Source: Lysobacterales bacterium PRO7
GTDB taxonomy: Bacteria; Pseudomonadota; Gammaproteobacteria; Xanthomonadales; Rhodanobacteraceae
DNA length: 64,000 nucleotides
Assembly (NCBI GenBank): GCA_021404785.1
Contig: QWHH01000009.1
Coordinates: forward strand, 1-64,000
Direction: 5' to 3'
A program made the position numbers and the translations under genes. Positions 1 through 64,000 of the stretch are shown here, piece after piece (positions within the stretch are counted from its first letter, which is position 1; every line of letters starts with the position of its first letter). The notes under the pieces are model-generated. The model was not told the origin of the DNA. It worked only from the letters and a program-made list of their open reading frames with translations, and did no database searches.

Positions 1-1
1 C

Positions 2-661
2 AAGGGCGACAAGAAAGCCGAATACAGCTACATGGTCGGCATGGACGTGGGCCGCGGCCTGAGCTCGATCAAGGATGACATCGACATCAATGTCGTGATC
101 AAGGCGCTGGAAGCCACGCTCAAGGGCGAGAAGACCACGCTGACCGAACCCGAAGCGCTGGCCGTGCGCCAGGACTTCATGGAAAAGCTGCGTGGCGAGC
201 AGCAGGCCAAGATGAAGGCCGAAGCCGAAAAGAACCAGAAGGAAGGGGACGATTTCCTCGCCAAGAACAAGGCCAAGAAGGGCGTGAAAGTCACCGCTTC
301 CGGCCTGCAGTACGAAGTGGTCAAGCAGGGCACCGGCGCCAAGCCGGTCAAGACCGACAGCGTGACCGTGAACTATGTCGGCACCAAGATCGACGGCACC
401 GAGTTCGACAGCTCGATCAAGCGCGGCCAGCCGGCCAAGTTCCCGCTCGCGAACGTGATCCCGGGCTGGACCGAAGGCCTGCAGCTGATGCCGGTGGGTT
501 CGGAATACAAGTTCTTCATTCCAGCCAAGCTCGCTTATGGCGAACACGGCCCGCCGCAGATCGGTCCGGACGCGACGTTGATCTTCGACGTTACCTTGAT
601 CAGCATCGACAAGGCCGAGGCGGCCAAGCCGGCCGTTCCGGCCGAGCCGAAGAAAGACTGA
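2..661 (+). CDS. FKBP-type peptidyl-prolyl cis-trans isomerase, 5' end missing
   Basis: The frame is open from the first base of the window, so the N-terminus, and any signal peptide, lies outside. About 219 residues are visible. The first part (YSYMVGMDVG, then a charged helix rich in K, E and Q) resembles the dimerisation domain and long linker helix of FkpA/Mip-type PPIases. The second part is a full FKBP domain, with GLQYEVVKQGTG, VNYVGTKIDGTEFDSS, VIPGWTEGLQLM and LAYGEHGPP, followed by an Ala/Pro/Lys tail. Known members fold proline-containing proteins in the periplasm; export of this one cannot be judged. A good hairpin terminator follows the stop, so this is the end of a transcript. 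Confidence 0.93.
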   Translation, partial: KGDKKAEYSYMVGMDVGRGLSSIKDDIDINVVIKALEATLKGEKTTLTEPEALAVRQDFMEKLRGEQQAKMKAEAEKNQKEGDDFLAKNKAKKGVKVTASGLQYEVVKQGTGAKPVKTDSVTVNYVGTKIDGTEFDSSIKRGQPAKFPLANVIPGWTEGLQLMPVGSEYKFFIPAKLAYGEHGPPQIGPDATLIFDVTLISIDKAEAAKPAVPAEPKKD

Positions 662-682
662 GGCAGGCCTGCACGGGTAGCG

Positions 683-711
683 AAAAGGCGCGGGCAACCG
701 CGCCTTTTTCG
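683..711 (+). terminator. Rho-independent terminator after the FKBP gene
   Basis: AAAAGGCGCG (683-692) and CGCGCCTTTT (699-708) form a perfect 10-bp stem with a 6-base loop, continuing into a T run. It sits 22 bases after the stop codon. Confidence 0.85.
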
Positions 712-761
712 TTTCTGCGGCTTGATACAATGCGCATTCTTCCAAGTACGCGGTATTTTCG

Positions 762-2111
762 ATGCGGATAACCCTGTTCGGCACCGGCTACGTCGGTCTG
801 GTCACCGGAACCTGCCTCGCCGAGGTCGGCAATGACGTTGTCTGCATGGACGTGGACGCGGGCAAGATTGCCGACCTTGAACGCGGCAAGTTGCCGATCT
901 ACGAGCCCGGTTTGGCGGAGTTGGTCGAATCCAACCGCGTCGCCGGACGCCTGAAATTCACCACGGATGCAGCGCAGGGCATTGCCCACGGCCAGATGCT
1001 GTTCATCGCCGTCGGTACGCCGCCGGACGAGGACGGCAGCGCCGACCTGCGGCATGTACTGGCGGTGGCGCGCACGATCGGCGCGCATATCGATGGCTAC
1101 CGCGTGGTCGTGAACAAATCCACGGTGCCGGTCGGCACCGCAGATCGCGTGCGCGAGACCATTGCCGCCGAACTCGCAGCGCGCAGCGCGAAGCACGCGT
1201 TCGACGTCGTTTCCAATCCCGAATTCCTGAAAGAGGGCGACGCGGTCAAGGACTGCATGCGCCCGGATCGCATCGTGATTGGTTCGTCCAGCGCACGTGC
1301 GATCGAGCAGTTGAAGGCCCTGTACGCGCCGTTCAACCGCAACCACGAGCGCATCGTGCTGATGGACACACGTTCGGCCGAGCTGACCAAATATGCCGCG
1401 AACGCGATGCTGGCGACCAAGATCAGTTTCATGAACGAGATGGCAAACATCGCCGAGCGCGTCGGCGCGGACATCGAACTGGTGCGCCACGGCATCGGCT
1501 CGGATCCGCGCATCGGCTATTCGTTCATCTATCCCGGCGCCGGTTACGGCGGCTCGTGTTTTCCGAAAGACGTGCAGGCGCTGGAGCGCATCGCGCGCAG
1601 CCATGGCTACGAAGCGCGCGTGCTGGATGCGGTGGAAACCGTCAATCGCAACCAGAAGGAAAAACTCTTCGAACTGGTGAGCCGGCATTTCGCCGGCAAG
1701 CTCGCGGGCAAGACCATAGCGCTTTGGGGCCTTGCGTTCAAACCGAACACCGACGACATGCGCGAAGCTCCGAGCCGGCGCCTGCTGGAGCAATTGTGGG
1801 CCGCCGGCGCGAAGGTGCGCGCCCATGATCCGGAGGCGCGCGAGGAAGCGCAACGCCTTTATGGAGACCGCGCCGATCTCGTGCTATGCGATGAAATGTA
1901 CGCCGCGCTGGATGGAGCCGAAGCACTTGTCGTGATCACCGAGTGGAAGGCGTTCTGGAGCCCGGATTTCTCGCGCATCAAGGCAAACCTCGGCGCGCCC
2001 GTCGTTTTCGATGGCCGCAATATCTACGAGCCCGCGGCAGTGGAATCCGCCGGTTTGGCGTATTACGGCATCGGCCGCGGCCGCAGCGTACGGCGCGCGA
2101 TCGCACCATGA
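762..2111 (+). CDS. ugd: UDP-glucose 6-dehydrogenase
   Basis: Oxidises UDP-glucose to UDP-glucuronate with two NAD+, supplying precursors for polysaccharide and lipid A modification in the cytoplasm. The 449-residue protein has the N-terminal Rossmann motif GTGYVG (residues 7-12), the FIAVGTPP segment, NPEFLKEG, Lys210 in LTKYAANA, and the catalytic cysteine Cys266 in [10 protein letters not shown], followed by the C-terminal UDP-binding domain ([18 protein letters not shown]). Length is normal for the UDP-Glc/GDP-Man dehydrogenase family. GDP-mannose dehydrogenase is the main alternative, but the overall pattern fits Ugd better. A TACAAT -10-like hexamer lies at 726-731. No other sugar-nucleotide gene is adjacent. 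Confidence 0.93.
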
Positions 2112-2148
2112 ATCGGTCAAGGCGTCGGATCCAAGTTGGCGTTAGGAC

Positions 2149-2364
2149 ATGACAGCGACGCTCGAACAACGCCTGACCGAACTGGAAACGCGCATCGCGT
2201 TTCTCGATCAGACTGTGCAGTCGCTGGATGCGACCGTGGCGGCGCAGGATCGGATATTGCAGGACTTGCAGCGCGAGATCTCGCAATTCCGCGGCGAGTT
2301 GGGGCGTGTCAATGCGGCGCTCACGCACGACGCGCAGGACGAACCTCCTCCACCGCATTACTAG
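2149..2364 (+). CDS. slyX: SlyX family protein
   Basis: A 71-residue protein that is almost entirely a heptad-type coiled coil (LEQRLTELETRIAFLDQTVQSL), ending in the proline-rich PPPPHY tail typical of SlyX. In Escherichia coli slyX lies beside the FKBP gene slyD; here an FKBP-type gene is 1.5 kb upstream. Function is not established. The start ATG is preceded by TAGGAC at a reasonable spacing. The downstream region is filled by a hairpin repeat. Confidence 0.88.
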   Translation: MTATLEQRLTELETRIAFLDQTVQSLDATVAAQDRILQDLQREISQFRGELGRVNAALTHDAQDEPPPPHY

Positions 2365-2458
2365 TGCATTCATCCATGAATGCGAAGATCAAACAGCGTC
2401 CATCCTTGGACGCACTTTTCAACAAGAGCGTGCGATCATCCGTGGCCGCACTTTCCAA
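2365..2458 (+). repeat. Dispersed CATCC-hairpin repeat, locus 1 (three hairpins)
   Basis: Three successive hairpins fill the slyX-DUF2058 gap: GCATTCATCCATGAATGC (2366-2383), GCGTCCATCCTTGGACGC (2396-2413) and an imperfect GCGATCATCCGTGGCCGC (2432-2449). The first two are joined by GAAGATCAAACA, and the last two are each followed by ACTTT-type tails ending in CAA. The same layout occurs at 8311-8371 and 52463-52520 (inverted) and 50633-50690 (same orientation). The array stops only about 10 bases before the next start codon, so it probably covers that gene's ribosome entry region. Confidence 0.85.
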
Positions 2459-2468
2459 ATAAATCTAC

Positions 2469-2987
2469 ATGTCCGAATCATTGCGCGATCAATTGCTCAA
2501 GGCCGGCTTCGCCGCGAAGCCGAAAGAGTCGCCGAAGCCTGCAGCGAAGAAGCCACCACACGCTGCCAAGCCGAAACCGGCCACGCAGGACGTCGATCTC
2601 GCGCGCGCGTACGCGCAGCGCGCGAACGTCGAACGCAACGAGCGCGAGCAGGCGCAACGCGAAGCCGAGCGCGTAGCGCGCGAGAGGAAGGAACGCAAGC
2701 AGAAACTGGCGAACCTGCTTGCGGGCAAATCGCTCAATGCAACCGATGCCGATGTAGCGCGGCATTTCCCGCACGGCAACAAGATCCGGCGCATCTATGT
2801 CACCAAGGATCAACTCGCGGCGCTCAATCGCGGCGAACTGGCCGTGGTGCAGCTGGCCGGGCGTTATCTGCTGGTGACACGCGATACTGCCTTGCAGGCG
2901 CAGTCAATACAGTCCGATGCACTTGTCCTGCTATGCGATCCGGATGCACCGGCCGAAGACGATGTGCCCGCGGACTTGATGTGGTAG
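2469..2987 (+). CDS. DUF2058 domain-containing protein
   Basis: A 172-residue protein matching the DUF2058 family (YaiL-like, sometimes called nucleoprotein/polynucleotide-associated enzyme). It begins SLRDQLLKAGF, has a long basic Lys/Ala/Arg/Glu helix (about residues 20-85, likely coiled coil and nucleic-acid binding), and ends in the conserved domain FPHGNKIRRIYVTKDQLAAL through LLVTRDTALQAQ. No enzymatic function is established for the family. No clear Shine-Dalgarno precedes the ATG, because the upstream bases belong to the hairpin repeat. Confidence 0.88.
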   Translation: MSESLRDQLLKAGFAAKPKESPKPAAKKPPHAAKPKPATQDVDLARAYAQRANVERNEREQAQREAERVARERKERKQKLANLLAGKSLNATDADVARHFPHGNKIRRIYVTKDQLAALNRGELAVVQLAGRYLLVTRDTALQAQSIQSDALVLLCDPDAPAEDDVPADLMW

Positions 2988-3064
2988 GAATTCGTGAGCG
3001 GACGCACAGCGCCTGGGGCAGGAGTAGGATAGTTTTCGCTCGCGTAATTCCGCGGGAGCAAATC

Positions 3065-4228
3065 ATGCGCCGTTCTCTTGTCGCCACGATTCTTGGATTT
3101 GCCTTCACGGTCGCCCATGCCGATCCGTTGCCACGTTTCCCCGCGAGTGCGGTGTGGAACCGCGATGTCAGTGCGCCATCGCTGAAGCATCCGAATTCGG
3201 ACAACATGATCGCCCATCTGTCGTCATTGGGGGGATGGGGCACGGGCGCGACGAATTTCCAGATCGACTTTTCGTTCTACGTGCTGCACGCCGACAACGG
3301 TATCGCGACCACGCCGGTTACCCCGTTTGGCGGTGCGAACAACTACTACTATCCCGATTGCGGCGATTTCCATACCAATCCTTCGTATGGTCCAACTCCA
3401 TTGCCGATTCCCTTGCCGCTTGGCGGTGGGATAGAGGGCACCGGGCCGGCCAATTACCCGCCAGATCCGACGCCCAGTTACACCTGCGCCAACGGCAGCA
3501 ATGACTGCCACATGCTGATCGTGCAGGGCAACACCCTGTTCGAGTCCGGCAACACCAACGTCGTCGGTGGTAACGTCCAGGCCATGTGCGCCTTGACCTG
3601 GGACTTGACTCGCGTCTATCCGCCGCAGGGGCGCGGCGATCAGTGCACGAGCACGGATGCCGCTGGATTCCCGGTCGCACCGCTGTTGTTCAACGCCGAC
3701 GAAATGTACGCTGCCGAGCAGATACCGAATGGCGATCTTGGCCACGCGATCAGATTCATCTTGCCGAACGCTCGGATGATGAAGGGCGCGTTCGTGCATC
3801 CCGCGAGTCATGCAGGAAGCCCCGGAGATACCAACGCGAATGCCGTTCCGTACGGTTCGCGCCTGCGGCTGAAATCGACGTTCAACGTCGCCGGTTTCAC
3901 CGCCGGCAATCATGCCGATGTTGGCGCTGCGGCGGATGTAGCGGCGCGGGTGATTCTGCGCACGCTGCAAAAGTACGGCATGGTACTTGCGGACGGCGGC
4001 AGCGTGCCGCTCACGGCCGAGTGGGATTGGTACACGACACACAAATGGTCGGAGTTCGGCATGAATCCGAACTCGCAAAGCGGTAGCCACCTCTTGTACG
4101 GGATTGCCGTCACCGATTTCGAGGTCGTCTACACCGGGCCGACCATTGCGCTGACCTACGACTGCGACAGCAACGGCAATCACATGACGCCCGCCGATTT
4201 CATTTTCATCGACGGCTACGATTACTGA
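3065..4228 (+). CDS. Secreted protein of unknown function with C-terminal IFIDGYDY
   Basis: 387 residues. The ATG at 3065 is chosen because GGGAG lies just upstream and because it opens a signal peptide (MRRSLVATILGFAFTVAHA, cleavage likely after AHA). The mature protein is rich in Asn, Gly, Pro and aromatic residues, has several cysteines (likely disulfides, e.g. PDCGDFH, YTCANGSNDCHM, GDQCTS) and a TAEWDWYTTHKWSEFG segment. I do not recognise an enzyme family. The last residues, DFIFIDGYDY, resemble the C-termini of the two secreted proteins at 33150-35548. It ends 9 bases from the convergent phaB gene, with both stop codons inside a small hairpin. Confidence 0.8.
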   Translation: MRRSLVATILGFAFTVAHADPLPRFPASAVWNRDVSAPSLKHPNSDNMIAHLSSLGGWGTGATNFQIDFSFYVLHADNGIATTPVTPFGGANNYYYPDCGDFHTNPSYGPTPLPIPLPLGGGIEGTGPANYPPDPTPSYTCANGSNDCHMLIVQGNTLFESGNTNVVGGNVQAMCALTWDLTRVYPPQGRGDQCTSTDAAGFPVAPLLFNADEMYAAEQIPNGDLGHAIRFILPNARMMKGAFVHPASHAGSPGDTNANAVPYGSRLRLKSTFNVAGFTAGNHADVGAAADVAARVILRTLQKYGMVLADGGSVPLTAEWDWYTTHKWSEFGMNPNSQSGSHLLYGIAVTDFEVVYTGPTIALTYDCDSNGNHMTPADFIFIDGYDY

Positions 4229-4241
4229 GCCACGTGCTCAG
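4225..4241. terminator. Short hairpin spanning both convergent stop codons
   Basis: CTGAGC-CACGT-GCTCAG is a perfect 6-bp stem. The plus-strand stop TGA lies in one arm and the minus-strand stop (TCA on the plus strand) lies in the other. There is no T run, so it may be a weak bidirectional end signal or only a barrier. Confidence 0.4.
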
Positions 4242-4984
4242 AAATCCATGAAGTAGCCGCCATTCACCGGAATGTTCGCGCCGGTGATGAAGCCTGATTC
4301 TTCAGCGCACAGGAAATCGACCACGCGCGCGATCTCGCTCGGTTCGCCCAGTCGTCCGACCGGAATGTTGGCGATGATCTGGCTGCGTACGTTTTCCGCG
4401 ATCGCTGCGACCATCGCGGTGCGGCAGTAGCCCGGCGAGACGCTGTTGACGGTGACACCCTTGCGCGCGACTTCACGCGCCAGCGCCATGGTGAAACCGT
4501 GCATGCCGGCCTTGGCGGCGGAATAATTGGTCTGGCCGAATTGGCCGGTCTGGCCGTTCACCGACGAGATGTTGACGATGCGGCCGAAGCCACGCTCGCT
4601 CATGCCCTCGACCACGGCGCGGCAGGTGTTGAACACGCCGCCGAGGTTGATGTCGATGACATCGTTCCACTGCTGCGCGTTCATCTTGCGCAGCGTGGTG
4701 TCGCGGGTGATGCCGGCGGCATTGACGAGGATGTCGATCGTGCCGTATTTGCCCTCGATCGCCTTGATCGCCTGTGCACAGCCGTCGAAATCGCCGACAT
4801 TGATCGGCTCGAAGCGGATCTGATCCCCGAACTCGGCAACTTCCTTGCCGAATTCCGCCACGCGTTCGGCGCGGCTGGCCAGATCGGCCGCAATCACGCG
4901 ACGGCCCGAACGCGCCAGGTATTTGCAGATTTCCGTTCCAAGACCGCCGATGCCGCCGGTCACCAGCGCGACGCGCTTGCTCAT
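4238..4984 (-). CDS. phaB: Acetoacetyl-CoA / 3-oxoacyl reductase (SDR), PhaB paralogue 1
   Basis: 248-residue classical short-chain dehydrogenase. It has the cofactor motif TGGIGGLG, the NAAGITRD segment, catalytic Ser in NISSVNG, the YSAAK motif and a C-terminal NGGYFMDF. These signatures (NAAGITRD, SVNGQTGQFGQTNYSAAKAGMHG split across the active site) are typical of NADPH-dependent acetoacetyl-CoA reductases that make (R)-3-hydroxybutyryl-CoA for PHB. The start at 4984 has GAGGA six bases upstream; an in-frame upstream ATG (5014) lacks this. It follows phaR on the same strand (103-base gap), and a second PhaB lies beyond phaR. FabG-like activity is the alternative. Confidence 0.85.
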   Translation of the reverse strand: MSKRVALVTGGIGGLGTEICKYLARSGRRVIAADLASRAERVAEFGKEVAEFGDQIRFEPINVGDFDGCAQAIKAIEGKYGTIDILVNAAGITRDTTLRKMNAQQWNDVIDINLGGVFNTCRAVVEGMSERGFGRIVNISSVNGQTGQFGQTNYSAAKAGMHGFTMALAREVARKGVTVNSVSPGYCRTAMVAAIAENVRSQIIANIPVGRLGEPSEIARVVDFLCAEESGFITGANIPVNGGYFMDF

Positions 4985-5087
4985 GGGGATTCCTCGCCTG
5001 TTTGATTGGCGCACCGCAAGACATTGTGCGGCGCAGCAAGCGCGCGATGGTAGGCGGCGATGGCGACGCTGTCAAACGCCGCGAGAA

Positions 5088-5573
5088 TCAGGTTTTGCCG
5101 GACTTGCCCGGCGCCGGATTGATCTGGCCCTTGCTGGCCGCGCTGAGAAAACCTTCCTGCACGGATTTCCACAGATCCAGGTTGCGCTCGGTCATGTCAT
5201 TGAGCATCGACCACGGCGTCTGACCCAGGATGTTGTTGAGCTGGCTGCGGAACTTGCCTTGCTGGTCGAGGAAGATTTGCAGGCTTTTTTCCAGATACGA
5301 ACCCATGAAGCCCTGCATGGAGTCGCCGTAGAAGCGGATGATTTGCGACAACAGTTGCGTCGTAAACATCGGCTGGCCGGTTTCTTCGTGCTCGGCGATG
5401 ATCTGCAGGAGTACGGAGCGGGTCAGGTCGTCGCCGGTCTTGGCGTCGCGTACCTCGAATTCCTCGCCATCGATGACGAGTTGCCGGACTTCCTCGAGCG
5501 TGATGTAGCTCGAAATCTCGGTGTCGTACAGACGGCGATTCGGATATTTCTTGATGACGCGGACTTGTGCCAT
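5088..5573 (-). CDS. phaR: Polyhydroxyalkanoate synthesis regulator PhaR
   Basis: 161 residues beginning with the diagnostic PHB/PHA DNA-binding N-domain, RVIKKYPNRRLYDTEISSYITLEE, here seen as KKYPNRRLYDTE and SYITLEEVRQLV, followed by the PHB-accumulation regulatory domain (IAEHEETGQPMFTTQLLSQIIRFYG). In characterised systems PhaR represses phasin and its own gene until it binds nascent PHB granules. It sits between two acetoacetyl-CoA reductase genes on the same strand. No PHA synthase gene is in the window. No strong Shine-Dalgarno is visible before the ATG. Confidence 0.95.
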   Translation of the reverse strand: MAQVRVIKKYPNRRLYDTEISSYITLEEVRQLVIDGEEFEVRDAKTGDDLTRSVLLQIIAEHEETGQPMFTTQLLSQIIRFYGDSMQGFMGSYLEKSLQIFLDQQGKFRSQLNNILGQTPWSMLNDMTERNLDLWKSVQEGFLSAASKGQINPAPGKSGKT

Positions 5574-5692
5574 GCGGCAAAGTTAGCAGAATTTGCGGCG
5601 GCGCGGTAGGGTTTTTGCTGCGCAGCAATTTTGAGGCGCGTCTTTGCGAACCTTCCCTGGTGCGTTGCCGTTCGCCATCCATGGCTCACCAC

Positions 5693-5744
5693 ATTTTCGC
5701 TGCGCGCAATGCCATTCAAGGCATTGCGCTAGCGCAGCGAAAAT
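5693..5744. terminator. Long bipartite inverted repeat between phaB2 and phaR
   Basis: ATTTTCGCTGCGC (5693-5705) pairs perfectly with GCGCAGCGAAAAT (5732-5744), and inside it GCAATGCC (5706-5713) pairs with GGCATTGC (5720-5727). That gives 21 paired positions interrupted only by a 4-base bulge (GCTA, 5728-5731) and a 6-base loop. It abuts the stop codon of the upstream phaB and ends in a short T run on the minus strand, so it is probably that gene's terminator or a 3'-end stabiliser. Confidence 0.7.
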
Positions 5745-6485
<741 letters not shown>

Positions 6486-6500
6486 TTCCCTCTCCTTTGC

Positions 6501-7316
6501 TTATGCGGAATCCGGACCGATTGTACACGCGCCGGTTTTCGTCACCGTTTGCAGCGCAGCAAGATCGAACCCGGTGACGGCATTCGACAACAGCGTGGCG
6601 ACATCGTTCGCGCCCACGACGTGTTGGCCGAGGAAGCGCAGTGCCGCGCGTAGCGCCGGAGCGGGATCAGCACGATCGACCGGACGCGCGCGATCCTGCT
6701 TGGACAATTTGCGACCCTCAGGATCCAGCGCCAGCGGCAGGTGCAGATAGGCAGGAGTCGGCAGTCCCAATAATTGCTGCAAGCGAATCTGACGCGGTGT
6801 GGAATCGAGCAAGTCGGCGCCACGCACGACTTCGGTGATGCCTTGTTCGGCGTCGTCCACGACCACGGCGAGATGGTAGGCGTACCAGCCTTCGACGCGG
6901 CGGATGACGAAATCACCGGCGTCGTCGCGCAGCCGCCACGCGGGTGCGCGCGCGGGGTCAGGCGGCGCGAAGCAGGTGCGATGGATGCCACCGAACGGTT
7001 CCAGATCGACCCTGCTGCACCAGCACGGGAAAACGTGTCCGGCTGCATCCAGACGCGCGAATGCAGTCGCATACGCATTCTCGCGGCGACTCTGCAACAT
7101 GACCGGTTCGTCCGATTCCATGCCGAACGCGGCGAGTGTTGCGAGGATGTCCGCGGCTGCGCCGGGAACCTCGCGTGGCGGATCGAGGTCTTCCATACGC
7201 ACGATCCAGGCGCCGTTTTGCGAACGCGCCCGCAGCCAGCTTCCGAGTGCGGCAACCAGTGAACCAAAATGCAGTTGTCCGGTGGGGGAGGGCGCGAAGC
7301 GACCGCGGTAAGTCAT
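6501..7316 (-). CDS. gluQ: Glutamyl-Q tRNA(Asp) synthetase
   Basis: Paralogue of the catalytic domain of glutamyl-tRNA synthetase; it attaches glutamate to queuosine in tRNA(Asp). 271 residues from the ATG at 7316 (MTYRGRFAPSPTG). The HIGH-like motif is HFGS and the KMSKS-like motif is KLSKQ. A Cys cluster (FPCWCSR, then HRTC) matches the zinc site of this family. The anticodon-binding domain of true GluRS is missing, as expected. The ribosome site is weak. It is divergent from htpX, with 71 bases between the start codons. Confidence 0.93.
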   Translation of the reverse strand: MTYRGRFAPSPTGQLHFGSLVAALGSWLRARSQNGAWIVRMEDLDPPREVPGAAADILATLAAFGMESDEPVMLQSRRENAYATAFARLDAAGHVFPCWCSRVDLEPFGGIHRTCFAPPDPARAPAWRLRDDAGDFVIRRVEGWYAYHLAVVVDDAEQGITEVVRGADLLDSTPRQIRLQQLLGLPTPAYLHLPLALDPEGRKLSKQDRARPVDRADPAPALRAALRFLGQHVVGANDVATLLSNAVTGFDLAALQTVTKTGACTIGPDSA

Positions 7317-7327
7317 ACTCGATACTG

Positions 7328-7351
7328 CTTGAATTTCATGCAGTTTACCCA
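7328..7351 (+). promoter_or_regulatory. Possible heat-shock-type promoter for htpX
   Basis: CTTGAA at 7328-7333 followed after about 14 bases by CCCAAAGT resembles a degraded sigma-32 promoter (CTTGAAA and CCCCATNT). htpX is a classical envelope/heat stress gene, which makes the idea reasonable, but the -10 match is poor. Confidence 0.28.
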
Positions 7352-7387
7352 AAGTTATTCCCCGTTCCGCCAACCTTGAGGAATCCC

Positions 7388-8272
7388 ATGTTGCGTATCC
7401 TGCTGTTTCTCGGCACCAACCTTGCGATCATGCTGGTGCTCGGCATCGTGTGCTCGATCTTCGGCATCGACCGCTGGGCTTACGGTCAGTCCGGCATCAA
7501 CCTGCAAGGCTTGCTCGTCATGTGCGCGGTGTTCGGCATGGGCGGCGCGTTCATCTCGCTGGCGATGTCCAAGACCATCGCCAAGTGGACGACGCACGCG
7601 CAGGTCATTGTCGATCCAAAAGGCGCCAACGAAATATGGCTGCTGAATACGGTCAGGCAGCACGCCGACAATGCCGGCATCGGCATGCCGGAAGTGGCGT
7701 TGTACGAATCGCCGGACATGAACGCGTTCGCCACCGGCATGAGCCGCAATCATGCATTGGTGGCGGTAAGTACTGGACTCTTGCAATCCATGAATCGCGA
7801 GCAGATTTCCGCCGTGCTCGGCCACGAAATCACGCACGTTGCCAACGGCGACATGGTCACGCTGACCCTGATCCAGGGCGTGCTGAACACATTTGTCATG
7901 TTCCTTGCGCGCATCCTCGGCACCCTGATCGAAAGCGCGCTCGGTGGCGGCCGCGACAACAACCGTGGTGGCGGCTGGGCGTATTTCCTGATCGTGATGA
8001 TCCTGCAGACCGTGCTCGGATTCCTGGCCACCATTGTGGTGATGTGGTTCTCGCGCTGGCGCGAATTCCGCGCCGATGCGGGCGGGGCAAGGCTCGGCAG
8101 CCGTGCCGGCATGATCTCGGCGCTGCAGACGCTGTCGGGCAGCCACGAATCCGGTTTGCCCAAGGCCGTGGCGGCGTTCGGCATCTCCGGCGACAGCAGC
8201 GTGGCGCGGTTGTTCATGAGCCACCCGCCGATCGAAGAGCGCATCGCCGCGTTGCGCAACGCGGCGGCGTGA
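7388..8272 (+). CDS. htpX: Zinc metalloprotease HtpX
   Basis: 294 residues, inner-membrane M48 protease for quality control of membrane proteins. The N-terminus has two hydrophobic segments (ILLFLGTNLAIMLVLGIVCSIFG and LLVMCAVFGMGGAFISLAM). The zinc motif HEITH is at residues 146-150 in VLGHEITHVANGDMV, another membrane region follows, and the third ligand is in EFRADAGGARL. The ATG at 7388 is chosen because GAGGA precedes it and the protein then matches family length. It ends in a strong terminator and a hairpin repeat. Confidence 0.95.
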   Translation: MLRILLFLGTNLAIMLVLGIVCSIFGIDRWAYGQSGINLQGLLVMCAVFGMGGAFISLAMSKTIAKWTTHAQVIVDPKGANEIWLLNTVRQHADNAGIGMPEVALYESPDMNAFATGMSRNHALVAVSTGLLQSMNREQISAVLGHEITHVANGDMVTLTLIQGVLNTFVMFLARILGTLIESALGGGRDNNRGGGWAYFLIVMILQTVLGFLATIVVMWFSRWREFRADAGGARLGSRAGMISALQTLSGSHESGLPKAVAAFGISGDSSVARLFMSHPPIEERIAALRNAAA

Positions 8273-8277
8273 GCAAC

Positions 8278-8308
8278 AAAAAAGCCGCGATCGCTCGCGG
8301 CTTTTTTA
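8278..8308. terminator. Rho-independent terminator after htpX
   Basis: AAAAAAGCCGCGA-TCGC-TCGCGGCTTTTTT: a 13-bp stem with A and T runs on both sides. It can act for htpX on the plus strand and possibly for tsf on the minus strand. Confidence 0.9.
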
Positions 8309-8310
8309 TT

Positions 8311-8371
8311 GGAAGTGCGGTCATGGATGACCGCTTTTTGATCTTGCGAACAGGGATGATCGCAAAAATTA
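8311..8371 (-). repeat. Dispersed CATCC-hairpin repeat, locus 2
   Basis: Read on the minus strand it gives GCGATCATCCCTGTTCGC, then a linker AAGATCAAAAA, then GCGGTCATCCATGACCGC and the tail ACTTCCAA. This is the same order, linker and tail as locus 1. It lies between convergent htpX and tsf. Confidence 0.85.
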
Positions 8372-8374
8372 CGT

Positions 8375-9250
<876 letters not shown>

Positions 9251-9361
9251 GGTGAACCTCGTGCGTTGTGACGCGCCGATATGCGGGCGCGTCGAGTGGA
9301 TTTCAAATGATCGTGCCATCATGCGGCATGCGCATGACGGCAGTGATGCGACGTAGCCGGA

Positions 9362-10294
9362 TCAGACTGCCGCGTCCTTGTCGGTCGCTTCGTTCTCGGC
9401 AACTTCGGCTTCGGCGCGGGCCAGGCCGGCCTCATCGCCAGCCTCCTTCTTCGGCGCGGGTCTGCGCGGAGCAGCCTTCTTCGCGACCGGCTTGCGCGGC
9501 GCCGGCTTGTTGCGGCGGTCGTCGCGCTCGCGTGCGGCGGGCTTGGCGATCGGGTTGCCCTCGGCATCGAGTTCGACGAACTCGTCCTTGGCCGTGGCGG
9601 CGGTGATCGGTGCGGCGGCCTTGCCCTCGAGCACGGAGTCGGCGATCGCGCGCGTGTACAATTGCACGGCGCGGATCGCGTCGTCGTTGCCGGGGATCGC
9701 GTAATCGACCAGCGACGGATCGTAGTTGGTGTCGACCACGGCCACGACCGGAATGCCGAGCTTCTTGGCTTCCTTCACGGCGATGTCCTCATGACCGATG
9801 TCGATGACGAACAGCGCGTCCGGCAGGGCGTTCATGTTCTTGATGCCGCCGAGGGACTTTTCCAGCTTTTCCTTCTCGCGCAGCAGACCCATCACTTCGT
9901 GCTTGACCAGCTTGTCGAAGCTGCCGTCGGTGGCCATCGCCTCGATTTCCTTCAGGCGCGAAACCGACTGCTTGACGGTGCGGAAGTTGGTCAGCATGCC
10001 GCCGAGCCAGCGCTGGCTGACGTAGGGCATGCCGCAACGCACGGCTTCATCCTTGATCGCGTCGCGCGCCGAGCGCTTGGTGCCGACGAACAGGACGGTG
10101 CCGCGCTTTTGCGCCAGACCCGACACGAAATTGGTCGCGTCGGTGAACAGGGGCAGGGTCTTTTCCAGGTTGATGATGTGGATCCTGCCGCGCGCGCCGA
10201 AAATGTACGGCGCCATGCGCGGGTTCCAGTAGCGGGTCTGATGGCCGAAATGCACGCCGGCTTCCAGCATCTGGCGCATGGTGACTTGAGTCAT
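9362..10294 (-). CDS. rpsB: 30S ribosomal protein S2 with long C-terminal extension
   Basis: 310 residues from [19 protein letters not shown], with [30 protein letters not shown] and [22 protein letters not shown], all standard for S2. The usual protein is about 240-270 residues. Here about 70 extra C-terminal residues are low complexity ([20 protein letters not shown], then [12 protein letters not shown] and an acidic end), probably disordered and basic then acidic. The start ATG has GGAG upstream. Transcription probably begins at the promoter at 10472-10499, giving a leader of roughly 170 bases. Confidence 0.97.
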
Positions 10295-10471
10295 GGGATG
10301 TACTCCAAAAAGGGACACCACCGCTGTGACGAGCGGCGAGTCCGGGGTTAGAACCTCCACGTCCCCAACTTTGGCGACTTCGTGTCCAGGCGGCGTAGCG
10401 CCTGTCCGAAGCACCCCGACAAAGGTATCGAGACGTGTGCGGATTTGCTCCCGGGATGGGAGCGGTCACGA
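10295..10471 (-). promoter_or_regulatory. Long rpsB 5' leader, candidate S2 autoregulation region
   Basis: The gap between the predicted promoter and the rpsB start is about 170 bases, long for this window. It contains a nested hairpin (CTTCGG, CAGGCG ... CGCCTG, CGAAG) in the middle. rpsB leaders of gammaproteobacteria are known to bind S2 and repress rpsB-tsf; whether this one carries those motifs is inference. Confidence 0.35.
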
Positions 10472-10499
10472 ATTCTACAGGGTTTTCAGGTCGTTGCAA
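10472..10499 (-). promoter_or_regulatory. Sigma-70 promoter of rpsB-tsf
   Basis: On the minus strand TTGCAA (10499-10494), a 16-base spacer and TGTAGAAT, whose -10 TAGAAT is at 10477-10472. The extended -10 TG strengthens it. Confidence 0.6.
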
Positions 10500-10502
10500 A
10501 GC

Positions 10503-10528
10503 AAAGCCCGGCCCATAGGCCGGGTTTG
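10503..10528 (-). terminator. Terminator-like hairpin after the lectin-like gene
   Basis: AAGCCCGGCC ... GGCCGGGTTT form a 10-bp stem (one G-T pair) with a CATA loop, 16 bases past the stop of the minus-strand gene. The following T content is low. It also insulates the rpsB promoter immediately downstream. Confidence 0.5.
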
Positions 10529-10544
10529 CACGGAGATCACTTTA

Positions 10545-11441
10545 TCAGCAGGCGCTGCGACGACGCGAGATGAACGCTCCGATTGCCAGTGCCAGCAAGC
10601 CGGCCAACAGCAACAGGCGGCCGAGGGTGGAGAGTCCCGGCGTCGGGATGATTGGCGCGATTCCCGACTGCAGGCTGAAATTGCGCGCTTCCATGGTGGC
10701 GACCGCACCCCCGGTTGCTGCCGACAAGCCGAAATTCACATTGGCGGGCAGGCCACTTACGACGACGCCGTTGAGAATCGTGTTCGTCGTTGTGCCCGCT
10801 TGCATCGTGACCGTCAACGAAAGTTCTCCAGCGTTGGCGGTCGGATTCATCAGGATGTGCAGGTGGCGGTAATTCGGATCCGATGGAGCAAGGCCCCGTG
10901 CGCCTGCATAGGGAGTCGGGTTGAGCCCGCTGCTGCCGGCAATGAACGCGTAATTGGGCTGCGGGCCGGCAATCGCAATGCTGCTGGCGACGCCGTTCAC
11001 GAATTGACTTGGATAGCCCGCGCTGATGCCGACGGCCAATGCACCGCCGGCCAGGCCGGGACAGCACATGTAGCCGAATGTGCCTCCGCCCGCGCCGCCG
11101 GAGAACGTCACCGTGCTGTCGTAGAGAAAGAAGGTCAGGCCGTCGGCCGGCGGTGAGCTTCCGGAGGACATCGCGAAGTCGAAGTCGACGCTGATCGGTT
11201 GGTTCGTGGGAATCGACTGGGTGTAGTAGGCGTAGCCGGTGCCGCCATTGGCGGCGTCGGTCAGGCGCAGCCAGCCGTTGCCGGCGGTATCGAGCGACGG
11301 GGCGGTAAGCTGCGCCGTCCCGGACAGCGTCCAATTCGGCGCACTGGTGCCGCCGAATGACTCGGCTACCGTGGTATTGGCGCAGACGTTGCCGTTGGCG
11401 AGGAGCGCGCCGGCGACCAGCATGGCTTTAAAGTACCGCAT
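10545..11441 (-). CDS. Secreted L-type lectin-like protein with IPTL-CTERM-like sorting tail
   Basis: 298 residues. The ATG at 11441 (GGGGGAAATC upstream) gives a signal peptide ending near NGNVCAN. The body looks like a legume-lectin/concanavalin-fold domain: SVDFDFAMSSG, ADGLTFFLYD, GISAGYPSQFVNG, HLHILMNP and GELSLTVTM are the usual strands. The C-terminus has a short linker, IIPTPGLSTLGRLLL, a hydrophobic segment and the basic end SRRRSAC, which matches the IPTL-CTERM type of protein-sorting signal. Ligand unknown. It lies between the divergent rpsB-tsf and map-glnD blocks and looks like an insertion into an otherwise conserved housekeeping neighbourhood. Confidence 0.82.
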   Translation of the reverse strand: MRYFKAMLVAGALLANGNVCANTTVAESFGGTSAPNWTLSGTAQLTAPSLDTAGNGWLRLTDAANGGTGYAYYTQSIPTNQPISVDFDFAMSSGSSPPADGLTFFLYDSTVTFSGGAGGGTFGYMCCPGLAGGALAVGISAGYPSQFVNGVASSIAIAGPQPNYAFIAGSSGLNPTPYAGARGLAPSDPNYRHLHILMNPTANAGELSLTVTMQAGTTTNTILNGVVVSGLPANVNFGLSAATGGAVATMEARNFSLQSGIAPIIPTPGLSTLGRLLLLAGLLALAIGAFISRRRSAC

Positions 11442-11530
11442 GATTTCCCCCTGGGAATGTACAGGCATGCGCATCCTAGTTGCAGCCGGGTTCGGCACGC
11501 AATAGCCCGGCGCGTCACGCATCGCTCCGC

Positions 11531-11542
11531 TACAATAGGCGG
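11531..11542 (+). promoter_or_regulatory. -10 element immediately before the map start codon
   Basis: TACAAT at 11531-11536 ends six bases before the ATG at 11543, so transcription would begin at or next to the start codon. No convincing -35 and no usable Shine-Dalgarno are seen. Confidence 0.35.
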
Positions 11543-12310
11543 ATGCCCGTCACCATAAAAACTCCCGCCGAAATCGAACAGATGCGCATTGCCGGACGCC
11601 TCGCCGCCGAGGTGCTGGAACTGCTCGTGCCGCACGTCAAGGCCGGCGCGACAACCGAAGAAATCGACGCCGTCGCCTACGAGCACATCGTCAACGTGCA
11701 GAAGGCAGTGCCAGCGAACGTCGGCTACAAGGGCTTTCCGAAGACCGTCTGCACCTCGGTCAACAATGTCATCTGCCACGGCATCCCGAGCCCTGGAAAA
11801 ATCCTCAAGGACGGCGACATCGTCAACATCGACGTCACCGTGATCAAGGATGGCTGGCACGGCGACACCAGCCGCATGTATTTCGTCGGCGAGCCGTCGG
11901 TGCTGGCCAGGCGCCTGTGCCAGGTCACGTTCGAGGCGATGATGAAGGGCATCGAGCAGGTGCGTCCGGGCGCGACGCTCGGCGACATCGGCCATGCCGT
12001 CCAGCAACACGCCGAGAGTCATCGATTTTCCGTGGTGCGCGAATACTGCGGCCACGGCATCGGCCGCATCTACCACGAAGATCCGCAGGTGCTGCATTAC
12101 GGCCAGCGCGGGCAGGGCATGCGTCTGGAAAAGGGCATGGTCTTCACCGTCGAGCCGATGATCAATGCGGGAAAACCCGGCACGCGCCTGTTGCCGGATG
12201 GCTGGACCGTGGTGACACGCGATCATTCCTTGTCGGCGCAGTGGGAACACACCGTCGCAGTCACGGATGATGGTTTTGAAATCCTGACGCCGTGGCCCAA
12301 GGCGGCCTGA
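11543..12310 (+). CDS. map: Methionine aminopeptidase, type I
   Basis: Removes the initiator methionine from nascent proteins. 255 residues. All metal ligands and active-site residues of the type Ia enzyme are present: NVICHGIP (substrate His), NIDVTVIKDGWHGDTS (two Asp ligands), CGHGIGR (His ligand), FTVEPMI (Glu ligand) and QWEHTVAV (Glu ligand). The ATG at 11543 gives the standard N-terminus MPVTIKTPAEIEQMR. It heads the map-glnD-dapD-ArsC-like-dapE run, where spacings are 8 bases or less, or overlap. Confidence 0.97.
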   Translation: MPVTIKTPAEIEQMRIAGRLAAEVLELLVPHVKAGATTEEIDAVAYEHIVNVQKAVPANVGYKGFPKTVCTSVNNVICHGIPSPGKILKDGDIVNIDVTVIKDGWHGDTSRMYFVGEPSVLARRLCQVTFEAMMKGIEQVRPGATLGDIGHAVQQHAESHRFSVVREYCGHGIGRIYHEDPQVLHYGQRGQGMRLEKGMVFTVEPMINAGKPGTRLLPDGWTVVTRDHSLSAQWEHTVAVTDDGFEILTPWPKAA

Positions 12311-12318
12311 TTTTTCCG

Positions 12319-14983
12319 ATGAACGCAGCCGCTGCCGCGTTCGAAATCAAACCGCCGCGCCTCCCTGCTGCGATTCCGCGCAGCGGCGTGTCGCGCGAGG
12401 CGCGCATGGCGTTGCGGCAATTGCTCGACGACAACGATCGGCAACTCGCCGAGGCATTTCGTGATGGCGCGAACGTGGATGAACTCACGCATGCACGCGC
12501 CGAGGCGGTCGAGCGCATCGTTGCGCACGCGTGGATGGCGTGCATCGGCGATGCCGATGCGACGGCGCTGCTTGCGGTCGGCGGTTTCGGGCGCGCCGAA
12601 TTGTTCCCGCATTCCGACGTCGATTTGCTGGTGCTGTGCGATCAGCCGCCAACGGGCCCGCTGTCGCGCGCGCTCGAAGCTTTTTTCGCCTGCCTGTGGG
12701 ACATTGGCCTGAAACCCGGACATGCCGTGCGCACGCAGGCCGAATGCCGCGTACACGCTGCCGCGGACGCAAGCGTCTACACCAGCCTGTTCGATGCACG
12801 CCGGATCGCAGGAAGCGCTGAACTCGACGCGGCGCTCGTGGCCTTGCTCGATGACGACGAGGTCTGGTCGAAGCCGCGCTATCTCGCGGCGCGTCGCGCC
12901 GACCGCGATGCGCGCCACGCGCGCTTCAACGACACGGCCTATAACCTGGAACCCAACCTCAAGGACGGCCCGGGCGGCCTGCGCGCGGCGCAGACGATCC
13001 TGTGGCTGGGCCGGCGCCTGTTCGCCGCGACGAGTTTGTCCACATTGGGAAAATGCGGCATGTTGGCGCCGGCCGAGGCATCCGCGCTGGATGCCGCGCG
13101 GCACCTGCTTGCGCGCATCCGTTTCACCCTGCACCTCGTGGCTGGTCGCGCCGAGGAGCGCCTGCTGTTCGACTACCAGCGCACGCTGGCTGCGCAACTC
13201 GGTTTCGCCGACGAGCACCGCGAGAACCTCGCCGTCGAACAGTTCATGCAAGGCTATTACCGCGCCGCGATGACGATCGAGCGCCTGAGCACGCGTATCA
13301 TCGATGCCTGCGAAGAAGCATTGGAGCCGCCGGCGCTGCCGCAGCGCGTGAGCCTGGATTTCGTTGCTGTCAACGCGCGTCTGGACAGCGACACGCCGGA
13401 TCTGTTCGAGCGCCGGCCCGCTGCACTGATCGACCTGTTTCGCATCTGGACCGAGCACGCGCAGATCCTCGCGTTGCGCACGAATCTGGTGCGGCGCATC
13501 GAAGCAAAGCTGACTCAATCCGGTGATCGACTTGGCGATGACGACGATGTGAACGCCGCTTTCCTGCGCCTGCTGCGACGCGGCGCGCCCGCCGTCGAAG
13601 CGCTGGCGCGGATGAACCGGTTTGGCGTGCTCGCGCAGTATCTGCCAGCTTTTGGACGCATCGTCGGACGCATGCAGTACGACCTGTTCCACGTCTACAC
13701 CGTGGACGAGCACACGATTCGCGTGCTGCGCAATATCGAACGCTTCGCCAGCGCCGATGCGAGCCGCGAATTCGTGCAGGCACATGAGCTGTGGATGCGC
13801 CTGCCGAAGCCGGAATTGCTGCTGCTCGCTGCGCTTTTTCACGACATTGCCAAGGGCCGCGGCGGCGATCATTCCGAACTCGGCGAGACCGAGTCGCGTG
13901 GATTCTGCGAACGCTTGAAATTGCCGCCCGCGGATATCGAACTCGTCGCCTGGCTGGTGCGCCGACATCTGCTGATGAGTGTGACCGCGCAGCGCCAGGA
14001 CATCACCGATCCGGACGTCGTGCACCGCTTCGCCGCCGAAGTCGCCGACTGGGAGCGTCTGGATTACCTGTACCTGCTCACCTGCGCCGACATTGCCGGC
14101 ACCAGCGCGAAGCTGTGGAATTCGTGGAAGGACAAGCTGCTTTCCGACCTGTACGTAAGCACGCGCTATGCGTTGCGCGCAGGTCCCGAACAGGCGCCGC
14201 ACGCGGACGAACGCGGAGCTGAATGCCGGCGCGCGGCGTTGGAATTGTTACGCGACGACGGAATGGATGCGGCGGTCATCGAGCGAGTCTGGACGGATTT
14301 TCCCGACGAGAGTTTCCTGCGCTTTTCGCCCGCGCAGATCGCCTGGCAGACGCGCGGTATCGCGAACTCCTCTGCTGATGGTCCGCATGTGCTGGTCGAG
14401 GCGACCGGGCCGCGCGGCGGCACCGAGGTGTTCGTGCATGCCGCCGATCGCGACGGCCTGTTCGCAGCGATCACCGCCGTGTTCGACCGCCTGCGCCTGT
14501 CCGTGCTTGATGCGCGTGTCGTCACCTCACGCCGCGGCATGAGCCTGGACAGCTTCGTCGTGCTCGATGGCGAAGGCCGCGCCTTGCGTGACGACGCGCA
14601 GGCGATGCGATTGCGCAATGCACTGGTCGAGGCATTGGCGCAGACCCCGTATCGCGCCGAAGCGACGGCGCGCGCGCCGAGCCGTGTGCAGCGTTTGTTT
14701 GCGATTGCGCCGCGCATCGAATTCGGCGCGCAGCCGGTGCGCGGCCATACCCAGCTCGCCATCGTTTGCGCCGATCGCCCCGGCTTGCTCGCGACCATCG
14801 CGCGCGTTTTCCGCGCACACGGTATTCGCGTCCACGATGCGCGCATCGCCACGTTCGGCGAACGCGTCGAGGATTTTTTCTTGATCGGCGGCGAGCATGA
14901 CGCAATACTCGGCGATGCCGCGCGCGAGTCCTTGCGCGCCGCGCTTGCGAATGCCCTGGACACTTCCATCGACAAGGTGCGGC

Positions 14984-14991
<8 letters not shown>
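12319..14991 (+). CDS. glnD: [Protein-PII] uridylyltransferase / uridylyl-removing enzyme
   Basis: Senses glutamine and uridylylates or deuridylylates PII proteins to control nitrogen metabolism. 890 residues. The nucleotidyltransferase motif is [19 protein letters not shown] (about 88-106). The HD domain carries [17 protein letters not shown] (about 505-521), and two C-terminal ACT domains start near 690 ([16 protein letters not shown]) and 810 ([19 protein letters not shown]). All modules expected of a bifunctional GlnD are present. An in-frame ATG at 12292, overlapping map, is the alternative start. It overlaps dapD by 8 bases. Confidence 0.96.
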
Positions 14992-15805
<814 letters not shown>

Positions 15806-15813
15806 TCGCTGCC

Positions 15814-16170
15814 ATGTCGATTACCTTGTACGGCCTGGAAAAATGCGAAACGTGCAAGAAAGCACGCAAGTGGCTCGAGCGCAAGAAGATCGCGCATGTC
15901 TTTGTCGATTACCGCGAGCAACGTATCGAACCGACAACGCTCAGGCAATGGGCGAAAGCCGTCGGCGGTTGGGAAGCACTGGTCAATCGCAGCGGCACGA
16001 CCTGGCGCAATCTCCTGCCCGCGCGCAAATCGCCGGGTTCGGATGCCGAATGGCTGCTGTTGATCCGTGAATATCCGGCGTTGGTACGGCGTCCGGTGAC
16101 GCTGCTCGATGACGCTAGCGTGCACTTGGGCTTCACCGACAATCTTTACAAGCGGCTGTTCGCGTCGTGA
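15814..16170 (+). CDS. ArsC/Spx-family reductase (YffB-like)
   Basis: 118-residue thioredoxin-fold protein. [17 protein letters not shown] holds a CxxC motif at the N-terminus and the ArsC/Spx family RRPVTLLDD segment is near the end. The same order, a YffB-type gene directly before dapE, occurs in Escherichia coli. Family members are glutathione- or thioredoxin-linked reductases of unclear substrate; arsenate reductase activity should not be assumed. Its stop overlaps the dapE start (GTGA). Confidence 0.88.
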
Positions 16171-17297
16171 GTGAAGTACTCGATCTGACGTGCGAGTTGA
16201 TCGGGTGCCGTTCGCTGACGCCGGACGATGCCGGTTGTCAAACACTGATCGGCGAGCGCCTGCAACGCGCCGGATTCACGATCGAACATTTGCGCTATGG
16301 CGACGTGTCGAACCTGTGGGCGACGCACGGCAGCGGCGATCCGGTGTTCGTGTTCCTCGGTCACACCGACGTGGTGCCGACCGGGCCGGAAGGCGAGTGG
16401 GCGAGCCCGCCCTTCGAGCCTTCGATACGCGATGGGAAACTGTACGGTCGCGGCGCGGCGGACATGAAATCCGGTGTGGCGGCGATGGTGATTGCGGCCG
16501 AACGATTCGTCGCGGCGCATCCGAGCCATCGCGGCACGATTGGCGTGCTGTTGACCAGCGATGAGGAAGGCCCGCTCAACAAGGATGGCGTCCGGCGCGT
16601 GGCCGACGAATTCCGCCGCCGCGGCCAGCGCATCGATTTTTGCGTGGTTGGCGAGCCGTCGTCAGCCGAAAAACTCGGCGACATCGTGCGCGTGGGTCGG
16701 CGCGGTTCGCTGTCCGGGAGCCTGATCGTGAATGGCGTGCAAGGTCATGTCGCGTATCCGGACAAGGTGCGCAATCCGATCCATCTCGCCGCGCCGGCGC
16801 TGGCCGAACTCAGCGTCACGCGCTGGGACGAGGGCAATGCCGAGTTTCCCCCGACTTCGTTCCAGATTTCCAACATCCATTCAGGCACCGGCGCGCTGAA
16901 TGTCGTACCCGGCGCACTGGAAGCGAAATTCAATTTTCGCTTCTGCACCGCGAGTACGGCGCAAAGCCTGCGCGAGCGCACCGAGGCGATTTTGCGCCAG
17001 CACGGCCTGGACTTCGAGGTGCATTGGGACTTGTCGGGTGAGCCGTTCCTGACCGAGGCCGGAGCGCTGCGCATGGTAGTTGAAAATGCGATAAAAGATA
17101 TTTGCGGGATCGCGCCGCGCGCGGATACTGGCGGCGGCACCTCGGACGCGCGCTTCATCGCGCCGCTTGGCGCCGAAGTCGTCGAGGTCGGACCGGTGAA
17201 TGCGTCGATCCACAAGATCGACGAGCACATCGTGTTGGACGAGCTGGAGCGACTGCCGGATTTGTATCTGCGGATTATTGAACTGCTGCTTGACTGA
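16167..17297 (+). CDS. dapE: Succinyl-diaminopimelate desuccinylase
   Basis: Hydrolyses N-succinyl-LL-diaminopimelate in the lysine and peptidoglycan precursor pathway; di-zinc M20 family. 376 residues with a GTG start in a 4-base overlap with the preceding gene. Metal and catalytic motifs are GHTDVVP (His66, Asp68), [17 protein letters not shown], and the final His349 in [10 protein letters not shown]. The dimerisation domain signature [14 protein letters not shown] is present. It ends 2 bases short of the convergent acylase gene. Confidence 0.96.
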
Positions 17298-17299
17298 AT

Positions 17300-19696
17300 T
17301 CACCGCAGCGGCCGCAACTCAAGCGTGTACTTCGTTTCGCCCGGCAAAAACGGCTTCGCCTTGCCTTGCGCCCACGCTGCGTCGCCGGCGCCGTAGAACG
17401 GCGACAGCGGGTTGTCGCTCTGGCCGCCGGGCATGTGGAAATAACCGTATTCCTCGTGGCCTGGTTCCACTGCGAAGCGTTCGGACGCGCCGAAGTTCGA
17501 CGCCTGCACACGCGGCATGTTGATGTCGCCGGGCAATTCGCGACTGGGCATGTCGAGCAGCCAGCCCATGCCGGGTAGCGCAACGCTGAGCGGATGGCGG
17601 ATGTGCGTCTTGGTGACTTCACCCCAGCGGCGTTGCGCAATGCCACCGGGCATGGCAGTGAGTTTGTCACCAACGCGCGCGGCGCATTTTTGCAGCAAGT
17701 CGTCCCAATTCGTATAGCCGGGCGGCAGCAGATTTTCCGGACGATGCAACAGGATGTCATCGACCAGCGTTTCGGCCTGGCCAAATTTTGGCAATCTGAA
17801 GTCCGGATACTTCACGCGCACAGCCGCGGCGAAGCCGTCGAGCACGGTGTCGATGACTTCGATGCGGAAATCGTGGGCGAGGCGATAGCCGACGGAAGCC
17901 GGATCGGCGCGCTCGTTCCAGTCATCCGTATACTTTTTCATGTCCGCGAACGGCGCGGAATCTCCGGCCTTCGCCAGTACCTTGCCGAGCAGTTCGTGCC
18001 AGTTCTTCATGAGCAAGGCGCGGTCATCGAGCTGGATCGCGAGCATGTCGTCAGGCGTGAACTGATCTTTCGCCTTCAAATCGTCGCGGATCTGGCGCGC
18101 ACGCGCGCCAAAGTCGTAGCCGCCATCGCCGAGTTTGGCGTAATCGGGGCTTTCCCAGTCGAGCATACGCGCATTCGCGGTCCAGATGCGCTGCCACGGT
18201 GGATTCGACAGGCGTGGATAATCGGCGGGCACCAGCCAGCCGTTCCAGCCGGTGCTGGGTGTGCTCCAGTCGCAGGGCAACAGAGGATCGCAGGCGCCCT
18301 CGCGCTTCGGGATTTTCCCGGCGATGGTCCAGGCGATGTTGCCGGAGCGATCGCCGACAATAAAGTTTTGCGCCGGCATGCCGGAAGCGTTCGCAATGTC
18401 GACCGCTTCGTCCACGGTTTCGGCGGTGTCCATGCGCGCGAATTGCATGTTCACGCCGCCTGGCTCGATTGCCGTCCACGCCAGCGCCAGCGGCGTGCCG
18501 TCGCTGTCCTTGCCCAGAATCGGGCCCCATTGGGTGTCGCGCACGTCGAGTTTCACGTCAGCAGCATTGTGGACTTTGACGATTTGTGTACTTTGCGCAA
18601 TGGACTTCCAGCCGGCGGCAGTCTTGTAGCGCGTGGCGTCATTTGGATCGAGATCCACGCGCACCCAATCCATCCAGTCGCCGTAGCTGTTGGTGAAACC
18701 CCAGGCGACGCGGCGGTTGCTGCCGGCGACCAGCGCGGGCAGGCCGGGCAGGGTGGCACCGATCAGATCGACCATCTGGCCAGCGCGACGCGGATTCGGA
18801 TACTCGATGCGCGCACGAAACCAGATGTTGGGCACGCGCAGCGGCAGGTGCATGTCGTCGGCGATGAGCGCAGCGTGCGTGGATGTCAGCGCGCCATTGA
18901 CCGCGAAGCCGTTGCTGCCGGGGGTCGTTTTCTTCTCGGCGTGCTCCGGCGGAATGTGCAGAAGTTTCGGATCGAGCTTGCGCAGGTCGATGTCGGCGGC
19001 GTTCGGTAGTGCGGGATAGTTCATCGGCGGTCCGGTCAACGGCGCATCCCACGGTCCGCCGGTCGCGGACAGGAATTTGTACACGTTTTCGCCGAGCGCA
19101 GACTTGATCTGCATGAACGCGGTTTCACGCGCGTTGTCGGCGCCGTTGAGGTCGAAGAACATCGCGTCGATGGCGAGGATGCTGTCGGCATCGCTCCAGA
19201 GCGCGGGTTTTTCGCCGAGCGGCCAGTATTCCCAGGGCCGCGAGCGCAGCGCGGCAAGTCCGGCGTTGACGCCGTCGCGATAGGCCGACAAGGTTTTGTG
19301 CTCGTCCGGTGCCAGAGTCTCAAGTTCTCCTTGCGTGCGTTCGCGCAGGCGGAACGGGCGATGCTGCTTGTCCGTGTCGATGGCGGCGCTGCCGACGAGT
19401 TCAGCGAGTTCGCCCGCAGCCATGCGCCGCATCAGGTCCATCTCGAAGAAGCGTTCCTGCGCGTGCACGAAACCCAGCGCATACATCGCGTCGTCGCGGC
19501 TTTGCGCCTTGATCGTGACGACGCCAAGCGCGTCGCGCTCGATCGTCACTTGCGCCTGAATGCCTGCGAGCGTTTGCGCGCCGCCCAGTTGCGGCAGGCT
19601 GCCGCGCAAGAGCAACCATGCGGCGAAAACCAGCGCGGCGACAAGGATGACCAGCGTACTGATGGTGCGGCGAAGAATGCGGCGTTGTTTTTTCAT
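17300..19696 (-). CDS. Penicillin acylase family (Ntn-hydrolase) protein, membrane-anchored
   Basis: 798 residues, starting 2 bases after the parC stop. The N-terminus has a basic patch (KKQRRILRR) and one hydrophobic segment (about 11-32), so it is probably a periplasmic enzyme with an uncleaved anchor. The alpha chain carries VTIKAQSRDDAMYALGFVHAQERFFEMDLMRR in split motifs (MYALGFVHAQ, ERFFEMDL). The autocatalytic cleavage site is at PGSNGFAVNG, with the nucleophile Ser near residue 261, and ADDMHLPLRVP follows. Members deacylate beta-lactams, acyl-homoserine lactones or other N-acyl compounds; the substrate here is unknown. The pairing with parC suggests shared transcription, not shared function. 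Confidence 0.9.
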   Translation of the reverse strand: MKKQRRILRRTISTLVILVAALVFAAWLLLRGSLPQLGGAQTLAGIQAQVTIERDALGVVTIKAQSRDDAMYALGFVHAQERFFEMDLMRRMAAGELAELVGSAAIDTDKQHRPFRLRERTQGELETLAPDEHKTLSAYRDGVNAGLAALRSRPWEYWPLGEKPALWSDADSILAIDAMFFDLNGADNARETAFMQIKSALGENVYKFLSATGGPWDAPLTGPPMNYPALPNAADIDLRKLDPKLLHIPPEHAEKKTTPGSNGFAVNGALTSTHAALIADDMHLPLRVPNIWFRARIEYPNPRRAGQMVDLIGATLPGLPALVAGSNRRVAWGFTNSYGDWMDWVRVDLDPNDATRYKTAAGWKSIAQSTQIVKVHNAADVKLDVRDTQWGPILGKDSDGTPLALAWTAIEPGGVNMQFARMDTAETVDEAVDIANASGMPAQNFIVGDRSGNIAWTIAGKIPKREGACDPLLPCDWSTPSTGWNGWLVPADYPRLSNPPWQRIWTANARMLDWESPDYAKLGDGGYDFGARARQIRDDLKAKDQFTPDDMLAIQLDDRALLMKNWHELLGKVLAKAGDSAPFADMKKYTDDWNERADPASVGYRLAHDFRIEVIDTVLDGFAAAVRVKYPDFRLPKFGQAETLVDDILLHRPENLLPPGYTNWDDLLQKCAARVGDKLTAMPGGIAQRRWGEVTKTHIRHPLSVALPGMGWLLDMPSRELPGDINMPRVQASNFGASERFAVEPGHEEYGYFHMPGGQSDNPLSPFYGAGDAAWAQGKAKPFLPGETKYTLELRPLR

Positions 19697-19698
19697 GG

Positions 19699-21939
19699 TC
19701 AGGCCGTCGTCTCGATCCGATCCACGCGCTGAAATCCCCTCGGCAAATTCCCGCCGCGCTGGGCGCGATTGCCGTTGTATTCGACCAGGTCGGCCCACTT
19801 CAGGATCAACTTGCGTTGCCCGGCCCATAGCGTGACTTCGCCGCGTCCCTCGGTCACGACGGCGATGCCGGCGACGCGCTCGCCTGTCGCCAGTTTCGCT
19901 TTCGGAATCTCGATCAACTTGTTGCCCTTGCCGCCGTTGTCGAGTTCGGGAAGCTCGGCGACCGAGAACATGAGCAGGTGGCCAGCGTTCGTCGCGACGA
20001 CGATGCGGTCGCGCGCCGGATCGTTCACGTATGCCGGCGCGACGACGTGGGCGTCGTCATCCATGTTGATGAGCTGCTTGCCGGCTTTCTTGTTGGCGAG
20101 CAGTGCCTCGAATTTCGTGACGAAGCCGTAGCCGTAATCGCTGGCGAGCACGAGCCGGTGCGCGGAATCGGCAATCGCCACCGCCTCGAAATGCGCGCCC
20201 GGCGCAGGCGTGAAGCGGCCGGTAAGCGGTTCGCCATTGCCACGCGCGGACGGCAGCGAGTGCGCGGCGGTCGAGTAACTTCTGCCGCTTGAATCGATGA
20301 AGGCAACCTGCTGCGTGGTCTTGCCTTGCGCAGCGGCGCGATAGCCGTCGCCCTCGCGGTAGCCGAGCGTAACTGCATCCACATCGTGACCTTTCGCGGC
20401 ACGGATCCAGCCTTTCTCCGACAACACCACGGTAATCGGTTCGCTGACGACGAGCGCGGACTCGTCGAGCGCTTGCGCCACATCGCGCTCGATGATCGGC
20501 GAGCGGCGCTTGTCGCCGTATTTTTCTGCGTCGGCGGTGAGTTCGTCCTTGATCAGCAATTTCAGTTTCGCCGGCGATTTCAACGTCACCGCAATACGCG
20601 CGCGTTCTTCTTCCAGTGCGTCGCGCTCGGCGTTGAGTTTCATTTCCTCCAGGCGCGCGAGTTGGCGCAGGCGCGTTTCCAGAATGTAGTCGGCCTGTTC
20701 CTCACTCAACTTGAAGCGTGCAATGAGCACCGGCTTCGGCTCTTCTTCGCTGCGCACGATGCGAATGACTTCATCCAGATTCAAAAACGCGATGCGCAAG
20801 CCTTCGAGCAGGTGCAAGCGCCGCTCGACTTTTTCCAGCCGATGCTTGAGGCGCCGCGTCACCGTGTTGCTGCGGAACGTGAGCCACTCGACGAGAATCT
20901 GCTTGAGCGTCTTGACCTGCGGCTTGCCGTCCAGCCCGATCAGATTCAGATTGACGCGATAGCTGCGCTCCATGTCCGTGGTAGCGTTCAGGTGCTGCAT
21001 CATCTCGTCCAGATCCACACGATTGCTGCGCGGGATCAGCACCAGCCGCACCGGATTCTCGTGATCGGATTCGTCGCGCAGGTCTTCGAGCATCGGCAGC
21101 TTTTTCGCGCGCATCTGCTCGGCTATCTGCGCGAGAATCTTCGACGGCGACACTTGATACGGCAGCGCGGTGATGACGACGTTGCCGTTTTCGATCTTGT
21201 GGATGGCGCGACACCGCACCGAGCCATTGCCGGTGGCATACATCGCCTTGAGCTCGGCCTTGGGCGTGATGATTTCGGCGGCAGTCGGGAAATCCGGGCC
21301 CTTCACATGCCGGCACAGCTCGGCGATGCTGGCCTCGGGTTCATCCAGCAAGTGGATGCACGCACTCACGACTTCGCGCAGGTTGTGCGGCGGAATATCG
21401 GTGGCCATGCCGACCGCAATGCCGGTCGAACCATTGAGCAACACGTGCGGCACGCGCGCCGGCAACCACGAAGGTTCCTTCAGCGTGCCGTCGAAATTTG
21501 GCGTCCACTCGGTGGTGCCTTGATCGAGCTCATCCAGAAGCAGATGCGCGATCGGCGTGAGTTTCGATTCGGTGTAGCGCATCGCCGCGAAGGATTTGGG
21601 ATCGTCCGGCGAGCCGAAGTTGCCCTGACCGTCGATCAGCGGATAGCGGTACGAGAACGACTGTGCCATCAGCACCATTGCCTCGTAGCAGGCGCTGTCG
21701 CCGTGCGGATGGAACTTGCCGATGACATCGCCGACCGTGCGCGCGGACTTCTTCGGCTTGGCCCCGGCGTCGAGGCCGAGTTCACTCATCGAATACACGA
21801 TGCGGCGTTGCACCGGTTTCAATCCATCGCCGATGAAGGGCAAGGCGCGGTCGAGTACCACGTACATCGAATAATCGAGATATGCGCGCTCGGCGTAATC
21901 CTTGAGCGGAATCTGTTCGTAACTGGCTTGCAGGTTCAT
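19699..21939 (-). CDS. parC: DNA topoisomerase IV subunit A
   Basis: 746 residues. It decatenates replicated chromosomes with ParE (not in this window). Typical features are [65 protein letters not shown] with the catalytic Tyr near residue 121, and C-terminal beta-propeller blades. The quinolone-determining positions carry Ser and Glu (HGDSACYE, equivalent to S80 and E84), the wild-type state. ATG at 21939 is taken as start ([12 protein letters not shown]); an in-frame GTG at 21948 is possible. Confidence 0.95.
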
Positions 21940-22008
21940 GCGCGACACCGGAACGGGATTCCGCCATTTTGCCGGAAAGCGCTGGTGAAGTGGTGTGCGC
22001 TCGTGGCC

Positions 22009-22962
22009 TCAGCGCACGTGGCGCACGGAAGTCTTGCGCGTTCGCGCGTGGGCGCTGCGCAGGCTGGCCAGCGCAATTTCGAGCAATCGCGATGGTGGTG
22101 GCGAACGGCGATAGATCGCGGCGAACTGGCAGGTGTACGCAAAGCGCTTCGGGTACAGCGCGCGCATCAGGCCTTGCGCCTCGAACGCCGCGGCATAGTG
22201 ATCGGGCAGGAATCCGATGAACTGGCCGGACAGCACCAGCGTGGCGATGGCTTCCTGATCCGAGGCCTGTGCTGCGCGGGTGAATTCGAAACGGTTGCCG
22301 GTATCCATGTTCGGCGAGTGGAAACTCAAGCCGGCGTAGCGCTGCGACCAGATCGCGCGCTCGCCGCCGGGCGCGTCGCGGCGCGCGAACAGCGGATGCT
22401 CGCGGCCACAGTACAGGTACATCTGTTCGTCGAACAGCGGCAGATAATCGAGCGCCGGCGATGGTCGATAAGTCGGGATGATGCCGAGCTGCCAGGCGCC
22501 ATCGATGACACCGGCTTCGATCTCGTGGGTTGGGGCGACGTGCAGTTCCAGTTCCACCGCTGGTGCGCGTCGGGCGAAATCGCCGAGCGCGGCGGCGATG
22601 CGCGAGTTCGGGTTGGTGGCGGTCTTGTCGAACAAGGCCAGGCGCAGGCGCCCGCGCAGGCGATCGTTGATTTCCTCGACTTCGGTGTGGAAATGACCGA
22701 CCGCGGCGAGCAATCGCTCGGCAGCGTCGTACACGCGCGAGCCTTCGTCGGTCAGGGCAAAGCCCGAGCGTCCGCGATGGCATAACGTCGCGCCGAGGCG
22801 CGTTTCCAGGTCTTTCAGGTGCCGGCTGATGGTCGAGCGGCCGATGTTCAGTTCGGATTCCGCCGCGGTCAGGCCGCCGCAACGCGCCACAGTCTGGAAC
22901 AGGCGCAGCAGGCGCAGGTCGGTATCGGACAGTTGACCCACAGGCAACGGTATTTGTTTCAT
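22009..22962 (-). CDS. LysR-family regulator, divergent from the pyrimidine catabolic genes
   Basis: 317 residues. The winged-helix DNA-binding domain is at about 12-72 (LRLLRLFQTVARCGGLTAAE, IGRSTISRHLKDLE), followed by the LysR substrate-binding domain. It is transcribed away from the catabolic cluster that starts at 23057, with 94 bases between start codons and a perfect inverted repeat over its own start. By position it probably controls the cluster in response to a pyrimidine intermediate such as dihydrouracil or beta-alanine; this is inference. Confidence 0.88.
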   Translation of the reverse strand: MKQIPLPVGQLSDTDLRLLRLFQTVARCGGLTAAESELNIGRSTISRHLKDLETRLGATLCHRGRSGFALTDEGSRVYDAAERLLAAVGHFHTEVEEINDRLRGRLRLALFDKTATNPNSRIAAALGDFARRAPAVELELHVAPTHEIEAGVIDGAWQLGIIPTYRPSPALDYLPLFDEQMYLYCGREHPLFARRDAPGGERAIWSQRYAGLSFHSPNMDTGNRFEFTRAAQASDQEAIATLVLSGQFIGFLPDHYAAAFEAQGLMRALYPKRFAYTCQFAAIYRRSPPPSRLLEIALASLRSAHARTRKTSVRHVR

Positions 22963-22973
22963 GATTATGAAAC
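22956..22973. promoter_or_regulatory. Candidate LysR operator, GTTTCAT-GATT-ATGAAAC
   Basis: A perfect 7-bp inverted repeat with a 4-base centre, overlapping the regulator's own start codon (22962) and 84 bases from the first catabolic gene. LysR-type regulators usually bind interrupted dyads in such divergent gaps. A loose promoter for the operon (TTTATC, 17 bases, TATGCT at 23017-23022) lies downstream. Confidence 0.5.
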
Positions 22974-23056
22974 TCAGCGTGATTAGTGCGGTATTTATCC
23001 AACTTTAGCGCAAGCGTATGCTCGTTGTCGCTTTCATCGATCACTGGAGTACGCCC

Positions 23057-24424
23057 ATGGCCGCACAGATTGCACAACTACAGCAGGCAAGCGCAGATCC
23101 CACCGCGGGATTGTCGCCGCAGGCGCTGGCATCGTTCTGGATGCCGTTCACCGGCAACCGCGACTTTCAGCAGAACCCGCGCCTGATCACTGGCGCCGAG
23201 GGCGCGTATTACTTCTCGGCCGATGGCCGCAAGATTTACGACAGTCTGTCCGGATTGTGGTGTTCGAGTTTCGGCCATGGCCGGAAGACGATTGCCGAGG
23301 CGATCGCGCGCGCCGCCAAGGACCTCGATTTCGCGCCGTCGTTCCAGTTCGGCCATCCGATGGCGTTCGAACTCGCGCAGAAGGTCGCCGCGGTTCTACC
23401 CGGCGATCTGAACCACGTGTTTTTCACCACATCAGGATCAGGCTCCGCCGATACCGCGCTGAAAATGGCGCGGGCGTATTGGCGCGCCAAAGGGCAACCG
23501 CAAAAGCTCGCGCTAATCGGGCGCATGAAGGCCTACCACGGCGTGAATGGCCTGGGCACCAGCATCGGCGGCATCGGCGGCAATCGCAAGACGTTTGGAC
23601 CGCTGGTGGACGTGGATCACTTGCCGCACACCTTGCTACCCGAGAATGCGTTTTCGCGTGGTGTGCCGGAACACGGTGGCATTGCGCTGGCCGACCAGCT
23701 CGAACAGATCATTGCGCTACACGACGCCTCGAACGTGGCGGCGGTGCTGGTCGAGCCGATGAGCGGCTCGGGCGGCGTGGTGTTGCCGCCGAAGGGTTAT
23801 CTCAAGCGCTTGAAGGAAATCTGCGACAAGCACAATGTGCTGCTGATTTTCGACGAAGTGCTGACCGGCTTCGGCCGCCTTGGCGCGCCCTTCGGCGCGA
23901 ATCTTTTTGGTGTGCAGCCGGATATCATGATGCTGGCCAAGGGCCTGACCAACGGTGCCGCGACGATGGGCGCGGTGGCCGCCAGCGACAAGGTCTACGA
24001 CGCCTTCATGCAGCAGAATCTGCCGCCTTGGAGCGTCGAGTTCCTGCACGGCTACACCTACAGCGCGCATCCGCTCGCCTGCGCCGCCGGCATCGCGGCG
24101 ATGGATATTTTCGTGGGCGAAAAAATGGCCGAGCGCGCCGCGGAACTGGCACCGTACTTCGAACAGCAGGTGCATAACCTCAAAGGTCTGCGCCACATCA
24201 CCGACATCCGCAATCTGGGCATGGCCGCGGCGATCGATGTCGGCAATCCGGACGGCAAGCCCGGCCAGCGACCGTGGCAAATTTCCATGGAATGCTGGAA
24301 ACGCGGCCTGTACCTGCGCTACAGCGGCGACAACGTGCAGCTCGGCCCGCCGTTCATCAGCGAAAAAAGCGAGATCGACACGCTGTGCAACATCCTCGCC
24401 GACGTCATCCCTTCCGTCGAGTAA
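23057..24424 (+). CDS. Omega-amino acid (beta-alanine):pyruvate aminotransferase
   Basis: Class III PLP transaminase, 455 residues, expected to convert beta-alanine and pyruvate to malonate semialdehyde and alanine. PLP residues are [27 protein letters not shown] and Lys295 in [24 protein letters not shown] is typical of the beta-alanine:pyruvate group. The ATG at 23057 has GGAG upstream. The next gene, mmsA, starts 5 bases after its stop, and the remaining genes complete uracil degradation, which supports beta-alanine as substrate over other amines. Confidence 0.9.
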
Positions 24425-24429
24425 AGTCC

Positions 24430-25971
<1,542 letters not shown>

Positions 25972-26021
25972 GCGCAGCGATGCTGCGCTAGAATCAAATC
26001 AACCAAGCGGAGAACAGCTCA

Positions 26022-26891
26022 ATGACCCAACTCGTACGCGCCGGCCTGATTCAGATGGCGCAACCCGAAGGCGCGCAGGACATGACGCCGATCGCCATCC
26101 GCGACAAGATGATCGAAGCGCATCTGAAGCTGATCGACGAAGCCGGCGCCAAGGGCGTGCAGGTGTTGTGCATGCAGGAGCTGTTTTACGGCCCGTATTT
26201 TTGTCCGAGTCAGGACAGCAAGTGGTACTCGATCACCGAAGCCGTGCCCGATGGCCCGACCACGCGCCTGATGCAGGAATACGCCAAGAAGCACAACATG
26301 GTCTTGGTCGTGCCGCTGTACGAGCAGGAAATGCGTGGCGTGTACTACAACACCGCGGCGGTCATCGACGCCGACGGAAAATACCTCGGCAAATACCGCA
26401 AGACGCATATCCCGCAAGTCAAAGGCTTCTGGGAAAAGTTCTTCTTCCGCCCCGGCAACCTCGGCTACCCGGTGTTCGACACCGCGGTCGGCAAGGTTGG
26501 CGTATACATCTGCTACGACCGTCACTTCCCCGAAGGCGCGCGCGCACTGGGCTTGAACGGCGCCGAAATCGTGTTCAATCCATCGGCCACGGTCGCCGGG
26601 CTGTCCGAGTATCTGTGGCAACTGGAGCAGCCTGCGCACGCGGCGGCGAACGGCTATTTCGTCGGCGCGATCAACCGCGTCGGCGAGGAAAAGCCCTGGG
26701 GCATCGGCAAGTTCTACGGCCAGAGCTACTTCGCCAATCCGAAAGGCCAGATCGTCGCCAAGGCCAGCCGCGACAACGACGAGTTGCTGATCCACGACAT
26801 CGATCTGGAAGAGATTACGCAGATCCGCGACCTGTGGCAGTTTTACCGCGACCGCCGCCCGGATGCCTATGGCGACCTTGTGCGCCCCTGA
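26022..26891 (+). CDS. Beta-ureidopropionase (N-carbamoyl-beta-alanine amidohydrolase)
   Basis: Nitrilase-superfamily enzyme, 289 residues. The catalytic triad is Glu53 (CMQELFYGPYF), Lys127 (KYRKTHIPQ) and Cys164 (YICYDRHFPEG). The PEGARALGLNGAEIVFNPSATV stretch is typical of the beta-alanine synthase branch. Reaction: N-carbamoyl-beta-alanine to beta-alanine, CO2 and ammonia, in the cytoplasm. It sits between mmsA and the two dihydropyrimidine dehydrogenase subunits. A GGAG lies a little upstream of the ATG. Confidence 0.93.
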   Translation: MTQLVRAGLIQMAQPEGAQDMTPIAIRDKMIEAHLKLIDEAGAKGVQVLCMQELFYGPYFCPSQDSKWYSITEAVPDGPTTRLMQEYAKKHNMVLVVPLYEQEMRGVYYNTAAVIDADGKYLGKYRKTHIPQVKGFWEKFFFRPGNLGYPVFDTAVGKVGVYICYDRHFPEGARALGLNGAEIVFNPSATVAGLSEYLWQLEQPAHAAANGYFVGAINRVGEEKPWGIGKFYGQSYFANPKGQIVAKASRDNDELLIHDIDLEEITQIRDLWQFYRDRRPDAYGDLVRP

Positions 26892-26921
26892 ACGTAACCG
26901 CGACTGCCGGGGAGGGCATTC

Positions 26922-28268
26922 ATGAGCGCACCACGAGACGTAGCCGGCAAACGGCTACCAGCAAAACAGTACGCGGATAATTTCGCCGACCTCAAGCCGC
27001 CGCTGAATGCGCATCAGGCGGCGGTCGAGTCCGATCGTTGCTATTTTTGCTACGACGCGCCGTGCACGCAGGCGTGCCCGACCGGTATCGACATTCCGAG
27101 TTTCATCTACAAGATCCGCAGCGGCAACCTCGTTGGCTCAGCGCGAAACATACTCGAAGAAAACATATTCGGTTCGATGTGCGCGCGTGTTTGCCCGGTC
27201 GAGGATTTGTGCGAAGGCGCCTGCGTGCGCAACACCGCCGAGGACAAACCCGTTGCGATCGGCCTGTTGCAACGCCACGCCACCGACGCACTGCTCGCGA
27301 GCGTCAAACCGCTGTTTGCACGCGCGCCGACCAGCGGCAAGCGCGTCGCCATCGTGGGTGGTGGTCCGGCCGGATTGTCTTGTGCACATCGGCTCGCGAT
27401 GCTCGGTCACGACGTCATCGTGTTCGAGGCGCGGGCGAAACTCGGCGGCCTCAACGAGCACGGCATTGCTGCGTACAAGGTCAAGGACAACATCGCGCAG
27501 CGCGAGATCGACTGGCTGCTGTCGATCGGTGGCATCAGCGCGCGCACCGGTCAGCGCGTCGGCGTGGACATTGCGCTTGCGCAATTGCGCCACGATTTCG
27601 ATGCGGTGTTTCTCGGCATCGGTCTTGGTGCGGTCAATGCGCTGGGGCTCGACGGTGAAAACGTCCCCGGCGTGTTCGACGCGGTGCGTTACATCGAAGA
27701 CCTGCGCCAAGCGAGCGACCTGTCCAGCTTGCCGGTCGGTCGTCGCGTCGTCGTCATCGGCGGCGGCATGACTGCCATCGACATCGCCGTACAGGCACGC
27801 AAACTCGGCGCCGAAGAAGTCACGTTGTTGTACCGGCGCGGTTCCGGGCAAATGGGCGCGTCCGAGTACGAGCGCGAACTGGCGCAGTCGCACGGTGTCA
27901 ACGTGCGTTTCTGGTCGCAGCCACGGCGCTTGGTCTTGAGCAATGGCGAGGCGGTCGGGATCGAAATCGAGCGCACTGAACTCATCGCCGGCAAACTCGT
28001 GGCGACAGGCGCGACGCAAGTGCTCGCCGCCGACATGGTGTTCAAGGCCATCGGCCAGACTCTGGTGCCGGATGCGCTGGACAAGGACGCACTCGGCATC
28101 CTTGACGCCAGCGCCGGCAAGTTGCGTGTGGACGAAAACCGCCGCACCTCACTCGCGGGCGTGTGGGCGGGTGGCGACTGCGTTGCCATCGGCAAGGACT
28201 TGACGGTCTCGGCGGTGCAGGATGGCAAACTCGCTGCAATTGATATCGACCGGTTTTTGCGCGCGTGA
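26922..28268 (+). CDS. preT: NAD(P)-dependent dihydropyrimidine dehydrogenase subunit PreT
   Basis: 448 residues; electron-input subunit related to the small subunit of glutamate synthase. The N-terminal iron-sulfur region has CYFCYDAPCTQACPTGIDIP and MCARVCPVEDLCEGACVR. The FAD site is VAIVGGGPAGLSCAHRLAM and the second dinucleotide site is VVVIGGGMTAIDIAVQARKLG, followed by LLYRRG. A GGGWAGGDC-like end (VWAGGDCVAIGKDLTVSAVQDGK, in parts) closes the fold. With PreA it reduces uracil or thymine to the 5,6-dihydro form. The preA ATG is 36 bases downstream. Confidence 0.93.
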   Translation: MSAPRDVAGKRLPAKQYADNFADLKPPLNAHQAAVESDRCYFCYDAPCTQACPTGIDIPSFIYKIRSGNLVGSARNILEENIFGSMCARVCPVEDLCEGACVRNTAEDKPVAIGLLQRHATDALLASVKPLFARAPTSGKRVAIVGGGPAGLSCAHRLAMLGHDVIVFEARAKLGGLNEHGIAAYKVKDNIAQREIDWLLSIGGISARTGQRVGVDIALAQLRHDFDAVFLGIGLGAVNALGLDGENVPGVFDAVRYIEDLRQASDLSSLPVGRRVVVIGGGMTAIDIAVQARKLGAEEVTLLYRRGSGQMGASEYERELAQSHGVNVRFWSQPRRLVLSNGEAVGIEIERTELIAGKLVATGATQVLAADMVFKAIGQTLVPDALDKDALGILDASAGKLRVDENRRTSLAGVWAGGDCVAIGKDLTVSAVQDGKLAAIDIDRFLRA

Positions 28269-28304
28269 TGGTTGTCGTACGAAACAGCGTTTTTGGAGTG
28301 TGCC

Positions 28305-29615
28305 ATGGTTGATTTGACTTGCAGCATCGCCGGCATCCGCTCGCCGAATCCGTTCTGGCTGGCATCCGCGCCGCCGACCGACAAGGAATACAACGTCGTG
28401 CGCGCGTTCAAGGCCGGCTGGGGCGGCGTGGTGTGGAAGACGCTTGGCGACGATCCGCCAATCGTCAACGTCAACGGCCCACGTTACGGTGCATGGTGGA
28501 GCGGCGACCGGCGCGTGATGGGTTTCAACAACATCGAGCTGATTTCCGATCGCGCGTTCGACACCAACATCGAAGAGATCGCCCGCGTGAAGGCGGATTG
28601 GCCGGACCGTGCGATCGTCGTGTCGGTGATGTTTCCGCTCGATGAGCAGGTGTGGCGCAAGCGCCTCGCGCAAATCGAGGCAACCGGCGCCGACGGCATC
28701 GAAATCAACCTGGGTTGCCCGCACGGCATGAGCGAACGCGGCATGGGCTCGGCGATGGGCCAGCAACCCGATCTCATCGAGAAAGTCACGCGCATGGCCA
28801 AGGCCGCGACAAAACTCCCGGTGATCGTCAAGCTCACGCCCAACGTCACCAACATTTTGCCGGCAGCGCTCGCGGCCAAACGCGGCGGCGCCGACGCGGT
28901 GTCGTTGATCAACACGATCAACTCGATCATGTCGGTCAATCTCGATGCGATGGCGCCCGAGCCGACCATCGACGGCAAGGGCAGCCACGGCGGCTATTGC
29001 GGCGAGGCGGTGCGTCCGATCGCCTTGCACATGGTCGGCGAGATTGGCCGCTTTGCCGACACGCGCGGCTTGCCGGTGTCGGCGATCGGCGGCATCACGC
29101 GTTGGCGCGACGCGGCCGAGTTCATGGCGCTGGGTGCGCAAAACGTGCAGGTGTGCACGGCAGCGATGGTCTACGGATTCAAGATCGTCGAGGACATGAT
29201 CGAAGGCCTCGCGCAGTGGATGGAGTCCAAGGGCTACGCCAGGCTCGACGACTTCGTCGGGCGCGCACTGCCGAAACTCGTGGACTGGAAATTCCTGAAT
29301 CTCAACTACGTCACCAAGGCGCACATCGACCAGGATTTGTGCATCAAGTGCGGTCGCTGCTACATCGCCTGCGAAGACACGTCGCACCAGGCGATCACGG
29401 CAAGCAAGAATGGCGACCGTCATTTCGAAGTGCAGGACGACGAATGCGTCGGCTGCAACCTGTGCGTCGAGGTGTGCCCGATCGAAAACTGCCTGACCAT
29501 GGCGCCCATGCAAGGCGGCAACGATCCGCGCACCGGTCGCGCGATCGAGCAGGGTCATGCGGATTGGACCACCCATCCCAACAACGTGATGGCGGGTGCG
29601 ACGACCTGCGATTGA
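28305..29615 (+). CDS. preA: NAD-dependent dihydropyrimidine dehydrogenase subunit PreA
   Basis: 436 residues from the ATG at 28305 (TTGGAG upstream). An FMN-binding TIM barrel like dihydroorotate dehydrogenase fills about 1-330 (NPFWLASAPPTDKEYN, GGVVWKTLG, EINLGCPHGMSERGMG, KLTPNVTNI, AIGGITRWRDAAEFM). Two 4Fe-4S ferredoxin motifs follow, at about 346 (CIKCGRCYIAC) and 383 (CVGCNLCVEVCP). This is the catalytic subunit for uracil/thymine reduction. In GMGSAMGQ a Met stands where, from memory, the mammalian enzyme has its catalytic Cys (ACGQ); see findings. Confidence 0.94.
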   Translation: MVDLTCSIAGIRSPNPFWLASAPPTDKEYNVVRAFKAGWGGVVWKTLGDDPPIVNVNGPRYGAWWSGDRRVMGFNNIELISDRAFDTNIEEIARVKADWPDRAIVVSVMFPLDEQVWRKRLAQIEATGADGIEINLGCPHGMSERGMGSAMGQQPDLIEKVTRMAKAATKLPVIVKLTPNVTNILPAALAAKRGGADAVSLINTINSIMSVNLDAMAPEPTIDGKGSHGGYCGEAVRPIALHMVGEIGRFADTRGLPVSAIGGITRWRDAAEFMALGAQNVQVCTAAMVYGFKIVEDMIEGLAQWMESKGYARLDDFVGRALPKLVDWKFLNLNYVTKAHIDQDLCIKCGRCYIACEDTSHQAITASKNGDRHFEVQDDECVGCNLCVEVCPIENCLTMAPMQGGNDPRTGRAIEQGHADWTTHPNNVMAGATTCD

Positions 29616-31109
<1,494 letters not shown>

Positions 31110-31149
31110 ACCACTGCACGCGCCGCGCTCACGATTCGGGGGAAAGGGC

Positions 31150-32652
31150 ATGACCGACACCACGCAAGCGTTCCACGACCTGGCATTCAAGACCGACGCG
31201 GAAGTCGACGCACTGCGTCGGTCGGTCGCCGGCTCGCCGCTGTACAACGACGACCTTGCGCCGGCCGGGCCGCGCGAACGCACCTGGAACACCTGGCACA
31301 TCCTCGCCATGTGGATCGGCATGAGCGTGGTGCTGACCACGTACACGCTGGCGTCGGGCCTGATGTCGGCCGGCATGAACTGGTGGCAGGCACTGGCGAC
31401 GGTCGGTATCGCGAACTTCATCGTGTTGATTCCGATGGTGCTCAACGCGCATGTCGGCGTGCGCTATGGCATTCCGTTTCCGGTGTTCGTGCGCTCGTCG
31501 TTCGGCATCGTCGGCGCCAACGTCGCGGCGCTGGCGCGCGCGCTTGTGGCTTGCGGCTGGTTCGGCATCCAGACCTGGCTCGGCGGGCTGGCGGTGTCCG
31601 GCATCGCCGCGGTGGTGTGGCCGGGTTGGTCGACGCTGCCCGGGCACGACTTCATCGCGTTTTTCATTTTCTGGATCGTGCAGGTCGCGATCATCTTTCG
31701 TGGCATGGAAGGGATCAAGAAATTCGAATCGTGGGCCGCGCTCGCGCTGATCCTGGTCGGCGTGTGGCTGCTGTACTGGGGCATTTCCGCGGGCCACGGC
31801 CTCGGCAACGTGTTGCAAACCTCGGCGCGCATGATGGGGGTTCCCGAGCACTCGTTCTGGGAATTGTTCTGGCCGGGGCTCGCCGCGAATGTCGGCTACT
31901 GGGCCACGCTGAGCCTGAACATTCCGGACTTCACGCGCTTCGCGCGCTCGCAGCGCTCGCAGATCATCGGCCAGACGATCGGCCTGCCGCTGACCATGAT
32001 CGCCTACAGTTTCCTCGGCATCGCCACGACTGCCGCGACCGTTGTCGTGTTCGACAAGCCGGTGTGGAATCCGGTGGATCTGGTGCCGATGATCACGCAC
32101 AACCCGGTGATCCTGATCGTCACCATGATCCTGATCCTGATCGCGCAGATCAGCACCAACATGGCGGCAAATGTGGTGGCGCCGTCGAACGATTTTTCCA
32201 ACGTCGCGCCGCGCTACATTTCCTTCCGCACTGGCGGCATGATCACGGCCGTGATCGGTGTACTGATGTTTCCGTGGGCGATCTTCAACAGCGCCAGCGC
32301 CTATATCTTCACCTGGCTGGGCGGCTACGGTAGCCTGCTCGGCGCGATTGCCGGCGTGATGATCGCTGATTACTGGATCGTGCGGCGACGCCGGCTCGAC
32401 ATCGCCGATCTGTATCGCATGGACGGACAGTATCCGCGCTGGAACTGGATCGCGTTCGTGGCCATGGCCATCGCCATCGTGCCGGTCGTACCAGGCTTCA
32501 TCGCCGCGGCGACCACCCCGGGCGGCGTCGTCGCGCATCCGGGTTTCGTCGATTCGCTGTATACCTACGGCTGGTTCTTCACCTTCAGCGTCGCGCTGGT
32601 CGCGTATTGGGCGATGAGCGTGGCGACCGGCAAATCGCGGGTCGCGCCCTAG
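31150..32652 (+). CDS. NCS1-family nucleobase:cation symporter
   Basis: 500 residues with about 12 hydrophobic segments. NCS1 features include the N-terminal LYNDDLAPAGPRERTWNTWHI region, the GIPFPVFVRSSFGIVGANVAAL segment and the ISTNMAANVVAPSNDF helix. The last is typical of the allantoin/hydantoin/uracil importer branch. By location it most likely imports uracil, thymine or cytosine for the adjacent enzymes, driven by Na+ or H+. It shares its TAG stop region (CTAG) with the convergent deaminase gene. Confidence 0.9.
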   Translation: MTDTTQAFHDLAFKTDAEVDALRRSVAGSPLYNDDLAPAGPRERTWNTWHILAMWIGMSVVLTTYTLASGLMSAGMNWWQALATVGIANFIVLIPMVLNAHVGVRYGIPFPVFVRSSFGIVGANVAALARALVACGWFGIQTWLGGLAVSGIAAVVWPGWSTLPGHDFIAFFIFWIVQVAIIFRGMEGIKKFESWAALALILVGVWLLYWGISAGHGLGNVLQTSARMMGVPEHSFWELFWPGLAANVGYWATLSLNIPDFTRFARSQRSQIIGQTIGLPLTMIAYSFLGIATTAATVVVFDKPVWNPVDLVPMITHNPVILIVTMILILIAQISTNMAANVVAPSNDFSNVAPRYISFRTGGMITAVIGVLMFPWAIFNSASAYIFTWLGGYGSLLGAIAGVMIADYWIVRRRRLDIADLYRMDGQYPRWNWIAFVAMAIAIVPVVPGFIAAATTPGGVVAHPGFVDSLYTYGWFFTFSVALVAYWAMSVATGKSRVAP

Positions 32653-33086
32653 ACCCCGATATCTTCGTTCCACAATCCGGGACGCGCGGCGATGAACTCG
32701 CGCATCAGCGCAATGCAGGTTTCGTCCTGCAAGACTTCAACTTTCACACCGCGCGAACGCAGCAGGTCCTCTTCGCCCATGAAGGTCTTGTTTTCGCCCA
32801 CGATGATTTTGGGAATGCCGTAAAGCAGGATCGCGCCGCTGCACATGGGGCAGGGCGACAGCGTCGTGTACAGAACGCATTCGCGGTACACCCGCGCCGA
32901 CTGTCTGCCGGCGTTCTCGAACGCGTCCATCTCGCCGTGCAGCACGGTCGAGCCCTTCTGCACGCGGCGGTTGTGGCCGCGACCGAGGATGCGCTCGCCA
33001 TGCACGATGACCGAACCGATCGGGATGCCGCCTTCGTTCAATCCTGTGCGGGCTTCGTCGATTGCGGCTTGCAGGAATGGGTCCAC
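32649..33086 (-). CDS. Fungal-type cytosine deaminase / nucleoside deaminase
   Basis: 145 residues from GTG at 33086, chosen because CGGAGC lies 7 bases upstream; GTG at 33116 would add ten residues. Zinc motifs are His50 and Glu52 in LHGE, and Cys79 and Cys82 in SPCPMCSG. Similarity to yeast cytosine deaminase seems to run full length: NEGGIPIG, GRGHNRRVQKGS, LYTTLSPC, YGIPKIIVGEN and the end ARPGLWNEDIGV, with Trp139 and Asp142 where the yeast enzyme has its active-site lid and substrate Asp. It would supply uracil from cytosine to the neighbouring catabolic genes. Guanine or nucleoside deamination is the alternative. Confidence 0.85.
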   Translation of the reverse strand: MDPFLQAAIDEARTGLNEGGIPIGSVIVHGERILGRGHNRRVQKGSTVLHGEMDAFENAGRQSARVYRECVLYTTLSPCPMCSGAILLYGIPKIIVGENKTFMGEEDLLRSRGVKVEVLQDETCIALMREFIAARPGLWNEDIGV

Positions 33087-33127
33087 GATAATGCTCCGAG
33101 ATGGCTGCAGCGCCACTTTACCATTGC

Positions 33128-33153
33128 GTAGCGCTTGTGGTGGGCTGCGCTAC
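33128..33153 (-). terminator. Hairpin at the end of the secreted-protein operon
   Basis: GTAGCGC (33128-33134) pairs with GCGCTAC (33147-33153) across a 12-base loop, overlapping the TAG stop of the minus-strand secreted protein gene. There is no T run; it may still separate that operon from the deaminase gene 60 bases on. Confidence 0.35.
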
Positions 33154-34175
33154 GAACCGAAGCCGTCACGGAAAATCACGTCCTGGTTTTCGTAGGCGCC
33201 GATGTCGATGTGGGCGCCGGATTTGCGTGGCAGGTACGCAAGATCGACGAACCCTACAAGGATTCCCGGCGGCGAATCGTCGCCGGCGTTGACCAATGCC
33301 GAATCGCTGCCCAATGCATACGGGTTAAAACAGATGAACGGGAATGAGCAATTCACAAATCCGGGATCGACGCTCAGGTTGCCCTGTGCGAAGTCCGGAA
33401 TCGGGTTGGTGCCGCCGGCGACACCAAGGTCGTTGTTGAGCAAGTTGTGTGCAGCGCCGGCGTAGAGGTCGAAGCCGCCTTCGTCGGTATTGCCCCAAAG
33501 GATGTTGTTGGCCAAGGTAAAATGCGCCCCGCCACCAATCACCAAGCCTCCGGTATTCTGACCAGGATCGTTGTGGTTGTTGACGATGGTGTTGCCGGCA
33601 ACATGGGCTTCGCCGCTGTCCTGGAACAAAAATCCGGCACCGAAGTCGCTGGCCTTGTTGTTGGCGAGCAGGTTGCTGCTGAAGGTTAGGCTGCCGTGCA
33701 AGGTGTTGGCACTGACGCCGGCGTTGTATGTTGCCGTGTTGCCGGTGAAGCGGTTCAACGAGACGGTCACGTTGCCCGAGACAGAACCCGCAAACAAACC
33801 GGCGCCGCCGTCCAGGCCAGTGGCATAACCGGATTGAAACGACAGGCGTGAAATCAGGATCGAGCCATTGTCGTTGGATACGTACAAGCCTTGATACTGG
33901 TGCTGTCCGTCCAGTGTGCTGCTCGATGTCGTCAGCGATGCGCATGTCGCATCGTAGCTGCCGATGATGCTGATCGAGTGCGCTTCGCTGGAAGAAAATT
34001 GCAGCCCCGCATTCAATATGTAGGTGCCGGCAACGACCCTGATCGTGTCGTCTTGGTCATTGGCTTGCGCCGACAACAAGGCGGCGGCGAATTGCCCGGT
34101 ATTGGACACGCAGAACGTCGCGGCCGACGCGCTGCCAACAACGACGCAGCCCAACAGGCCGAGAAGAGCTTTCAT
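33150..34175 (-). CDS. Secreted choice-of-anchor Q / right-handed beta-helix protein, C-terminal IFRDGFGS
   Basis: 341 residues. The signal peptide (MKALLGLLGCVVVGSASA) is followed by FCVSNTGQFAAALLSAQAN and TIRVVAGTY, the usual start of exported parallel beta-helix proteins. Repeated short N/G/S-rich turns follow (SLNRFTGNTA, SSNLLANNKASDFG, AGNTIVNNHND, LANNILWGNT). Near the end, DLAYLPRKSGAHIDIGAYE is the choice-of-anchor Q signature. The last residues, DVIFRDGFGS, match the endings of the proteins at 34172 and 3065. Its ATG overlaps the stop of the upstream gene (ATGA). Probably surface or extracellular; binding partner unknown. Confidence 0.85.
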   Translation of the reverse strand: MKALLGLLGCVVVGSASAATFCVSNTGQFAAALLSAQANDQDDTIRVVAGTYILNAGLQFSSSEAHSISIIGSYDATCASLTTSSSTLDGQHQYQGLYVSNDNGSILISRLSFQSGYATGLDGGAGLFAGSVSGNVTVSLNRFTGNTATYNAGVSANTLHGSLTFSSNLLANNKASDFGAGFLFQDSGEAHVAGNTIVNNHNDPGQNTGGLVIGGGAHFTLANNILWGNTDEGGFDLYAGAAHNLLNNDLGVAGGTNPIPDFAQGNLSVDPGFVNCSFPFICFNPYALGSDSALVNAGDDSPPGILVGFVDLAYLPRKSGAHIDIGAYENQDVIFRDGFGS

Positions 34176-35548
34176 GGCCCGAAGCCGTCGCTAAAGATTT
34201 TGTCGGGCAGGAATGCTTTCCACGCGCCGTTGCCGCTCAGCCCGGAAAAATGGAAATTTGGTGCACCGACGAATGCTTCCTTGTCGAACAGCGTCACGCT
34301 GGCGCCGAGAGAATCGCCGCCGCTGTGGAAGGTGTTGCCGTAGCCGAGCAGGCTTTCCAGCCACACCGGCTGTCCGAGGAACGTGAACATCTTGTAGAGG
34401 CGAGCATTTCCTTCCTTCGATTGCACGCCGTCGCTGTCCGGACAGCCGACGATGAACTGCGAATTTTTTGCGTCCACGCTCAGCGAAGCGCCGCAATGCC
34501 CGCCAATCGTTGCCGGTGCGCCGGGAAAGTATTCGGACAGGTAGTCGTAGCCGATGATCGAAGCCGGCTTGAAGATCGTCACCGAGCCGACCCGGCCGGC
34601 TCCGTTGTCACGCCCGGTGGCGCCGACATATACGAACGAGTTGTCGATGCCGACGCTGGTGCCGAAGAATTCGAACGCGCCGGGGTTGTCCGCGGCGAGG
34701 GTACCGACTTCCAGCCAATCCTGACCGGTTGCCGCGTTCGGGTTGGGAAACAGCACATGCGCGGCACCGGCCAGCAGGTTGCCGTTCTGCGTTTCGCCCG
34801 GCGCTCCTGCAACGAGCAGGAAACTGCTGGTCCCGGTGGACTGGATCGCGACCGATGCGCCGAGTTCCGCGCCGGCGCTGCCGCAGGCGTACGTGCTGAT
34901 TCCCGGTGGCAATTCCCATTGCTGGCTCGTGGTGTTGAAGATGTATCCGAGTACACAGCCATTGCCATTTTGCGAATGCACCTTGGCGACGGCCAACTTG
35001 CCGCCCTGCACGGCCAGTGCATTGCCGAAATTGGCGCCGCTTTCGAATTCTGCGATGCCGCCGCCATAAATGATGTTCAGTGGCGTATCTTGCCCGTATA
35101 CCTGGTAGAACTCGATGCGTCCGGCATCCGCGATTGCGCCGCCGTTTGCATCGAAATCGGGTGCGCCGACGATCAGGTGCTGCGAGTCCGCCGCGAGGCT
35201 GGCGCCGAAATGCGCGCCGGCCTGGCGGACCTTGGCATACAGCGTCGCCGAATATTTCCAGCCATAGCTGCTCGCCGGATCGCGCACGTAAACCTGTACC
35301 GCACCGCATTCGGCCAGGGTGCCGTCGCTTGCATAAGGCAGCCCGACATAGACGCGGTTGGCGGCTTCGGCCGTGGGTCCGCCAAGTCCCGTCGTGCTCA
35401 TGGCAATGCTGCTACCCAGATGCTCCCCGGCGATACCCGCCGGCCCGCCGTTGCGCGGAAACCAGGTATCGGCGAGGATAACTGGGCTTGCAAGCGCGGT
35501 CAGCAGGGCCAGCACAAGGCAGTGCTTCCGGATCGAAGCGGTGTGCAT
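34172..35548 (-). CDS. Secreted FG-GAP/beta-propeller repeat protein, C-terminal IFSDGFGP
   Basis: 458 residues from ATG at 35548 (TGAGGAC upstream). The signal peptide ends near SPVILA. Four or more repeats of the integrin-alpha FG-GAP type are visible: HLGSSIAMS...VYVGLPYA, HFGASLAADSQHLIVGAPDFD, FGNALAVQGGKLAVAK, LGASVAIQS...LLVAGAPGE, HCGASLSVDAKNSQFIVGCPDSD. They predict a beta-propeller. The C-terminus, DKIFSDGFGP, carries the shared tag. It is translationally coupled to the next gene and lies downstream of a sigma factor gene on the same strand (162-base gap). Confidence 0.85.
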   Translation of the reverse strand: MHTASIRKHCLVLALLTALASPVILADTWFPRNGGPAGIAGEHLGSSIAMSTTGLGGPTAEAANRVYVGLPYASDGTLAECGAVQVYVRDPASSYGWKYSATLYAKVRQAGAHFGASLAADSQHLIVGAPDFDANGGAIADAGRIEFYQVYGQDTPLNIIYGGGIAEFESGANFGNALAVQGGKLAVAKVHSQNGNGCVLGYIFNTTSQQWELPPGISTYACGSAGAELGASVAIQSTGTSSFLLVAGAPGETQNGNLLAGAAHVLFPNPNAATGQDWLEVGTLAADNPGAFEFFGTSVGIDNSFVYVGATGRDNGAGRVGSVTIFKPASIIGYDYLSEYFPGAPATIGGHCGASLSVDAKNSQFIVGCPDSDGVQSKEGNARLYKMFTFLGQPVWLESLLGYGNTFHSGGDSLGASVTLFDKEAFVGAPNFHFSGLSGNGAWKAFLPDKIFSDGFGP

Positions 35549-35710
35549 GGCATTGTCCTCAGGGCTACAAAAGGGGGCGTCCACATCGAGATCGAACGTC
35601 AAATCGACGTACCGGCATCTCCTTTCCGGGCAGGCGACGAATGGGACGTATGGCAGGAACAGGTTCGGAATGGACGGACACGTGCGTTCCCCACAGTTCC
35701 GCAAGCGCCG

Positions 35711-36307
35711 TCAGGTTGCGGCGAGCTGCGCGCTCATCGTGCGCAGCGCTCGCGCGACGAGCATGCGCGCGGCATCGGCGCTGCCGCCCACTTCGCGTGC
35801 GATCTCGTTGAAACTCATGCCGTGTTCCACACGCAGCGAAACCTGTGCGCGCTGGCGGCGGTTGAGGCGACGCAGGGCCATGCCGTAGGCGCGGCCGCGC
35901 TCTTGATCCAACATGGCGTCGAACACCGGGTCGTGTTCGATTGACAGCGATTCGTCGATTTCCATCGCCGCGCCACGGCGACGCTGGCGCTGCCATTCGG
36001 TGCGCGCCTCGTTGAGTACGATCTGGCGCAGGTAGGCGAGGAAACTGCCGCTGCCGCGCACTTCGAATTCGTCCAGCCTATGCAACGTGCGCAGCAGGGC
36101 GATTTGCACCAGATCGTCGGCATCGTGGCTGCCGCAGTTCGCGAAGCGGCGCAGGGCCCAGCGCCGCAGGGCCGGCAAGCAGGCGGCGTACAGGTCCTGG
36201 CGCGCGGCACGGTCCCAACGCTGACCGCTGCGTGCGCGCGCATCCGTTGCGGTCAAGGCATCCACGCATGCTGTGGCGTTGGCGCGTTCGTCGATTGCGA
36301 ATTCCAT
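35711..36307 (-). CDS. Sigma-70 family RNA polymerase sigma factor (ECF-like)
   Basis: 198 residues from ATG at 36307. Region 2 is visible as DADDLVQIALLRTLHRLDEFEVRGSGSFLAYLRQIVLNEAR (read in parts: DADDLVQIALLRT, SFLAYLRQIVLNEAR). Region 4 is RRQRAQVSLRVEHGMSFNEIAREVGGSADAARMLVARAL, a helix-turn-helix. There is no region 1 or 3, so it is ECF class. No anti-sigma gene is adjacent. The two secreted proteins downstream on the same strand are likely targets or co-transcribed partners; this is inference. Confidence 0.87.
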   Translation of the reverse strand: MEFAIDERANATACVDALTATDARARSGQRWDRAARQDLYAACLPALRRWALRRFANCGSHDADDLVQIALLRTLHRLDEFEVRGSGSFLAYLRQIVLNEARTEWQRQRRRGAAMEIDESLSIEHDPVFDAMLDQERGRAYGMALRRLNRRQRAQVSLRVEHGMSFNEIAREVGGSADAARMLVARALRTMSAQLAAT

Positions 36308-36439
36308 GGGCACACACCTTGACGGATTGAGTGTGTGCAGTGTGCAAACGCGCACGCCACGCGTCCAATGAAAGCTTGCTATGCGCCGATGCGCCGGGAT
36401 TATGCCGATAACGCGAGGGAATCGCGCCTTTCCAGGCGG

Positions 36440-37402
36440 TTATGACTTTTCGACAGTGCGCACGCGGCGACGATTCGCCGCCACCAACGCATCGTCGGCG
36501 ATGGCGCCTTCGCCGGTGCCATGCATGCGATTGCTGGCCAGCAGGCCGGGGCAGTGCTGCGTGAGCGTGTCGATCACCGCGCGCTGCAGGCGCGTGTAGT
36601 ACGGCTGCTTGTGGAATTGCAGGATCACCGGGACCTCGAATGGCCGGTAGCCCGGAACGGCGCGTACGTTGTGCTCCGGCTTGATCAGGTGCACCGGCAC
36701 CACGGCGCGGCCGATGCCTTCGGACACCGCGTCGATAAGACCGTAGATATCGTCGAAATAGGCGCGCAACATCTTCGGCACGGTGGCGCCGGTCTGGCGC
36801 AGGAAAAATTTTTCGGTGAAGTTGTCGCGCGGCTCATGATCGATGTAGCAATCTTCGCGTCCGCTGTGCAGCGCCGACTCGATCAGCACGTTGCGCTCGA
36901 TGCCGATTTGCACGTTGTCGATGCTCATGCGTTCGCACTCGGACAACGACACCACGAAATCGACCTTGCCGTCGGTAAGCCAGTCGTGTAGTTCGTTGAC
37001 CTCTGTCTTGAAGGTCTGGCAGGACACGCGCGGATGCGCGCGCAGCAGGGTGCCAAGTGCCGGCACAATCACCGAACGCAACGCGGACGAAAACGAGGCG
37101 ATGCGGAAGAATCCGCCCAGGGTCTGGTCGGCCGCGCCGCCGACGAGGCGCGCGAGCAGTTCGGCTTCGTGGTGCTCGACGGTCGCGCCGTAGCGCTGCA
37201 GCACGCGGCCGGATTCGGTGAGTTCAAGGCCGCCGTGCAGGCGCACGAACAGCGCCTGACCGAGCGCTTCTTCCAGACCCTGGATGCGCTTGGTCAGCGC
37301 CGGCTGGGTGATGTGCAGGGATTCGGACGCGCGCGAAAAATTCAGCTCGCGCGCGAGCGTCATGAACGATTCGATTTGCGTCGACGACAAGCGCGTGCCC
37401 AT
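36440..37402 (-). CDS. LysR-family transcriptional regulator
   Basis: 320 residues. Helix-turn-helix domain: SSTQIESFMTLARELNFSRAS and LHITQPALTKRIQGLEEALG, followed by a substrate-binding domain of normal length and a basic Arg/Val-rich tail (AANRRRVRTVEKS). It is not divergent from any catabolic gene: the gene behind it (37582-38454) is on the same strand, and the gene ahead encodes a sigma factor. The target is therefore not indicated by context. Confidence 0.87.
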   Translation of the reverse strand: MGTRLSSTQIESFMTLARELNFSRASESLHITQPALTKRIQGLEEALGQALFVRLHGGLELTESGRVLQRYGATVEHHEAELLARLVGGAADQTLGGFFRIASFSSALRSVIVPALGTLLRAHPRVSCQTFKTEVNELHDWLTDGKVDFVVSLSECERMSIDNVQIGIERNVLIESALHSGREDCYIDHEPRDNFTEKFFLRQTGATVPKMLRAYFDDIYGLIDAVSEGIGRAVVPVHLIKPEHNVRAVPGYRPFEVPVILQFHKQPYYTRLQRAVIDTLTQHCPGLLASNRMHGTGEGAIADDALVAANRRRVRTVEKS

Positions 37403-37581
37403 CGCTGATCTTCCCCAATTGCCCCGTTGCGATCATAACAGCAAGTCATCGCGTCATTCACTGCGGTTATCACGATTCCTGCGGCGCACGTAGCAACGGC
37501 ATTGGCGAACCCGCACGCTGGAGCGAAACTCCATGCCGCTAGTGCTCGCCTGAGGCCGATTATCGCAGCGCCTTGCCTTGG

Positions 37582-38454
37582 CTACGTCGGCGAGCCGCCA
37601 TTGCTGGCCGCGAGAAAGTCGTCGATCGCGGTCCGCGCGGCGGGTTCATCCAGGGTCGGCGCGTGGCCGCGTGCGGGAATCGTCGTCGCGCGCAGGCCTG
37701 GCAGCCGCGCACACATCTTCGCCACGGTTGCTTCTGACAGCAGATCGGATATTTCGCCGCGCAGGACCAGCACGGGCTTGCCGGCGAGCAGGTCGAACAC
37801 GGGCCACAGGTCGGGCGTAGCCGAGCCGTTGGCCAGGCCGACCGCGATGCCCGGGTCGTAGTCGAAGCGGATGATTCCATCGATGTCGCGATAGCAGCTC
37901 GTTCGCGCGTAGTTGCCCCAGTCCGCGGCGGTGAAATCCGGATATGCCGCGCCGTAATTCTCGGCCATACGCTGCGCGGCTTCAGCCCAGTTTGTCATCG
38001 GCGCGGACGGCTTGCCGACATAGCTGGCGATGCGCGCAAGGCCGCGCGGATCGAGTTCCGGGCCGGCGTCGTTGAGCACGACGCGGGTCACGCGCTGCGG
38101 CGCCAGAGCGTTCATTCCCATCGCCATCAGCGCGCCGAGCGAGGTGCCGATCACGCCGAACGTGTCGATGCGCAACGCTTCGAGCAGGCCGAAGATGTCG
38201 CCGCCATAGACATCCGGTCGATAGTTTTCCGGTTTCGGATCGCGCGCCGAGCGGCCGCGCCCGCGCAGGTCGGGACAGAGCACGCGGTAGCGCACGGACA
38301 AGTGCGCAGCGAGGCCGTCGAAATCCTTCGAGTTGCGGGTCAAGCCGGGCAAGCACAGCAGCACGGGCGCGCCGGCGTGCGGACCTGCGTAGTCGCGCGC
38401 GTACAAGCGCAGTCCGTCGGCGCTGGCATAGTAGGTGTCCGCGTGGTGCTGCAT
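37582..38454 (-). CDS. Alpha/beta hydrolase
   Basis: 290 residues. The oxyanion region LLCLPGLTRNSKDFDGLA, the nucleophile elbow GTSLGALMAM, and the late GHAPTLDEPAA with the catalytic His form the usual triad; PDLRGRGRSARDP is typical of the serine-esterase and C-C hydrolase branch. GAGGA precedes the ATG at 38454; an upstream in-frame Met is unlikely. It is divergent from a TetR regulator (124-base gap). With the downstream TonB receptor, MFS carrier and PHA depolymerase it may cleave imported ester oligomers; substrate not determined. Confidence 0.88.
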   Translation of the reverse strand: MQHHADTYYASADGLRLYARDYAGPHAGAPVLLCLPGLTRNSKDFDGLAAHLSVRYRVLCPDLRGRGRSARDPKPENYRPDVYGGDIFGLLEALRIDTFGVIGTSLGALMAMGMNALAPQRVTRVVLNDAGPELDPRGLARIASYVGKPSAPMTNWAEAAQRMAENYGAAYPDFTAADWGNYARTSCYRDIDGIIRFDYDPGIAVGLANGSATPDLWPVFDLLAGKPVLVLRGEISDLLSEATVAKMCARLPGLRATTIPARGHAPTLDEPAARTAIDDFLAASNGGSPT

Positions 38455-38578
38455 GGTTTTCCTCACTGGCGCGTTGGCGTCATCGGGGTTGCGCTTGCCG
38501 TTCGCGGCAATCGGGGTTATTGATCAAATCGTGAAATTGGCGAGAATAGCGCCCCGTCCGCGATAAACGGTTCACATC

Positions 38579-39316
38579 ATGCCGAAGCCGAGTGCTGCGC
38601 AGAAGCCTTCCGTGAAACGGCCGCAGAAACCGCCGCGTCGCGGCGTTGCAGACGCCGCGCACGTAGCGTCCGGCAAGGCGGCGCGCAGCCGCAGGACGCA
38701 GGCACGCATCCTGGATGCAGCCGAGGAGTTGTTCTCGCATCACGGCATCTATGGCGTGAGCATTCGCGACATCGCCGACGCGGCGGGCGTGGACACCGCA
38801 CTGCTGCACTACCATTTCGCGAACAAGGACGGCATCTACGAAGCCGTGCTGCTGCGTCGCGCCGGCGAGATCAACACGGCGCGCACGCGTTCGCTGGACG
38901 ATTACGCGCTGGCCTGCGCTGGCAGGCCGAGCATCGAAGGCGTCGTGCGCGCGTACCTGCAACCGGTGTTCGAGCGCTTGCGCAACGGCGGGCGCGGATT
39001 CAACAACTTCGCGGCGCTGATTGCGCTTGCGAACAATACGGAACTGTGGGGCGGCGGCACGGTGAAGGAATACTTCGACCCTTCCGTGCAGCGACTGATC
39101 GAGTTGCTGCGGCTGGCGATGCCGAAGGCGCGCGAAGAGGACTTGTACTGGGGCTACCAGTTCCTGTCTGGGGCGCTGACCCTGAGCTATTCGCGCAACG
39201 ACCGCATCAAGTGGCTCTCGCACGGACTGTGCCGCGCCAACGATTACGCGGCGATCGAACCGCGCCTGGTCGAATGGTGCACGTCGGCTTTCCGGGGGCT
39301 TGGCGCACGGCGCTGA
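38579..39316 (+). CDS. TetR/AcrR-family transcriptional regulator
   Basis: 245 residues. A basic, Pro/Lys-rich N-terminal extension of about 38 residues precedes the TetR helix-turn-helix domain (RILDAAEELFSHHGIYGVSIRDIADAAGVDTALLHYHFANKDGIY in parts). The ligand-binding region then has a TetR C-terminal type fold. It lies between the divergent hydrolase and the same-strand TonB receptor, so it probably represses both; TTGATCAA at 38520-38527 and TTTATT-CACC-AATAAA at 39385-39400 are possible sites. Confidence 0.88.
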   Translation: MPKPSAAQKPSVKRPQKPPRRGVADAAHVASGKAARSRRTQARILDAAEELFSHHGIYGVSIRDIADAAGVDTALLHYHFANKDGIYEAVLLRRAGEINTARTRSLDDYALACAGRPSIEGVVRAYLQPVFERLRNGGRGFNNFAALIALANNTELWGGGTVKEYFDPSVQRLIELLRLAMPKAREEDLYWGYQFLSGALTLSYSRNDRIKWLSHGLCRANDYAAIEPRLVEWCTSAFRGLGARR

Positions 39317-39377
39317 CTCGACGTCGATTTTGCTTCGAAGGCAATGCTGCATTGCGGCTTGCGTGTTCGGAAACGGA

Positions 39378-39406
39378 TTGATAGTTTATTCACCAATAAA
39401 TAAAAA
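39378..39406 (+). promoter_or_regulatory. Promoter of the TonB receptor gene with an inverted repeat in the spacer
   Basis: TTGATA (39378-39383), a 17-base spacer and TAAAAA (39401-39406). The spacer is almost exactly filled by TTTATT-CACC-AATAAA, a perfect 6-bp dyad where a repressor such as the adjacent TetR protein could block polymerase. Confidence 0.4.
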
Positions 39407-39463
39407 GCAAACCGCAGTGCACAACGTCGCAGCCCTGCTGCATTACTTCCCAGGAAACCCGAA

Positions 39464-41674
39464 ATGACCAGCAAGCCCTTGAAAATCGCGATCGCAGCCG
39501 CGTTGCTCACCGGCATGGCCGCGCATGCCCAGACCGCAGACGACACCGCCGCGAAAAAGCCCGATGCGGCGTCAGTGAAAAAAGCCGAATCGACCGCTTC
39601 GTTGGAAACCGTTACCGTGACCGCGCGCCGGCGTTCGGAGTTGTTGCAGGACGTGCCGATCGCGGTGACCGCGATCTCCGCGCAGAAGCTCGACAGCCTG
39701 AATGTGCAGAACCTCGGCGACTTGCAGGGCGAGGTGCCGAATCTCACCGTGCATGACGCGCGCGCCAGCAACACCACAATCACCGCCTATATCCGCGGCA
39801 TCGGCCAGTCCGATCCGACCTGGGGCTCGGATCCTGGCGTCGGCATCTATCTCGACGACGTCTACATCGCGCGTCCGCAAGGCGCGCTGCTGGACGTGTT
39901 CGACATCCAGCGCATCGAAGTGTTGCGCGGCCCGCAGGGTACGCTGTACGGCAAGAACACGATCGGCGGCGCGATCAAATACGTTTCCAAGCCGCTGCCG
40001 ACCCAGAGCGAAGGCTATGCGCAGATCGATGCCGGCAATGAAGGCATGGCCAAGCTCAAGGCCGGCCTCGGCGGCGCGACAGACGATGGCGTGTGGCGCG
40101 CCCGTGTCGCCTACGCATCGCTGCATCACGACGGCTACGGCACCAACCTCAACACCGGCGATTCGGTCAGCAACCAGAACACGAATGCGGGTCGCATCTC
40201 GGTAGGGTTTTTCCCGAAAGATGTGCCGTTCGACTTGCAAATCAGCGCCGATACTTCGCACGACAATTCCAACCCGCGCGGCGCGCGCATGCTCGCGCCG
40301 AACAAGTACACGCCGCCGTATCCGCCGCTGGACAGCGATTACGACGTGCGCAGCGGCATGCCGAGCGTCAATCCCACGCATATGGTCGGCGAAGCAATGA
40401 CCATGAGCTACTACGCGAACAGCCAGTGGACGTTGAAGTCGATCACTTCGCATCGGCAGTCGAACACGCTGACCAACATCGACTTCGACACCACGCCCTT
40501 GCCGATAGCCGACGTGACGGCCTATTACCACGATCATCAGACCTCGCAGGAATTCCAGGCCACGTATAGCGGCGATAACGGCAACAGCGGCGTGATCGGT
40601 TTTTACTATTTCGACGGCGGCGCAGGCGGTGCCATCCACAACAACTTCTTCAACCTGCTGTTCGGCGTCACCGGCGGTAATGTCGACACGCGCAGCTACG
40701 CCGGTTACACCGATTGGACCTTCAAGCTCGCGGACAAATGGAACCTGTCGGTCGGCGCGCGCTATACCGACGAGCGCAAGCACGCGACAGTCGACAACTA
40801 TTCGACCACGGACGCCACGTTCACCACGCCGACCACGACCAGCGCCAATTTCGACAAGTCGCTGGATTCGACCAACCTGTCGCCGCGCGTCTCGCTGATG
40901 TACGCGCTATCGGATAACACCAACCTGTATGGCTCGCTCTCGCGCGGCTTCAAGTCGGGCGGCTACAACATCCGCGCCAATACCGCGGCGGTACCGCAAT
41001 CGGATCACCCGATCGCCGACGAAGTGCTCGACACGGCCGAGTTCGGCAGCAAGTCGAGTTTCGACGATGGCCGTTTCGCGCTGAATGCGGACGTGTTCTA
41101 CACCCGCTACCGCAACATCCAGCTTTCGGTGTTCACGTCGTACACGCTGCCGGACGGCACTTCCGGATTCTTCGGCGACGTCGCCAACGCGGGCAAGGCG
41201 CACGCCTACGGCATCGAGGCCGAATTCGCCTGGCGTCCGAGCGAACACTGGTCAGTCACCGGCAATATCGCCGGCTTGCACACGCAGTACGACAACTATG
41301 AGAGCTATGGCCAGAACATCGCCGACACAAAGCGCTTCAGCGAATCGCCGAACGGCCAGGCCGGCCTGAACCTCGAGTACTCAACGCCGGTGGATTTCGG
41401 CGGCAACATCCACGCGCGCGTCGGCTACACCTATCAGACCAAGGTGTATCCGACGACGGACCTGACCGAAGCACTGGCGCAGGGTCCGTATGGCCTGCTC
41501 GGCGCGAGCCTGATCTGGAACAAGGACGCGCACTGGACGTTCGGCCTGCACGGCAGCAACCTGACGGACAAGTCGTATCGCACCGACGGCTATGCGATCC
41601 CCGTGCTCGGCGTGCTGACCGGATTCTACGGCGCTCCGCGCCTGATCTACGCCAGCGCGCGTTACTCGTTCTGA
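39464..41674 (+). CDS. TonB-dependent outer-membrane receptor
   Basis: 736 residues. The signal peptide ends at HAQ. The plug domain has VTVTARRRSELLQDVPIAVTA (TonB box-like start, in parts), AYIRGIGQSD, GIYLDDVYIAR and VEVLRGPQGTLYGKNTIGGAI-like RIEVLRGPQGTLYGK. A 22-strand barrel follows, with alternating aromatic residues, ending in the outer-membrane signature YASARYSF. LDDVYIARPQGALLDVFD is typical of receptors in substrate-uptake clusters of aquatic and soil bacteria, not of siderophore receptors. It is followed by an MFS carrier and a PHA depolymerase, suggesting uptake of a small organic ester or oligomer. Confidence 0.93.
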   Translation: MTSKPLKIAIAAALLTGMAAHAQTADDTAAKKPDAASVKKAESTASLETVTVTARRRSELLQDVPIAVTAISAQKLDSLNVQNLGDLQGEVPNLTVHDARASNTTITAYIRGIGQSDPTWGSDPGVGIYLDDVYIARPQGALLDVFDIQRIEVLRGPQGTLYGKNTIGGAIKYVSKPLPTQSEGYAQIDAGNEGMAKLKAGLGGATDDGVWRARVAYASLHHDGYGTNLNTGDSVSNQNTNAGRISVGFFPKDVPFDLQISADTSHDNSNPRGARMLAPNKYTPPYPPLDSDYDVRSGMPSVNPTHMVGEAMTMSYYANSQWTLKSITSHRQSNTLTNIDFDTTPLPIADVTAYYHDHQTSQEFQATYSGDNGNSGVIGFYYFDGGAGGAIHNNFFNLLFGVTGGNVDTRSYAGYTDWTFKLADKWNLSVGARYTDERKHATVDNYSTTDATFTTPTTTSANFDKSLDSTNLSPRVSLMYALSDNTNLYGSLSRGFKSGGYNIRANTAAVPQSDHPIADEVLDTAEFGSKSSFDDGRFALNADVFYTRYRNIQLSVFTSYTLPDGTSGFFGDVANAGKAHAYGIEAEFAWRPSEHWSVTGNIAGLHTQYDNYESYGQNIADTKRFSESPNGQAGLNLEYSTPVDFGGNIHARVGYTYQTKVYPTTDLTEALAQGPYGLLGASLIWNKDAHWTFGLHGSNLTDKSYRTDGYAIPVLGVLTGFYGAPRLIYASARYSF

Positions 41675-41728
41675 GCGCGCTTCCCGGCGGCCGTGTCAGG
41701 GCGGTCGCCGGAAAATCGGGCCACGCGC

Positions 41729-42997
41729 ATGCAGGACAGCGCAACGCTGCAAACCTCGAGTGGGACGGACGTGCGGACGCGGCGCATCGCGCTGGCAGTG
41801 CTGATCGTTGTCTACACGCTGAACTTCGTAGACCGGCAGATCCTCGCGATTCTCAAGGAACCGATCGCCGCCGACCTGCACCTGTCGGACACCGATCTTG
41901 GATTGCTCGGCGGCTTCGCGTTCGCGCTGTTCTACTCCGTGCTCGCGATTCCGTTCGCGTGGTTGGCGGATCGATTCTCGCGCGTGTGGATCATTTCCGC
42001 GGGACTTTTCCTTTGGTCCGGATTCACCGCGTTGTGCGGAATGGCAGGCAGCTTCGCGGTGCTGTTTCTCGCGCGCATGGGCGTCGGCGTCGGCGAAGCC
42101 GGCGGTGTCGCGCCCGCGTACAGCCTGATCGCGGACTGGTTCCCGCCGCGTTCGCGTGCGCGGGCTCTGGCCGCCTATTCGTTCGGCATCCCGATCGGCA
42201 GCGCGCTGGGCGTGTTGTTCGGCGGACTTGTTGCGAAGGCGGTCGATTGGCGCTTCGCGTTCATCGCAATCGGCGTGTTCGGCGTACTGCTCACACCGCT
42301 GTTCCTGTGGCTGGTGCGCGATCCGCCGCGCATCGCGACAGCCGCGCCGCAGCTTGGGCTGGCCGCGGTCGGCAAGCTTGCGTTGCACAAACCCACATTC
42401 TGGCTGCTCGCGTTCGGTTCGGGCAGCTCATCGCTGGTCGGTTACGGATTGATGTACTGGCTGCCGACATTCCTTGCACGCACGTTGCACATGGATATTG
42501 TCGCGCGTTCGGAACTGCTCGCGGCGGTGCTGTTCATCGGCGGCATCGCCGGCATGGCCGCGGGCGGCTGGCTGGCCGATCGACTCGGCACGCGCAGCAA
42601 GCGCGCCTATGCGCTGATTCCCGCTATCGCATTCCTCGCCGCGGCGCCGCTGTATGCATTCGCGATCGAGTCCACGACGCCGTTGCAGACGTTCGCGTTG
42701 CTGCTGTTGCCGTATGCGCTCGCGCTGGTCTGGCTAGGCCCGGTGCTGACTGCCGTGCAGCATCTGGCGCCGGCTTCCTCGCGCAGTACGATGTCGGCAT
42801 TGTTCCTGCTCATCAACAACCTGGTCGGACTCGGCATCGGGCCGTATTTTTTTGGCGCCGTATCCGACTATCTCAAGCCCGTATACGGTGCCGACTCGAT
42901 CAAGTATGCGTTCTTCTATGGCCTGGGTTTTTACGTGATCGCGGCCGCTCTGCTGTATCTTGCGTCGCGTCGCATCACGCGCGACTGGATCGACTGA
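41729..42997 (+). CDS. MFS transporter (spinster-like)
   Basis: 422 residues, about 12 membrane segments. MFS signatures: YTLNFVDRQILAILKEPIAADLHLSDTDLGLLGG (in parts: LNFVDRQILAIL, LSDTDLGLLGG), WLADRFSRVWII in the loop 2-3 motif, and GVGEAGGVAPAYSLIADWFPPRSRARAL. This is the spinster-like organic-anion branch that is often next to TonB receptors. It lies 54 bases after the receptor gene and 13 bases before the depolymerase gene, so it is probably part of one transcript and may carry the depolymerase product (for example 3-hydroxybutyrate) inward. Confidence 0.9.
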   Translation: MQDSATLQTSSGTDVRTRRIALAVLIVVYTLNFVDRQILAILKEPIAADLHLSDTDLGLLGGFAFALFYSVLAIPFAWLADRFSRVWIISAGLFLWSGFTALCGMAGSFAVLFLARMGVGVGEAGGVAPAYSLIADWFPPRSRARALAAYSFGIPIGSALGVLFGGLVAKAVDWRFAFIAIGVFGVLLTPLFLWLVRDPPRIATAAPQLGLAAVGKLALHKPTFWLLAFGSGSSSLVGYGLMYWLPTFLARTLHMDIVARSELLAAVLFIGGIAGMAAGGWLADRLGTRSKRAYALIPAIAFLAAAPLYAFAIESTTPLQTFALLLLPYALALVWLGPVLTAVQHLAPASSRSTMSALFLLINNLVGLGIGPYFFGAVSDYLKPVYGADSIKYAFFYGLGFYVIAAALLYLASRRITRDWID

Positions 42998-43010
42998 AAA
43001 TGTGTCTGCC

Positions 43011-44027
43011 ATGAAGAAATCCGTTTCGCTCGCCGCCGTCGTGTTCACCCTGAGCGCGCACGCTGCCGCCCCCGCCGCCGCGTTGCCGAAGTTGCATGTC
43101 GATCCGGCTCGGGTCGCGGTGGCCGGCATTTCAGCCGGCGCCTACATGGCCACGCAGGCGCAAGTGGCTTACCCGGAAGTGTTTCGTGGCGCGGCGCTGA
43201 TCGCCGGCGGGCCATACGACTGCGCGCAGGACAGCATCGCGATCGCGGTGACCACGTGCATGAAGGGCGATCCGGCGCCCGATCCCGCCGCACTCGTCAA
43301 GATCGCGCAAGAGCGCGCCGCGAAGGGCGAGATCGGTCCGCTGGAAAAACTCGCTGGCGCAAAAGTATACATTTTGCACGGCAAGCAGGATCCGGTGATC
43401 GCCGAGTCAGTAGCGCACGCGGCCGTCGATTTCTACACCGCGCTCAAGGCAGCGATTCCGGCATTGTCGACACTGTCCGTGACCTGGGACGGCAGTCACG
43501 ATTTCACCCATACATTCCCGACTGAATCAGCCGGAACGGCCTGCGACAAAGTCGGCACGCCGTACATCGGCAAGTGCGGATTCGACGGAGCTGGCGCGGT
43601 GTTTCAGGCGCTGTATGGCAAACCGGTGCACAAATCCGGCGCGGCGAAAGGCGAACTGCGCCGTTTCGACCAGGACGCGCTGCGACCCGGCGGCGCAGAT
43701 GCGTTTCTCGCCGACGCCGGCGATGTGTACGTGCCGCTTGCCTGCCTGAAAGGCCGCCGCTGCGGTGTGCTGGTCGCCCTGCATGGCTGTCAGCAGAACC
43801 TCGACAGCGTTGGCGATGCCTTCGTGAAGGACGCCGGCTTCAACCGCTGGGCCGACGCCTACGACGTTACCGTGCTGTACCCGCAGATCCGCTCGGGCGT
43901 GGCCGCGAATCCGAAAGGGTGTTGGGACTGGTTCGGATATTCCGGCGCGGATTACGCCACCCGCAACGGCGTGCAGGTGCGCTGGCTGGTTGGCGCGCTG
44001 AAGGCGCTTGGCCGTCCGACCCATTGA
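43011..44027 (+). CDS. Secreted short-chain PHA depolymerase family esterase (type 2 catalytic domain)
   Basis: 338 residues from ATG at 43011. The signal peptide ends near SAHAAAPAAA. The lipase box GISAG is very near the mature N-terminus (about residue 41, in VAVAGISAGAYMATQAQVAYP), the arrangement of type 2 extracellular PHB depolymerases. PYDCAQDSI, the HGKQDPVI segment, LVALHGCQQNLDSVGDAFV and GCWDWFGYSGADYA are also family marks, with paired cysteines for disulfides. No separate substrate-binding domain is present, so it may act on short or amorphous polymer. It is the last gene of the receptor-carrier group. Confidence 0.88.
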   Translation: MKKSVSLAAVVFTLSAHAAAPAAALPKLHVDPARVAVAGISAGAYMATQAQVAYPEVFRGAALIAGGPYDCAQDSIAIAVTTCMKGDPAPDPAALVKIAQERAAKGEIGPLEKLAGAKVYILHGKQDPVIAESVAHAAVDFYTALKAAIPALSTLSVTWDGSHDFTHTFPTESAGTACDKVGTPYIGKCGFDGAGAVFQALYGKPVHKSGAAKGELRRFDQDALRPGGADAFLADAGDVYVPLACLKGRRCGVLVALHGCQQNLDSVGDAFVKDAGFNRWADAYDVTVLYPQIRSGVAANPKGCWDWFGYSGADYATRNGVQVRWLVGALKALGRPTH

Positions 44028-44036
44028 AAAAGCTCT

Positions 44037-45152
44037 TCAACGTGGTGCGCGATACCCGCCCGGTACGCCATGCGGCGACAGTACCAGTTGCCAGAGCTGG
44101 TCGCGGCGCGAACGGAACACGGCGGCCGAGGCGGAAAGATAGAAACGCCACATGCGACGGAACCGTTCGTCGTATTTTTCCTTGAGCTGCGGCCAGGCGG
44201 CGTCGAAGTTCGCGCGCCAGGCCATCAGGGTTTTGTCGTAATCGGCGCCGAAGTTGTGCCAGTCCTCGATCACGAAGACGCCTTCGCGCGCGGCGGCTAT
44301 TTGCCCGGCCGATGGCAACATCGAGTTTGGGAAAATATACTTCGCAATCCACGGATCGGTGTGATTGCTGGATACACTTGAACCGATGCAATGCAGCAGC
44401 GCCAGGCCGTCGTCGGCGAGGCAACGGCGCTTGACCTCGAAATAGGTGCGGTAGTTTTTTACCCCGACATGTTCGAACATGCCGATGGAAAAATTGCGGT
44501 CGAATTTCTCGTTGAGCGCCCGGTAATCCTGCACGCGGATTTCAATCGGCAGGCCTCGGCACAGGTTCTGCGCGAAGTCTGCCTGTTCGCGTGACACGGT
44601 GATGCCGACGCCACTGACGCCGTAACGTTCGGCGGCAAATTTCAACGCTTCGCCCCAGCCGCAACCAATGTCGAGCACGCGCATGCCGGGTTTGAGTTGC
44701 AGTTTGCGGCAGACCAGGTCGAGCTTGGCTTCCTGCGCGGCGTCGAGGTCGTTTGCATCCTTCCAGTAACCGCAGGAATACACGAGGCGCTTGCCGAGCA
44801 TGGCCTGGAACAGATCGTTGCCGGTGTCGTAATGACGTTCGCCGATCACATACGCGCGGCGACCACGCTGCATATTGACGAGTTTCGACTTCAGCCACAG
44901 CCATGCGTCGTCAATGCCGTGGACTTTTTCGTCCAGATGCGCGACGAGCAGGCGAAACAGGAAACCGTCGAGGTCATCCGCGTCCCACCAGCCGTCCATA
45001 TACGACTCGCCTAGGCCGAGAGAACCGTGCGCAATCACGCGGTGGTAGAAGTGCACATCGTGGATTTGCGGATCGCAGGCTCGCGATCCATCGATGGACA
45101 GCCCCGCTTGTTCAAGCAGGCATTCGATGCGAATTCGTGCGGAATTGCCCAT
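44037..45152 (-). CDS. cfa: Cyclopropane-fatty-acyl-phospholipid synthase
   Basis: 371 residues. It transfers a methylene from S-adenosylmethionine to unsaturated membrane phospholipids. The N-domain is followed by the SAM site VLDIGCGWGEALKFAAERYG and by ITVSREQADFA, YRALNEKFDRNFSIGMFEHVG, and PWIAKYIFPNSMLPS. ERHYDTGNDLFQAMLGKRLVYSCGYW is the Cfa active-site hallmark (ERHYDTGNDL). ATG at 45152 gives a length close to the 382-residue E. coli enzyme. Convergent with the PHA depolymerase gene (9 bases apart). Confidence 0.95.
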   Translation of the reverse strand: MGNSARIRIECLLEQAGLSIDGSRACDPQIHDVHFYHRVIAHGSLGLGESYMDGWWDADDLDGFLFRLLVAHLDEKVHGIDDAWLWLKSKLVNMQRGRRAYVIGERHYDTGNDLFQAMLGKRLVYSCGYWKDANDLDAAQEAKLDLVCRKLQLKPGMRVLDIGCGWGEALKFAAERYGVSGVGITVSREQADFAQNLCRGLPIEIRVQDYRALNEKFDRNFSIGMFEHVGVKNYRTYFEVKRRCLADDGLALLHCIGSSVSSNHTDPWIAKYIFPNSMLPSAGQIAAAREGVFVIEDWHNFGADYDKTLMAWRANFDAAWPQLKEKYDERFRRMWRFYLSASAAVFRSRRDQLWQLVLSPHGVPGGYRAPR

Positions 45153-45163
45153 AAATGGTCCGG

Positions 45164-45511
45164 TTAGCGCGCTGGGGAGACGAGATCGGGCTCGGGCCGG
45201 TTGATCTCGCCGTAATCGGCCGGAAGGCAGGCGTAAAACAGGTTCACGTTCTCCGCTCGCAGTGCGGCGATCAGGGCTTCGGCTTGGGCCTCGTCGGCCA
45301 TGAACTCGACCAGCACCGGTACATCGCCGGCGAGTTCGAAGAAATGCTGCTCGTGCATGCGGCCGTGACGACCGAAACCGGCGATGGCACGGAACGCTGA
45401 GCCGCCGTGGATGCCGCGGGCCTGTGCGAATTCGAGCAGCCATTCGTACATCAGCACGCTGCCATGCTTGCGATTCTCGTAGGTGTAAAAACGCAGATGG
45501 ATGCCTTTCAT
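45164..45511 (-). CDS. DUF190 domain-containing protein, CrcB partner
   Basis: 115 residues: LRFYTYENRKHGSVLMYEWLLEFAQARGIHGGSAFRAIAGFG in parts (RFYTYENRKHG, RGIHGGSAFRAIAGFG) matches the DUF190 family, which has a PII-like fold. Such genes often neighbour crcB and here it starts 9 bases after the crcB stop, so it lies under the same fluoride riboswitch. Its role in fluoride resistance is not established. Confidence 0.9.
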   Translation of the reverse strand: MKGIHLRFYTYENRKHGSVLMYEWLLEFAQARGIHGGSAFRAIAGFGRHGRMHEQHFFELAGDVPVLVEFMADEAQAEALIAALRAENVNLFYACLPADYGEINRPEPDLVSPAR

Positions 45512-45520
45512 GGGAGAGCC

Positions 45521-45907
45521 TCAGGCGCGGAAGAGAATTCGCATCAGGAGCAGGCCCGCCAGCGTCATTGCCAGCGATCCGAGCAGGTGCACGGAAACGG
45601 TCGCGACCGCCCATGCGTATTGCTGGCGCAGGAACAAGGTCACGGTTTCGGCGGAGAAGGTGGAAAACGTGGTCAGGCCGCCGCAGAACCCGGTGGTGAT
45701 GAACAGGCGCAGTTCCGGCGACAGGCTCTGGAACTGGGTGAACACGCCCAGTGCGCAGCCGATGATGAAACCGCCGAGCAGATTCGCAGCGAGTGTGCCA
45801 AGCGGCAGGGTCGGCAGCAGCGGATTGAACCAGATGCCGAACAACCAGCGCAGCACCGCACCGGCGAAGGCGCCTATGCCGACGGAAAACACGGATGCGA
45901 AATTCAT
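45521..45907 (-). CDS. crcB: Fluoride ion channel CrcB/FluC
   Basis: 128 residues with four hydrophobic segments. The signature TGFCGGLTTFSTFSAE holds the fluoride-path Phe and Thr residues, and GAVLRWLFG and NLLGGFIIG are also typical. It forms a dual-topology dimeric channel that exports fluoride. GGGAGAGG directly precedes the ATG. A fluoride riboswitch and switching hairpin occupy the leader, and a DUF190 gene follows. Confidence 0.95.
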   Translation of the reverse strand: MNFASVFSVGIGAFAGAVLRWLFGIWFNPLLPTLPLGTLAANLLGGFIIGCALGVFTQFQSLSPELRLFITTGFCGGLTTFSTFSAETVTLFLRQQYAWAVATVSVHLLGSLAMTLAGLLLMRILFRA

Positions 45908-45980
45908 ACCTCTCCCGGACAGCGGTTCAATCCGGAAGTGCAGATACGCGCAGCGGGTGCCGCGAGAGATGCTCGTGGCA

Positions 45981-46074
45981 ATGCCTGCGGGTATCCGGAT
46001 CCCGGATACTCAAGCAGGCATCATCAGCCTTGCGGCGGTTCACCCCGAGGGGCGGGAGGAATGCCATCTCCCTT
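45981..46074 (-). promoter_or_regulatory. Fluoride riboswitch (crcB motif) with switching hairpin
   Basis: On the minus strand the aptamer starts at 46072 with GGGAGATGGCATTCCTCCC (P1 side and loop), then a GC hairpin (CCCCTCGGGG), TGAACCGCC, GCAA, GGCTGATGATGCCTGC, which matches the crcB RNA layout including the GATGGCATTCC and CTGATGATGCC cores. The 3' part ATGCCTGC (46021-46014) can instead pair with GCAGGCAT (45988-45981), enclosing a second perfect stem, GTATCCGG / CCGGATAC (46009-45991). The two folds exclude each other, giving an expression platform. There is no T run, so control may be at translation or by Rho; crcB starts 73 bases later. Confidence 0.88.
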
Positions 46075-46123
46075 GCTACGCCGCGATGATAACGCAGTCA
46101 CCGATGCAGCCGTCAAGCATCGA

Positions 46124-46360
46124 CTAACCAGGTTGCGCGCCGCCGAGAAGCGCCTTGAGCAGCGCGAGGACTTCTTCCTTGGTGCCCATCACCGAGATGT
46201 GGTGCTCGCGCGGGATATCGGTACCCAGATTGACGGCGTAGCCCTGGCCGGCATCGTTGCCATCGTCGTCCAGGCGCGGGTAGGTTTCCACCTTGCCTAC
46301 GTAGACGATGCTGTTGGCGTCGAGGTAGCGTCCGTCGGGAAGTTTCAGCCAGCGTTGCAT
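46124..46360 (-). CDS. Small conserved-looking protein of unknown function
   Basis: 78 residues with a strong GGAGG ribosome site, so it is very likely expressed. The sequence (WLKLPDGRYLDANSIVYVGK, then YPRLDDDGNDAGQGYAVNLG and a final amphipathic helix EEVLALLKALLGG) looks like a small beta-rich domain with a C-terminal helix. No family recognised and no signal peptide. It is the last gene of a three-gene minus-strand run with a putative zincin and a GNAT protein. Confidence 0.75.
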   Translation of the reverse strand: MQRWLKLPDGRYLDANSIVYVGKVETYPRLDDDGNDAGQGYAVNLGTDIPREHHISVMGTKEEVLALLKALLGGAQPG

Positions 46361-46386
46361 GGGAAGTCCTCCGTGTGATGCGCAGG

Positions 46387-46860
46387 CTAGCCGCAGGCCT
46401 GCGCGGGTGCAAGCGGCAGCAGGCCGCGCTCACTAAGCCAGGCGCGCGCATCCTCGGCATCGCTCTCGAACCAGGCGCGCGTCGAGCCAAGGCGGAACGT
46501 GTAGCCCCAGGCGTCCATGTCGGCCATCAAGCGCGTGCTGCCAATGCCGGGGAGCTCATCGGCGAGCAGGATCTGCAGGTAGCAGGTTGCGTCTTCTTCG
46601 ATTTGCGATTCCGACGCATCGGTATGGATGTGCGCACGTTTTTCCGGGGCTGCGACGATCAGGTGACAGGCTTCGTGCAACAGCGAATGCACGGGCGTAT
46701 CTGCACGTGCGTAAACGGTTGCGCCGATGATGCCGGCTTCGGGTTCGCCCCAGTAGCTGCCGGGAATGGTCGCGTCGTCGGCGATGCGGACCAGCATCAA
46801 TCCGTAGCGCTGCAGCAGATCTTCCGCCGTGCCGGGCGCAAGGTCGGCCAACAGCAGCAC
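46387..46860 (-). CDS. Putative HExxH zinc metallopeptidase, ImmA/IrrE-like layout
   Basis: 157 residues from GTG at 46860, chosen because TGAGG of the upstream gene's stop region forms its ribosome site 7 bases away; longer starts are possible. HSLLHEACHLI contains a perfect HExxH, and about 28 residues later SQIEEDATCYLQILLADEL offers Glu residues in the position of the third ligand of ImmA/IrrE-type gluzincins. There is no signal peptide, so cytoplasmic. Substrate unknown. It is coupled to the GNAT gene upstream. Confidence 0.7.
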   Translation of the reverse strand: MLLLADLAPGTAEDLLQRYGLMLVRIADDATIPGSYWGEPEAGIIGATVYARADTPVHSLLHEACHLIVAAPEKRAHIHTDASESQIEEDATCYLQILLADELPGIGSTRLMADMDAWGYTFRLGSTRAWFESDAEDARAWLSERGLLPLAPAQACG

Positions 46861-46867
46861 GCGGGCC

Positions 46868-47485
46868 TCAGTGCGCGGTGCCGGTGCGGGCAGGTGCAGC
46901 AGGCGCGGTGCCGTGGGCGCGCTCTCGCAACCATGACTGGTTCGGCAGCTTTGCCGTGGGGCCATGCAGATAGTTGTCGCGCACGAATGCGTAGCTGCAC
47001 AGTTCCTTGACCAGCAGGGAAACGCGCTTGCCGATACCGGGCATCAGCTGCTGGCCGGCTTCCTGGAAGCCCCAGGTGCCGTGGAACAGCACCGAAACGT
47101 CGTCGCGCGGTTCGAGGAAGACTTCGCAGGCAAGCAAGGGCACGCGCACTTCGGCGAAACTGGTGACGTCGGCGTAGAAGACCCGGCCCAGTCCCAGGCC
47201 ACGGTAGGGGCGGGCAATGACGATGCGATCGATGTAGAGGAATTCCGGATAACGTTCGCGGAACCAGCGGAAATTCGGACTCGCGTAATCGGCATCCTCG
47301 CGCAACGCGATCAGGAATCCGGCGGCATGGCCGTCGATTTCAGCCACGCGGAAGTAGGCAGCGACACGTTCCAGTGCGCGCAGTTGAGCCATGTCCAGCG
47401 GCAGGATCGTCGGACCCGCGGCGTTGTTGAGCGCAAGCACGGAATCCAGATCCTGCGCCTGCACGTCGCGGATGGTCAGCGTCAT
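46868..47485 (-). CDS. GNAT-family acetyltransferase
   Basis: 205 residues from ATG at 47485 (GGAGGGACG upstream). N-terminal TIRDVQAQDLDSVLALNNA is the usual first strand and helix of GNAT proteins. FLYIDRIVIARPYRGLGLGRVFYADV contains the acetyl-CoA P-loop (R-G-x-G-x-G type). EVFLEPRDDVSVLFHGTWGFQEAG follows. The C-terminus is extended by an Ala/Pro/Thr-rich tail. Substrate unknown. It heads the three-gene minus-strand run ending at 46124. Confidence 0.88.
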   Translation of the reverse strand: MTLTIRDVQAQDLDSVLALNNAAGPTILPLDMAQLRALERVAAYFRVAEIDGHAAGFLIALREDADYASPNFRWFRERYPEFLYIDRIVIARPYRGLGLGRVFYADVTSFAEVRVPLLACEVFLEPRDDVSVLFHGTWGFQEAGQQLMPGIGKRVSLLVKELCSYAFVRDNYLHGPTAKLPNQSWLRERAHGTAPAAPARTGTAH

Positions 47486-47644
47486 GTTTTCGTCCCTCCG
47501 GAATTTCGCGACGCGAATCGTGGCCCGCGCCTTGGTATGTGCGTCATTATCGCACGCACGGCGCGGCAAGGTCATGGCCTTTGCGTGGCATTCTCGTTAA
47601 ATGCGTGTGACTTCCCGCAGGTTGCGCGTGGCACGTGTGCGCAT

Positions 47645-48814
47645 ATGATGGCGAGCATGCGCCTGGGTTCCCTCAATCATGTGCAGTTGCTGCGTTACGC
47701 CGGCCTGTTCACCTGGGCCTGCGTCGGCATTCCCTTGCTGCGGCGCTACTGGCAAAGCGAAGACGGCTACACCCGCATCGAACTGGCCGGCTGGTGGTTG
47801 AGCTATCTCGCGTTCGGCCTGAGTTACTGGGCGATCACCCGCGACCTGGGCAAACGCTATCGCTGGCAACTGCAATTGCCGATGCTGGCGGTGCTCAACG
47901 CAGCGGCAATCGGCATCGGTTATTTCAGCCACAGCGGGCTGTCCGGAATCCTGCTGTTGGTGATCGCCGGCGTACTGCCGTGGCTGCTGCCGCTGTGGGC
48001 GGGCGTGGCCTGGCTGATCCTGCAGAATTTTTCGCTGGTGCCGGTATTCATCTATCGCGTCGAAGGCTTCGACTGGTTCGACGCGTTGTTGCAAAGCGGG
48101 CTGTACATCGGCTTTTCCGGCTTCACCTTCGTTACCTCGCTGGTCGCGCGCCAGCAGGCGGATTCGCGCGAGGAGCAGCGGCGCCTGAATTCCGAATTGC
48201 GCGCCACGCGCACCTTGCTCACGGAATCCAGCCGCATCGGCGAGCGCATGCGCATCTCGCGCGAGCTGCATGATCTGGTCGGTCATCACCTGACCGCGCT
48301 GAGCCTGAACCTGGAAGTCGCCAGCCACCTGGTTTCCGGCAATGCGCAGGAACACGTGCGCCAGGCGCAAAGTGTGGCGAAGCTGCTGCTCAGCGATGTG
48401 CGTGAAGTCGTCAGTCAGTTGCGCGAGGACGACGCCATCGACCTGACCGAGGCGCTGAAGACGCTGGTTGAAGGCGTGCCCGGCCTGGCCATCCATCTGG
48501 AACTGCCGCCGCGGTTCGCGGTGGACGACCCGCGCCGCGCGCAGGTACTGTTGCGCTGTGCGCAGGAAATCATCACCAATGCCGTGCGTCATGCCAATGC
48601 GCGCAACCTGTGGCTGCGCTTCGATCGCTCCGGCAGCGAACTGGCGATCCATGCGCGCGACGATGGCCGTGGCGTGGATGAATTGCGCCAGGGCAATGGC
48701 CTGACTGGCATGCGTGAACGCCTCGCCCAGATCGGCGGGCGCCTGAACATCACCACCGCTCGCAATTCCGGTTTTGCGCTGGATGCGTGGCTGCCACTGG
48801 AGTCCGTGCGATGA
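47645..48814 (+). CDS. Sensor histidine kinase, HisKA_3 type
   Basis: 389 residues. The N-terminal half has about six hydrophobic segments without a large external loop, so it probably senses the membrane or an intramembrane signal (DesK/LiaS-like). The dimerisation-phosphoacceptor helix is RISRELHDLVGHHLTALSLNLE with His209. The ATPase domain shows QEIITNAVRHANARNLWLRF, DDGRGVDELRQGNGLTGMRERL. Start candidates at 47645, 47648 and 47657 lie close together. It overlaps the response regulator by ATGA. Confidence 0.9.
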   Translation: MMASMRLGSLNHVQLLRYAGLFTWACVGIPLLRRYWQSEDGYTRIELAGWWLSYLAFGLSYWAITRDLGKRYRWQLQLPMLAVLNAAAIGIGYFSHSGLSGILLLVIAGVLPWLLPLWAGVAWLILQNFSLVPVFIYRVEGFDWFDALLQSGLYIGFSGFTFVTSLVARQQADSREEQRRLNSELRATRTLLTESSRIGERMRISRELHDLVGHHLTALSLNLEVASHLVSGNAQEHVRQAQSVAKLLLSDVREVVSQLREDDAIDLTEALKTLVEGVPGLAIHLELPPRFAVDDPRRAQVLLRCAQEIITNAVRHANARNLWLRFDRSGSELAIHARDDGRGVDELRQGNGLTGMRERLAQIGGRLNITTARNSGFALDAWLPLESVR

Positions 48815-49455
48815 CCGTATCCGTCTGCCTCGTTGATGACCAGACCCTGGTGCGACAGGGCATCCGCTCCTTGCTGGAACTTTCCGACGACATCCGTATC
48901 GTCGCCGAGGCTGCCGATGGCGCGCAGGCGGTCGAGATGATCCCGCGCGCCAAACCCGATGTCGTGCTGCTCGACATGCGCATGCCGGGCATGTCCGGGC
49001 TGGATGTGCTCAATGCGCTGGCGGAGAAAAACGCCTTGCCACCGACCATTATCCTGACCACGTTCGATGACGATCAACTGGTGTTGGCCGGCATGAAAGC
49101 CGGCGCGCGCGGTTATCTTCTGAAGGACGTGTCGCTCGAGCAACTCGTGGATGCAGTCAAGACGGTCGCGGGTGGCGGTTCGTTGGTCGCGCCGGTGGTC
49201 ACCCAGCGCCTGTTGACGGGCTTGGAGCGCATGCACAACGACTTCACCAGCCTGGACCGGCCCGATCCCCTGACCGAGCGCGAAACCGAGATCCTGCGCC
49301 TGATGGCGGGCGGTTACAGCAACAAGGAAATCGCCAATTCGCTGGGCGTGGCCGAGGGCACGGTCAAGAACCACGTTTCCAACATCCTGTCCAAGCTGGG
49401 CGTGCGCGATCGCACCCGGGCCGTGCTCAAGGCTTTTGAACTGGGAATCGTATGA
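48811..49455 (+). CDS. NarL/LuxR-type response regulator
   Basis: 214 residues. Receiver domain: VCLVDDQTLVRQGIRSLLE, phosphoacceptor Asp55 in VVLLDMRMPGMSGL, TTFDDD and GYLLKD. C-terminal LuxR HTH: LTERETEILRLMAGGYSNKEIANSLGVAEGTVKNHVSNILSKLG in parts. It is the cognate partner of the kinase (ATGA overlap). The gene next downstream, a membrane-anchored SRPBCC protein 66 bases away, is a possible target or co-transcribed effector. Confidence 0.94.
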   Translation: MTVSVCLVDDQTLVRQGIRSLLELSDDIRIVAEAADGAQAVEMIPRAKPDVVLLDMRMPGMSGLDVLNALAEKNALPPTIILTTFDDDQLVLAGMKAGARGYLLKDVSLEQLVDAVKTVAGGGSLVAPVVTQRLLTGLERMHNDFTSLDRPDPLTERETEILRLMAGGYSNKEIANSLGVAEGTVKNHVSNILSKLGVRDRTRAVLKAFELGIV

Positions 49456-49521
49456 ACCGCGATTCCCGCGCACGGGCTTTTCCAGTACCATTTGCCGTCT
49501 GTTTTTAGGGAGACGCCCGGA

Positions 49522-50577
49522 ATGACCCGCCTGCTCGAAGTTCTCGTTGCCCTGGCCATCGTTTTCGTGTTGGCCGTCGTGTTCGCCATCGCCTTGCCGA
49601 GTCATGGCCATGTCGAGCGATCGGTCACCGTCAGTTCGCCCGCGCGGCAGATCTTCGACGTGGTCAACGGTTTCCGCACCTATCCGTCGTGGACCTCGCT
49701 GACCGGTTACGACCCGCATGTGCAGATGACCTATGAAGGCCCGGCCATGGGTGCGGGTGCCAAGGTGTCGTGGACCAGCGCCAATGAAACGATCGGTAGC
49801 GGCAACTACACCGTTGCCGCGAATCCCGCGGCCGAGCAGGACAAGTCGGTGACATGGGACGTGCAGAACAACTGGCGCGGCAACGACAAGCGCTTCAGCT
49901 TCGACATCGAGCCTTCCGAGAACGGCAAGACCTCGAAGGTGACGATGGCGTACGACGTCGACTTCGGGTGGAACCTGCTCGCGCGCGTCTCCGGCCTGTA
50001 CCTGCAGGGCGATCCGGCCACGCAGATGTCGTTCCAGCTCTCGCGTTTGCAGAACATGCTGGCCACGTTCCCGACCGTCGATTACAAGGATCAGAACATC
50101 CAGATCGTGGATGTGGCCCCCGTGCCGGTGTTGTTCGTGTCGACCACCGCCAAGCGCACGCTCGACGACGTCGCCGATGCGACGAACAAGGCGATGGACC
50201 AGATCAACGCCGTGATCAAGAAGGAAAAGCTCACGGCCACCGGACCGCGCCGCACCATTACCACGAACTGGGGCGACGAGAACTACGACTTCGACGTCGC
50301 CGTGCCGGTCGACCGCGCCGATGCGCAGGTCGCCGATCCGGTCAAGACCGGCACCGGCTATGGCGGCAAGGCGCTGGAGACCTCGTTCACCGGTTCTGCA
50401 GCGCAACTGCCGCTGATGCGCCTGGTGCTCAAGGCCTATGCCTACACGCACGGCTACCTGTTCGACGAGTCCTCCGAAGGCAACGGCCGCTTCTTCGACG
50501 AGAAGACCACCACCGATCCGAATGCCGGTGACGACCAGCAGACCTACAACGTGTACCTGCCGATCCAGACACAGTAA
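49522..50577 (+). CDS. Membrane-anchored SRPBCC protein with GyrI-like C-terminal domain
   Basis: 351 residues from ATG at 49522 (AGGGAGACG upstream). One N-terminal membrane helix (LLEVLVALAIVFVLAVVFAIAL). An SRPBCC/polyketide-cyclase-like domain occupies about 30-185 (VERSVTVSSPARQIFDVVNGF, YPSWTSLTGYDP, GAKVSWTSAN). The second half (VDVAPVPVLFVSTTAKRTLDD, TTNWGDENYDFDVAVPV) resembles GyrI-like effector-binding domains. Such a hydrophobic-ligand cavity outside the membrane may bind a lipid or antibiotic; unknown. A strong terminator follows. Confidence 0.82.
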   Translation: MTRLLEVLVALAIVFVLAVVFAIALPSHGHVERSVTVSSPARQIFDVVNGFRTYPSWTSLTGYDPHVQMTYEGPAMGAGAKVSWTSANETIGSGNYTVAANPAAEQDKSVTWDVQNNWRGNDKRFSFDIEPSENGKTSKVTMAYDVDFGWNLLARVSGLYLQGDPATQMSFQLSRLQNMLATFPTVDYKDQNIQIVDVAPVPVLFVSTTAKRTLDDVADATNKAMDQINAVIKKEKLTATGPRRTITTNWGDENYDFDVAVPVDRADAQVADPVKTGTGYGGKALETSFTGSAAQLPLMRLVLKAYAYTHGYLFDESSEGNGRFFDEKTTTDPNAGDDQQTYNVYLPIQTQ

Positions 50578-50592
50578 GCTTCTTTGGGTTTG

Positions 50593-50631
50593 CGCAAACG
50601 GGTGGCTTTATGCCACCCGTTTGCGTTTTAT
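50593..50631 (+). terminator. Strong Rho-independent terminator
   Basis: CGCAAACGGGTGGC (50593-50606) and GCCACCCGTTTGCG (50612-50625), a perfect 14-bp stem with a TTTAT loop, followed by TTTTAT. It ends the two-component/SRPBCC transcript. Confidence 0.92.
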
Positions 50632-50632
50632 C

Positions 50633-50690
50633 AGCAGTCATCCCTGATCGCGAAGATCACAAAGCGGGCGTCCATGCCCGCACTTTTCAA
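50633..50690 (+). repeat. Dispersed CATCC-hairpin repeat, locus 4
   Basis: GCAGTCATCCCTGATCGC, linker GAAGATCACAAA, GCGGGCGTCCATGCCCGC and tail ACTTTTCAA, in the same orientation as locus 1. It directly follows a terminator and lies about 100 bases before the ABC ATPase gene. Confidence 0.85.
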
Positions 50691-50794
50691 TTTTGGCGGG
50701 AACTTTTTCTTAACGACGTTGTATTTCTGCCGGCGCCTGTGCTTTCGCATCAGCGCCGGATGGATGAATGCAATCAACGAGCGGTGACATCACG

Positions 50795-51733
50795 ATGATC
50801 GAAACCCGGCAATTGACCAAACGCTACGGCGACCTGACTGCGGTCGACGGCATCAGTTTCAAACTCGAACCGGGCCGCGTGCTCGGCTTCCTCGGCCCGA
50901 ACGGCGCCGGCAAATCCACGACCATGAAGATGATCGCCGGCTTTCTCGCGCCGACCTCTGGCAGTGCCAGCGTGTGCGGGCACGATGTCGTGGACGACGC
51001 GATCGCCGCCAAGCGCATGCTGGGCTATTTGCCGGAAGGCGCGCCGAGTTACGGCGAGATGACGCCGTTGCGGTTTCTCGACTTCGTTGCCGACGTGCGC
51101 GGGCTGTCCGGAGCGAAACGAGCGCAGCGCATCGACGACGTGATCGAGCGCCTGCACCTGAACGGCGTGCTGGAACAGCCGATCGAAACCCTGTCCAAAG
51201 GCTTCAAACGCCGCGTCGGCCTCGCCCAGGCGATCGTGCACGATCCGCAGGTGCTCATTCTCGACGAACCGACCGATGGCCTGGATCCGAACCAGAAGCA
51301 CGAGGTGCGCGCGCTGATCAATCGCTTGGCGGCCGACAAGACCATCATCGTGTCCACCCACATTCTCGAAGAAGTGCATGCGGTGTGCAGCCGCGCGATC
51401 ATCATTGCCCGCGGCCGCGTGCTTGCCGACGCCACGCCGGCGGAACTGGAAACGCGTTCACGCTATCACCAGGCGGTGTCGCTGACGGCGGCGAACATGT
51501 CTGCGGCAAAAGAAGCGCTGTCGAAAGTGGCGGATGTCGCCGCCGTGGAAATCGATCCGCAGGATCATCGCATCACCGCGTTCCCGAAACCGGGGCGGCA
51601 GATTTTCATTGCGGTCAATCAGGCATTGCAGGCGCAGGGCGTGGCGGTCAGCGAAATGCAGCTCGAAAGCGGGCGCCTCGACGAGGTGTTCCGCACGATC
51701 ACGCAGGGCAGCGGGCAGGAGGCACGCGCATGA
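50795..51733 (+). CDS. ABC transporter ATP-binding protein (GldA-type)
   Basis: 312 residues. Walker A GPNGAGKST (about 34-42), signature region TLSKGFKRRVGLAQAI, Walker B VLILDEPTDGLDP, and the H-loop STHILEE. The C-terminal 90 residues form the extra domain seen in GldA/CcmA-like and drug-exporter ATPases. It is coupled by ATGA to the permease, and a GldG-like and a DUF4340 protein follow. That four-gene layout is that of the gliding-associated ABC type, widespread also in non-gliding bacteria. Confidence 0.92.
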   Translation: MIETRQLTKRYGDLTAVDGISFKLEPGRVLGFLGPNGAGKSTTMKMIAGFLAPTSGSASVCGHDVVDDAIAAKRMLGYLPEGAPSYGEMTPLRFLDFVADVRGLSGAKRAQRIDDVIERLHLNGVLEQPIETLSKGFKRRVGLAQAIVHDPQVLILDEPTDGLDPNQKHEVRALINRLAADKTIIVSTHILEEVHAVCSRAIIIARGRVLADATPAELETRSRYHQAVSLTAANMSAAKEALSKVADVAAVEIDPQDHRITAFPKPGRQIFIAVNQALQAQGVAVSEMQLESGRLDEVFRTITQGSGQEARA

Positions 51734-52464
51734 GCAACATCGTCACGGTCTTCAAACGGGAATTGTCGAGCTACTTCGCTACGCCCGTCGCTTACGTGTT
51801 CATCGTGATCTTCCTGCTGCTCGCCGGCACGTTTACGTTCTACCTCGGCAATTTCTACGAGCGCGGCCAGGCCGATCTGCTGCCGTTCTTCAATTTCCAT
51901 CCCTGGTTGTATCTGTTCCTGGTTCCGGCCGTGGGCATGCGCTTGTGGTCGGAGGAGCGCAAGAGCGGCACGATCGAACTGCTGCTGACGATGCCGATCA
52001 CGATGTGGCAGGCGGTCGCGGGCAAGTTCCTCGCCGCATGGGCGTTCATCGGCATCGCGCTGGTGTTCACGTTCCCGATCTGGATTACCGTCAATTACCT
52101 CGGCTCGCCCGACAATGGCGTGATCCTGGCCAGCTACATCGGCAGTTTCCTGATGGCCGGGGCCTTCCTCGCCATTGCTTCGTGCATATCGGCGTGCACG
52201 CGCAACCAGGTGATCGCGTTCATCCTCACGGTCGTCGTGTGCTTCGCGTTCCTGCTCGCCGGATTCCCGCTGGTGCTGGATTTCTTCGCGGCGTGGGCGC
52301 CGCAGGGCGTGGTTGACGCGATTTCGGGATTGAGCTTCCTTGATCATTTCGCATCGATCAGCAAGGGCGTCGTGCAGTTGCGCGACCTGATCTACTTCGG
52401 ACTCACCATCGCGTTCTGGTTGTATGCCAGTGCAGTGGTGATTGACCTGAAAAAAGCCGATTGA
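51730..52464 (+). CDS. ABC transporter permease (GldF-type)
   Basis: 244 residues with six hydrophobic segments. VFKRELSSYFATPVAYVFIVIFLL is the N-terminal amphipathic region and first helix of ABC-2 permeases, and LWSEERKSGTIELLLTMPIT is the highly typical cytosolic coupling segment. GldF-like length. It overlaps the ATPase gene by 4 bases. A hairpin repeat begins exactly at its stop codon and separates it from the GldG-like gene. Confidence 0.92.
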   Translation: MSNIVTVFKRELSSYFATPVAYVFIVIFLLLAGTFTFYLGNFYERGQADLLPFFNFHPWLYLFLVPAVGMRLWSEERKSGTIELLLTMPITMWQAVAGKFLAAWAFIGIALVFTFPIWITVNYLGSPDNGVILASYIGSFLMAGAFLAIASCISACTRNQVIAFILTVVVCFAFLLAGFPLVLDFFAAWAPQGVVDAISGLSFLDHFASISKGVVQLRDLIYFGLTIAFWLYASAVVIDLKKAD

Positions 52465-52520
52465 GAAGTGCGGCCAGGATGACCGCTTCTTGATTCTCGC
52501 GATCATGGACGATCGCATAA
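52463..52520 (-). repeat. Dispersed CATCC-hairpin repeat, locus 3, inside the Gld-type operon
   Basis: On the minus strand: GCGATCGTCCATGATCGC, linker GAGAATCAAGAA, GCGGTCATCCTGGCCGC and tail ACTTCTCAA. It is opposite in orientation to locus 4 only 1.8 kb upstream. It lies between the permease and GldG-like genes of one probable transcript, so it would appear in the mRNA. Confidence 0.85.
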
Positions 52521-52540
52521 ACACACTGGTGGTAGAAACA

Positions 52541-54400
52541 ATGACGTCAAACAAGAAACTCATGACCAGCGGTGCGCTCGCGGTGCTTGCCGTCCTGTTC
52601 GTCGCCGTCATCCTGATCAGCAACTCGCTGTTCCGCGGTGCACAGGTCGACCTGACCCGGAACCATCTCTACACACTGTCGCAAGGCACGAAAAACATCC
52701 TCGCCGACATCGACGAACCGATACACCTGTACCTGTTCTGGTCGGACAAGGAAACGCACGGCATTCCGCAATTGCGCGTCTATGCGCAGCGCGTGCGCGA
52801 AATGCTCGAGGAAATGGCCAGTCGCGCCAAGGGCAAGATCAAGCTCGAAGTGATCGACCCGCAGCCGTTCTCCGAGGATGAAGACCGCGCCACCGGTTAC
52901 GGCCTGCAGGCGGTTCCGGCCGGCAACAACGGCGAAAAGATTTTCCTGGGGCTGGCCGGCACCAATTCCACTACGGCCAAGTCGGTAATCCCGTTCCTGC
53001 AGCCGAACAAGGAAGCGTTCCTCGAATACGACGTGGCCAAGCTCATCCACGAACTGACCGTTCCGCACAAGCCCGTGGTCGGCCTGATTTCCGGCTTGCA
53101 GATCGGCCAGAGTTTCGATCAGGCCACGCGCAGCCTGAAGGATCCGTGGGCGATCGACCAGCAGCTCAGCCAGCAGTTCGACGTGCGCCAGTTGAATGCC
53201 GCGTCGATCAAGTCGATCGACAAGGATATCGACGTGCTGGTGCTGATCCAGCCGAAGAAATTGCCGGTAGACGCGCAATACGCGATCGACCAGTTCGTGA
53301 TGCGTGGCGGACATGTACTCGTGTTCGTCGATCCAGATGCCGAAACCGACACCTCCGGCGCCGATCCGCATAATCCGCAGGCAGCGATGTTTGCCGACAA
53401 GTCATCCGACTTGCCGACACTGTTCAAGGCCTGGGGCGTTGACTACGACCCGCACAAGGTGATCCTCGACCGCGCGCAGGGTTTGCAGATCAGCACGCAA
53501 CCCGGGGCGCCGCCGGTAGCGGACCCGGCCATCATCGGCTTCGGCAAGCGCAGCCTGAACGCCAGCGACGTGGTCACCGCCAACCTCGACACCATCAATG
53601 TGTCCAGCGCCGGTTATTTCTCGCTGGCCAAGGATTCGAAATACACGCTGACGCCGCTGATCCAGAGCAGCGACGACGCGATGCCGGTGGACAGCACGCG
53701 GGTGAAGTTCCTGCCCGATCCCAGTGTGTTGCTCAATGGTTACGCACCGACGCACGAACACTACGTCATCGCCGGCCGCCTCGAAGGCCAGTTCACCAGC
53801 GCGTTCCCGGACCGCAAGGACGCCGGCCACATCGCGCAGGCCAAGGAAAAGGGCGAGATCATCCTCGTCGCCGATACGGACATGCTGGCCGATCGCCTGT
53901 GGGTGCAGGTGCAGCCGTTCTTCGGCCAGAAGATCATGAATGCGTTCGCCAACAACGGCGACTTCTTCATCAACGCAGTGGACAATCTTGCCGGCTCGTC
54001 TGACCTCATCTCCATCCGCGGCCGCGCCACCTCGCAACGGCCCTTCACCGTGGTCGAGGACATGAAGCGCGCCGCGCAGGAAAACTTCCGCGGCAAGGAA
54101 CAGGAACTGCAACAGCAGTTGGCCGACACCGAACGCAAGCTCACCGAGCTGCAAAGCGGCAAGACCAAAGGCAGCGAGATGATCCTGTCGCCGGCGCAGC
54201 AGGGCGAGTTGCAGAGTTTCCTGCAGAAGAAGGTCGAGATCCGCAAGCAGTTGCGCCAGGTGCAGCGCGACCTGGACAAGGACATCGACGCGCTCGGCAC
54301 GCGCCTGAAATTCATCAACATCGCGCTGATGCCGATCCTGATCACCATCGCGGCCTTGCTGTTCGCCGCATGGAAGCGCCGCAAGCGCGTCGCGGCTTGA
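52541..54400 (+). CDS. GldG-family ABC-associated auxiliary protein
   Basis: 619 residues. N-terminal membrane helix (ALAVLAVLFVAVILISNSLF), then the GldG/ABC-type uncharacterised domain starting VDLTRNHLYTLSQGTKNILADIDEPIHLYLFWS in parts. A DUF4350/ThuA-like central region has VLVLIQPKKL and GGHVLVFVDPDAE. A C-terminal coiled coil (about 520-590, QELQQQLADTERKLTELQSG) and a final membrane helix (IALMPILITIAALLFAAW) with the basic end KRRKRVAA follow. The large domain is probably periplasmic. Substrate of the system is unknown. Confidence 0.9.
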   Translation: MTSNKKLMTSGALAVLAVLFVAVILISNSLFRGAQVDLTRNHLYTLSQGTKNILADIDEPIHLYLFWSDKETHGIPQLRVYAQRVREMLEEMASRAKGKIKLEVIDPQPFSEDEDRATGYGLQAVPAGNNGEKIFLGLAGTNSTTAKSVIPFLQPNKEAFLEYDVAKLIHELTVPHKPVVGLISGLQIGQSFDQATRSLKDPWAIDQQLSQQFDVRQLNAASIKSIDKDIDVLVLIQPKKLPVDAQYAIDQFVMRGGHVLVFVDPDAETDTSGADPHNPQAAMFADKSSDLPTLFKAWGVDYDPHKVILDRAQGLQISTQPGAPPVADPAIIGFGKRSLNASDVVTANLDTINVSSAGYFSLAKDSKYTLTPLIQSSDDAMPVDSTRVKFLPDPSVLLNGYAPTHEHYVIAGRLEGQFTSAFPDRKDAGHIAQAKEKGEIILVADTDMLADRLWVQVQPFFGQKIMNAFANNGDFFINAVDNLAGSSDLISIRGRATSQRPFTVVEDMKRAAQENFRGKEQELQQQLADTERKLTELQSGKTKGSEMILSPAQQGELQSFLQKKVEIRKQLRQVQRDLDKDIDALGTRLKFINIALMPILITIAALLFAAWKRRKRVAA

Positions 54401-54410
54401 GGAGATTGCA

Positions 54411-55670
54411 ATGAGCTCGAAGAAACTAGCCATTCTGGTTGCCTTCGCCATCGTCGCCCTGATCGCGGCCTGGTACATCAATTCGTCGAACGCACCGCAG
54501 ACCGGTGTGGCAGCGCAAGCGCAGCCGCTGCTGCCCGAACTGCATGATCACGTGAACGACGTCAACGCGATTACCCTGACCGGCGCCGGCGGCAAGGTGC
54601 TGACCGAACTCAAGCGCGGCACCGACGGCTGGAGCATCGTCGAAAAATCCGGCTATCCGGCGGATCTGGCCAAGGTGCGCGAATTCCTGATCAAGCTCGA
54701 CCAGGCCACGTTGACCGAAGCCAAGACGTCCAATCCGAAACTGTATGCGGAGCTGGGCGTGGATGACGTCAATGATGCCAAGGCGACCGGCGTGCTGGTC
54801 ACGCTCGGCGGCTTGTCCAAGCCCTTGGCCATCATCATCGGTAATTTCAACGGCGCGGGCGGTGGCGGCACCTTCGTTCGCCGCGCAGGTGATGCGCAAT
54901 CCTGGCTCGCTGGCGGGAACCTTACCGTCGCCAAGAGCACGGCGGATTGGGAGCAGCGAACCGTTGCCGACATTGCTTCCACGCGCCTGCGCTCGGTGAC
55001 GCTGACGAATCCCGATGGCAAGACCCTGAAGATCTACAAGGACGCGCAAGGCGATGCCAACTTCAAGGTTGCCGACGTGCCGAAGGGGCGCGAGGTCGCT
55101 TCCGAATTCGTCGCCAACGAATTGGGGTCGGTGCTGGCCGGCCTGAATGCAGACGACGTATTTGCGGCCAAGGACATGGCCGCGCCGGACAAGGCGTGGA
55201 AGAACGAATACGCTGCATTCGACGGACTGGTCATCGACGCCACCGGCTGGGAGCAGGGCGGCAAGGACTACGCGCAATTCGCCGCGCATCTGGACGAAAC
55301 CGCCGCGAATGCCTGGGTTGACGCCGAACAGGCGAAGGCGAAAGCCGAGTACGACGCGGCCGTCGAAGCCGCGAACAAGAAGGTGGAAAGCGAGAAATCC
55401 ACGACCGGCGCGCAGGCCAAGGCAAATGCGAAGGCAGCATCCGATGTGGCCAAACCTCTGGCGGTGAGCGATGCGGCCAGGGACCGCAGCGACCGTATCG
55501 CTGCGTTGAACAAGGAAATTGCCAGCCTGAACAAGACGCTTTCCGGCTGGACGTTTGCGTTGCCGGCCTACAAGTTCTCGGACATGACCAAGACCCTGGA
55601 CGACATGCTCAAGCCCTTGCCAGAGAAGAAGGCCGAGGCGAGCAAGTCAGCGCAAAAACCGCACAAGTAG
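54411..55670 (+). CDS. DUF4340 domain-containing protein of the Gld-type ABC cluster
   Basis: 419 residues. N-terminal membrane anchor (LAILVAFAIVALIAAWYI), then a DUF4340 domain (NAITLTGAGGKVLTELKRGTDGWSIVE, VREFLIKLDQATLTEAKT, LGVDDVNDAKATGVLVTLG in parts). An Ala/Lys/Glu-rich coiled coil at about 300-370 follows, and the end is basic (KKAEASKSAQKPHK). It starts 10 bases after the GldG-like gene (GGAG upstream). DUF4340 proteins regularly accompany GldFG-like systems. A GC hairpin without a T run follows the stop. Confidence 0.9.
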   Translation: MSSKKLAILVAFAIVALIAAWYINSSNAPQTGVAAQAQPLLPELHDHVNDVNAITLTGAGGKVLTELKRGTDGWSIVEKSGYPADLAKVREFLIKLDQATLTEAKTSNPKLYAELGVDDVNDAKATGVLVTLGGLSKPLAIIIGNFNGAGGGGTFVRRAGDAQSWLAGGNLTVAKSTADWEQRTVADIASTRLRSVTLTNPDGKTLKIYKDAQGDANFKVADVPKGREVASEFVANELGSVLAGLNADDVFAAKDMAAPDKAWKNEYAAFDGLVIDATGWEQGGKDYAQFAAHLDETAANAWVDAEQAKAKAEYDAAVEAANKKVESEKSTTGAQAKANAKAASDVAKPLAVSDAARDRSDRIAALNKEIASLNKTLSGWTFALPAYKFSDMTKTLDDMLKPLPEKKAEASKSAQKPHK

Positions 55671-55683
55671 TCCGCATCGACGT

Positions 55684-55710
55684 TTGCGGCGGCTTGTTGC
55701 GCCGCCGCAA
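55684..55710 (+). terminator. GC hairpin after the DUF4340 gene
   Basis: TTGCGGCGGC (55684-55693) and GCCGCCGCAA (55701-55710), a perfect 10-bp stem with a 7-base loop, 13 bases past the stop. No T run follows, so it would terminate weakly or protect the mRNA 3' end. Confidence 0.5.
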
Positions 55711-55732
55711 GCGAAGTGTGTGACGGCAAGCG

Positions 55733-55774
55733 CATAATCCCCTTCGAACGAGCGTTCGAACGACGCCCGCGTCG
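55733..55774 (+). promoter_or_regulatory. Candidate -10 and operator before the secreted acylase
   Basis: CATAAT (55733-55738) is followed at once by TTCGAAC-GAGC-GTTCGAA (55743-55760), a perfect 7-bp inverted repeat located where transcription would start, and by CGACG-CCCG-CGTCG (55761-55774). Stacked dyads at a start site suggest repressor control. No good -35 is seen. Confidence 0.45.
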
Positions 55775-55792
55775 TACCCACAGGAGGGGATC

Positions 55793-58723
55793 ATGGCCAC
55801 AGTCCGCACCGGCGAGCGCCGGAGTCTTGCCGCTTTTGCCGCATTGTCCATTTGTGCATTTTGTGCGCCACTGGCGGCGCAGACATCGAGCCAGACGATC
55901 ACGGCGCCGGGGTTGTCCGCGCCCGGCACGATCTATTACGACGCGCTCGGCATGCCGACGATCAAGGCAGCGACCAGCTACGACGTTGCCTTCCTGCAGG
56001 GTTATGCGGAAGCAAAAGCGCGTTTCTTCGAGATGGATTTCAACCGCCGCGCGGCCAGCGGCCGGCTTGCCGAACTGGTCGGCAAGGCCGCACTCGCCAG
56101 CGACGTGCAGACGCGCACGCTCGGCCTGGATCGCGCCGCGTTCGCGACCTGGCAGGCGCTGGATCCGGATACCAAGGGTTGGCTCAAGTCGTTCTCCGAC
56201 GGCGTGAACTTCTGGCTTGCCACGCAGCCGCTGCCGCCGGAGTACGGCGCGTTGATGCTTAGTCGCGCGGCGCCGTGGACGCCGCAGGATTCCGTCATCA
56301 TCGGCAAGGGCCTCGCGTTCCAGTTGTCGTTCGATTTGGACATCCAGAACACCATCGACTTCGGCGCCTATTCGCAGGCCGCGGCGGCGGCCAAGATCGA
56401 TCCGAACGCGCTGTTCTTCGGCGACACGCACCGCTTTGCGCCGCCGGACAATCGCGTGACGGTGCCGGGATTCACGCCGTCCGCGACGTCCGGGACCTCG
56501 GTCATGACCCAGGCTGCCGCGATGGCGACGGTGCAATCGAATGCACAGCAGATCGCTTCGCTCGGCGACATCAACGTCGATCCACGTGCACTGGCGATGG
56601 CGCAAGCCTACCGCGACCAGATCGCCGGCAATCCCTTCATCGCGCCAACCCTGCGCCCGCGCCTTGGCCGCGGCGGCAGCAACGAATTCGCCGTCAGCGG
56701 CGCCTATACCGCAACCGGCAAGCCGATCATCGCCAACGATCCGCACCTGACGCTTGCCTTGCCGCCGATTTTCATGGAGATGCACCTGATCTCGGGCGAT
56801 GGCCTCAACGCCACCGGCGTCAGCGTTCCAGGTGCACCCGGCATCATCCAGGGCTGCAACAGCAACATCTGCTGGGGCAGCACGGTCAATCCGATGGATG
56901 TGACCGACACGTTTTTGGAAACCTTCGTCGTCAACAGTTATGGCCTGCCGACCGCGATCGTGCACAACGGCGTGCAGGAACCGGTGCAGTGGGTGTTCCA
57001 GAGTTTTTACGTCAACCAGATGACGCCGGGACAGACCGACAGCATCGCGCGCGACAATTCCATCGGATACACCAATGGCGCCATCACCGTGATCGTGCCG
57101 CGCCGGAACAACGGCCCGGTGGTGCAAATTGGTACACCGGGCAGCTGTTCGCTGACCGGGCAGACCCTGACTCCCAGTTACGCCTGCGGCCTGTCCATCG
57201 CCTACACCGGCTGGGGCGCGACGTTCGAACTGACTGCGTTCAAGCTGATCGACCGCGCGCAGAACATGAGCGATTTCCAGAACGCGCTGAGCTATTTCGA
57301 TTTTGGTTCGCAGAACTTTGCCTACGCCGACACCGCCGGCAACATCGCGTATTTCACCAGCGCCGAAAATCCCATCCGCGACGACCTGCAGAACTACGGC
57401 AAATGGCTCGGCTCGCCGCCGTTCATGATCCGCGATGGCTCGGGCGCCGCGCACAACGATTGGCTGCCGGTGTCGCATCCGCAGCCCAATCAGGCGGTTC
57501 CCTACGAGATCATGCCGGCATCGGAAATGCCGCATGTCATCAATCCGTCGCAGGGCTATTTCGCCAACGCCAACAACGACCCGATCGGCGTGACCTTGCA
57601 GAACAATCCGTTCGGCATGACCCGTCCGGGCGGCGGCGTGTATTACCTCAACTACGGCTACGACGCGTATCGCATGGGCCGCATCGATCGCATGCTCTCG
57701 GCGCTGGTGGCTTCGGGCAACAAGATCACCACGGCCGACATCCAGGCCGTGCAGCTCAACAACCAGCCGGTCGATGCGCAGTTGCTGCTTCCGTACCTGC
57801 TCGCCGCTGCCCGCAATGCCACCGCCAGCGGCGCATGGGCGCCGTTGCAACAACTGGCGAACGACCCGGCCGTGAGCGAGGCGATCTCGCGCCTGTCGGC
57901 GTGGGACTTGTCCACGCCCACGGGATTGCAACAGGGTTTCGACGCCGGTCGTACGCCGGGATCGCCGCCTACCGCGGCACAGGAAGACAACTCCGTCGCT
58001 GCCACCGAGTTCTTCATGTGGCGCAGCAATGCCATCAAGAACACCATGGATGCCACGCTGTCCGCCTATGGACTCGGCAACTATCTGCCTGCCGGCGATA
58101 GCGCCTACACCGGGCTCAAGTTCCTGCTCGATGCATTCCCGGTGCTGGGCGGCAAGGGCGCGTCCGGCATCAATTTCTTCAACGTGCCGAATGCGCCGGA
58201 TGCGGCTTCCGCGCGCGATTTCATCCTGCTGACCAGTCTGAAGCAGGCGCTGACCCAGCTATCCAGCGATGCGTTCGCCGCCGCGTTCGGCAACTCGACG
58301 GATCAATCGACCTACCATTGGGGCGCGCTGCATCGTTTCGTGCTGGTGCATCCGTTGGGTGGTCCGTTCAACATTCCAGGACCCAATCCCTACGGATTCA
58401 CCGATCTGTCGCCGAGCCTGCCCGGGTTGGCGCGCGATTCGTCCTACAGCACGGTCAATCCGGGCGGCGACTCGTTGCGGGTCAGCGGCGTCAACGATTT
58501 CATGTTCAGCGGCGACACCGCGCCGGGGCGCCGTTTCGTCGGTCAGATGAGCACGCCGATCAATGCGGTGGAAGTGATTCCCGGCGGCAATTCGGCCGTG
58601 CTCGGCGATCCGAACTACGCCAGCCAGTTGTTGCTCTGGCTCAGCGGAAGCTATCACCCGCTGGTGGTCGATCCGAATGCGGCAACGACGGGCCCGGCGA
58701 GCACGGTGAATTTCGTGCCGTGA
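55793..58723 (+). CDS. Secreted penicillin acylase family protein, unusually long
   Basis: 976 residues; typical members are about 700-850. The signal peptide (RRSLAAFAALSICAFCAPLAAQ) is followed by the alpha-chain motif AFLQGYAEAKARFFEMDFNRR and by the cleavage site LGRGGSNEFAVSGAYTATGKP with the nucleophile Ser at about residue 297. ANDPHLTLALPPIFMEMHL and the late beta-chain region VNPGGDSLRVSG and SYHPL follow. Extra length comes partly from Asn/Pro/Gly-rich loops. AGGAGGGG precedes the ATG. Probably periplasmic or secreted; the substrate may be an N-acyl amino compound such as an acyl-homoserine lactone or beta-lactam. It is a distant paralogue of the protein at 17300. Confidence 0.9.
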   Translation: MATVRTGERRSLAAFAALSICAFCAPLAAQTSSQTITAPGLSAPGTIYYDALGMPTIKAATSYDVAFLQGYAEAKARFFEMDFNRRAASGRLAELVGKAALASDVQTRTLGLDRAAFATWQALDPDTKGWLKSFSDGVNFWLATQPLPPEYGALMLSRAAPWTPQDSVIIGKGLAFQLSFDLDIQNTIDFGAYSQAAAAAKIDPNALFFGDTHRFAPPDNRVTVPGFTPSATSGTSVMTQAAAMATVQSNAQQIASLGDINVDPRALAMAQAYRDQIAGNPFIAPTLRPRLGRGGSNEFAVSGAYTATGKPIIANDPHLTLALPPIFMEMHLISGDGLNATGVSVPGAPGIIQGCNSNICWGSTVNPMDVTDTFLETFVVNSYGLPTAIVHNGVQEPVQWVFQSFYVNQMTPGQTDSIARDNSIGYTNGAITVIVPRRNNGPVVQIGTPGSCSLTGQTLTPSYACGLSIAYTGWGATFELTAFKLIDRAQNMSDFQNALSYFDFGSQNFAYADTAGNIAYFTSAENPIRDDLQNYGKWLGSPPFMIRDGSGAAHNDWLPVSHPQPNQAVPYEIMPASEMPHVINPSQGYFANANNDPIGVTLQNNPFGMTRPGGGVYYLNYGYDAYRMGRIDRMLSALVASGNKITTADIQAVQLNNQPVDAQLLLPYLLAAARNATASGAWAPLQQLANDPAVSEAISRLSAWDLSTPTGLQQGFDAGRTPGSPPTAAQEDNSVAATEFFMWRSNAIKNTMDATLSAYGLGNYLPAGDSAYTGLKFLLDAFPVLGGKGASGINFFNVPNAPDAASARDFILLTSLKQALTQLSSDAFAAAFGNSTDQSTYHWGALHRFVLVHPLGGPFNIPGPNPYGFTDLSPSLPGLARDSSYSTVNPGGDSLRVSGVNDFMFSGDTAPGRRFVGQMSTPINAVEVIPGGNSAVLGDPNYASQLLLWLSGSYHPLVVDPNAATTGPASTVNFVP

Positions 58724-58747
58724 TACGGTGGTCGAAATAAACCACAT

Positions 58748-58831
58748 GTCATTCCGGCATGGATTGCCGGAATCCAGTCGCCACGGATGGCATCCATGCA
58801 GTCTGGATGCCGGCAGTCCCTGCCGGCATGA
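58748..58831. repeat. Cluster of three perfect hairpins (second repeat type)
   Basis: ATTCCGGCA-TGGAT-TGCCGGAAT (58751-58773), GGCATCCA-TGCAGTC-TGGATGCC (58789-58811) and ATGCCGGCA-GTCCC-TGCCGGCAT (58807-58829). The last two share bases and so are alternatives. The TCATTCCGGC/GCCGGAATCCAG words resemble a dispersed intergenic repeat common in proteobacterial genomes (from memory). It separates convergent genes. Confidence 0.75.
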
Positions 58832-58842
58832 CGGCCGTGGCT

Positions 58843-59373
58843 TCAGCGCGCCTTCCAGCACCAATGCCACGGCTCGTAGGCGATGCCGTGGCGATTGCCA
58901 CGCGGGTAGCTCAACGCGAAGTTGTATGACTGGGCATTCTTGCGCAGCCACGAGAACGCCGGCGAATTCTCGAATTCCTCTTCCAGCGCAGCGAATCCGG
59001 ACGTGGTGATGTCCAGCGCACGCCCGGTGTGGTGCTCGCTGTAACCTGGCGCCGCGCTCAGGCGCAGAATTTGTTCGATCGACAATCCGCGTTCGAGCTT
59101 GCGCCGCAGGATGCCGAGTTGGTACTCGACGCTGCGATATGCCGAGACAACCTGCAATTCCACGCCATCGCGCACCGCCGCCTCGTGCATGCGCGCCCAC
59201 GCGCGCGCGGCGCGCGGCGCGAGGAATTGTTCGCGGCCTTGCGTGTCGAGGCCGATGGATTCCAGGTGCGATGGTTCGCGCATGCGGCGCAGCCCGCGCA
59301 CACGCCCGTAATCGCGCGGCACACCGAGGGCGAAAGCGCTTTCGATCAGGCGGGATACCGGCGTTGAAGTCAT
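58843..59373 (-). CDS. M15-family D-alanyl-D-alanine carboxypeptidase (VanY-like)
   Basis: 176 residues from ATG at 59373. The zinc-peptidase motifs are [28 protein letters not shown] (SxHxxGxAxD) and the terminal EPWHWCW (the W-H ligand segment). No signal peptide is evident, so its site of action is uncertain; family members trim peptidoglycan stem peptides. The ATG overlaps the stop of the ribbon-helix-helix gene (ATGA), making it the last gene of the SPFH operon. Confidence 0.88.
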
Positions 59374-59558
59374 TTCGATTTCTTCCCCGATTCCGCTGAC
59401 GCGGATGCCTTCAACCGCCCGGCCTTGCGCAGCGCCTCGCGCAGCACGTACTCGATCTGTGCGTTGACGCTGCGCAGTTCGTCGTCGGCCCAACGCTGTA
59501 CGGCGTCAAGCACGTCGGACGATATGCGCAGCGGGTAGGCTTTTTTCTCAGCGGCCAT
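59370..59558 (-). CDS. Small ribbon-helix-helix (Arc-like) DNA-binding protein
   Basis: 62 residues: strand AYPLRIS, helix [17 protein letters not shown], turn and second helix [17 protein letters not shown], then a basic Ser/Lys tail. This is the Arc/MetJ fold, which dimerises through the strand and contacts DNA with it. No toxin gene is adjacent, so it is unlikely to be an antitoxin. It is in an operon with SPFH and peptidase genes and may bind the tandem repeats in front of the operon. Confidence 0.85.
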
Positions 59559-59560
59559 CG

Positions 59561-59821
59561 CTAGTCTTTGCCGCCCCAGCGCCAGCGTGGCCGTTCACCG
59601 GTGAGCCAGCAGATCACCACCAGCAGCAGCGTCAGCAAGACGAAACCGGCCAGCAACGTCATGTTGTGCGTGCGTGCGAAGAGCAATGCGCCGAACACGG
59701 TCAGCGTGATGTAGACGCCGAGGACGAGCCAACCTTGCCAGGTCAGCGGTAAACCCCAACCCCAGCCGTAGCGCTTGGCACGAAACCAGGGGCGGTTGCC
59801 GTCGATATTGTGCGTGTGCAT
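59561..59821 (-). CDS. Small two-helix membrane protein
   Basis: 86 residues from ATG at 59821 (AAGGGA upstream). [28 protein letters not shown] is an aromatic amphipathic start, then two membrane segments ([19 protein letters not shown] and [18 protein letters not shown]) and a basic end ([10 protein letters not shown]). No family name recognised with certainty. It lies 11 bases after the SPFH gene and 2 bases before the ribbon-helix-helix gene. Confidence 0.82.
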
Positions 59822-59832
59822 GGTTGATTCCC

Positions 59833-60702
59833 TTAGCCCGAATACAACGTGCCGGTGTTGACGATCGGCTGGGTGCCGCGTTCGCCGCACAACACCACCA
59901 GCAGGTTCGACACCATCGCGGCCTTGCGTTCTTCGTCGAGTTGCACCACGCCGCGCGTCTTCAACTGATCCAGCGCCATCTCGACCATCGTCACGGCGCC
60001 TTCAACGATCTTGGTGCGCGCAGCAATGATTGCGCTGGCCTGCTGGCGTTGCAGCATCGCCTGCGCGATTTCCGGGGCGAAGGCGAGGTGTGATATGCGC
60101 GCTTCGATCACCTTCACGCCGGCGCTGGCGAGGCGCTCCTGGATTTCATTTTGCAGGTGATCGGTGATTTCCGTGCCGTGGCTGCGCAGCGAGACGGCGC
60201 CGGTATCGTGCGAATCGTAGGGATAGGTCTGTGCCATCTGGCGCAGTGCGGATTCGCTCTGGATGTGGACGAAGTCTTCATAGTCGTTGACCTGGAACAG
60301 CGCCTCGGCGGTATCCACAACCTGCCAGACCACGATTGCGGCGATCTCGATCGGATTGCCGTCTGCATCGTTTACCTTGAGTTTGCTCGATTCGAAATTG
60401 CGCACGCGCAACGAAACACCGCGCTTGGAATAGAACGGATTCGCCCAGCGCGGACCGGAATCGCGCACCGTGCCGACGTAGCGGCCGAAGAACTGCAATA
60501 CCTTGCCTTCATTCGGCGCGACGGTGAAAAAGCCGCCGAGGCAGACCAGCAGCACGATGGCGAAAAGTATGGCGACGATGATCGACCAGATGGTCTGGCT
60601 CTGGATCGAATACACGAACCACGCGCCGTCGGCGAGCAGCAACACGATCAGTCCTATGAGTGCAGGAATGCCCGATGGGGCGGAAACTAGACGTTCTTTC
60701 AT
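59833..60702 (-). CDS. SPFH (stomatin/prohibitin/flotillin) domain protein
   Basis: 289 residues. Two N-terminal membrane segments (about 13-31 and 39-60) precede the SPFH domain: [31 protein letters not shown] in parts, [36 protein letters not shown], and [44 protein letters not shown] helical C-terminus follows. Such proteins form oligomeric microdomain scaffolds at membranes and often modulate proteases. GGAG precedes the ATG. It is the first gene of the operon with the small membrane, ribbon-helix-helix and M15 peptidase genes. Confidence 0.92.
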
Positions 60703-60728
60703 GGCGGGCTCCAGTTGAAATGCGAATT

Positions 60729-60754
60729 AAAGATATCAAAAAGATATCATAAAT
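60729..60754 (-). promoter_or_regulatory. Tandem TGATATCTTT repeats upstream of the SPFH operon
   Basis: Two identical decamers (TGATATCTTT on the minus strand, 60749-60740 and 60738-60729) begin 11 bases apart, one helical turn, 27 bases before the start codon. Each contains the palindrome GATATC. The run is AT-rich unlike the surrounding DNA and overlaps candidate -10 elements (TATGAT, TATCTT). This is the kind of same-face tandem site that ribbon-helix-helix dimers bind. Confidence 0.55.
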
Positions 60755-60778
60755 GCAAGCAATGCCGGAAAATCCACT

Positions 60779-62224
60779 TCAGGGCGCGATAGGGGCCACC
60801 TTGTCGATGCGCATCCGCCCGATCGTGTCCATGCCCGAGAAGAACCGCCATGGATCGCCATCGCCGGTGGACAGCGCGATATGGCCGGCGTCGAAGCCGG
60901 GCAGGGCGGCGTCAAAACTCTGCCAGTGGCTGTCCACCCACGCCTGCGCCCAGGCATGCGGCACGAAGACATGATCCTGGCCGGCATAGTGGTCGACGTA
61001 GGCAAGACCATCGACCACGCGCGTCGGGATGCCGCTCGCGCGGCCGAGCGCGGCCAGCAACACGGCGTGTTCGGTGCAGTCGCCTTCGGGATTCTTCGCC
61101 ACTTCCAGCGCCGAGGCGTAACCGACGTTCAAATCCTTGGTGCGGATGAAGCGGCGCACGAACTCCTGCAGGTTGTGCATTTTCTGCGCCGGCGTTTTTG
61201 CGTCACCCACGCCTTGGTCCGCGAGCTTGCGCATTTCCGGCGCGTTGCTCTGCAGCCAGTCGTTGGCTTGTGAGTCGGCTGGCGTCGGCGGTGCTTCGGT
61301 GGCATTCGGAGGCGCAACGCCATTGACCGGTGCGATGCGCAACTCAGTATCGCCCGCCACGTTGGACACGCGCTGTTCGCCGGTCTGGGCGAATTGCAGT
61401 TGCGTGCCACCGCGTGTGGCGCTGACGGTGAAGGTGACGCCGCTGCGCAACTGCTCGGGCGTGATCGCCTGCGGGGACTGCACCAATGCATGCACGAGGA
61501 TGTCGGCGCTCTGGTTTGGTGCTTTCGCGCAGGACTTCGAGCATGCCAGCAGGATCATGTCCATGCCCATCACCGGCAGTGTGGTCTTGCGCGCCAGACC
61601 TTCGGCATCGACCCAGCTCTGGCTGCGCGTCGCCATGCCGGCAAGATGAAAGGTCTGGTCGATGCGGGTGAGCATCGCGCTCGTGCCGTCGGGCAGGTCC
61701 ACGCGCTCGCGCGGGCCGACCACGGAATCCACGGCAACGCCATCCAGGGTCTCCGGCTGGAAGGCGATTTCCGAGAAACGCGTGCCGGGATCGAGACCCG
61801 TGCGCAGTTCGGCAAGGCGCAGTCCTTCGGCGAGCAGGGCGCCTCTGGGCCAGTCGATGATGCGCGTGGATTTCATCCCGCCGACTTCGCTGACGACATC
61901 GAAGCGGCCGTCATCGCGGCGCGTGCCCTGCACGGTGCTGGCGATACCGGAAATCGACGAGCGCGATGTAAACGCGAGCGGCTCCCCCGTCAGCGTTTCC
62001 GCATCCGATTCACCCGTGGAAAGATCAACCTTGACGCCGGCGCGGTCGAGTTGCACATCCATCTTCTGCGTGGTGATCACGCTGTCATCGCGCACTTGCC
62101 GCGTGACATGCATGTTGCCGATCTTGCGGCCGTCGAGCAGCACGCTCATCCAGACATCGTCCGCGGGCGCGGCGAGAGCGAGCAGTGGCAACAAGGCCAG
62201 GAGAAAGACGGCGGCGAAGCGCAT
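60779..62224 (-). CDS. Exported transglutaminase-like domain protein
   Basis: 481 residues. Signal peptide MRFAAVFLLALLPLLALAAPA. The first part is a beta-rich domain without recognised name. The C-terminal transglutaminase-like domain has Cys in EGDCTEHAVLLAALGRASGIP, His in HAWAQAWVDSHW and Asp in QSFDAALPGF, the complete triad order C-H-D. Such domains are usually cysteine peptidases or amidases in bacteria. A cysteine pair (LLACSKSCAK) lies mid-protein. Downstream on the same strand is the SPFH operon, with its own promoter-like region between. Confidence 0.88.
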   Translation of the reverse strand: MRFAAVFLLALLPLLALAAPADDVWMSVLLDGRKIGNMHVTRQVRDDSVITTQKMDVQLDRAGVKVDLSTGESDAETLTGEPLAFTSRSSISGIASTVQGTRRDDGRFDVVSEVGGMKSTRIIDWPRGALLAEGLRLAELRTGLDPGTRFSEIAFQPETLDGVAVDSVVGPRERVDLPDGTSAMLTRIDQTFHLAGMATRSQSWVDAEGLARKTTLPVMGMDMILLACSKSCAKAPNQSADILVHALVQSPQAITPEQLRSGVTFTVSATRGGTQLQFAQTGEQRVSNVAGDTELRIAPVNGVAPPNATEAPPTPADSQANDWLQSNAPEMRKLADQGVGDAKTPAQKMHNLQEFVRRFIRTKDLNVGYASALEVAKNPEGDCTEHAVLLAALGRASGIPTRVVDGLAYVDHYAGQDHVFVPHAWAQAWVDSHWQSFDAALPGFDAGHIALSTGDGDPWRFFSGMDTIGRMRIDKVAPIAP

Positions 62225-62275
62225 AGCGTTTCCGGAGGATTTCGAAAGGCCAAGCATAACCCGGCCGGCGTTCGC

Positions 62276-62281
62276 TACAAT
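62276..62281 (+). promoter_or_regulatory. -10 hexamer TACAAT before the 92-residue gene
   Basis: TACAAT ends 28 bases before the ATG at 62310, in the gap from the divergent transglutaminase-like gene. No -35 element is obvious. Confidence 0.35.
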
Positions 62282-62309
62282 CAGTACACGTTCAAGAGCG
62301 ATGATCGCG

Positions 62310-62588
62310 ATGCCCGACACCACAAGCTACGCCGTGTTCCTGTTTCCGCAGGCGCTGGAAGCGCTGGGCGACGCGATCAAGCCCTATCTGAGCGATGCGC
62401 CAACGGGCCAGCACATCGTGTGCGCCAGCATCGACGCGTCCGGCGCCTACTTCGAGATGACCTTGCAGGGCACCGACGCCAAGGGCCAGCCGACCGAGCT
62501 GGAACTGCGCATTCCGCACGCCATGGTCAAGCTCATCATGTCGCTGCACGACGATCATCCGTTCGGCTTTCAGGCGCACAAGAATTGA
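62310..62588 (+). CDS. Small protein of unknown function
   Basis: 92 residues from ATG at 62310; an in-frame ATG at 62301 would add three residues. YAVFLFPQALEALGDAIKPYLS, then HIVCASIDASGAYFEMTLQG, ELELRIPHAMVKLIMSLHDD and FGFQAHKN suggest a compact alpha/beta domain. No signal peptide, no family recognised. Its last 53 bases overlap the end of the convergent bpt gene. Confidence 0.72.
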   Translation: MPDTTSYAVFLFPQALEALGDAIKPYLSDAPTGQHIVCASIDASGAYFEMTLQGTDAKGQPTELELRIPHAMVKLIMSLHDDHPFGFQAHKN

Positions 62589-63285
62589 ATCTGCGCCAGA
62601 CGCCGCCGTCGAGCAATTCGAGCGGGGTGAAGCGTGCCTTGTAGTCCATCTTCGGATGGCGTGCGATCCAGAAACCGAGATACACGTAGGCAAGTCCGCG
62701 TTCGCGCGCGAGTTCGATCTGGTGCAGGATCGCACAGGAGCCGAGCCCGCGCGCAGATTCGTCCGGATCGAAAAATGTGTACACCGCCGACAAGCCGGTT
62801 GCGGTGAAGTCGGTAACGGCCACCGCCAGCAGGCGTTCGCGCAGGCGCAGCTCCACAAATTTCGTCGGGCTCCACGCGGTGAACAGGAAACGTTCGAAAT
62901 CCTCGGTCGCCGGATCGTCCATGCCGCCATCGTGGTGGCGCGCGCCAAGATAGCGCCGGTACAAATCGAAGTATTCATCGCTGAACGCCGGTGCAGCGAT
63001 GCGCAGTTGCAGATCGCGATTGCGCTTCAGGCAGCGCCGCTGGCTGCGGTCGGGCCGGAACTCGGCGACCGGGATTCGCGCCGGTATGCAGGCGTGGCAG
63101 CCCGGGCACTGCGGTCGGTAGACGTGGCCGCCGGCACGGCGGAATCCCTTCGCCAATGCCGCATCGTAGATCTGCGGGAGTTGCGGCGCGGCCGGATCGA
63201 TGACCAGGTTCTGCGCGACGCGCTGCGCGAAATAGCCGCACGGGTGCGGCAAGGTCTGGAACAGGCGGACAACATCCGATTTCAC
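62536..63285 (-). CDS. bpt: Aspartate/glutamate leucyltransferase (Bpt, ATE-family)
   Basis: 249 residues. It adds Leu from Leu-tRNA to N-terminal Asp or Glu, marking proteins for ClpAP. The family's N-terminal cysteine cluster is present: HPCGYF, YRPQCPGCHACIPARIPV. Later motifs: SQRRCLKRNRDL, LYRRYLGARHHDGGMDD, YTFFDPDE..GLGSCAILHQIELAR, LGFWIARHPKMDYKARFTPLELL. Length is as usual. The last 53 bases overlap the convergent small gene; the overlap lies in the poorly conserved C-terminal tail (FNSCAPESRTDDRRAAT). Confidence 0.94.
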   Translation of the reverse strand: MKSDVVRLFQTLPHPCGYFAQRVAQNLVIDPAAPQLPQIYDAALAKGFRRAGGHVYRPQCPGCHACIPARIPVAEFRPDRSQRRCLKRNRDLQLRIAAPAFSDEYFDLYRRYLGARHHDGGMDDPATEDFERFLFTAWSPTKFVELRLRERLLAVAVTDFTATGLSAVYTFFDPDESARGLGSCAILHQIELARERGLAYVYLGFWIARHPKMDYKARFTPLELLDGGVWRRFNSCAPESRTDDRRAAT

Positions 63286-63302
63286 CCGATGAGTCTAACC
63301 CT

Positions 63303-63683
63303 TCAGTAAATGCCCAGGTAGCGCAGCAGGATCAGCAGCACGATCACGCTGATCAGGAAGATGCGCAGCTTCGATGCCAGCGCCCAGTGTGTACGCTCCG
63401 TTTTCGGCGCGCGCGACTGCGCCAGCTCTTCGGCAAACCGCGTGTACGGTGCAATGCCGGCGTCGCGCAGGATCGCACGCGCGCGCGGCTGGTCGTCCGC
63501 GTTCACGATCCACACCGTAGGCCATGTCGATGAATCCTGTTTTGCGCTGTAACTCGGGCCCTTGTAGTCATGGCCCGAATACGCCTTGCGATTGGTTACC
63601 TTGGATTCGATGCCGGCCTCGTTGAGCAAGGCGACCATGCGCTCGATGTTTTCGGCGCGTGGTGAGGAAAAAATCGGTCTCAT
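63303..63683 (-). CDS. DUF2007-like protein with C-terminal membrane anchor
   Basis: 126 residues. The first 75 (IFSSPRAENIERMVALLNEAGIESKVTNR, STWPTVWIVNADDQPRARAILRDAGI) resemble the DUF2007 fold, a small alpha/beta domain with presumed signal-transducing role. A hydrophobic tail (LRIFLISVIVLLILLRYLGIY) would anchor it in the membrane with the domain inside. Its start overlaps the stop of tesB (ATGA), so the two are translationally coupled. Confidence 0.82.
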   Translation of the reverse strand: MRPIFSSPRAENIERMVALLNEAGIESKVTNRKAYSGHDYKGPSYSAKQDSSTWPTVWIVNADDQPRARAILRDAGIAPYTRFAEELAQSRAPKTERTHWALASKLRIFLISVIVLLILLRYLGIY

Positions 63684-64000
63684 GGCGAGGGCATCTCCGC
63701 TAGCACACGCAGCATGCCTTCCTGCGCAGTGGATGCGATCAATTTTCCGTCGCGCGTGTAAATCATGCCGCGGGTCAGGCCGCGCGCGCCCTGCGCGCTG
63801 GGGCTGTCGCAGGCATACAACAGCCAGTCGTCGACACGGAACGGACGATGGAACCAGATCGCGTGGTCCAGGCTCGCCATCTGCACGTTGTGCTGCAAAT
63901 ACGAAATCCCGTGCGGCAGCGTGGCCGTGCCGATCAGGTGAAAATCGGATGCATACGCCAGCATCGCGCGATGCAGGGTGTCGTCGTCCGGCGCACGCCC
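63680..64000 (-). CDS. tesB: Acyl-CoA thioesterase II, C-terminal part
   Basis: The reading frame continues past the window end, so only about 106 C-terminal residues are seen. APDDDTLHRAMLAYASDFHLIGTATLPHG, MASLDHAIWFHRPFRVDDWLLYACDSPSAQGARGLTRG and IYTRDGKLIASTAQEGMLR (read in parts) are the second hotdog domain of TesB, including the catalytic-region Asp in LAYASD and the Gln of TAQEG. It hydrolyses medium- and long-chain acyl-CoA. It overlaps the next gene by 4 bases. Confidence 0.94.
   Translation of the reverse strand, partial: GRAPDDDTLHRAMLAYASDFHLIGTATLPHGISYLQHNVQMASLDHAIWFHRPFRVDDWLLYACDSPSAQGARGLTRGMIYTRDGKLIASTAQEGMLRVLAEMPSP

Follow-up and report, generated by a model that had tools for sequence, protein, structure and literature searches.

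Insertion sequences of the IS200/IS605 type carry hairpins in one orientation at their left and right ends, and the miniature elements of this type resemble the repeat analysed here in having two hairpins of one orientation and a right end TCAA. According to PMC2817692 and PMC8266576, REPs with a RAYT (TnpA-REP) are short GC-rich hairpins with many, mostly extragenic and often clustered copies, as is our element, which differs in the lack of a GT(A/G)G head, in its two same-orientation hairpins forming a fixed unit and in that no RAYT was found in its own genome. The CGTC-tagged REPs, including dRS3, RPE-4 and RPE-6, likewise have no known dedicated transposase, lie mainly in unidirectional or convergent gaps near upstream stops and have some copies inside ORFs, many of them in genes of DNA synthesis and repair (PMC3733652). 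Unlike these, the element has neither the CGTC tag nor the CCA tail and forms head-to-tail pairs, an arrangement that PMC3733652 gives as negligible in CGTC families and as absent or under-represented in most GTAG ones. In the Xanthomonas entries consulted, the Nunvar paper gives GTAG-headed REPs only. The Rickettsia palindromic elements (RPE; PMC10969869, PMC2229807) share with our element the in-frame insertion into unrelated conserved genes and a conserved peptide encoded by the element; compared by description, they are about 105-150 bp long with terminal inverted repeats, whereas the element has ~60 bp, two small separate hairpins and a mostly intergenic location. Palindromes inside proteins have already been described in Rickettsia and in REPs of several free-living bacteria.

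The window (64,000 nucleotides of a contig of Lysobacterales bacterium PRO7) contains four copies of one unit of ~60 bp, consisting of hairpin 1, the linker GAAGATCAAAAA, hairpin 2 and the tail ACTTTTCAA (Table 1). Within the unit two hairpins of 6-7 bp, each with the loop TCCN, form a constant head-to-tail pair; the unit sometimes occurs in tandem. The four loci and nine hairpins of the preliminary description were all present in the sequence, with positions and orientations in agreement. RNA folding of the four loci gave z scores of -3.84, -5.38, -2.85 and -3.50, and hairpin 1 of copy 3 was absent from the minimum-energy fold. The linker alone was not significant within the window (6 matches versus 4.2 expected).

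Table 1. Repeat copies in the window, with E values of the covariance model, of which the four copies (4.4e-13 to 5.6e-16) were themselves seeds
Feature	Position	Strand	Parts	E value
Element copy 1	2363..2424	+	hairpin 1 2366-2383, linker, hairpin 2 2396-2413, tail	5.6e-16
Third hairpin of first locus (2432-2449)	2429..2460	+	own tail ACTTTCCAA	1.18 (weak)
Element copy 2	8306..8366	-	hairpin 1 8346-8363, hairpin 2 8317-8334	4.4e-13
Element copy 3	50631..50692	+	hairpin 1 50634-50651 (imperfect), hairpin 2 50664-50681	4.6e-14
Element copy 4	52459..52519	-	hairpin 1 52499-52516, hairpin 2 52470-52486	2.6e-15

Copy 1 starts at the TAG stop of a small ORF (2149-2364) and precedes an ORF at 2469. 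Copy 2 is located 3' of tsf (8375-9250, minus strand), which is convergent with htpX (7388-8272, plus strand). Copy 3 is flanked by the plus-strand ORF 49522-50577 and a GldA-like ABC gene at 50768 (plus strand), and copy 4 lies between a GldF-like gene (51730-52464, plus strand), whose TGA stop is contained in the TTGA end of the element, and a GldG-like gene starting near 52541 on the plus strand. The first locus had been described as expanded to three hairpins. Its third hairpin is indeed present and consists of the left arm of hairpin 1 joined to the right arm of hairpin 2; judged from tandem arrays elsewhere, whose units are 60-66 bp apart, it is probably what is left of a second tandem unit after loss of the middle part, and decay is a more likely history than expansion.

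Searching the genome for the linker together with the start of hairpin 2 revealed 19 matches versus 0 with the reversed pattern; three of the 19 (L015, L016, L019) were dropped as chance after reading. A covariance model seeded with 14 copies, all four window copies among them, detected 30 copies in the 2.8-Mb genome of PRO7, the 16 non-seed copies having E below 0.002. The element is a short imperfect palindrome with many dispersed, mostly extragenic copies, as expected of a REP, at a copy number below the usual hundreds. Model matches were found in 31/37 genomes of the family Rhodanobacteraceae, PRO7 included, and in 14/20 other genera of the family; carriers by name include Rhodanobacter, Dyella, Fulvimonas and Frateuria. 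Outside the family, 4/24 genomes contained one weak copy each. In an order sample of 200 genomes, of which 155 match-free ones were counted without being itemised by name, the element was present in 23/34 family genomes listed versus 2/166 others; one genus, g10, gave no match in any of its 8 listed genomes. The existence of a dispersed REP-like hairpin family, as proposed, was thereby supported by many copies far outside the window, in the own genome as well as in relatives. No Rfam 15 family reached the gathering score on the element in the window, and 14 own-genome loci gave only sub-threshold isrK and Leu_leader matches overlapping the copy of L001. Plasmid and phage collections yielded no match to one 62-base query, a search that short diverged copies could escape. 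Pieces of the sequence or peptide matched the full-text literature in one 12-base string only, in papers none of which, by title or abstract, concerns the repeat, and none of the papers retrieved on repeats in Rhodanobacter, Dyella, Luteibacter, Xanthomonas or Xanthomonadales describes the element, judged by title and abstract.

With respect to gene context, 109/182 copies sit between co-directional genes and 25/182 within ORFs longer than 400 nt, among them mutS, recJ, fdhA, gcvP and ilvE (4 of 29 in-ORF rows, with called ORFs under 400 nt, were omitted from the frame count). Counted as independent sites, 75/84 were outside called ORFs or, in 5 of the 75 cases, overlapped one in part. Some copies adjoin tRNA genes, and among the TCC-sense co-directional sites 18/31 were within 8 nt 3' of a stop codon. 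Raw orientation counts were 76 TCC-sense versus 33 GGA-sense. For independent co-directional sites they were 34 versus 21 (p 0.10) and, with in-ORF sites added, 41 versus 23 (p 0.03), a bias too weak as a basis for inference. Copies in conserved ORFs have a preferred open frame, as in RPEs: of the rows in ORFs over 400 nt, the 22 in TCC sense all retain the EDQKAAI frame through the linker, and the three GGA-sense rows (3/3) share one common frame. Ten in-ORF host genes were scanned with NCBIfam and named, leuD under the cut-off, as a fragment. Compared with solved MutS, FdhA and GcvP, the insert corresponds to a gap of 16, 15 and 12 residues, respectively.

Comparison of sites between species and genera revealed filled and empty states; between nearly identical strains no fresh insertion was seen. 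The gap at 52459 is filled in PRO7, G009, G007 and G002 and has just 9-14 bases in G006, G003, G010, G005 and G001; in G012 and G015 other repeats fill the same gap, which suggests a permissive site. Copy 3 (50631) was not seen in the gaps of 17 readable relatives compared and is absent even in G009, whose flanks are 93-96% identical. The insert in mutS is present in 9/30 genomes, with at least three changes forced by starred branches and six on the best tree. On this tree the insert label was somewhat clustered (31/500 shuffles were as low) and 12/27 inner branches were unresolved, so that a history of few gains followed by losses may apply. The proteins with the mutS insert have a net gain of 15-19 residues, in most cases 16 (48 nt), instead of a clean 60 nt; host bases would therefore have been removed by the insertion or by later trimming. 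In recJ, by eye, two species (L039, L191) have the element at positions that do not coincide. Several sites are common to multiple species, which implies that much of the spread is old. Deletion losses could be among the filled and empty sites when these are taken alone. No target-site duplication was shown in the flanks, which are T-rich on the left and A-rich on the right.

We regard it as likely that the loci are REP-like, non-autonomous, untagged, head-to-tail palindromic elements of Rhodanobacteraceae, copied by a putative factor acting in trans. The preliminary description had suggested classical REPs moved by a RAYT (Y1 tyrosine transposase), a reading with which three features agree: the REP-like size, the closeness to upstream stops and the stop codons contained in an end of the element, as PMC3733652 describes for REPs. 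Y1 matches (E<=0.001) also occurred in 18/37 family genomes, those of G002, G011 and G018 being below the curated cut-off. However, PF01797 had no match in the own genome (the controls matched in 5/14) and copy number was not linked to Y1: the median was 10 copies with a Y1 match versus 22 without, and 11/17 family genomes with at least 20 copies have no Y1. The element was absent (model, E<=0.01) at the nine family Y1 loci searched (L079, L080, L081, L088, L090, L093, L095, L097, L098), six of which also lack the linker motif. Neither hairpin has a GTAG or CGTC tag beside it: GT(A/G)G is missing at the palindrome foot, where T-rich sequence with a consensus close to TTTATTTTTGCG precedes hairpin 1 and CAAAAA precedes hairpin 2, and the flank profile contains no terminal unpaired CGTC (or TGTC, CCTC). 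Together with the head-to-tail instead of inverted pairs, this makes movement by a RAYT very unlikely. The stems covary strongly in alignments of copies, in accordance with the changes on both arms noted before; with copies far outside the window, neither confinement to the window nor lack of covariation, the two outcomes named beforehand as speaking against the family, was observed. The further claim that covariation implies selection on folded RNA or DNA was not demonstrated. Pairing was 94.8-97.8% in every gene context, and 94.4% inside ORFs versus 95.8% outside. In the strict same-site comparison, with one mixed group dropped, compensated changes made up 4/19 changed pairs in ORFs, a small count with compensation in 1/3 groups, versus 32/107 outside. 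Compensated changes had appeared commoner in ORFs in a loose comparison (22/64 versus 54/239 outside) that pooled tandem copies as well as copies from two distinct recJ sites; this was rejected, as the strict one gave no difference. Because pairing hardly differs between gene contexts, covariation is no proof of host selection on RNA, and transposase recognition, hairpin-templated repair and selection are all possible sources.

Covariation as a product of mutation (template switching or hairpin correction), not of selection or enzyme recognition, would fit the pairing without context dependence and the compensated changes that, in ORFs too, alter the peptide (ilvE copy of L152). We consider it rather unlikely, as the in-ORF counts (4/19 pairs, 1/3 groups) are small and it accounts for the arms but not for the constant loops, linker and tail. 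A mutational origin of the covariation is compatible with, and not exclusive of, a mobile element. An intercistronic RNA regulator (attenuator, weak terminator or 3'-end stabiliser) under host selection, with incidental spread, appears improbable. The position 3' of stops (18/31 sites), the compensated changes among same-site copies and the terminator-like hairpin at 50664-50681 on both strands point to it, although the whole region has 4 such sites versus 2.0 (sd 1.6) in shuffled sequence, but presence and absence differ between close species, the same gap holds different repeats and pairing is similar in ORFs and outside. On the other strand, the loop (ANGGAY, closed by C-G) resembles the CsrA/RsmA motif, and the copies might be putative post-transcriptional CsrA sites or sponges: most copies retain the TCC of the loop, whereas the base after it varies freely (loop 1 of full-motif copies: C 43, A 37, G 30, T 26), and the own genome has a csrA gene. 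This we find highly improbable, as the GGA strand is not favoured in transcription (34 TCC-sense versus 21 GGA-sense co-directional sites), loop and stem conservation is alike in all orientations and copies also occur in coding regions and beside tRNA genes. Moreover, CsrA is found in many element-free genomes and had no match in five carriers of the element (G005, G007, G009, G014, G016; 80-94% complete).

For the untagged mobile repeat that we favour, a trans-acting factor would copy the element by reading its two folded hairpins on single-stranded DNA, which would account for stems that co-vary beside loops and a tail that stay constant. Selection would leave copies in gaps between cistrons and in stretches of protein that tolerate them, and tandem units may be gained and lost through slippage or recombination. 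No mobiliser was found; a RAYT of the present genome is probably not the one, and any effects on operon transcripts would be secondary. It is conceivable, if doubtful, that the spreading enzyme is a non-Y1, single-strand hairpin reader that time and again hits identical or adjacent positions in DNA repair genes such as mutS and recJ and so places one peptide of ~20 residues in unrelated core proteins.

The element adds a new branch to a type of genomic repeat that is already known and is no new sort of system. It offers a clean new REP-like case, a fixed head-to-tail double hairpin, untagged and with no cognate transposase found, and demonstrates that arm covariation in a repeat family need not signal a selected RNA. 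Known gene junctions can be either occupied by it or empty, and its copies in core enzymes are read through. What it adds to the known palindromes inside proteins is a family in which one mutS site is occupied in certain genera but not in the rest, which makes gain, loss and effect of the insert testable.

The four loci of the window that the preliminary description had assigned to one repeat family were all copies of a single element. Its consensus, written in one orientation, is T-GCGNTC-RTCCNT-GANCGC-GAAGATCAAAAA-GCGGCC-ATCCNT-GGCCGC-ACTTTTCAA, in which a 12-base linker connects two hairpins of the same orientation, each with 6-7 bp and a TCCN loop, and a fixed tail follows. The first locus had been described as expanded to three hairpins. 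In the match containing the third one, the left arm of hairpin 1 is joined to the right arm of hairpin 2 and the tail is retained, suggesting that a second unit in tandem has lost the part between its two similar loops.

Coordinates of element copies and other features (window positions unless a contig of the PRO7 genome, C8 or C18, is named)
Feature	Position	Strand	Basis or remark
Element copy 1	2363-2424	+	covariance model
Element copy 2	8306-8366	-	covariance model
Element copy 3	50631-50692	+	covariance model
Element copy 4	52459-52519	-	covariance model
Third hairpin of first locus	2432-2449		part of model match beginning 66 bases after first unit
In-ORF copy, recJ	C8:232111
In-ORF copy, 3' end of uppS	C18:71749
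Fluoride riboswitch	46008-46080	-	score above gathering
t44 RNA family	10347-10459	-	score above gathering; upstream of called ORF 9362-10294 (-)

The covariance model was seeded with 14 copies from the PRO7 genome; loci L013 and L018, in both of which the first hairpin is decayed, were excluded. At E < 0.002 it detected 30 copies in this genome (2.81 Mb), the 14 seeds matching by construction, and further ones in relatives, so the expected copies beyond the window do exist. In a survey of PRO7 and 60 relatives (E up to 0.1; counts per genome are lower bounds), the element was present in 31 of 37 Rhodanobacteraceae genomes, PRO7 included: 17/17 of its own genus and 14/20 of other genera, with at least 86 copies in relative G008. 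Outside the family, 4 of 24 genomes gave one weak match each. An order-wide sample of 200 genomes (E up to 1e-4; 155 genomes without a match are not listed by name) revealed it in 23 of 34 listed genomes of the family and in 2 of 166 others; none of the eight listed genomes of genus g10 had a match at this threshold. A search pattern of 34 bases, one of them left free, retrieved 21 stretches from named genomes of Rhodanobacter, Dyella, Fulvimonas and Frateuria as well as from MAGs with less precise classification.

The 215 model matches lay in 182 loci, biased toward strong matches, and gave 182 distinct copies after removal of duplicates. Genes were called with a simple codon-based caller made for this analysis, not taken from curated annotation. 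Between co-directional genes, 76 copies were TCC-sense and 33 GGA-sense (the strand reading along the genes); 15 stood between convergent and 13 between divergent genes, 29 lay inside an ORF, 12 overlapped one in part and 4 were at a contig edge. Grouping by shared flanks, which fuses two distinct recJ sites, yielded 84 sites: 34 TCC-sense and 21 GGA-sense co-directional, 9 convergent, 5 divergent, 9 inside an ORF, 5 partial and 1 at an edge. Called coding sequence fills 93.6% of the window, which makes the excess of intergenic copies obvious. The upstream stop codon lay within 8 nt of hairpin 1 at 18 of 31 TCC-sense co-directional sites and within 12 nt of hairpin 2 at 8 of 20 sites of opposite orientation, where the element end TTGA sometimes supplies the TGA stop. 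For sixteen of the 182 copies a tRNA gene was no more than 150 nt away, and some of these had tRNA genes on both sides. At locus L032 (G000:C5:138818-139009), near a contig end, three tandem units separate a tRNA-Thr gene from a tuf-like start (EF-Tu assigned by eye). The copy at L014/L027 (G000:C2:64809-64870) lies directly 3' of an sX13 sRNA family match (48.4 bits, gathering 50).

Twenty-five copies were inside called ORFs longer than 400 nt; PRO7 itself has two in-ORF copies, in recJ and at the 3' end of uppS. All 22 TCC-sense copies maintained, with substitutions, the frame of E-D-Q-K-A-A-I across the linker, and the three GGA-sense copies shared one frame; same-gene copies from several species are not independent in these counts, and, as one of the three TCC-sense consensus frames contains TGA, the element itself dictates the frame in part. 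An NCBIfam scan of ten ORFs identified ilvE, gcvP, fdhA, mutS, recJ, uppS, leuD (a fragment, below cut-off), hrpA, phzF-like and amtB; other ORFs were identified by eye or shared flanks. Where the ORF is amtB, and also in L126, the copy is N-terminal, so the true start may lie downstream of it. MutS carried 15-19 extra residues at a single place in 9 of 30 genomes. Starred branches of the tree (quick method) forced at least 3 changes, the best tree required 6, and the insert label was somewhat clustered (31/500 shuffles as low). Against solved structures the insert place showed a gap of 16 residues in MutS, 15 in FdhA and 12 in GcvP, and the RecJ stretch was unaligned in the best solved relative. 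In Dyella sp. EPa41, the formate dehydrogenase alpha subunit gene (FdhA; L106:2748-5852) contains four head-to-tail 60-bp units in frame, forming a 20-residue protein repeat. Two recJ genes of the PRO7 genus carry the element at different places, as judged by eye.

Filled and empty sites were found among relatives. The 52459 copy, between GldF-like and GldG-like genes, was shared with G009, G007 and G002; the gap measured only 9-14 bases in G006, G003, G010, G005 and G001, and held a different palindromic repeat in G012 and G015. The 50631 copy was not found, by eye, in any relative with a readable gap (that of G013 is partly masked), including G009, whose flanks are 93-96% identical. The 2365 copy was common to PRO7 and G009 and decayed in G002, G011, G015, G013 and G008; in G016 and G012 its gap holds another repeat. 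Further filled/empty pairs exist. Loci L252, L257, L282, L283 and L295, which are orthologues in other species of the gaps near 52465-52540 and 2365-2468 in the window, contain other palindromic repeats headed by CGTCAT (e.g., CGTCATTCC...GGAATGACG), resembling CGTC-tagged REPs; this suggests that these gaps are permissive for unrelated repeats. At L251, the orthologue of window 50578-50789, a third repeat type with CTTCGAC cores (GCTGAGCGTAG...CTACGCTCAG) occupies in G009 the place of the element in PRO7.

The compensatory stem changes proposed in the preliminary description were substantiated. Both sides changed in 7 of 14 pairs among the 14 seeds (97.4% of cells paired), and in 11/14 and 13/14 pairs among 123 and 86 distinct model-aligned copies (95.7% and 96.4% paired; partly overlapping sets, fitted to the structure), with 0/500 shuffles as high each time. 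The covariation is real and says nothing on what maintains it. A host RNA function predicts that transcribed untranslated copies stand out. Pairing was 95.6% in TCC-sense, 95.0% in GGA-sense, 94.8% in convergent, 96.1% in divergent and 97.8% in other contexts, with the TCC loop retained alike, and 94.4% inside ORFs (23 copies) versus 95.8% outside (159 copies). In a strict same-site comparison, compensation accounted for 4 of the 19 pairs that had changed within ORFs and for 32 of the 107 that had changed elsewhere. Since these measures are alike across contexts, nothing singles out the transcribed untranslated one, contrary to that prediction.

The element is dispersed, its sites are filled in some relatives and empty in others, its units occur in tandem, and its stems covary while loop and tail stay constant. 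These observations indicate that it is most likely a non-autonomous, REP-like mobile repeat. An enzyme acting in trans would recognise the folded hairpins on single-stranded DNA, and selection would spare copies in gaps and at in-frame places. The suggestion that this enzyme is a RAYT (Y1 transposase, PF01797) was not supported. The PRO7 genome gave no Y1 match; 18 of 37 family genomes did, with a median of 10 element copies versus 22 in those without, and 11 of 17 copy-rich family genomes had none. The covariance model, run on nine Y1 loci of the family, found no element in any of them.

A literature search, judged by title and abstract, returned no publication describing the element. According to PMC3733652, REPs tagged GTAG or CGTC are found chiefly in gaps between unidirectional or convergent genes, near upstream stops, may provide stop codons and also occur inside ORFs, many for DNA synthesis and repair; the CGTC repeats are without known transposase, families without a tag exist, and head-to-tail pairs are negligible or under-represented. 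The Rhodanobacteraceae element matches this picture except for the absent tag and the fixed head-to-tail pair. For its in-frame copies, Rickettsia palindromic elements, as portrayed in PMC10969869 and PMC2229807, are the nearest match. On both likenesses, the element is taken as a variant of an already known sort of repeat.
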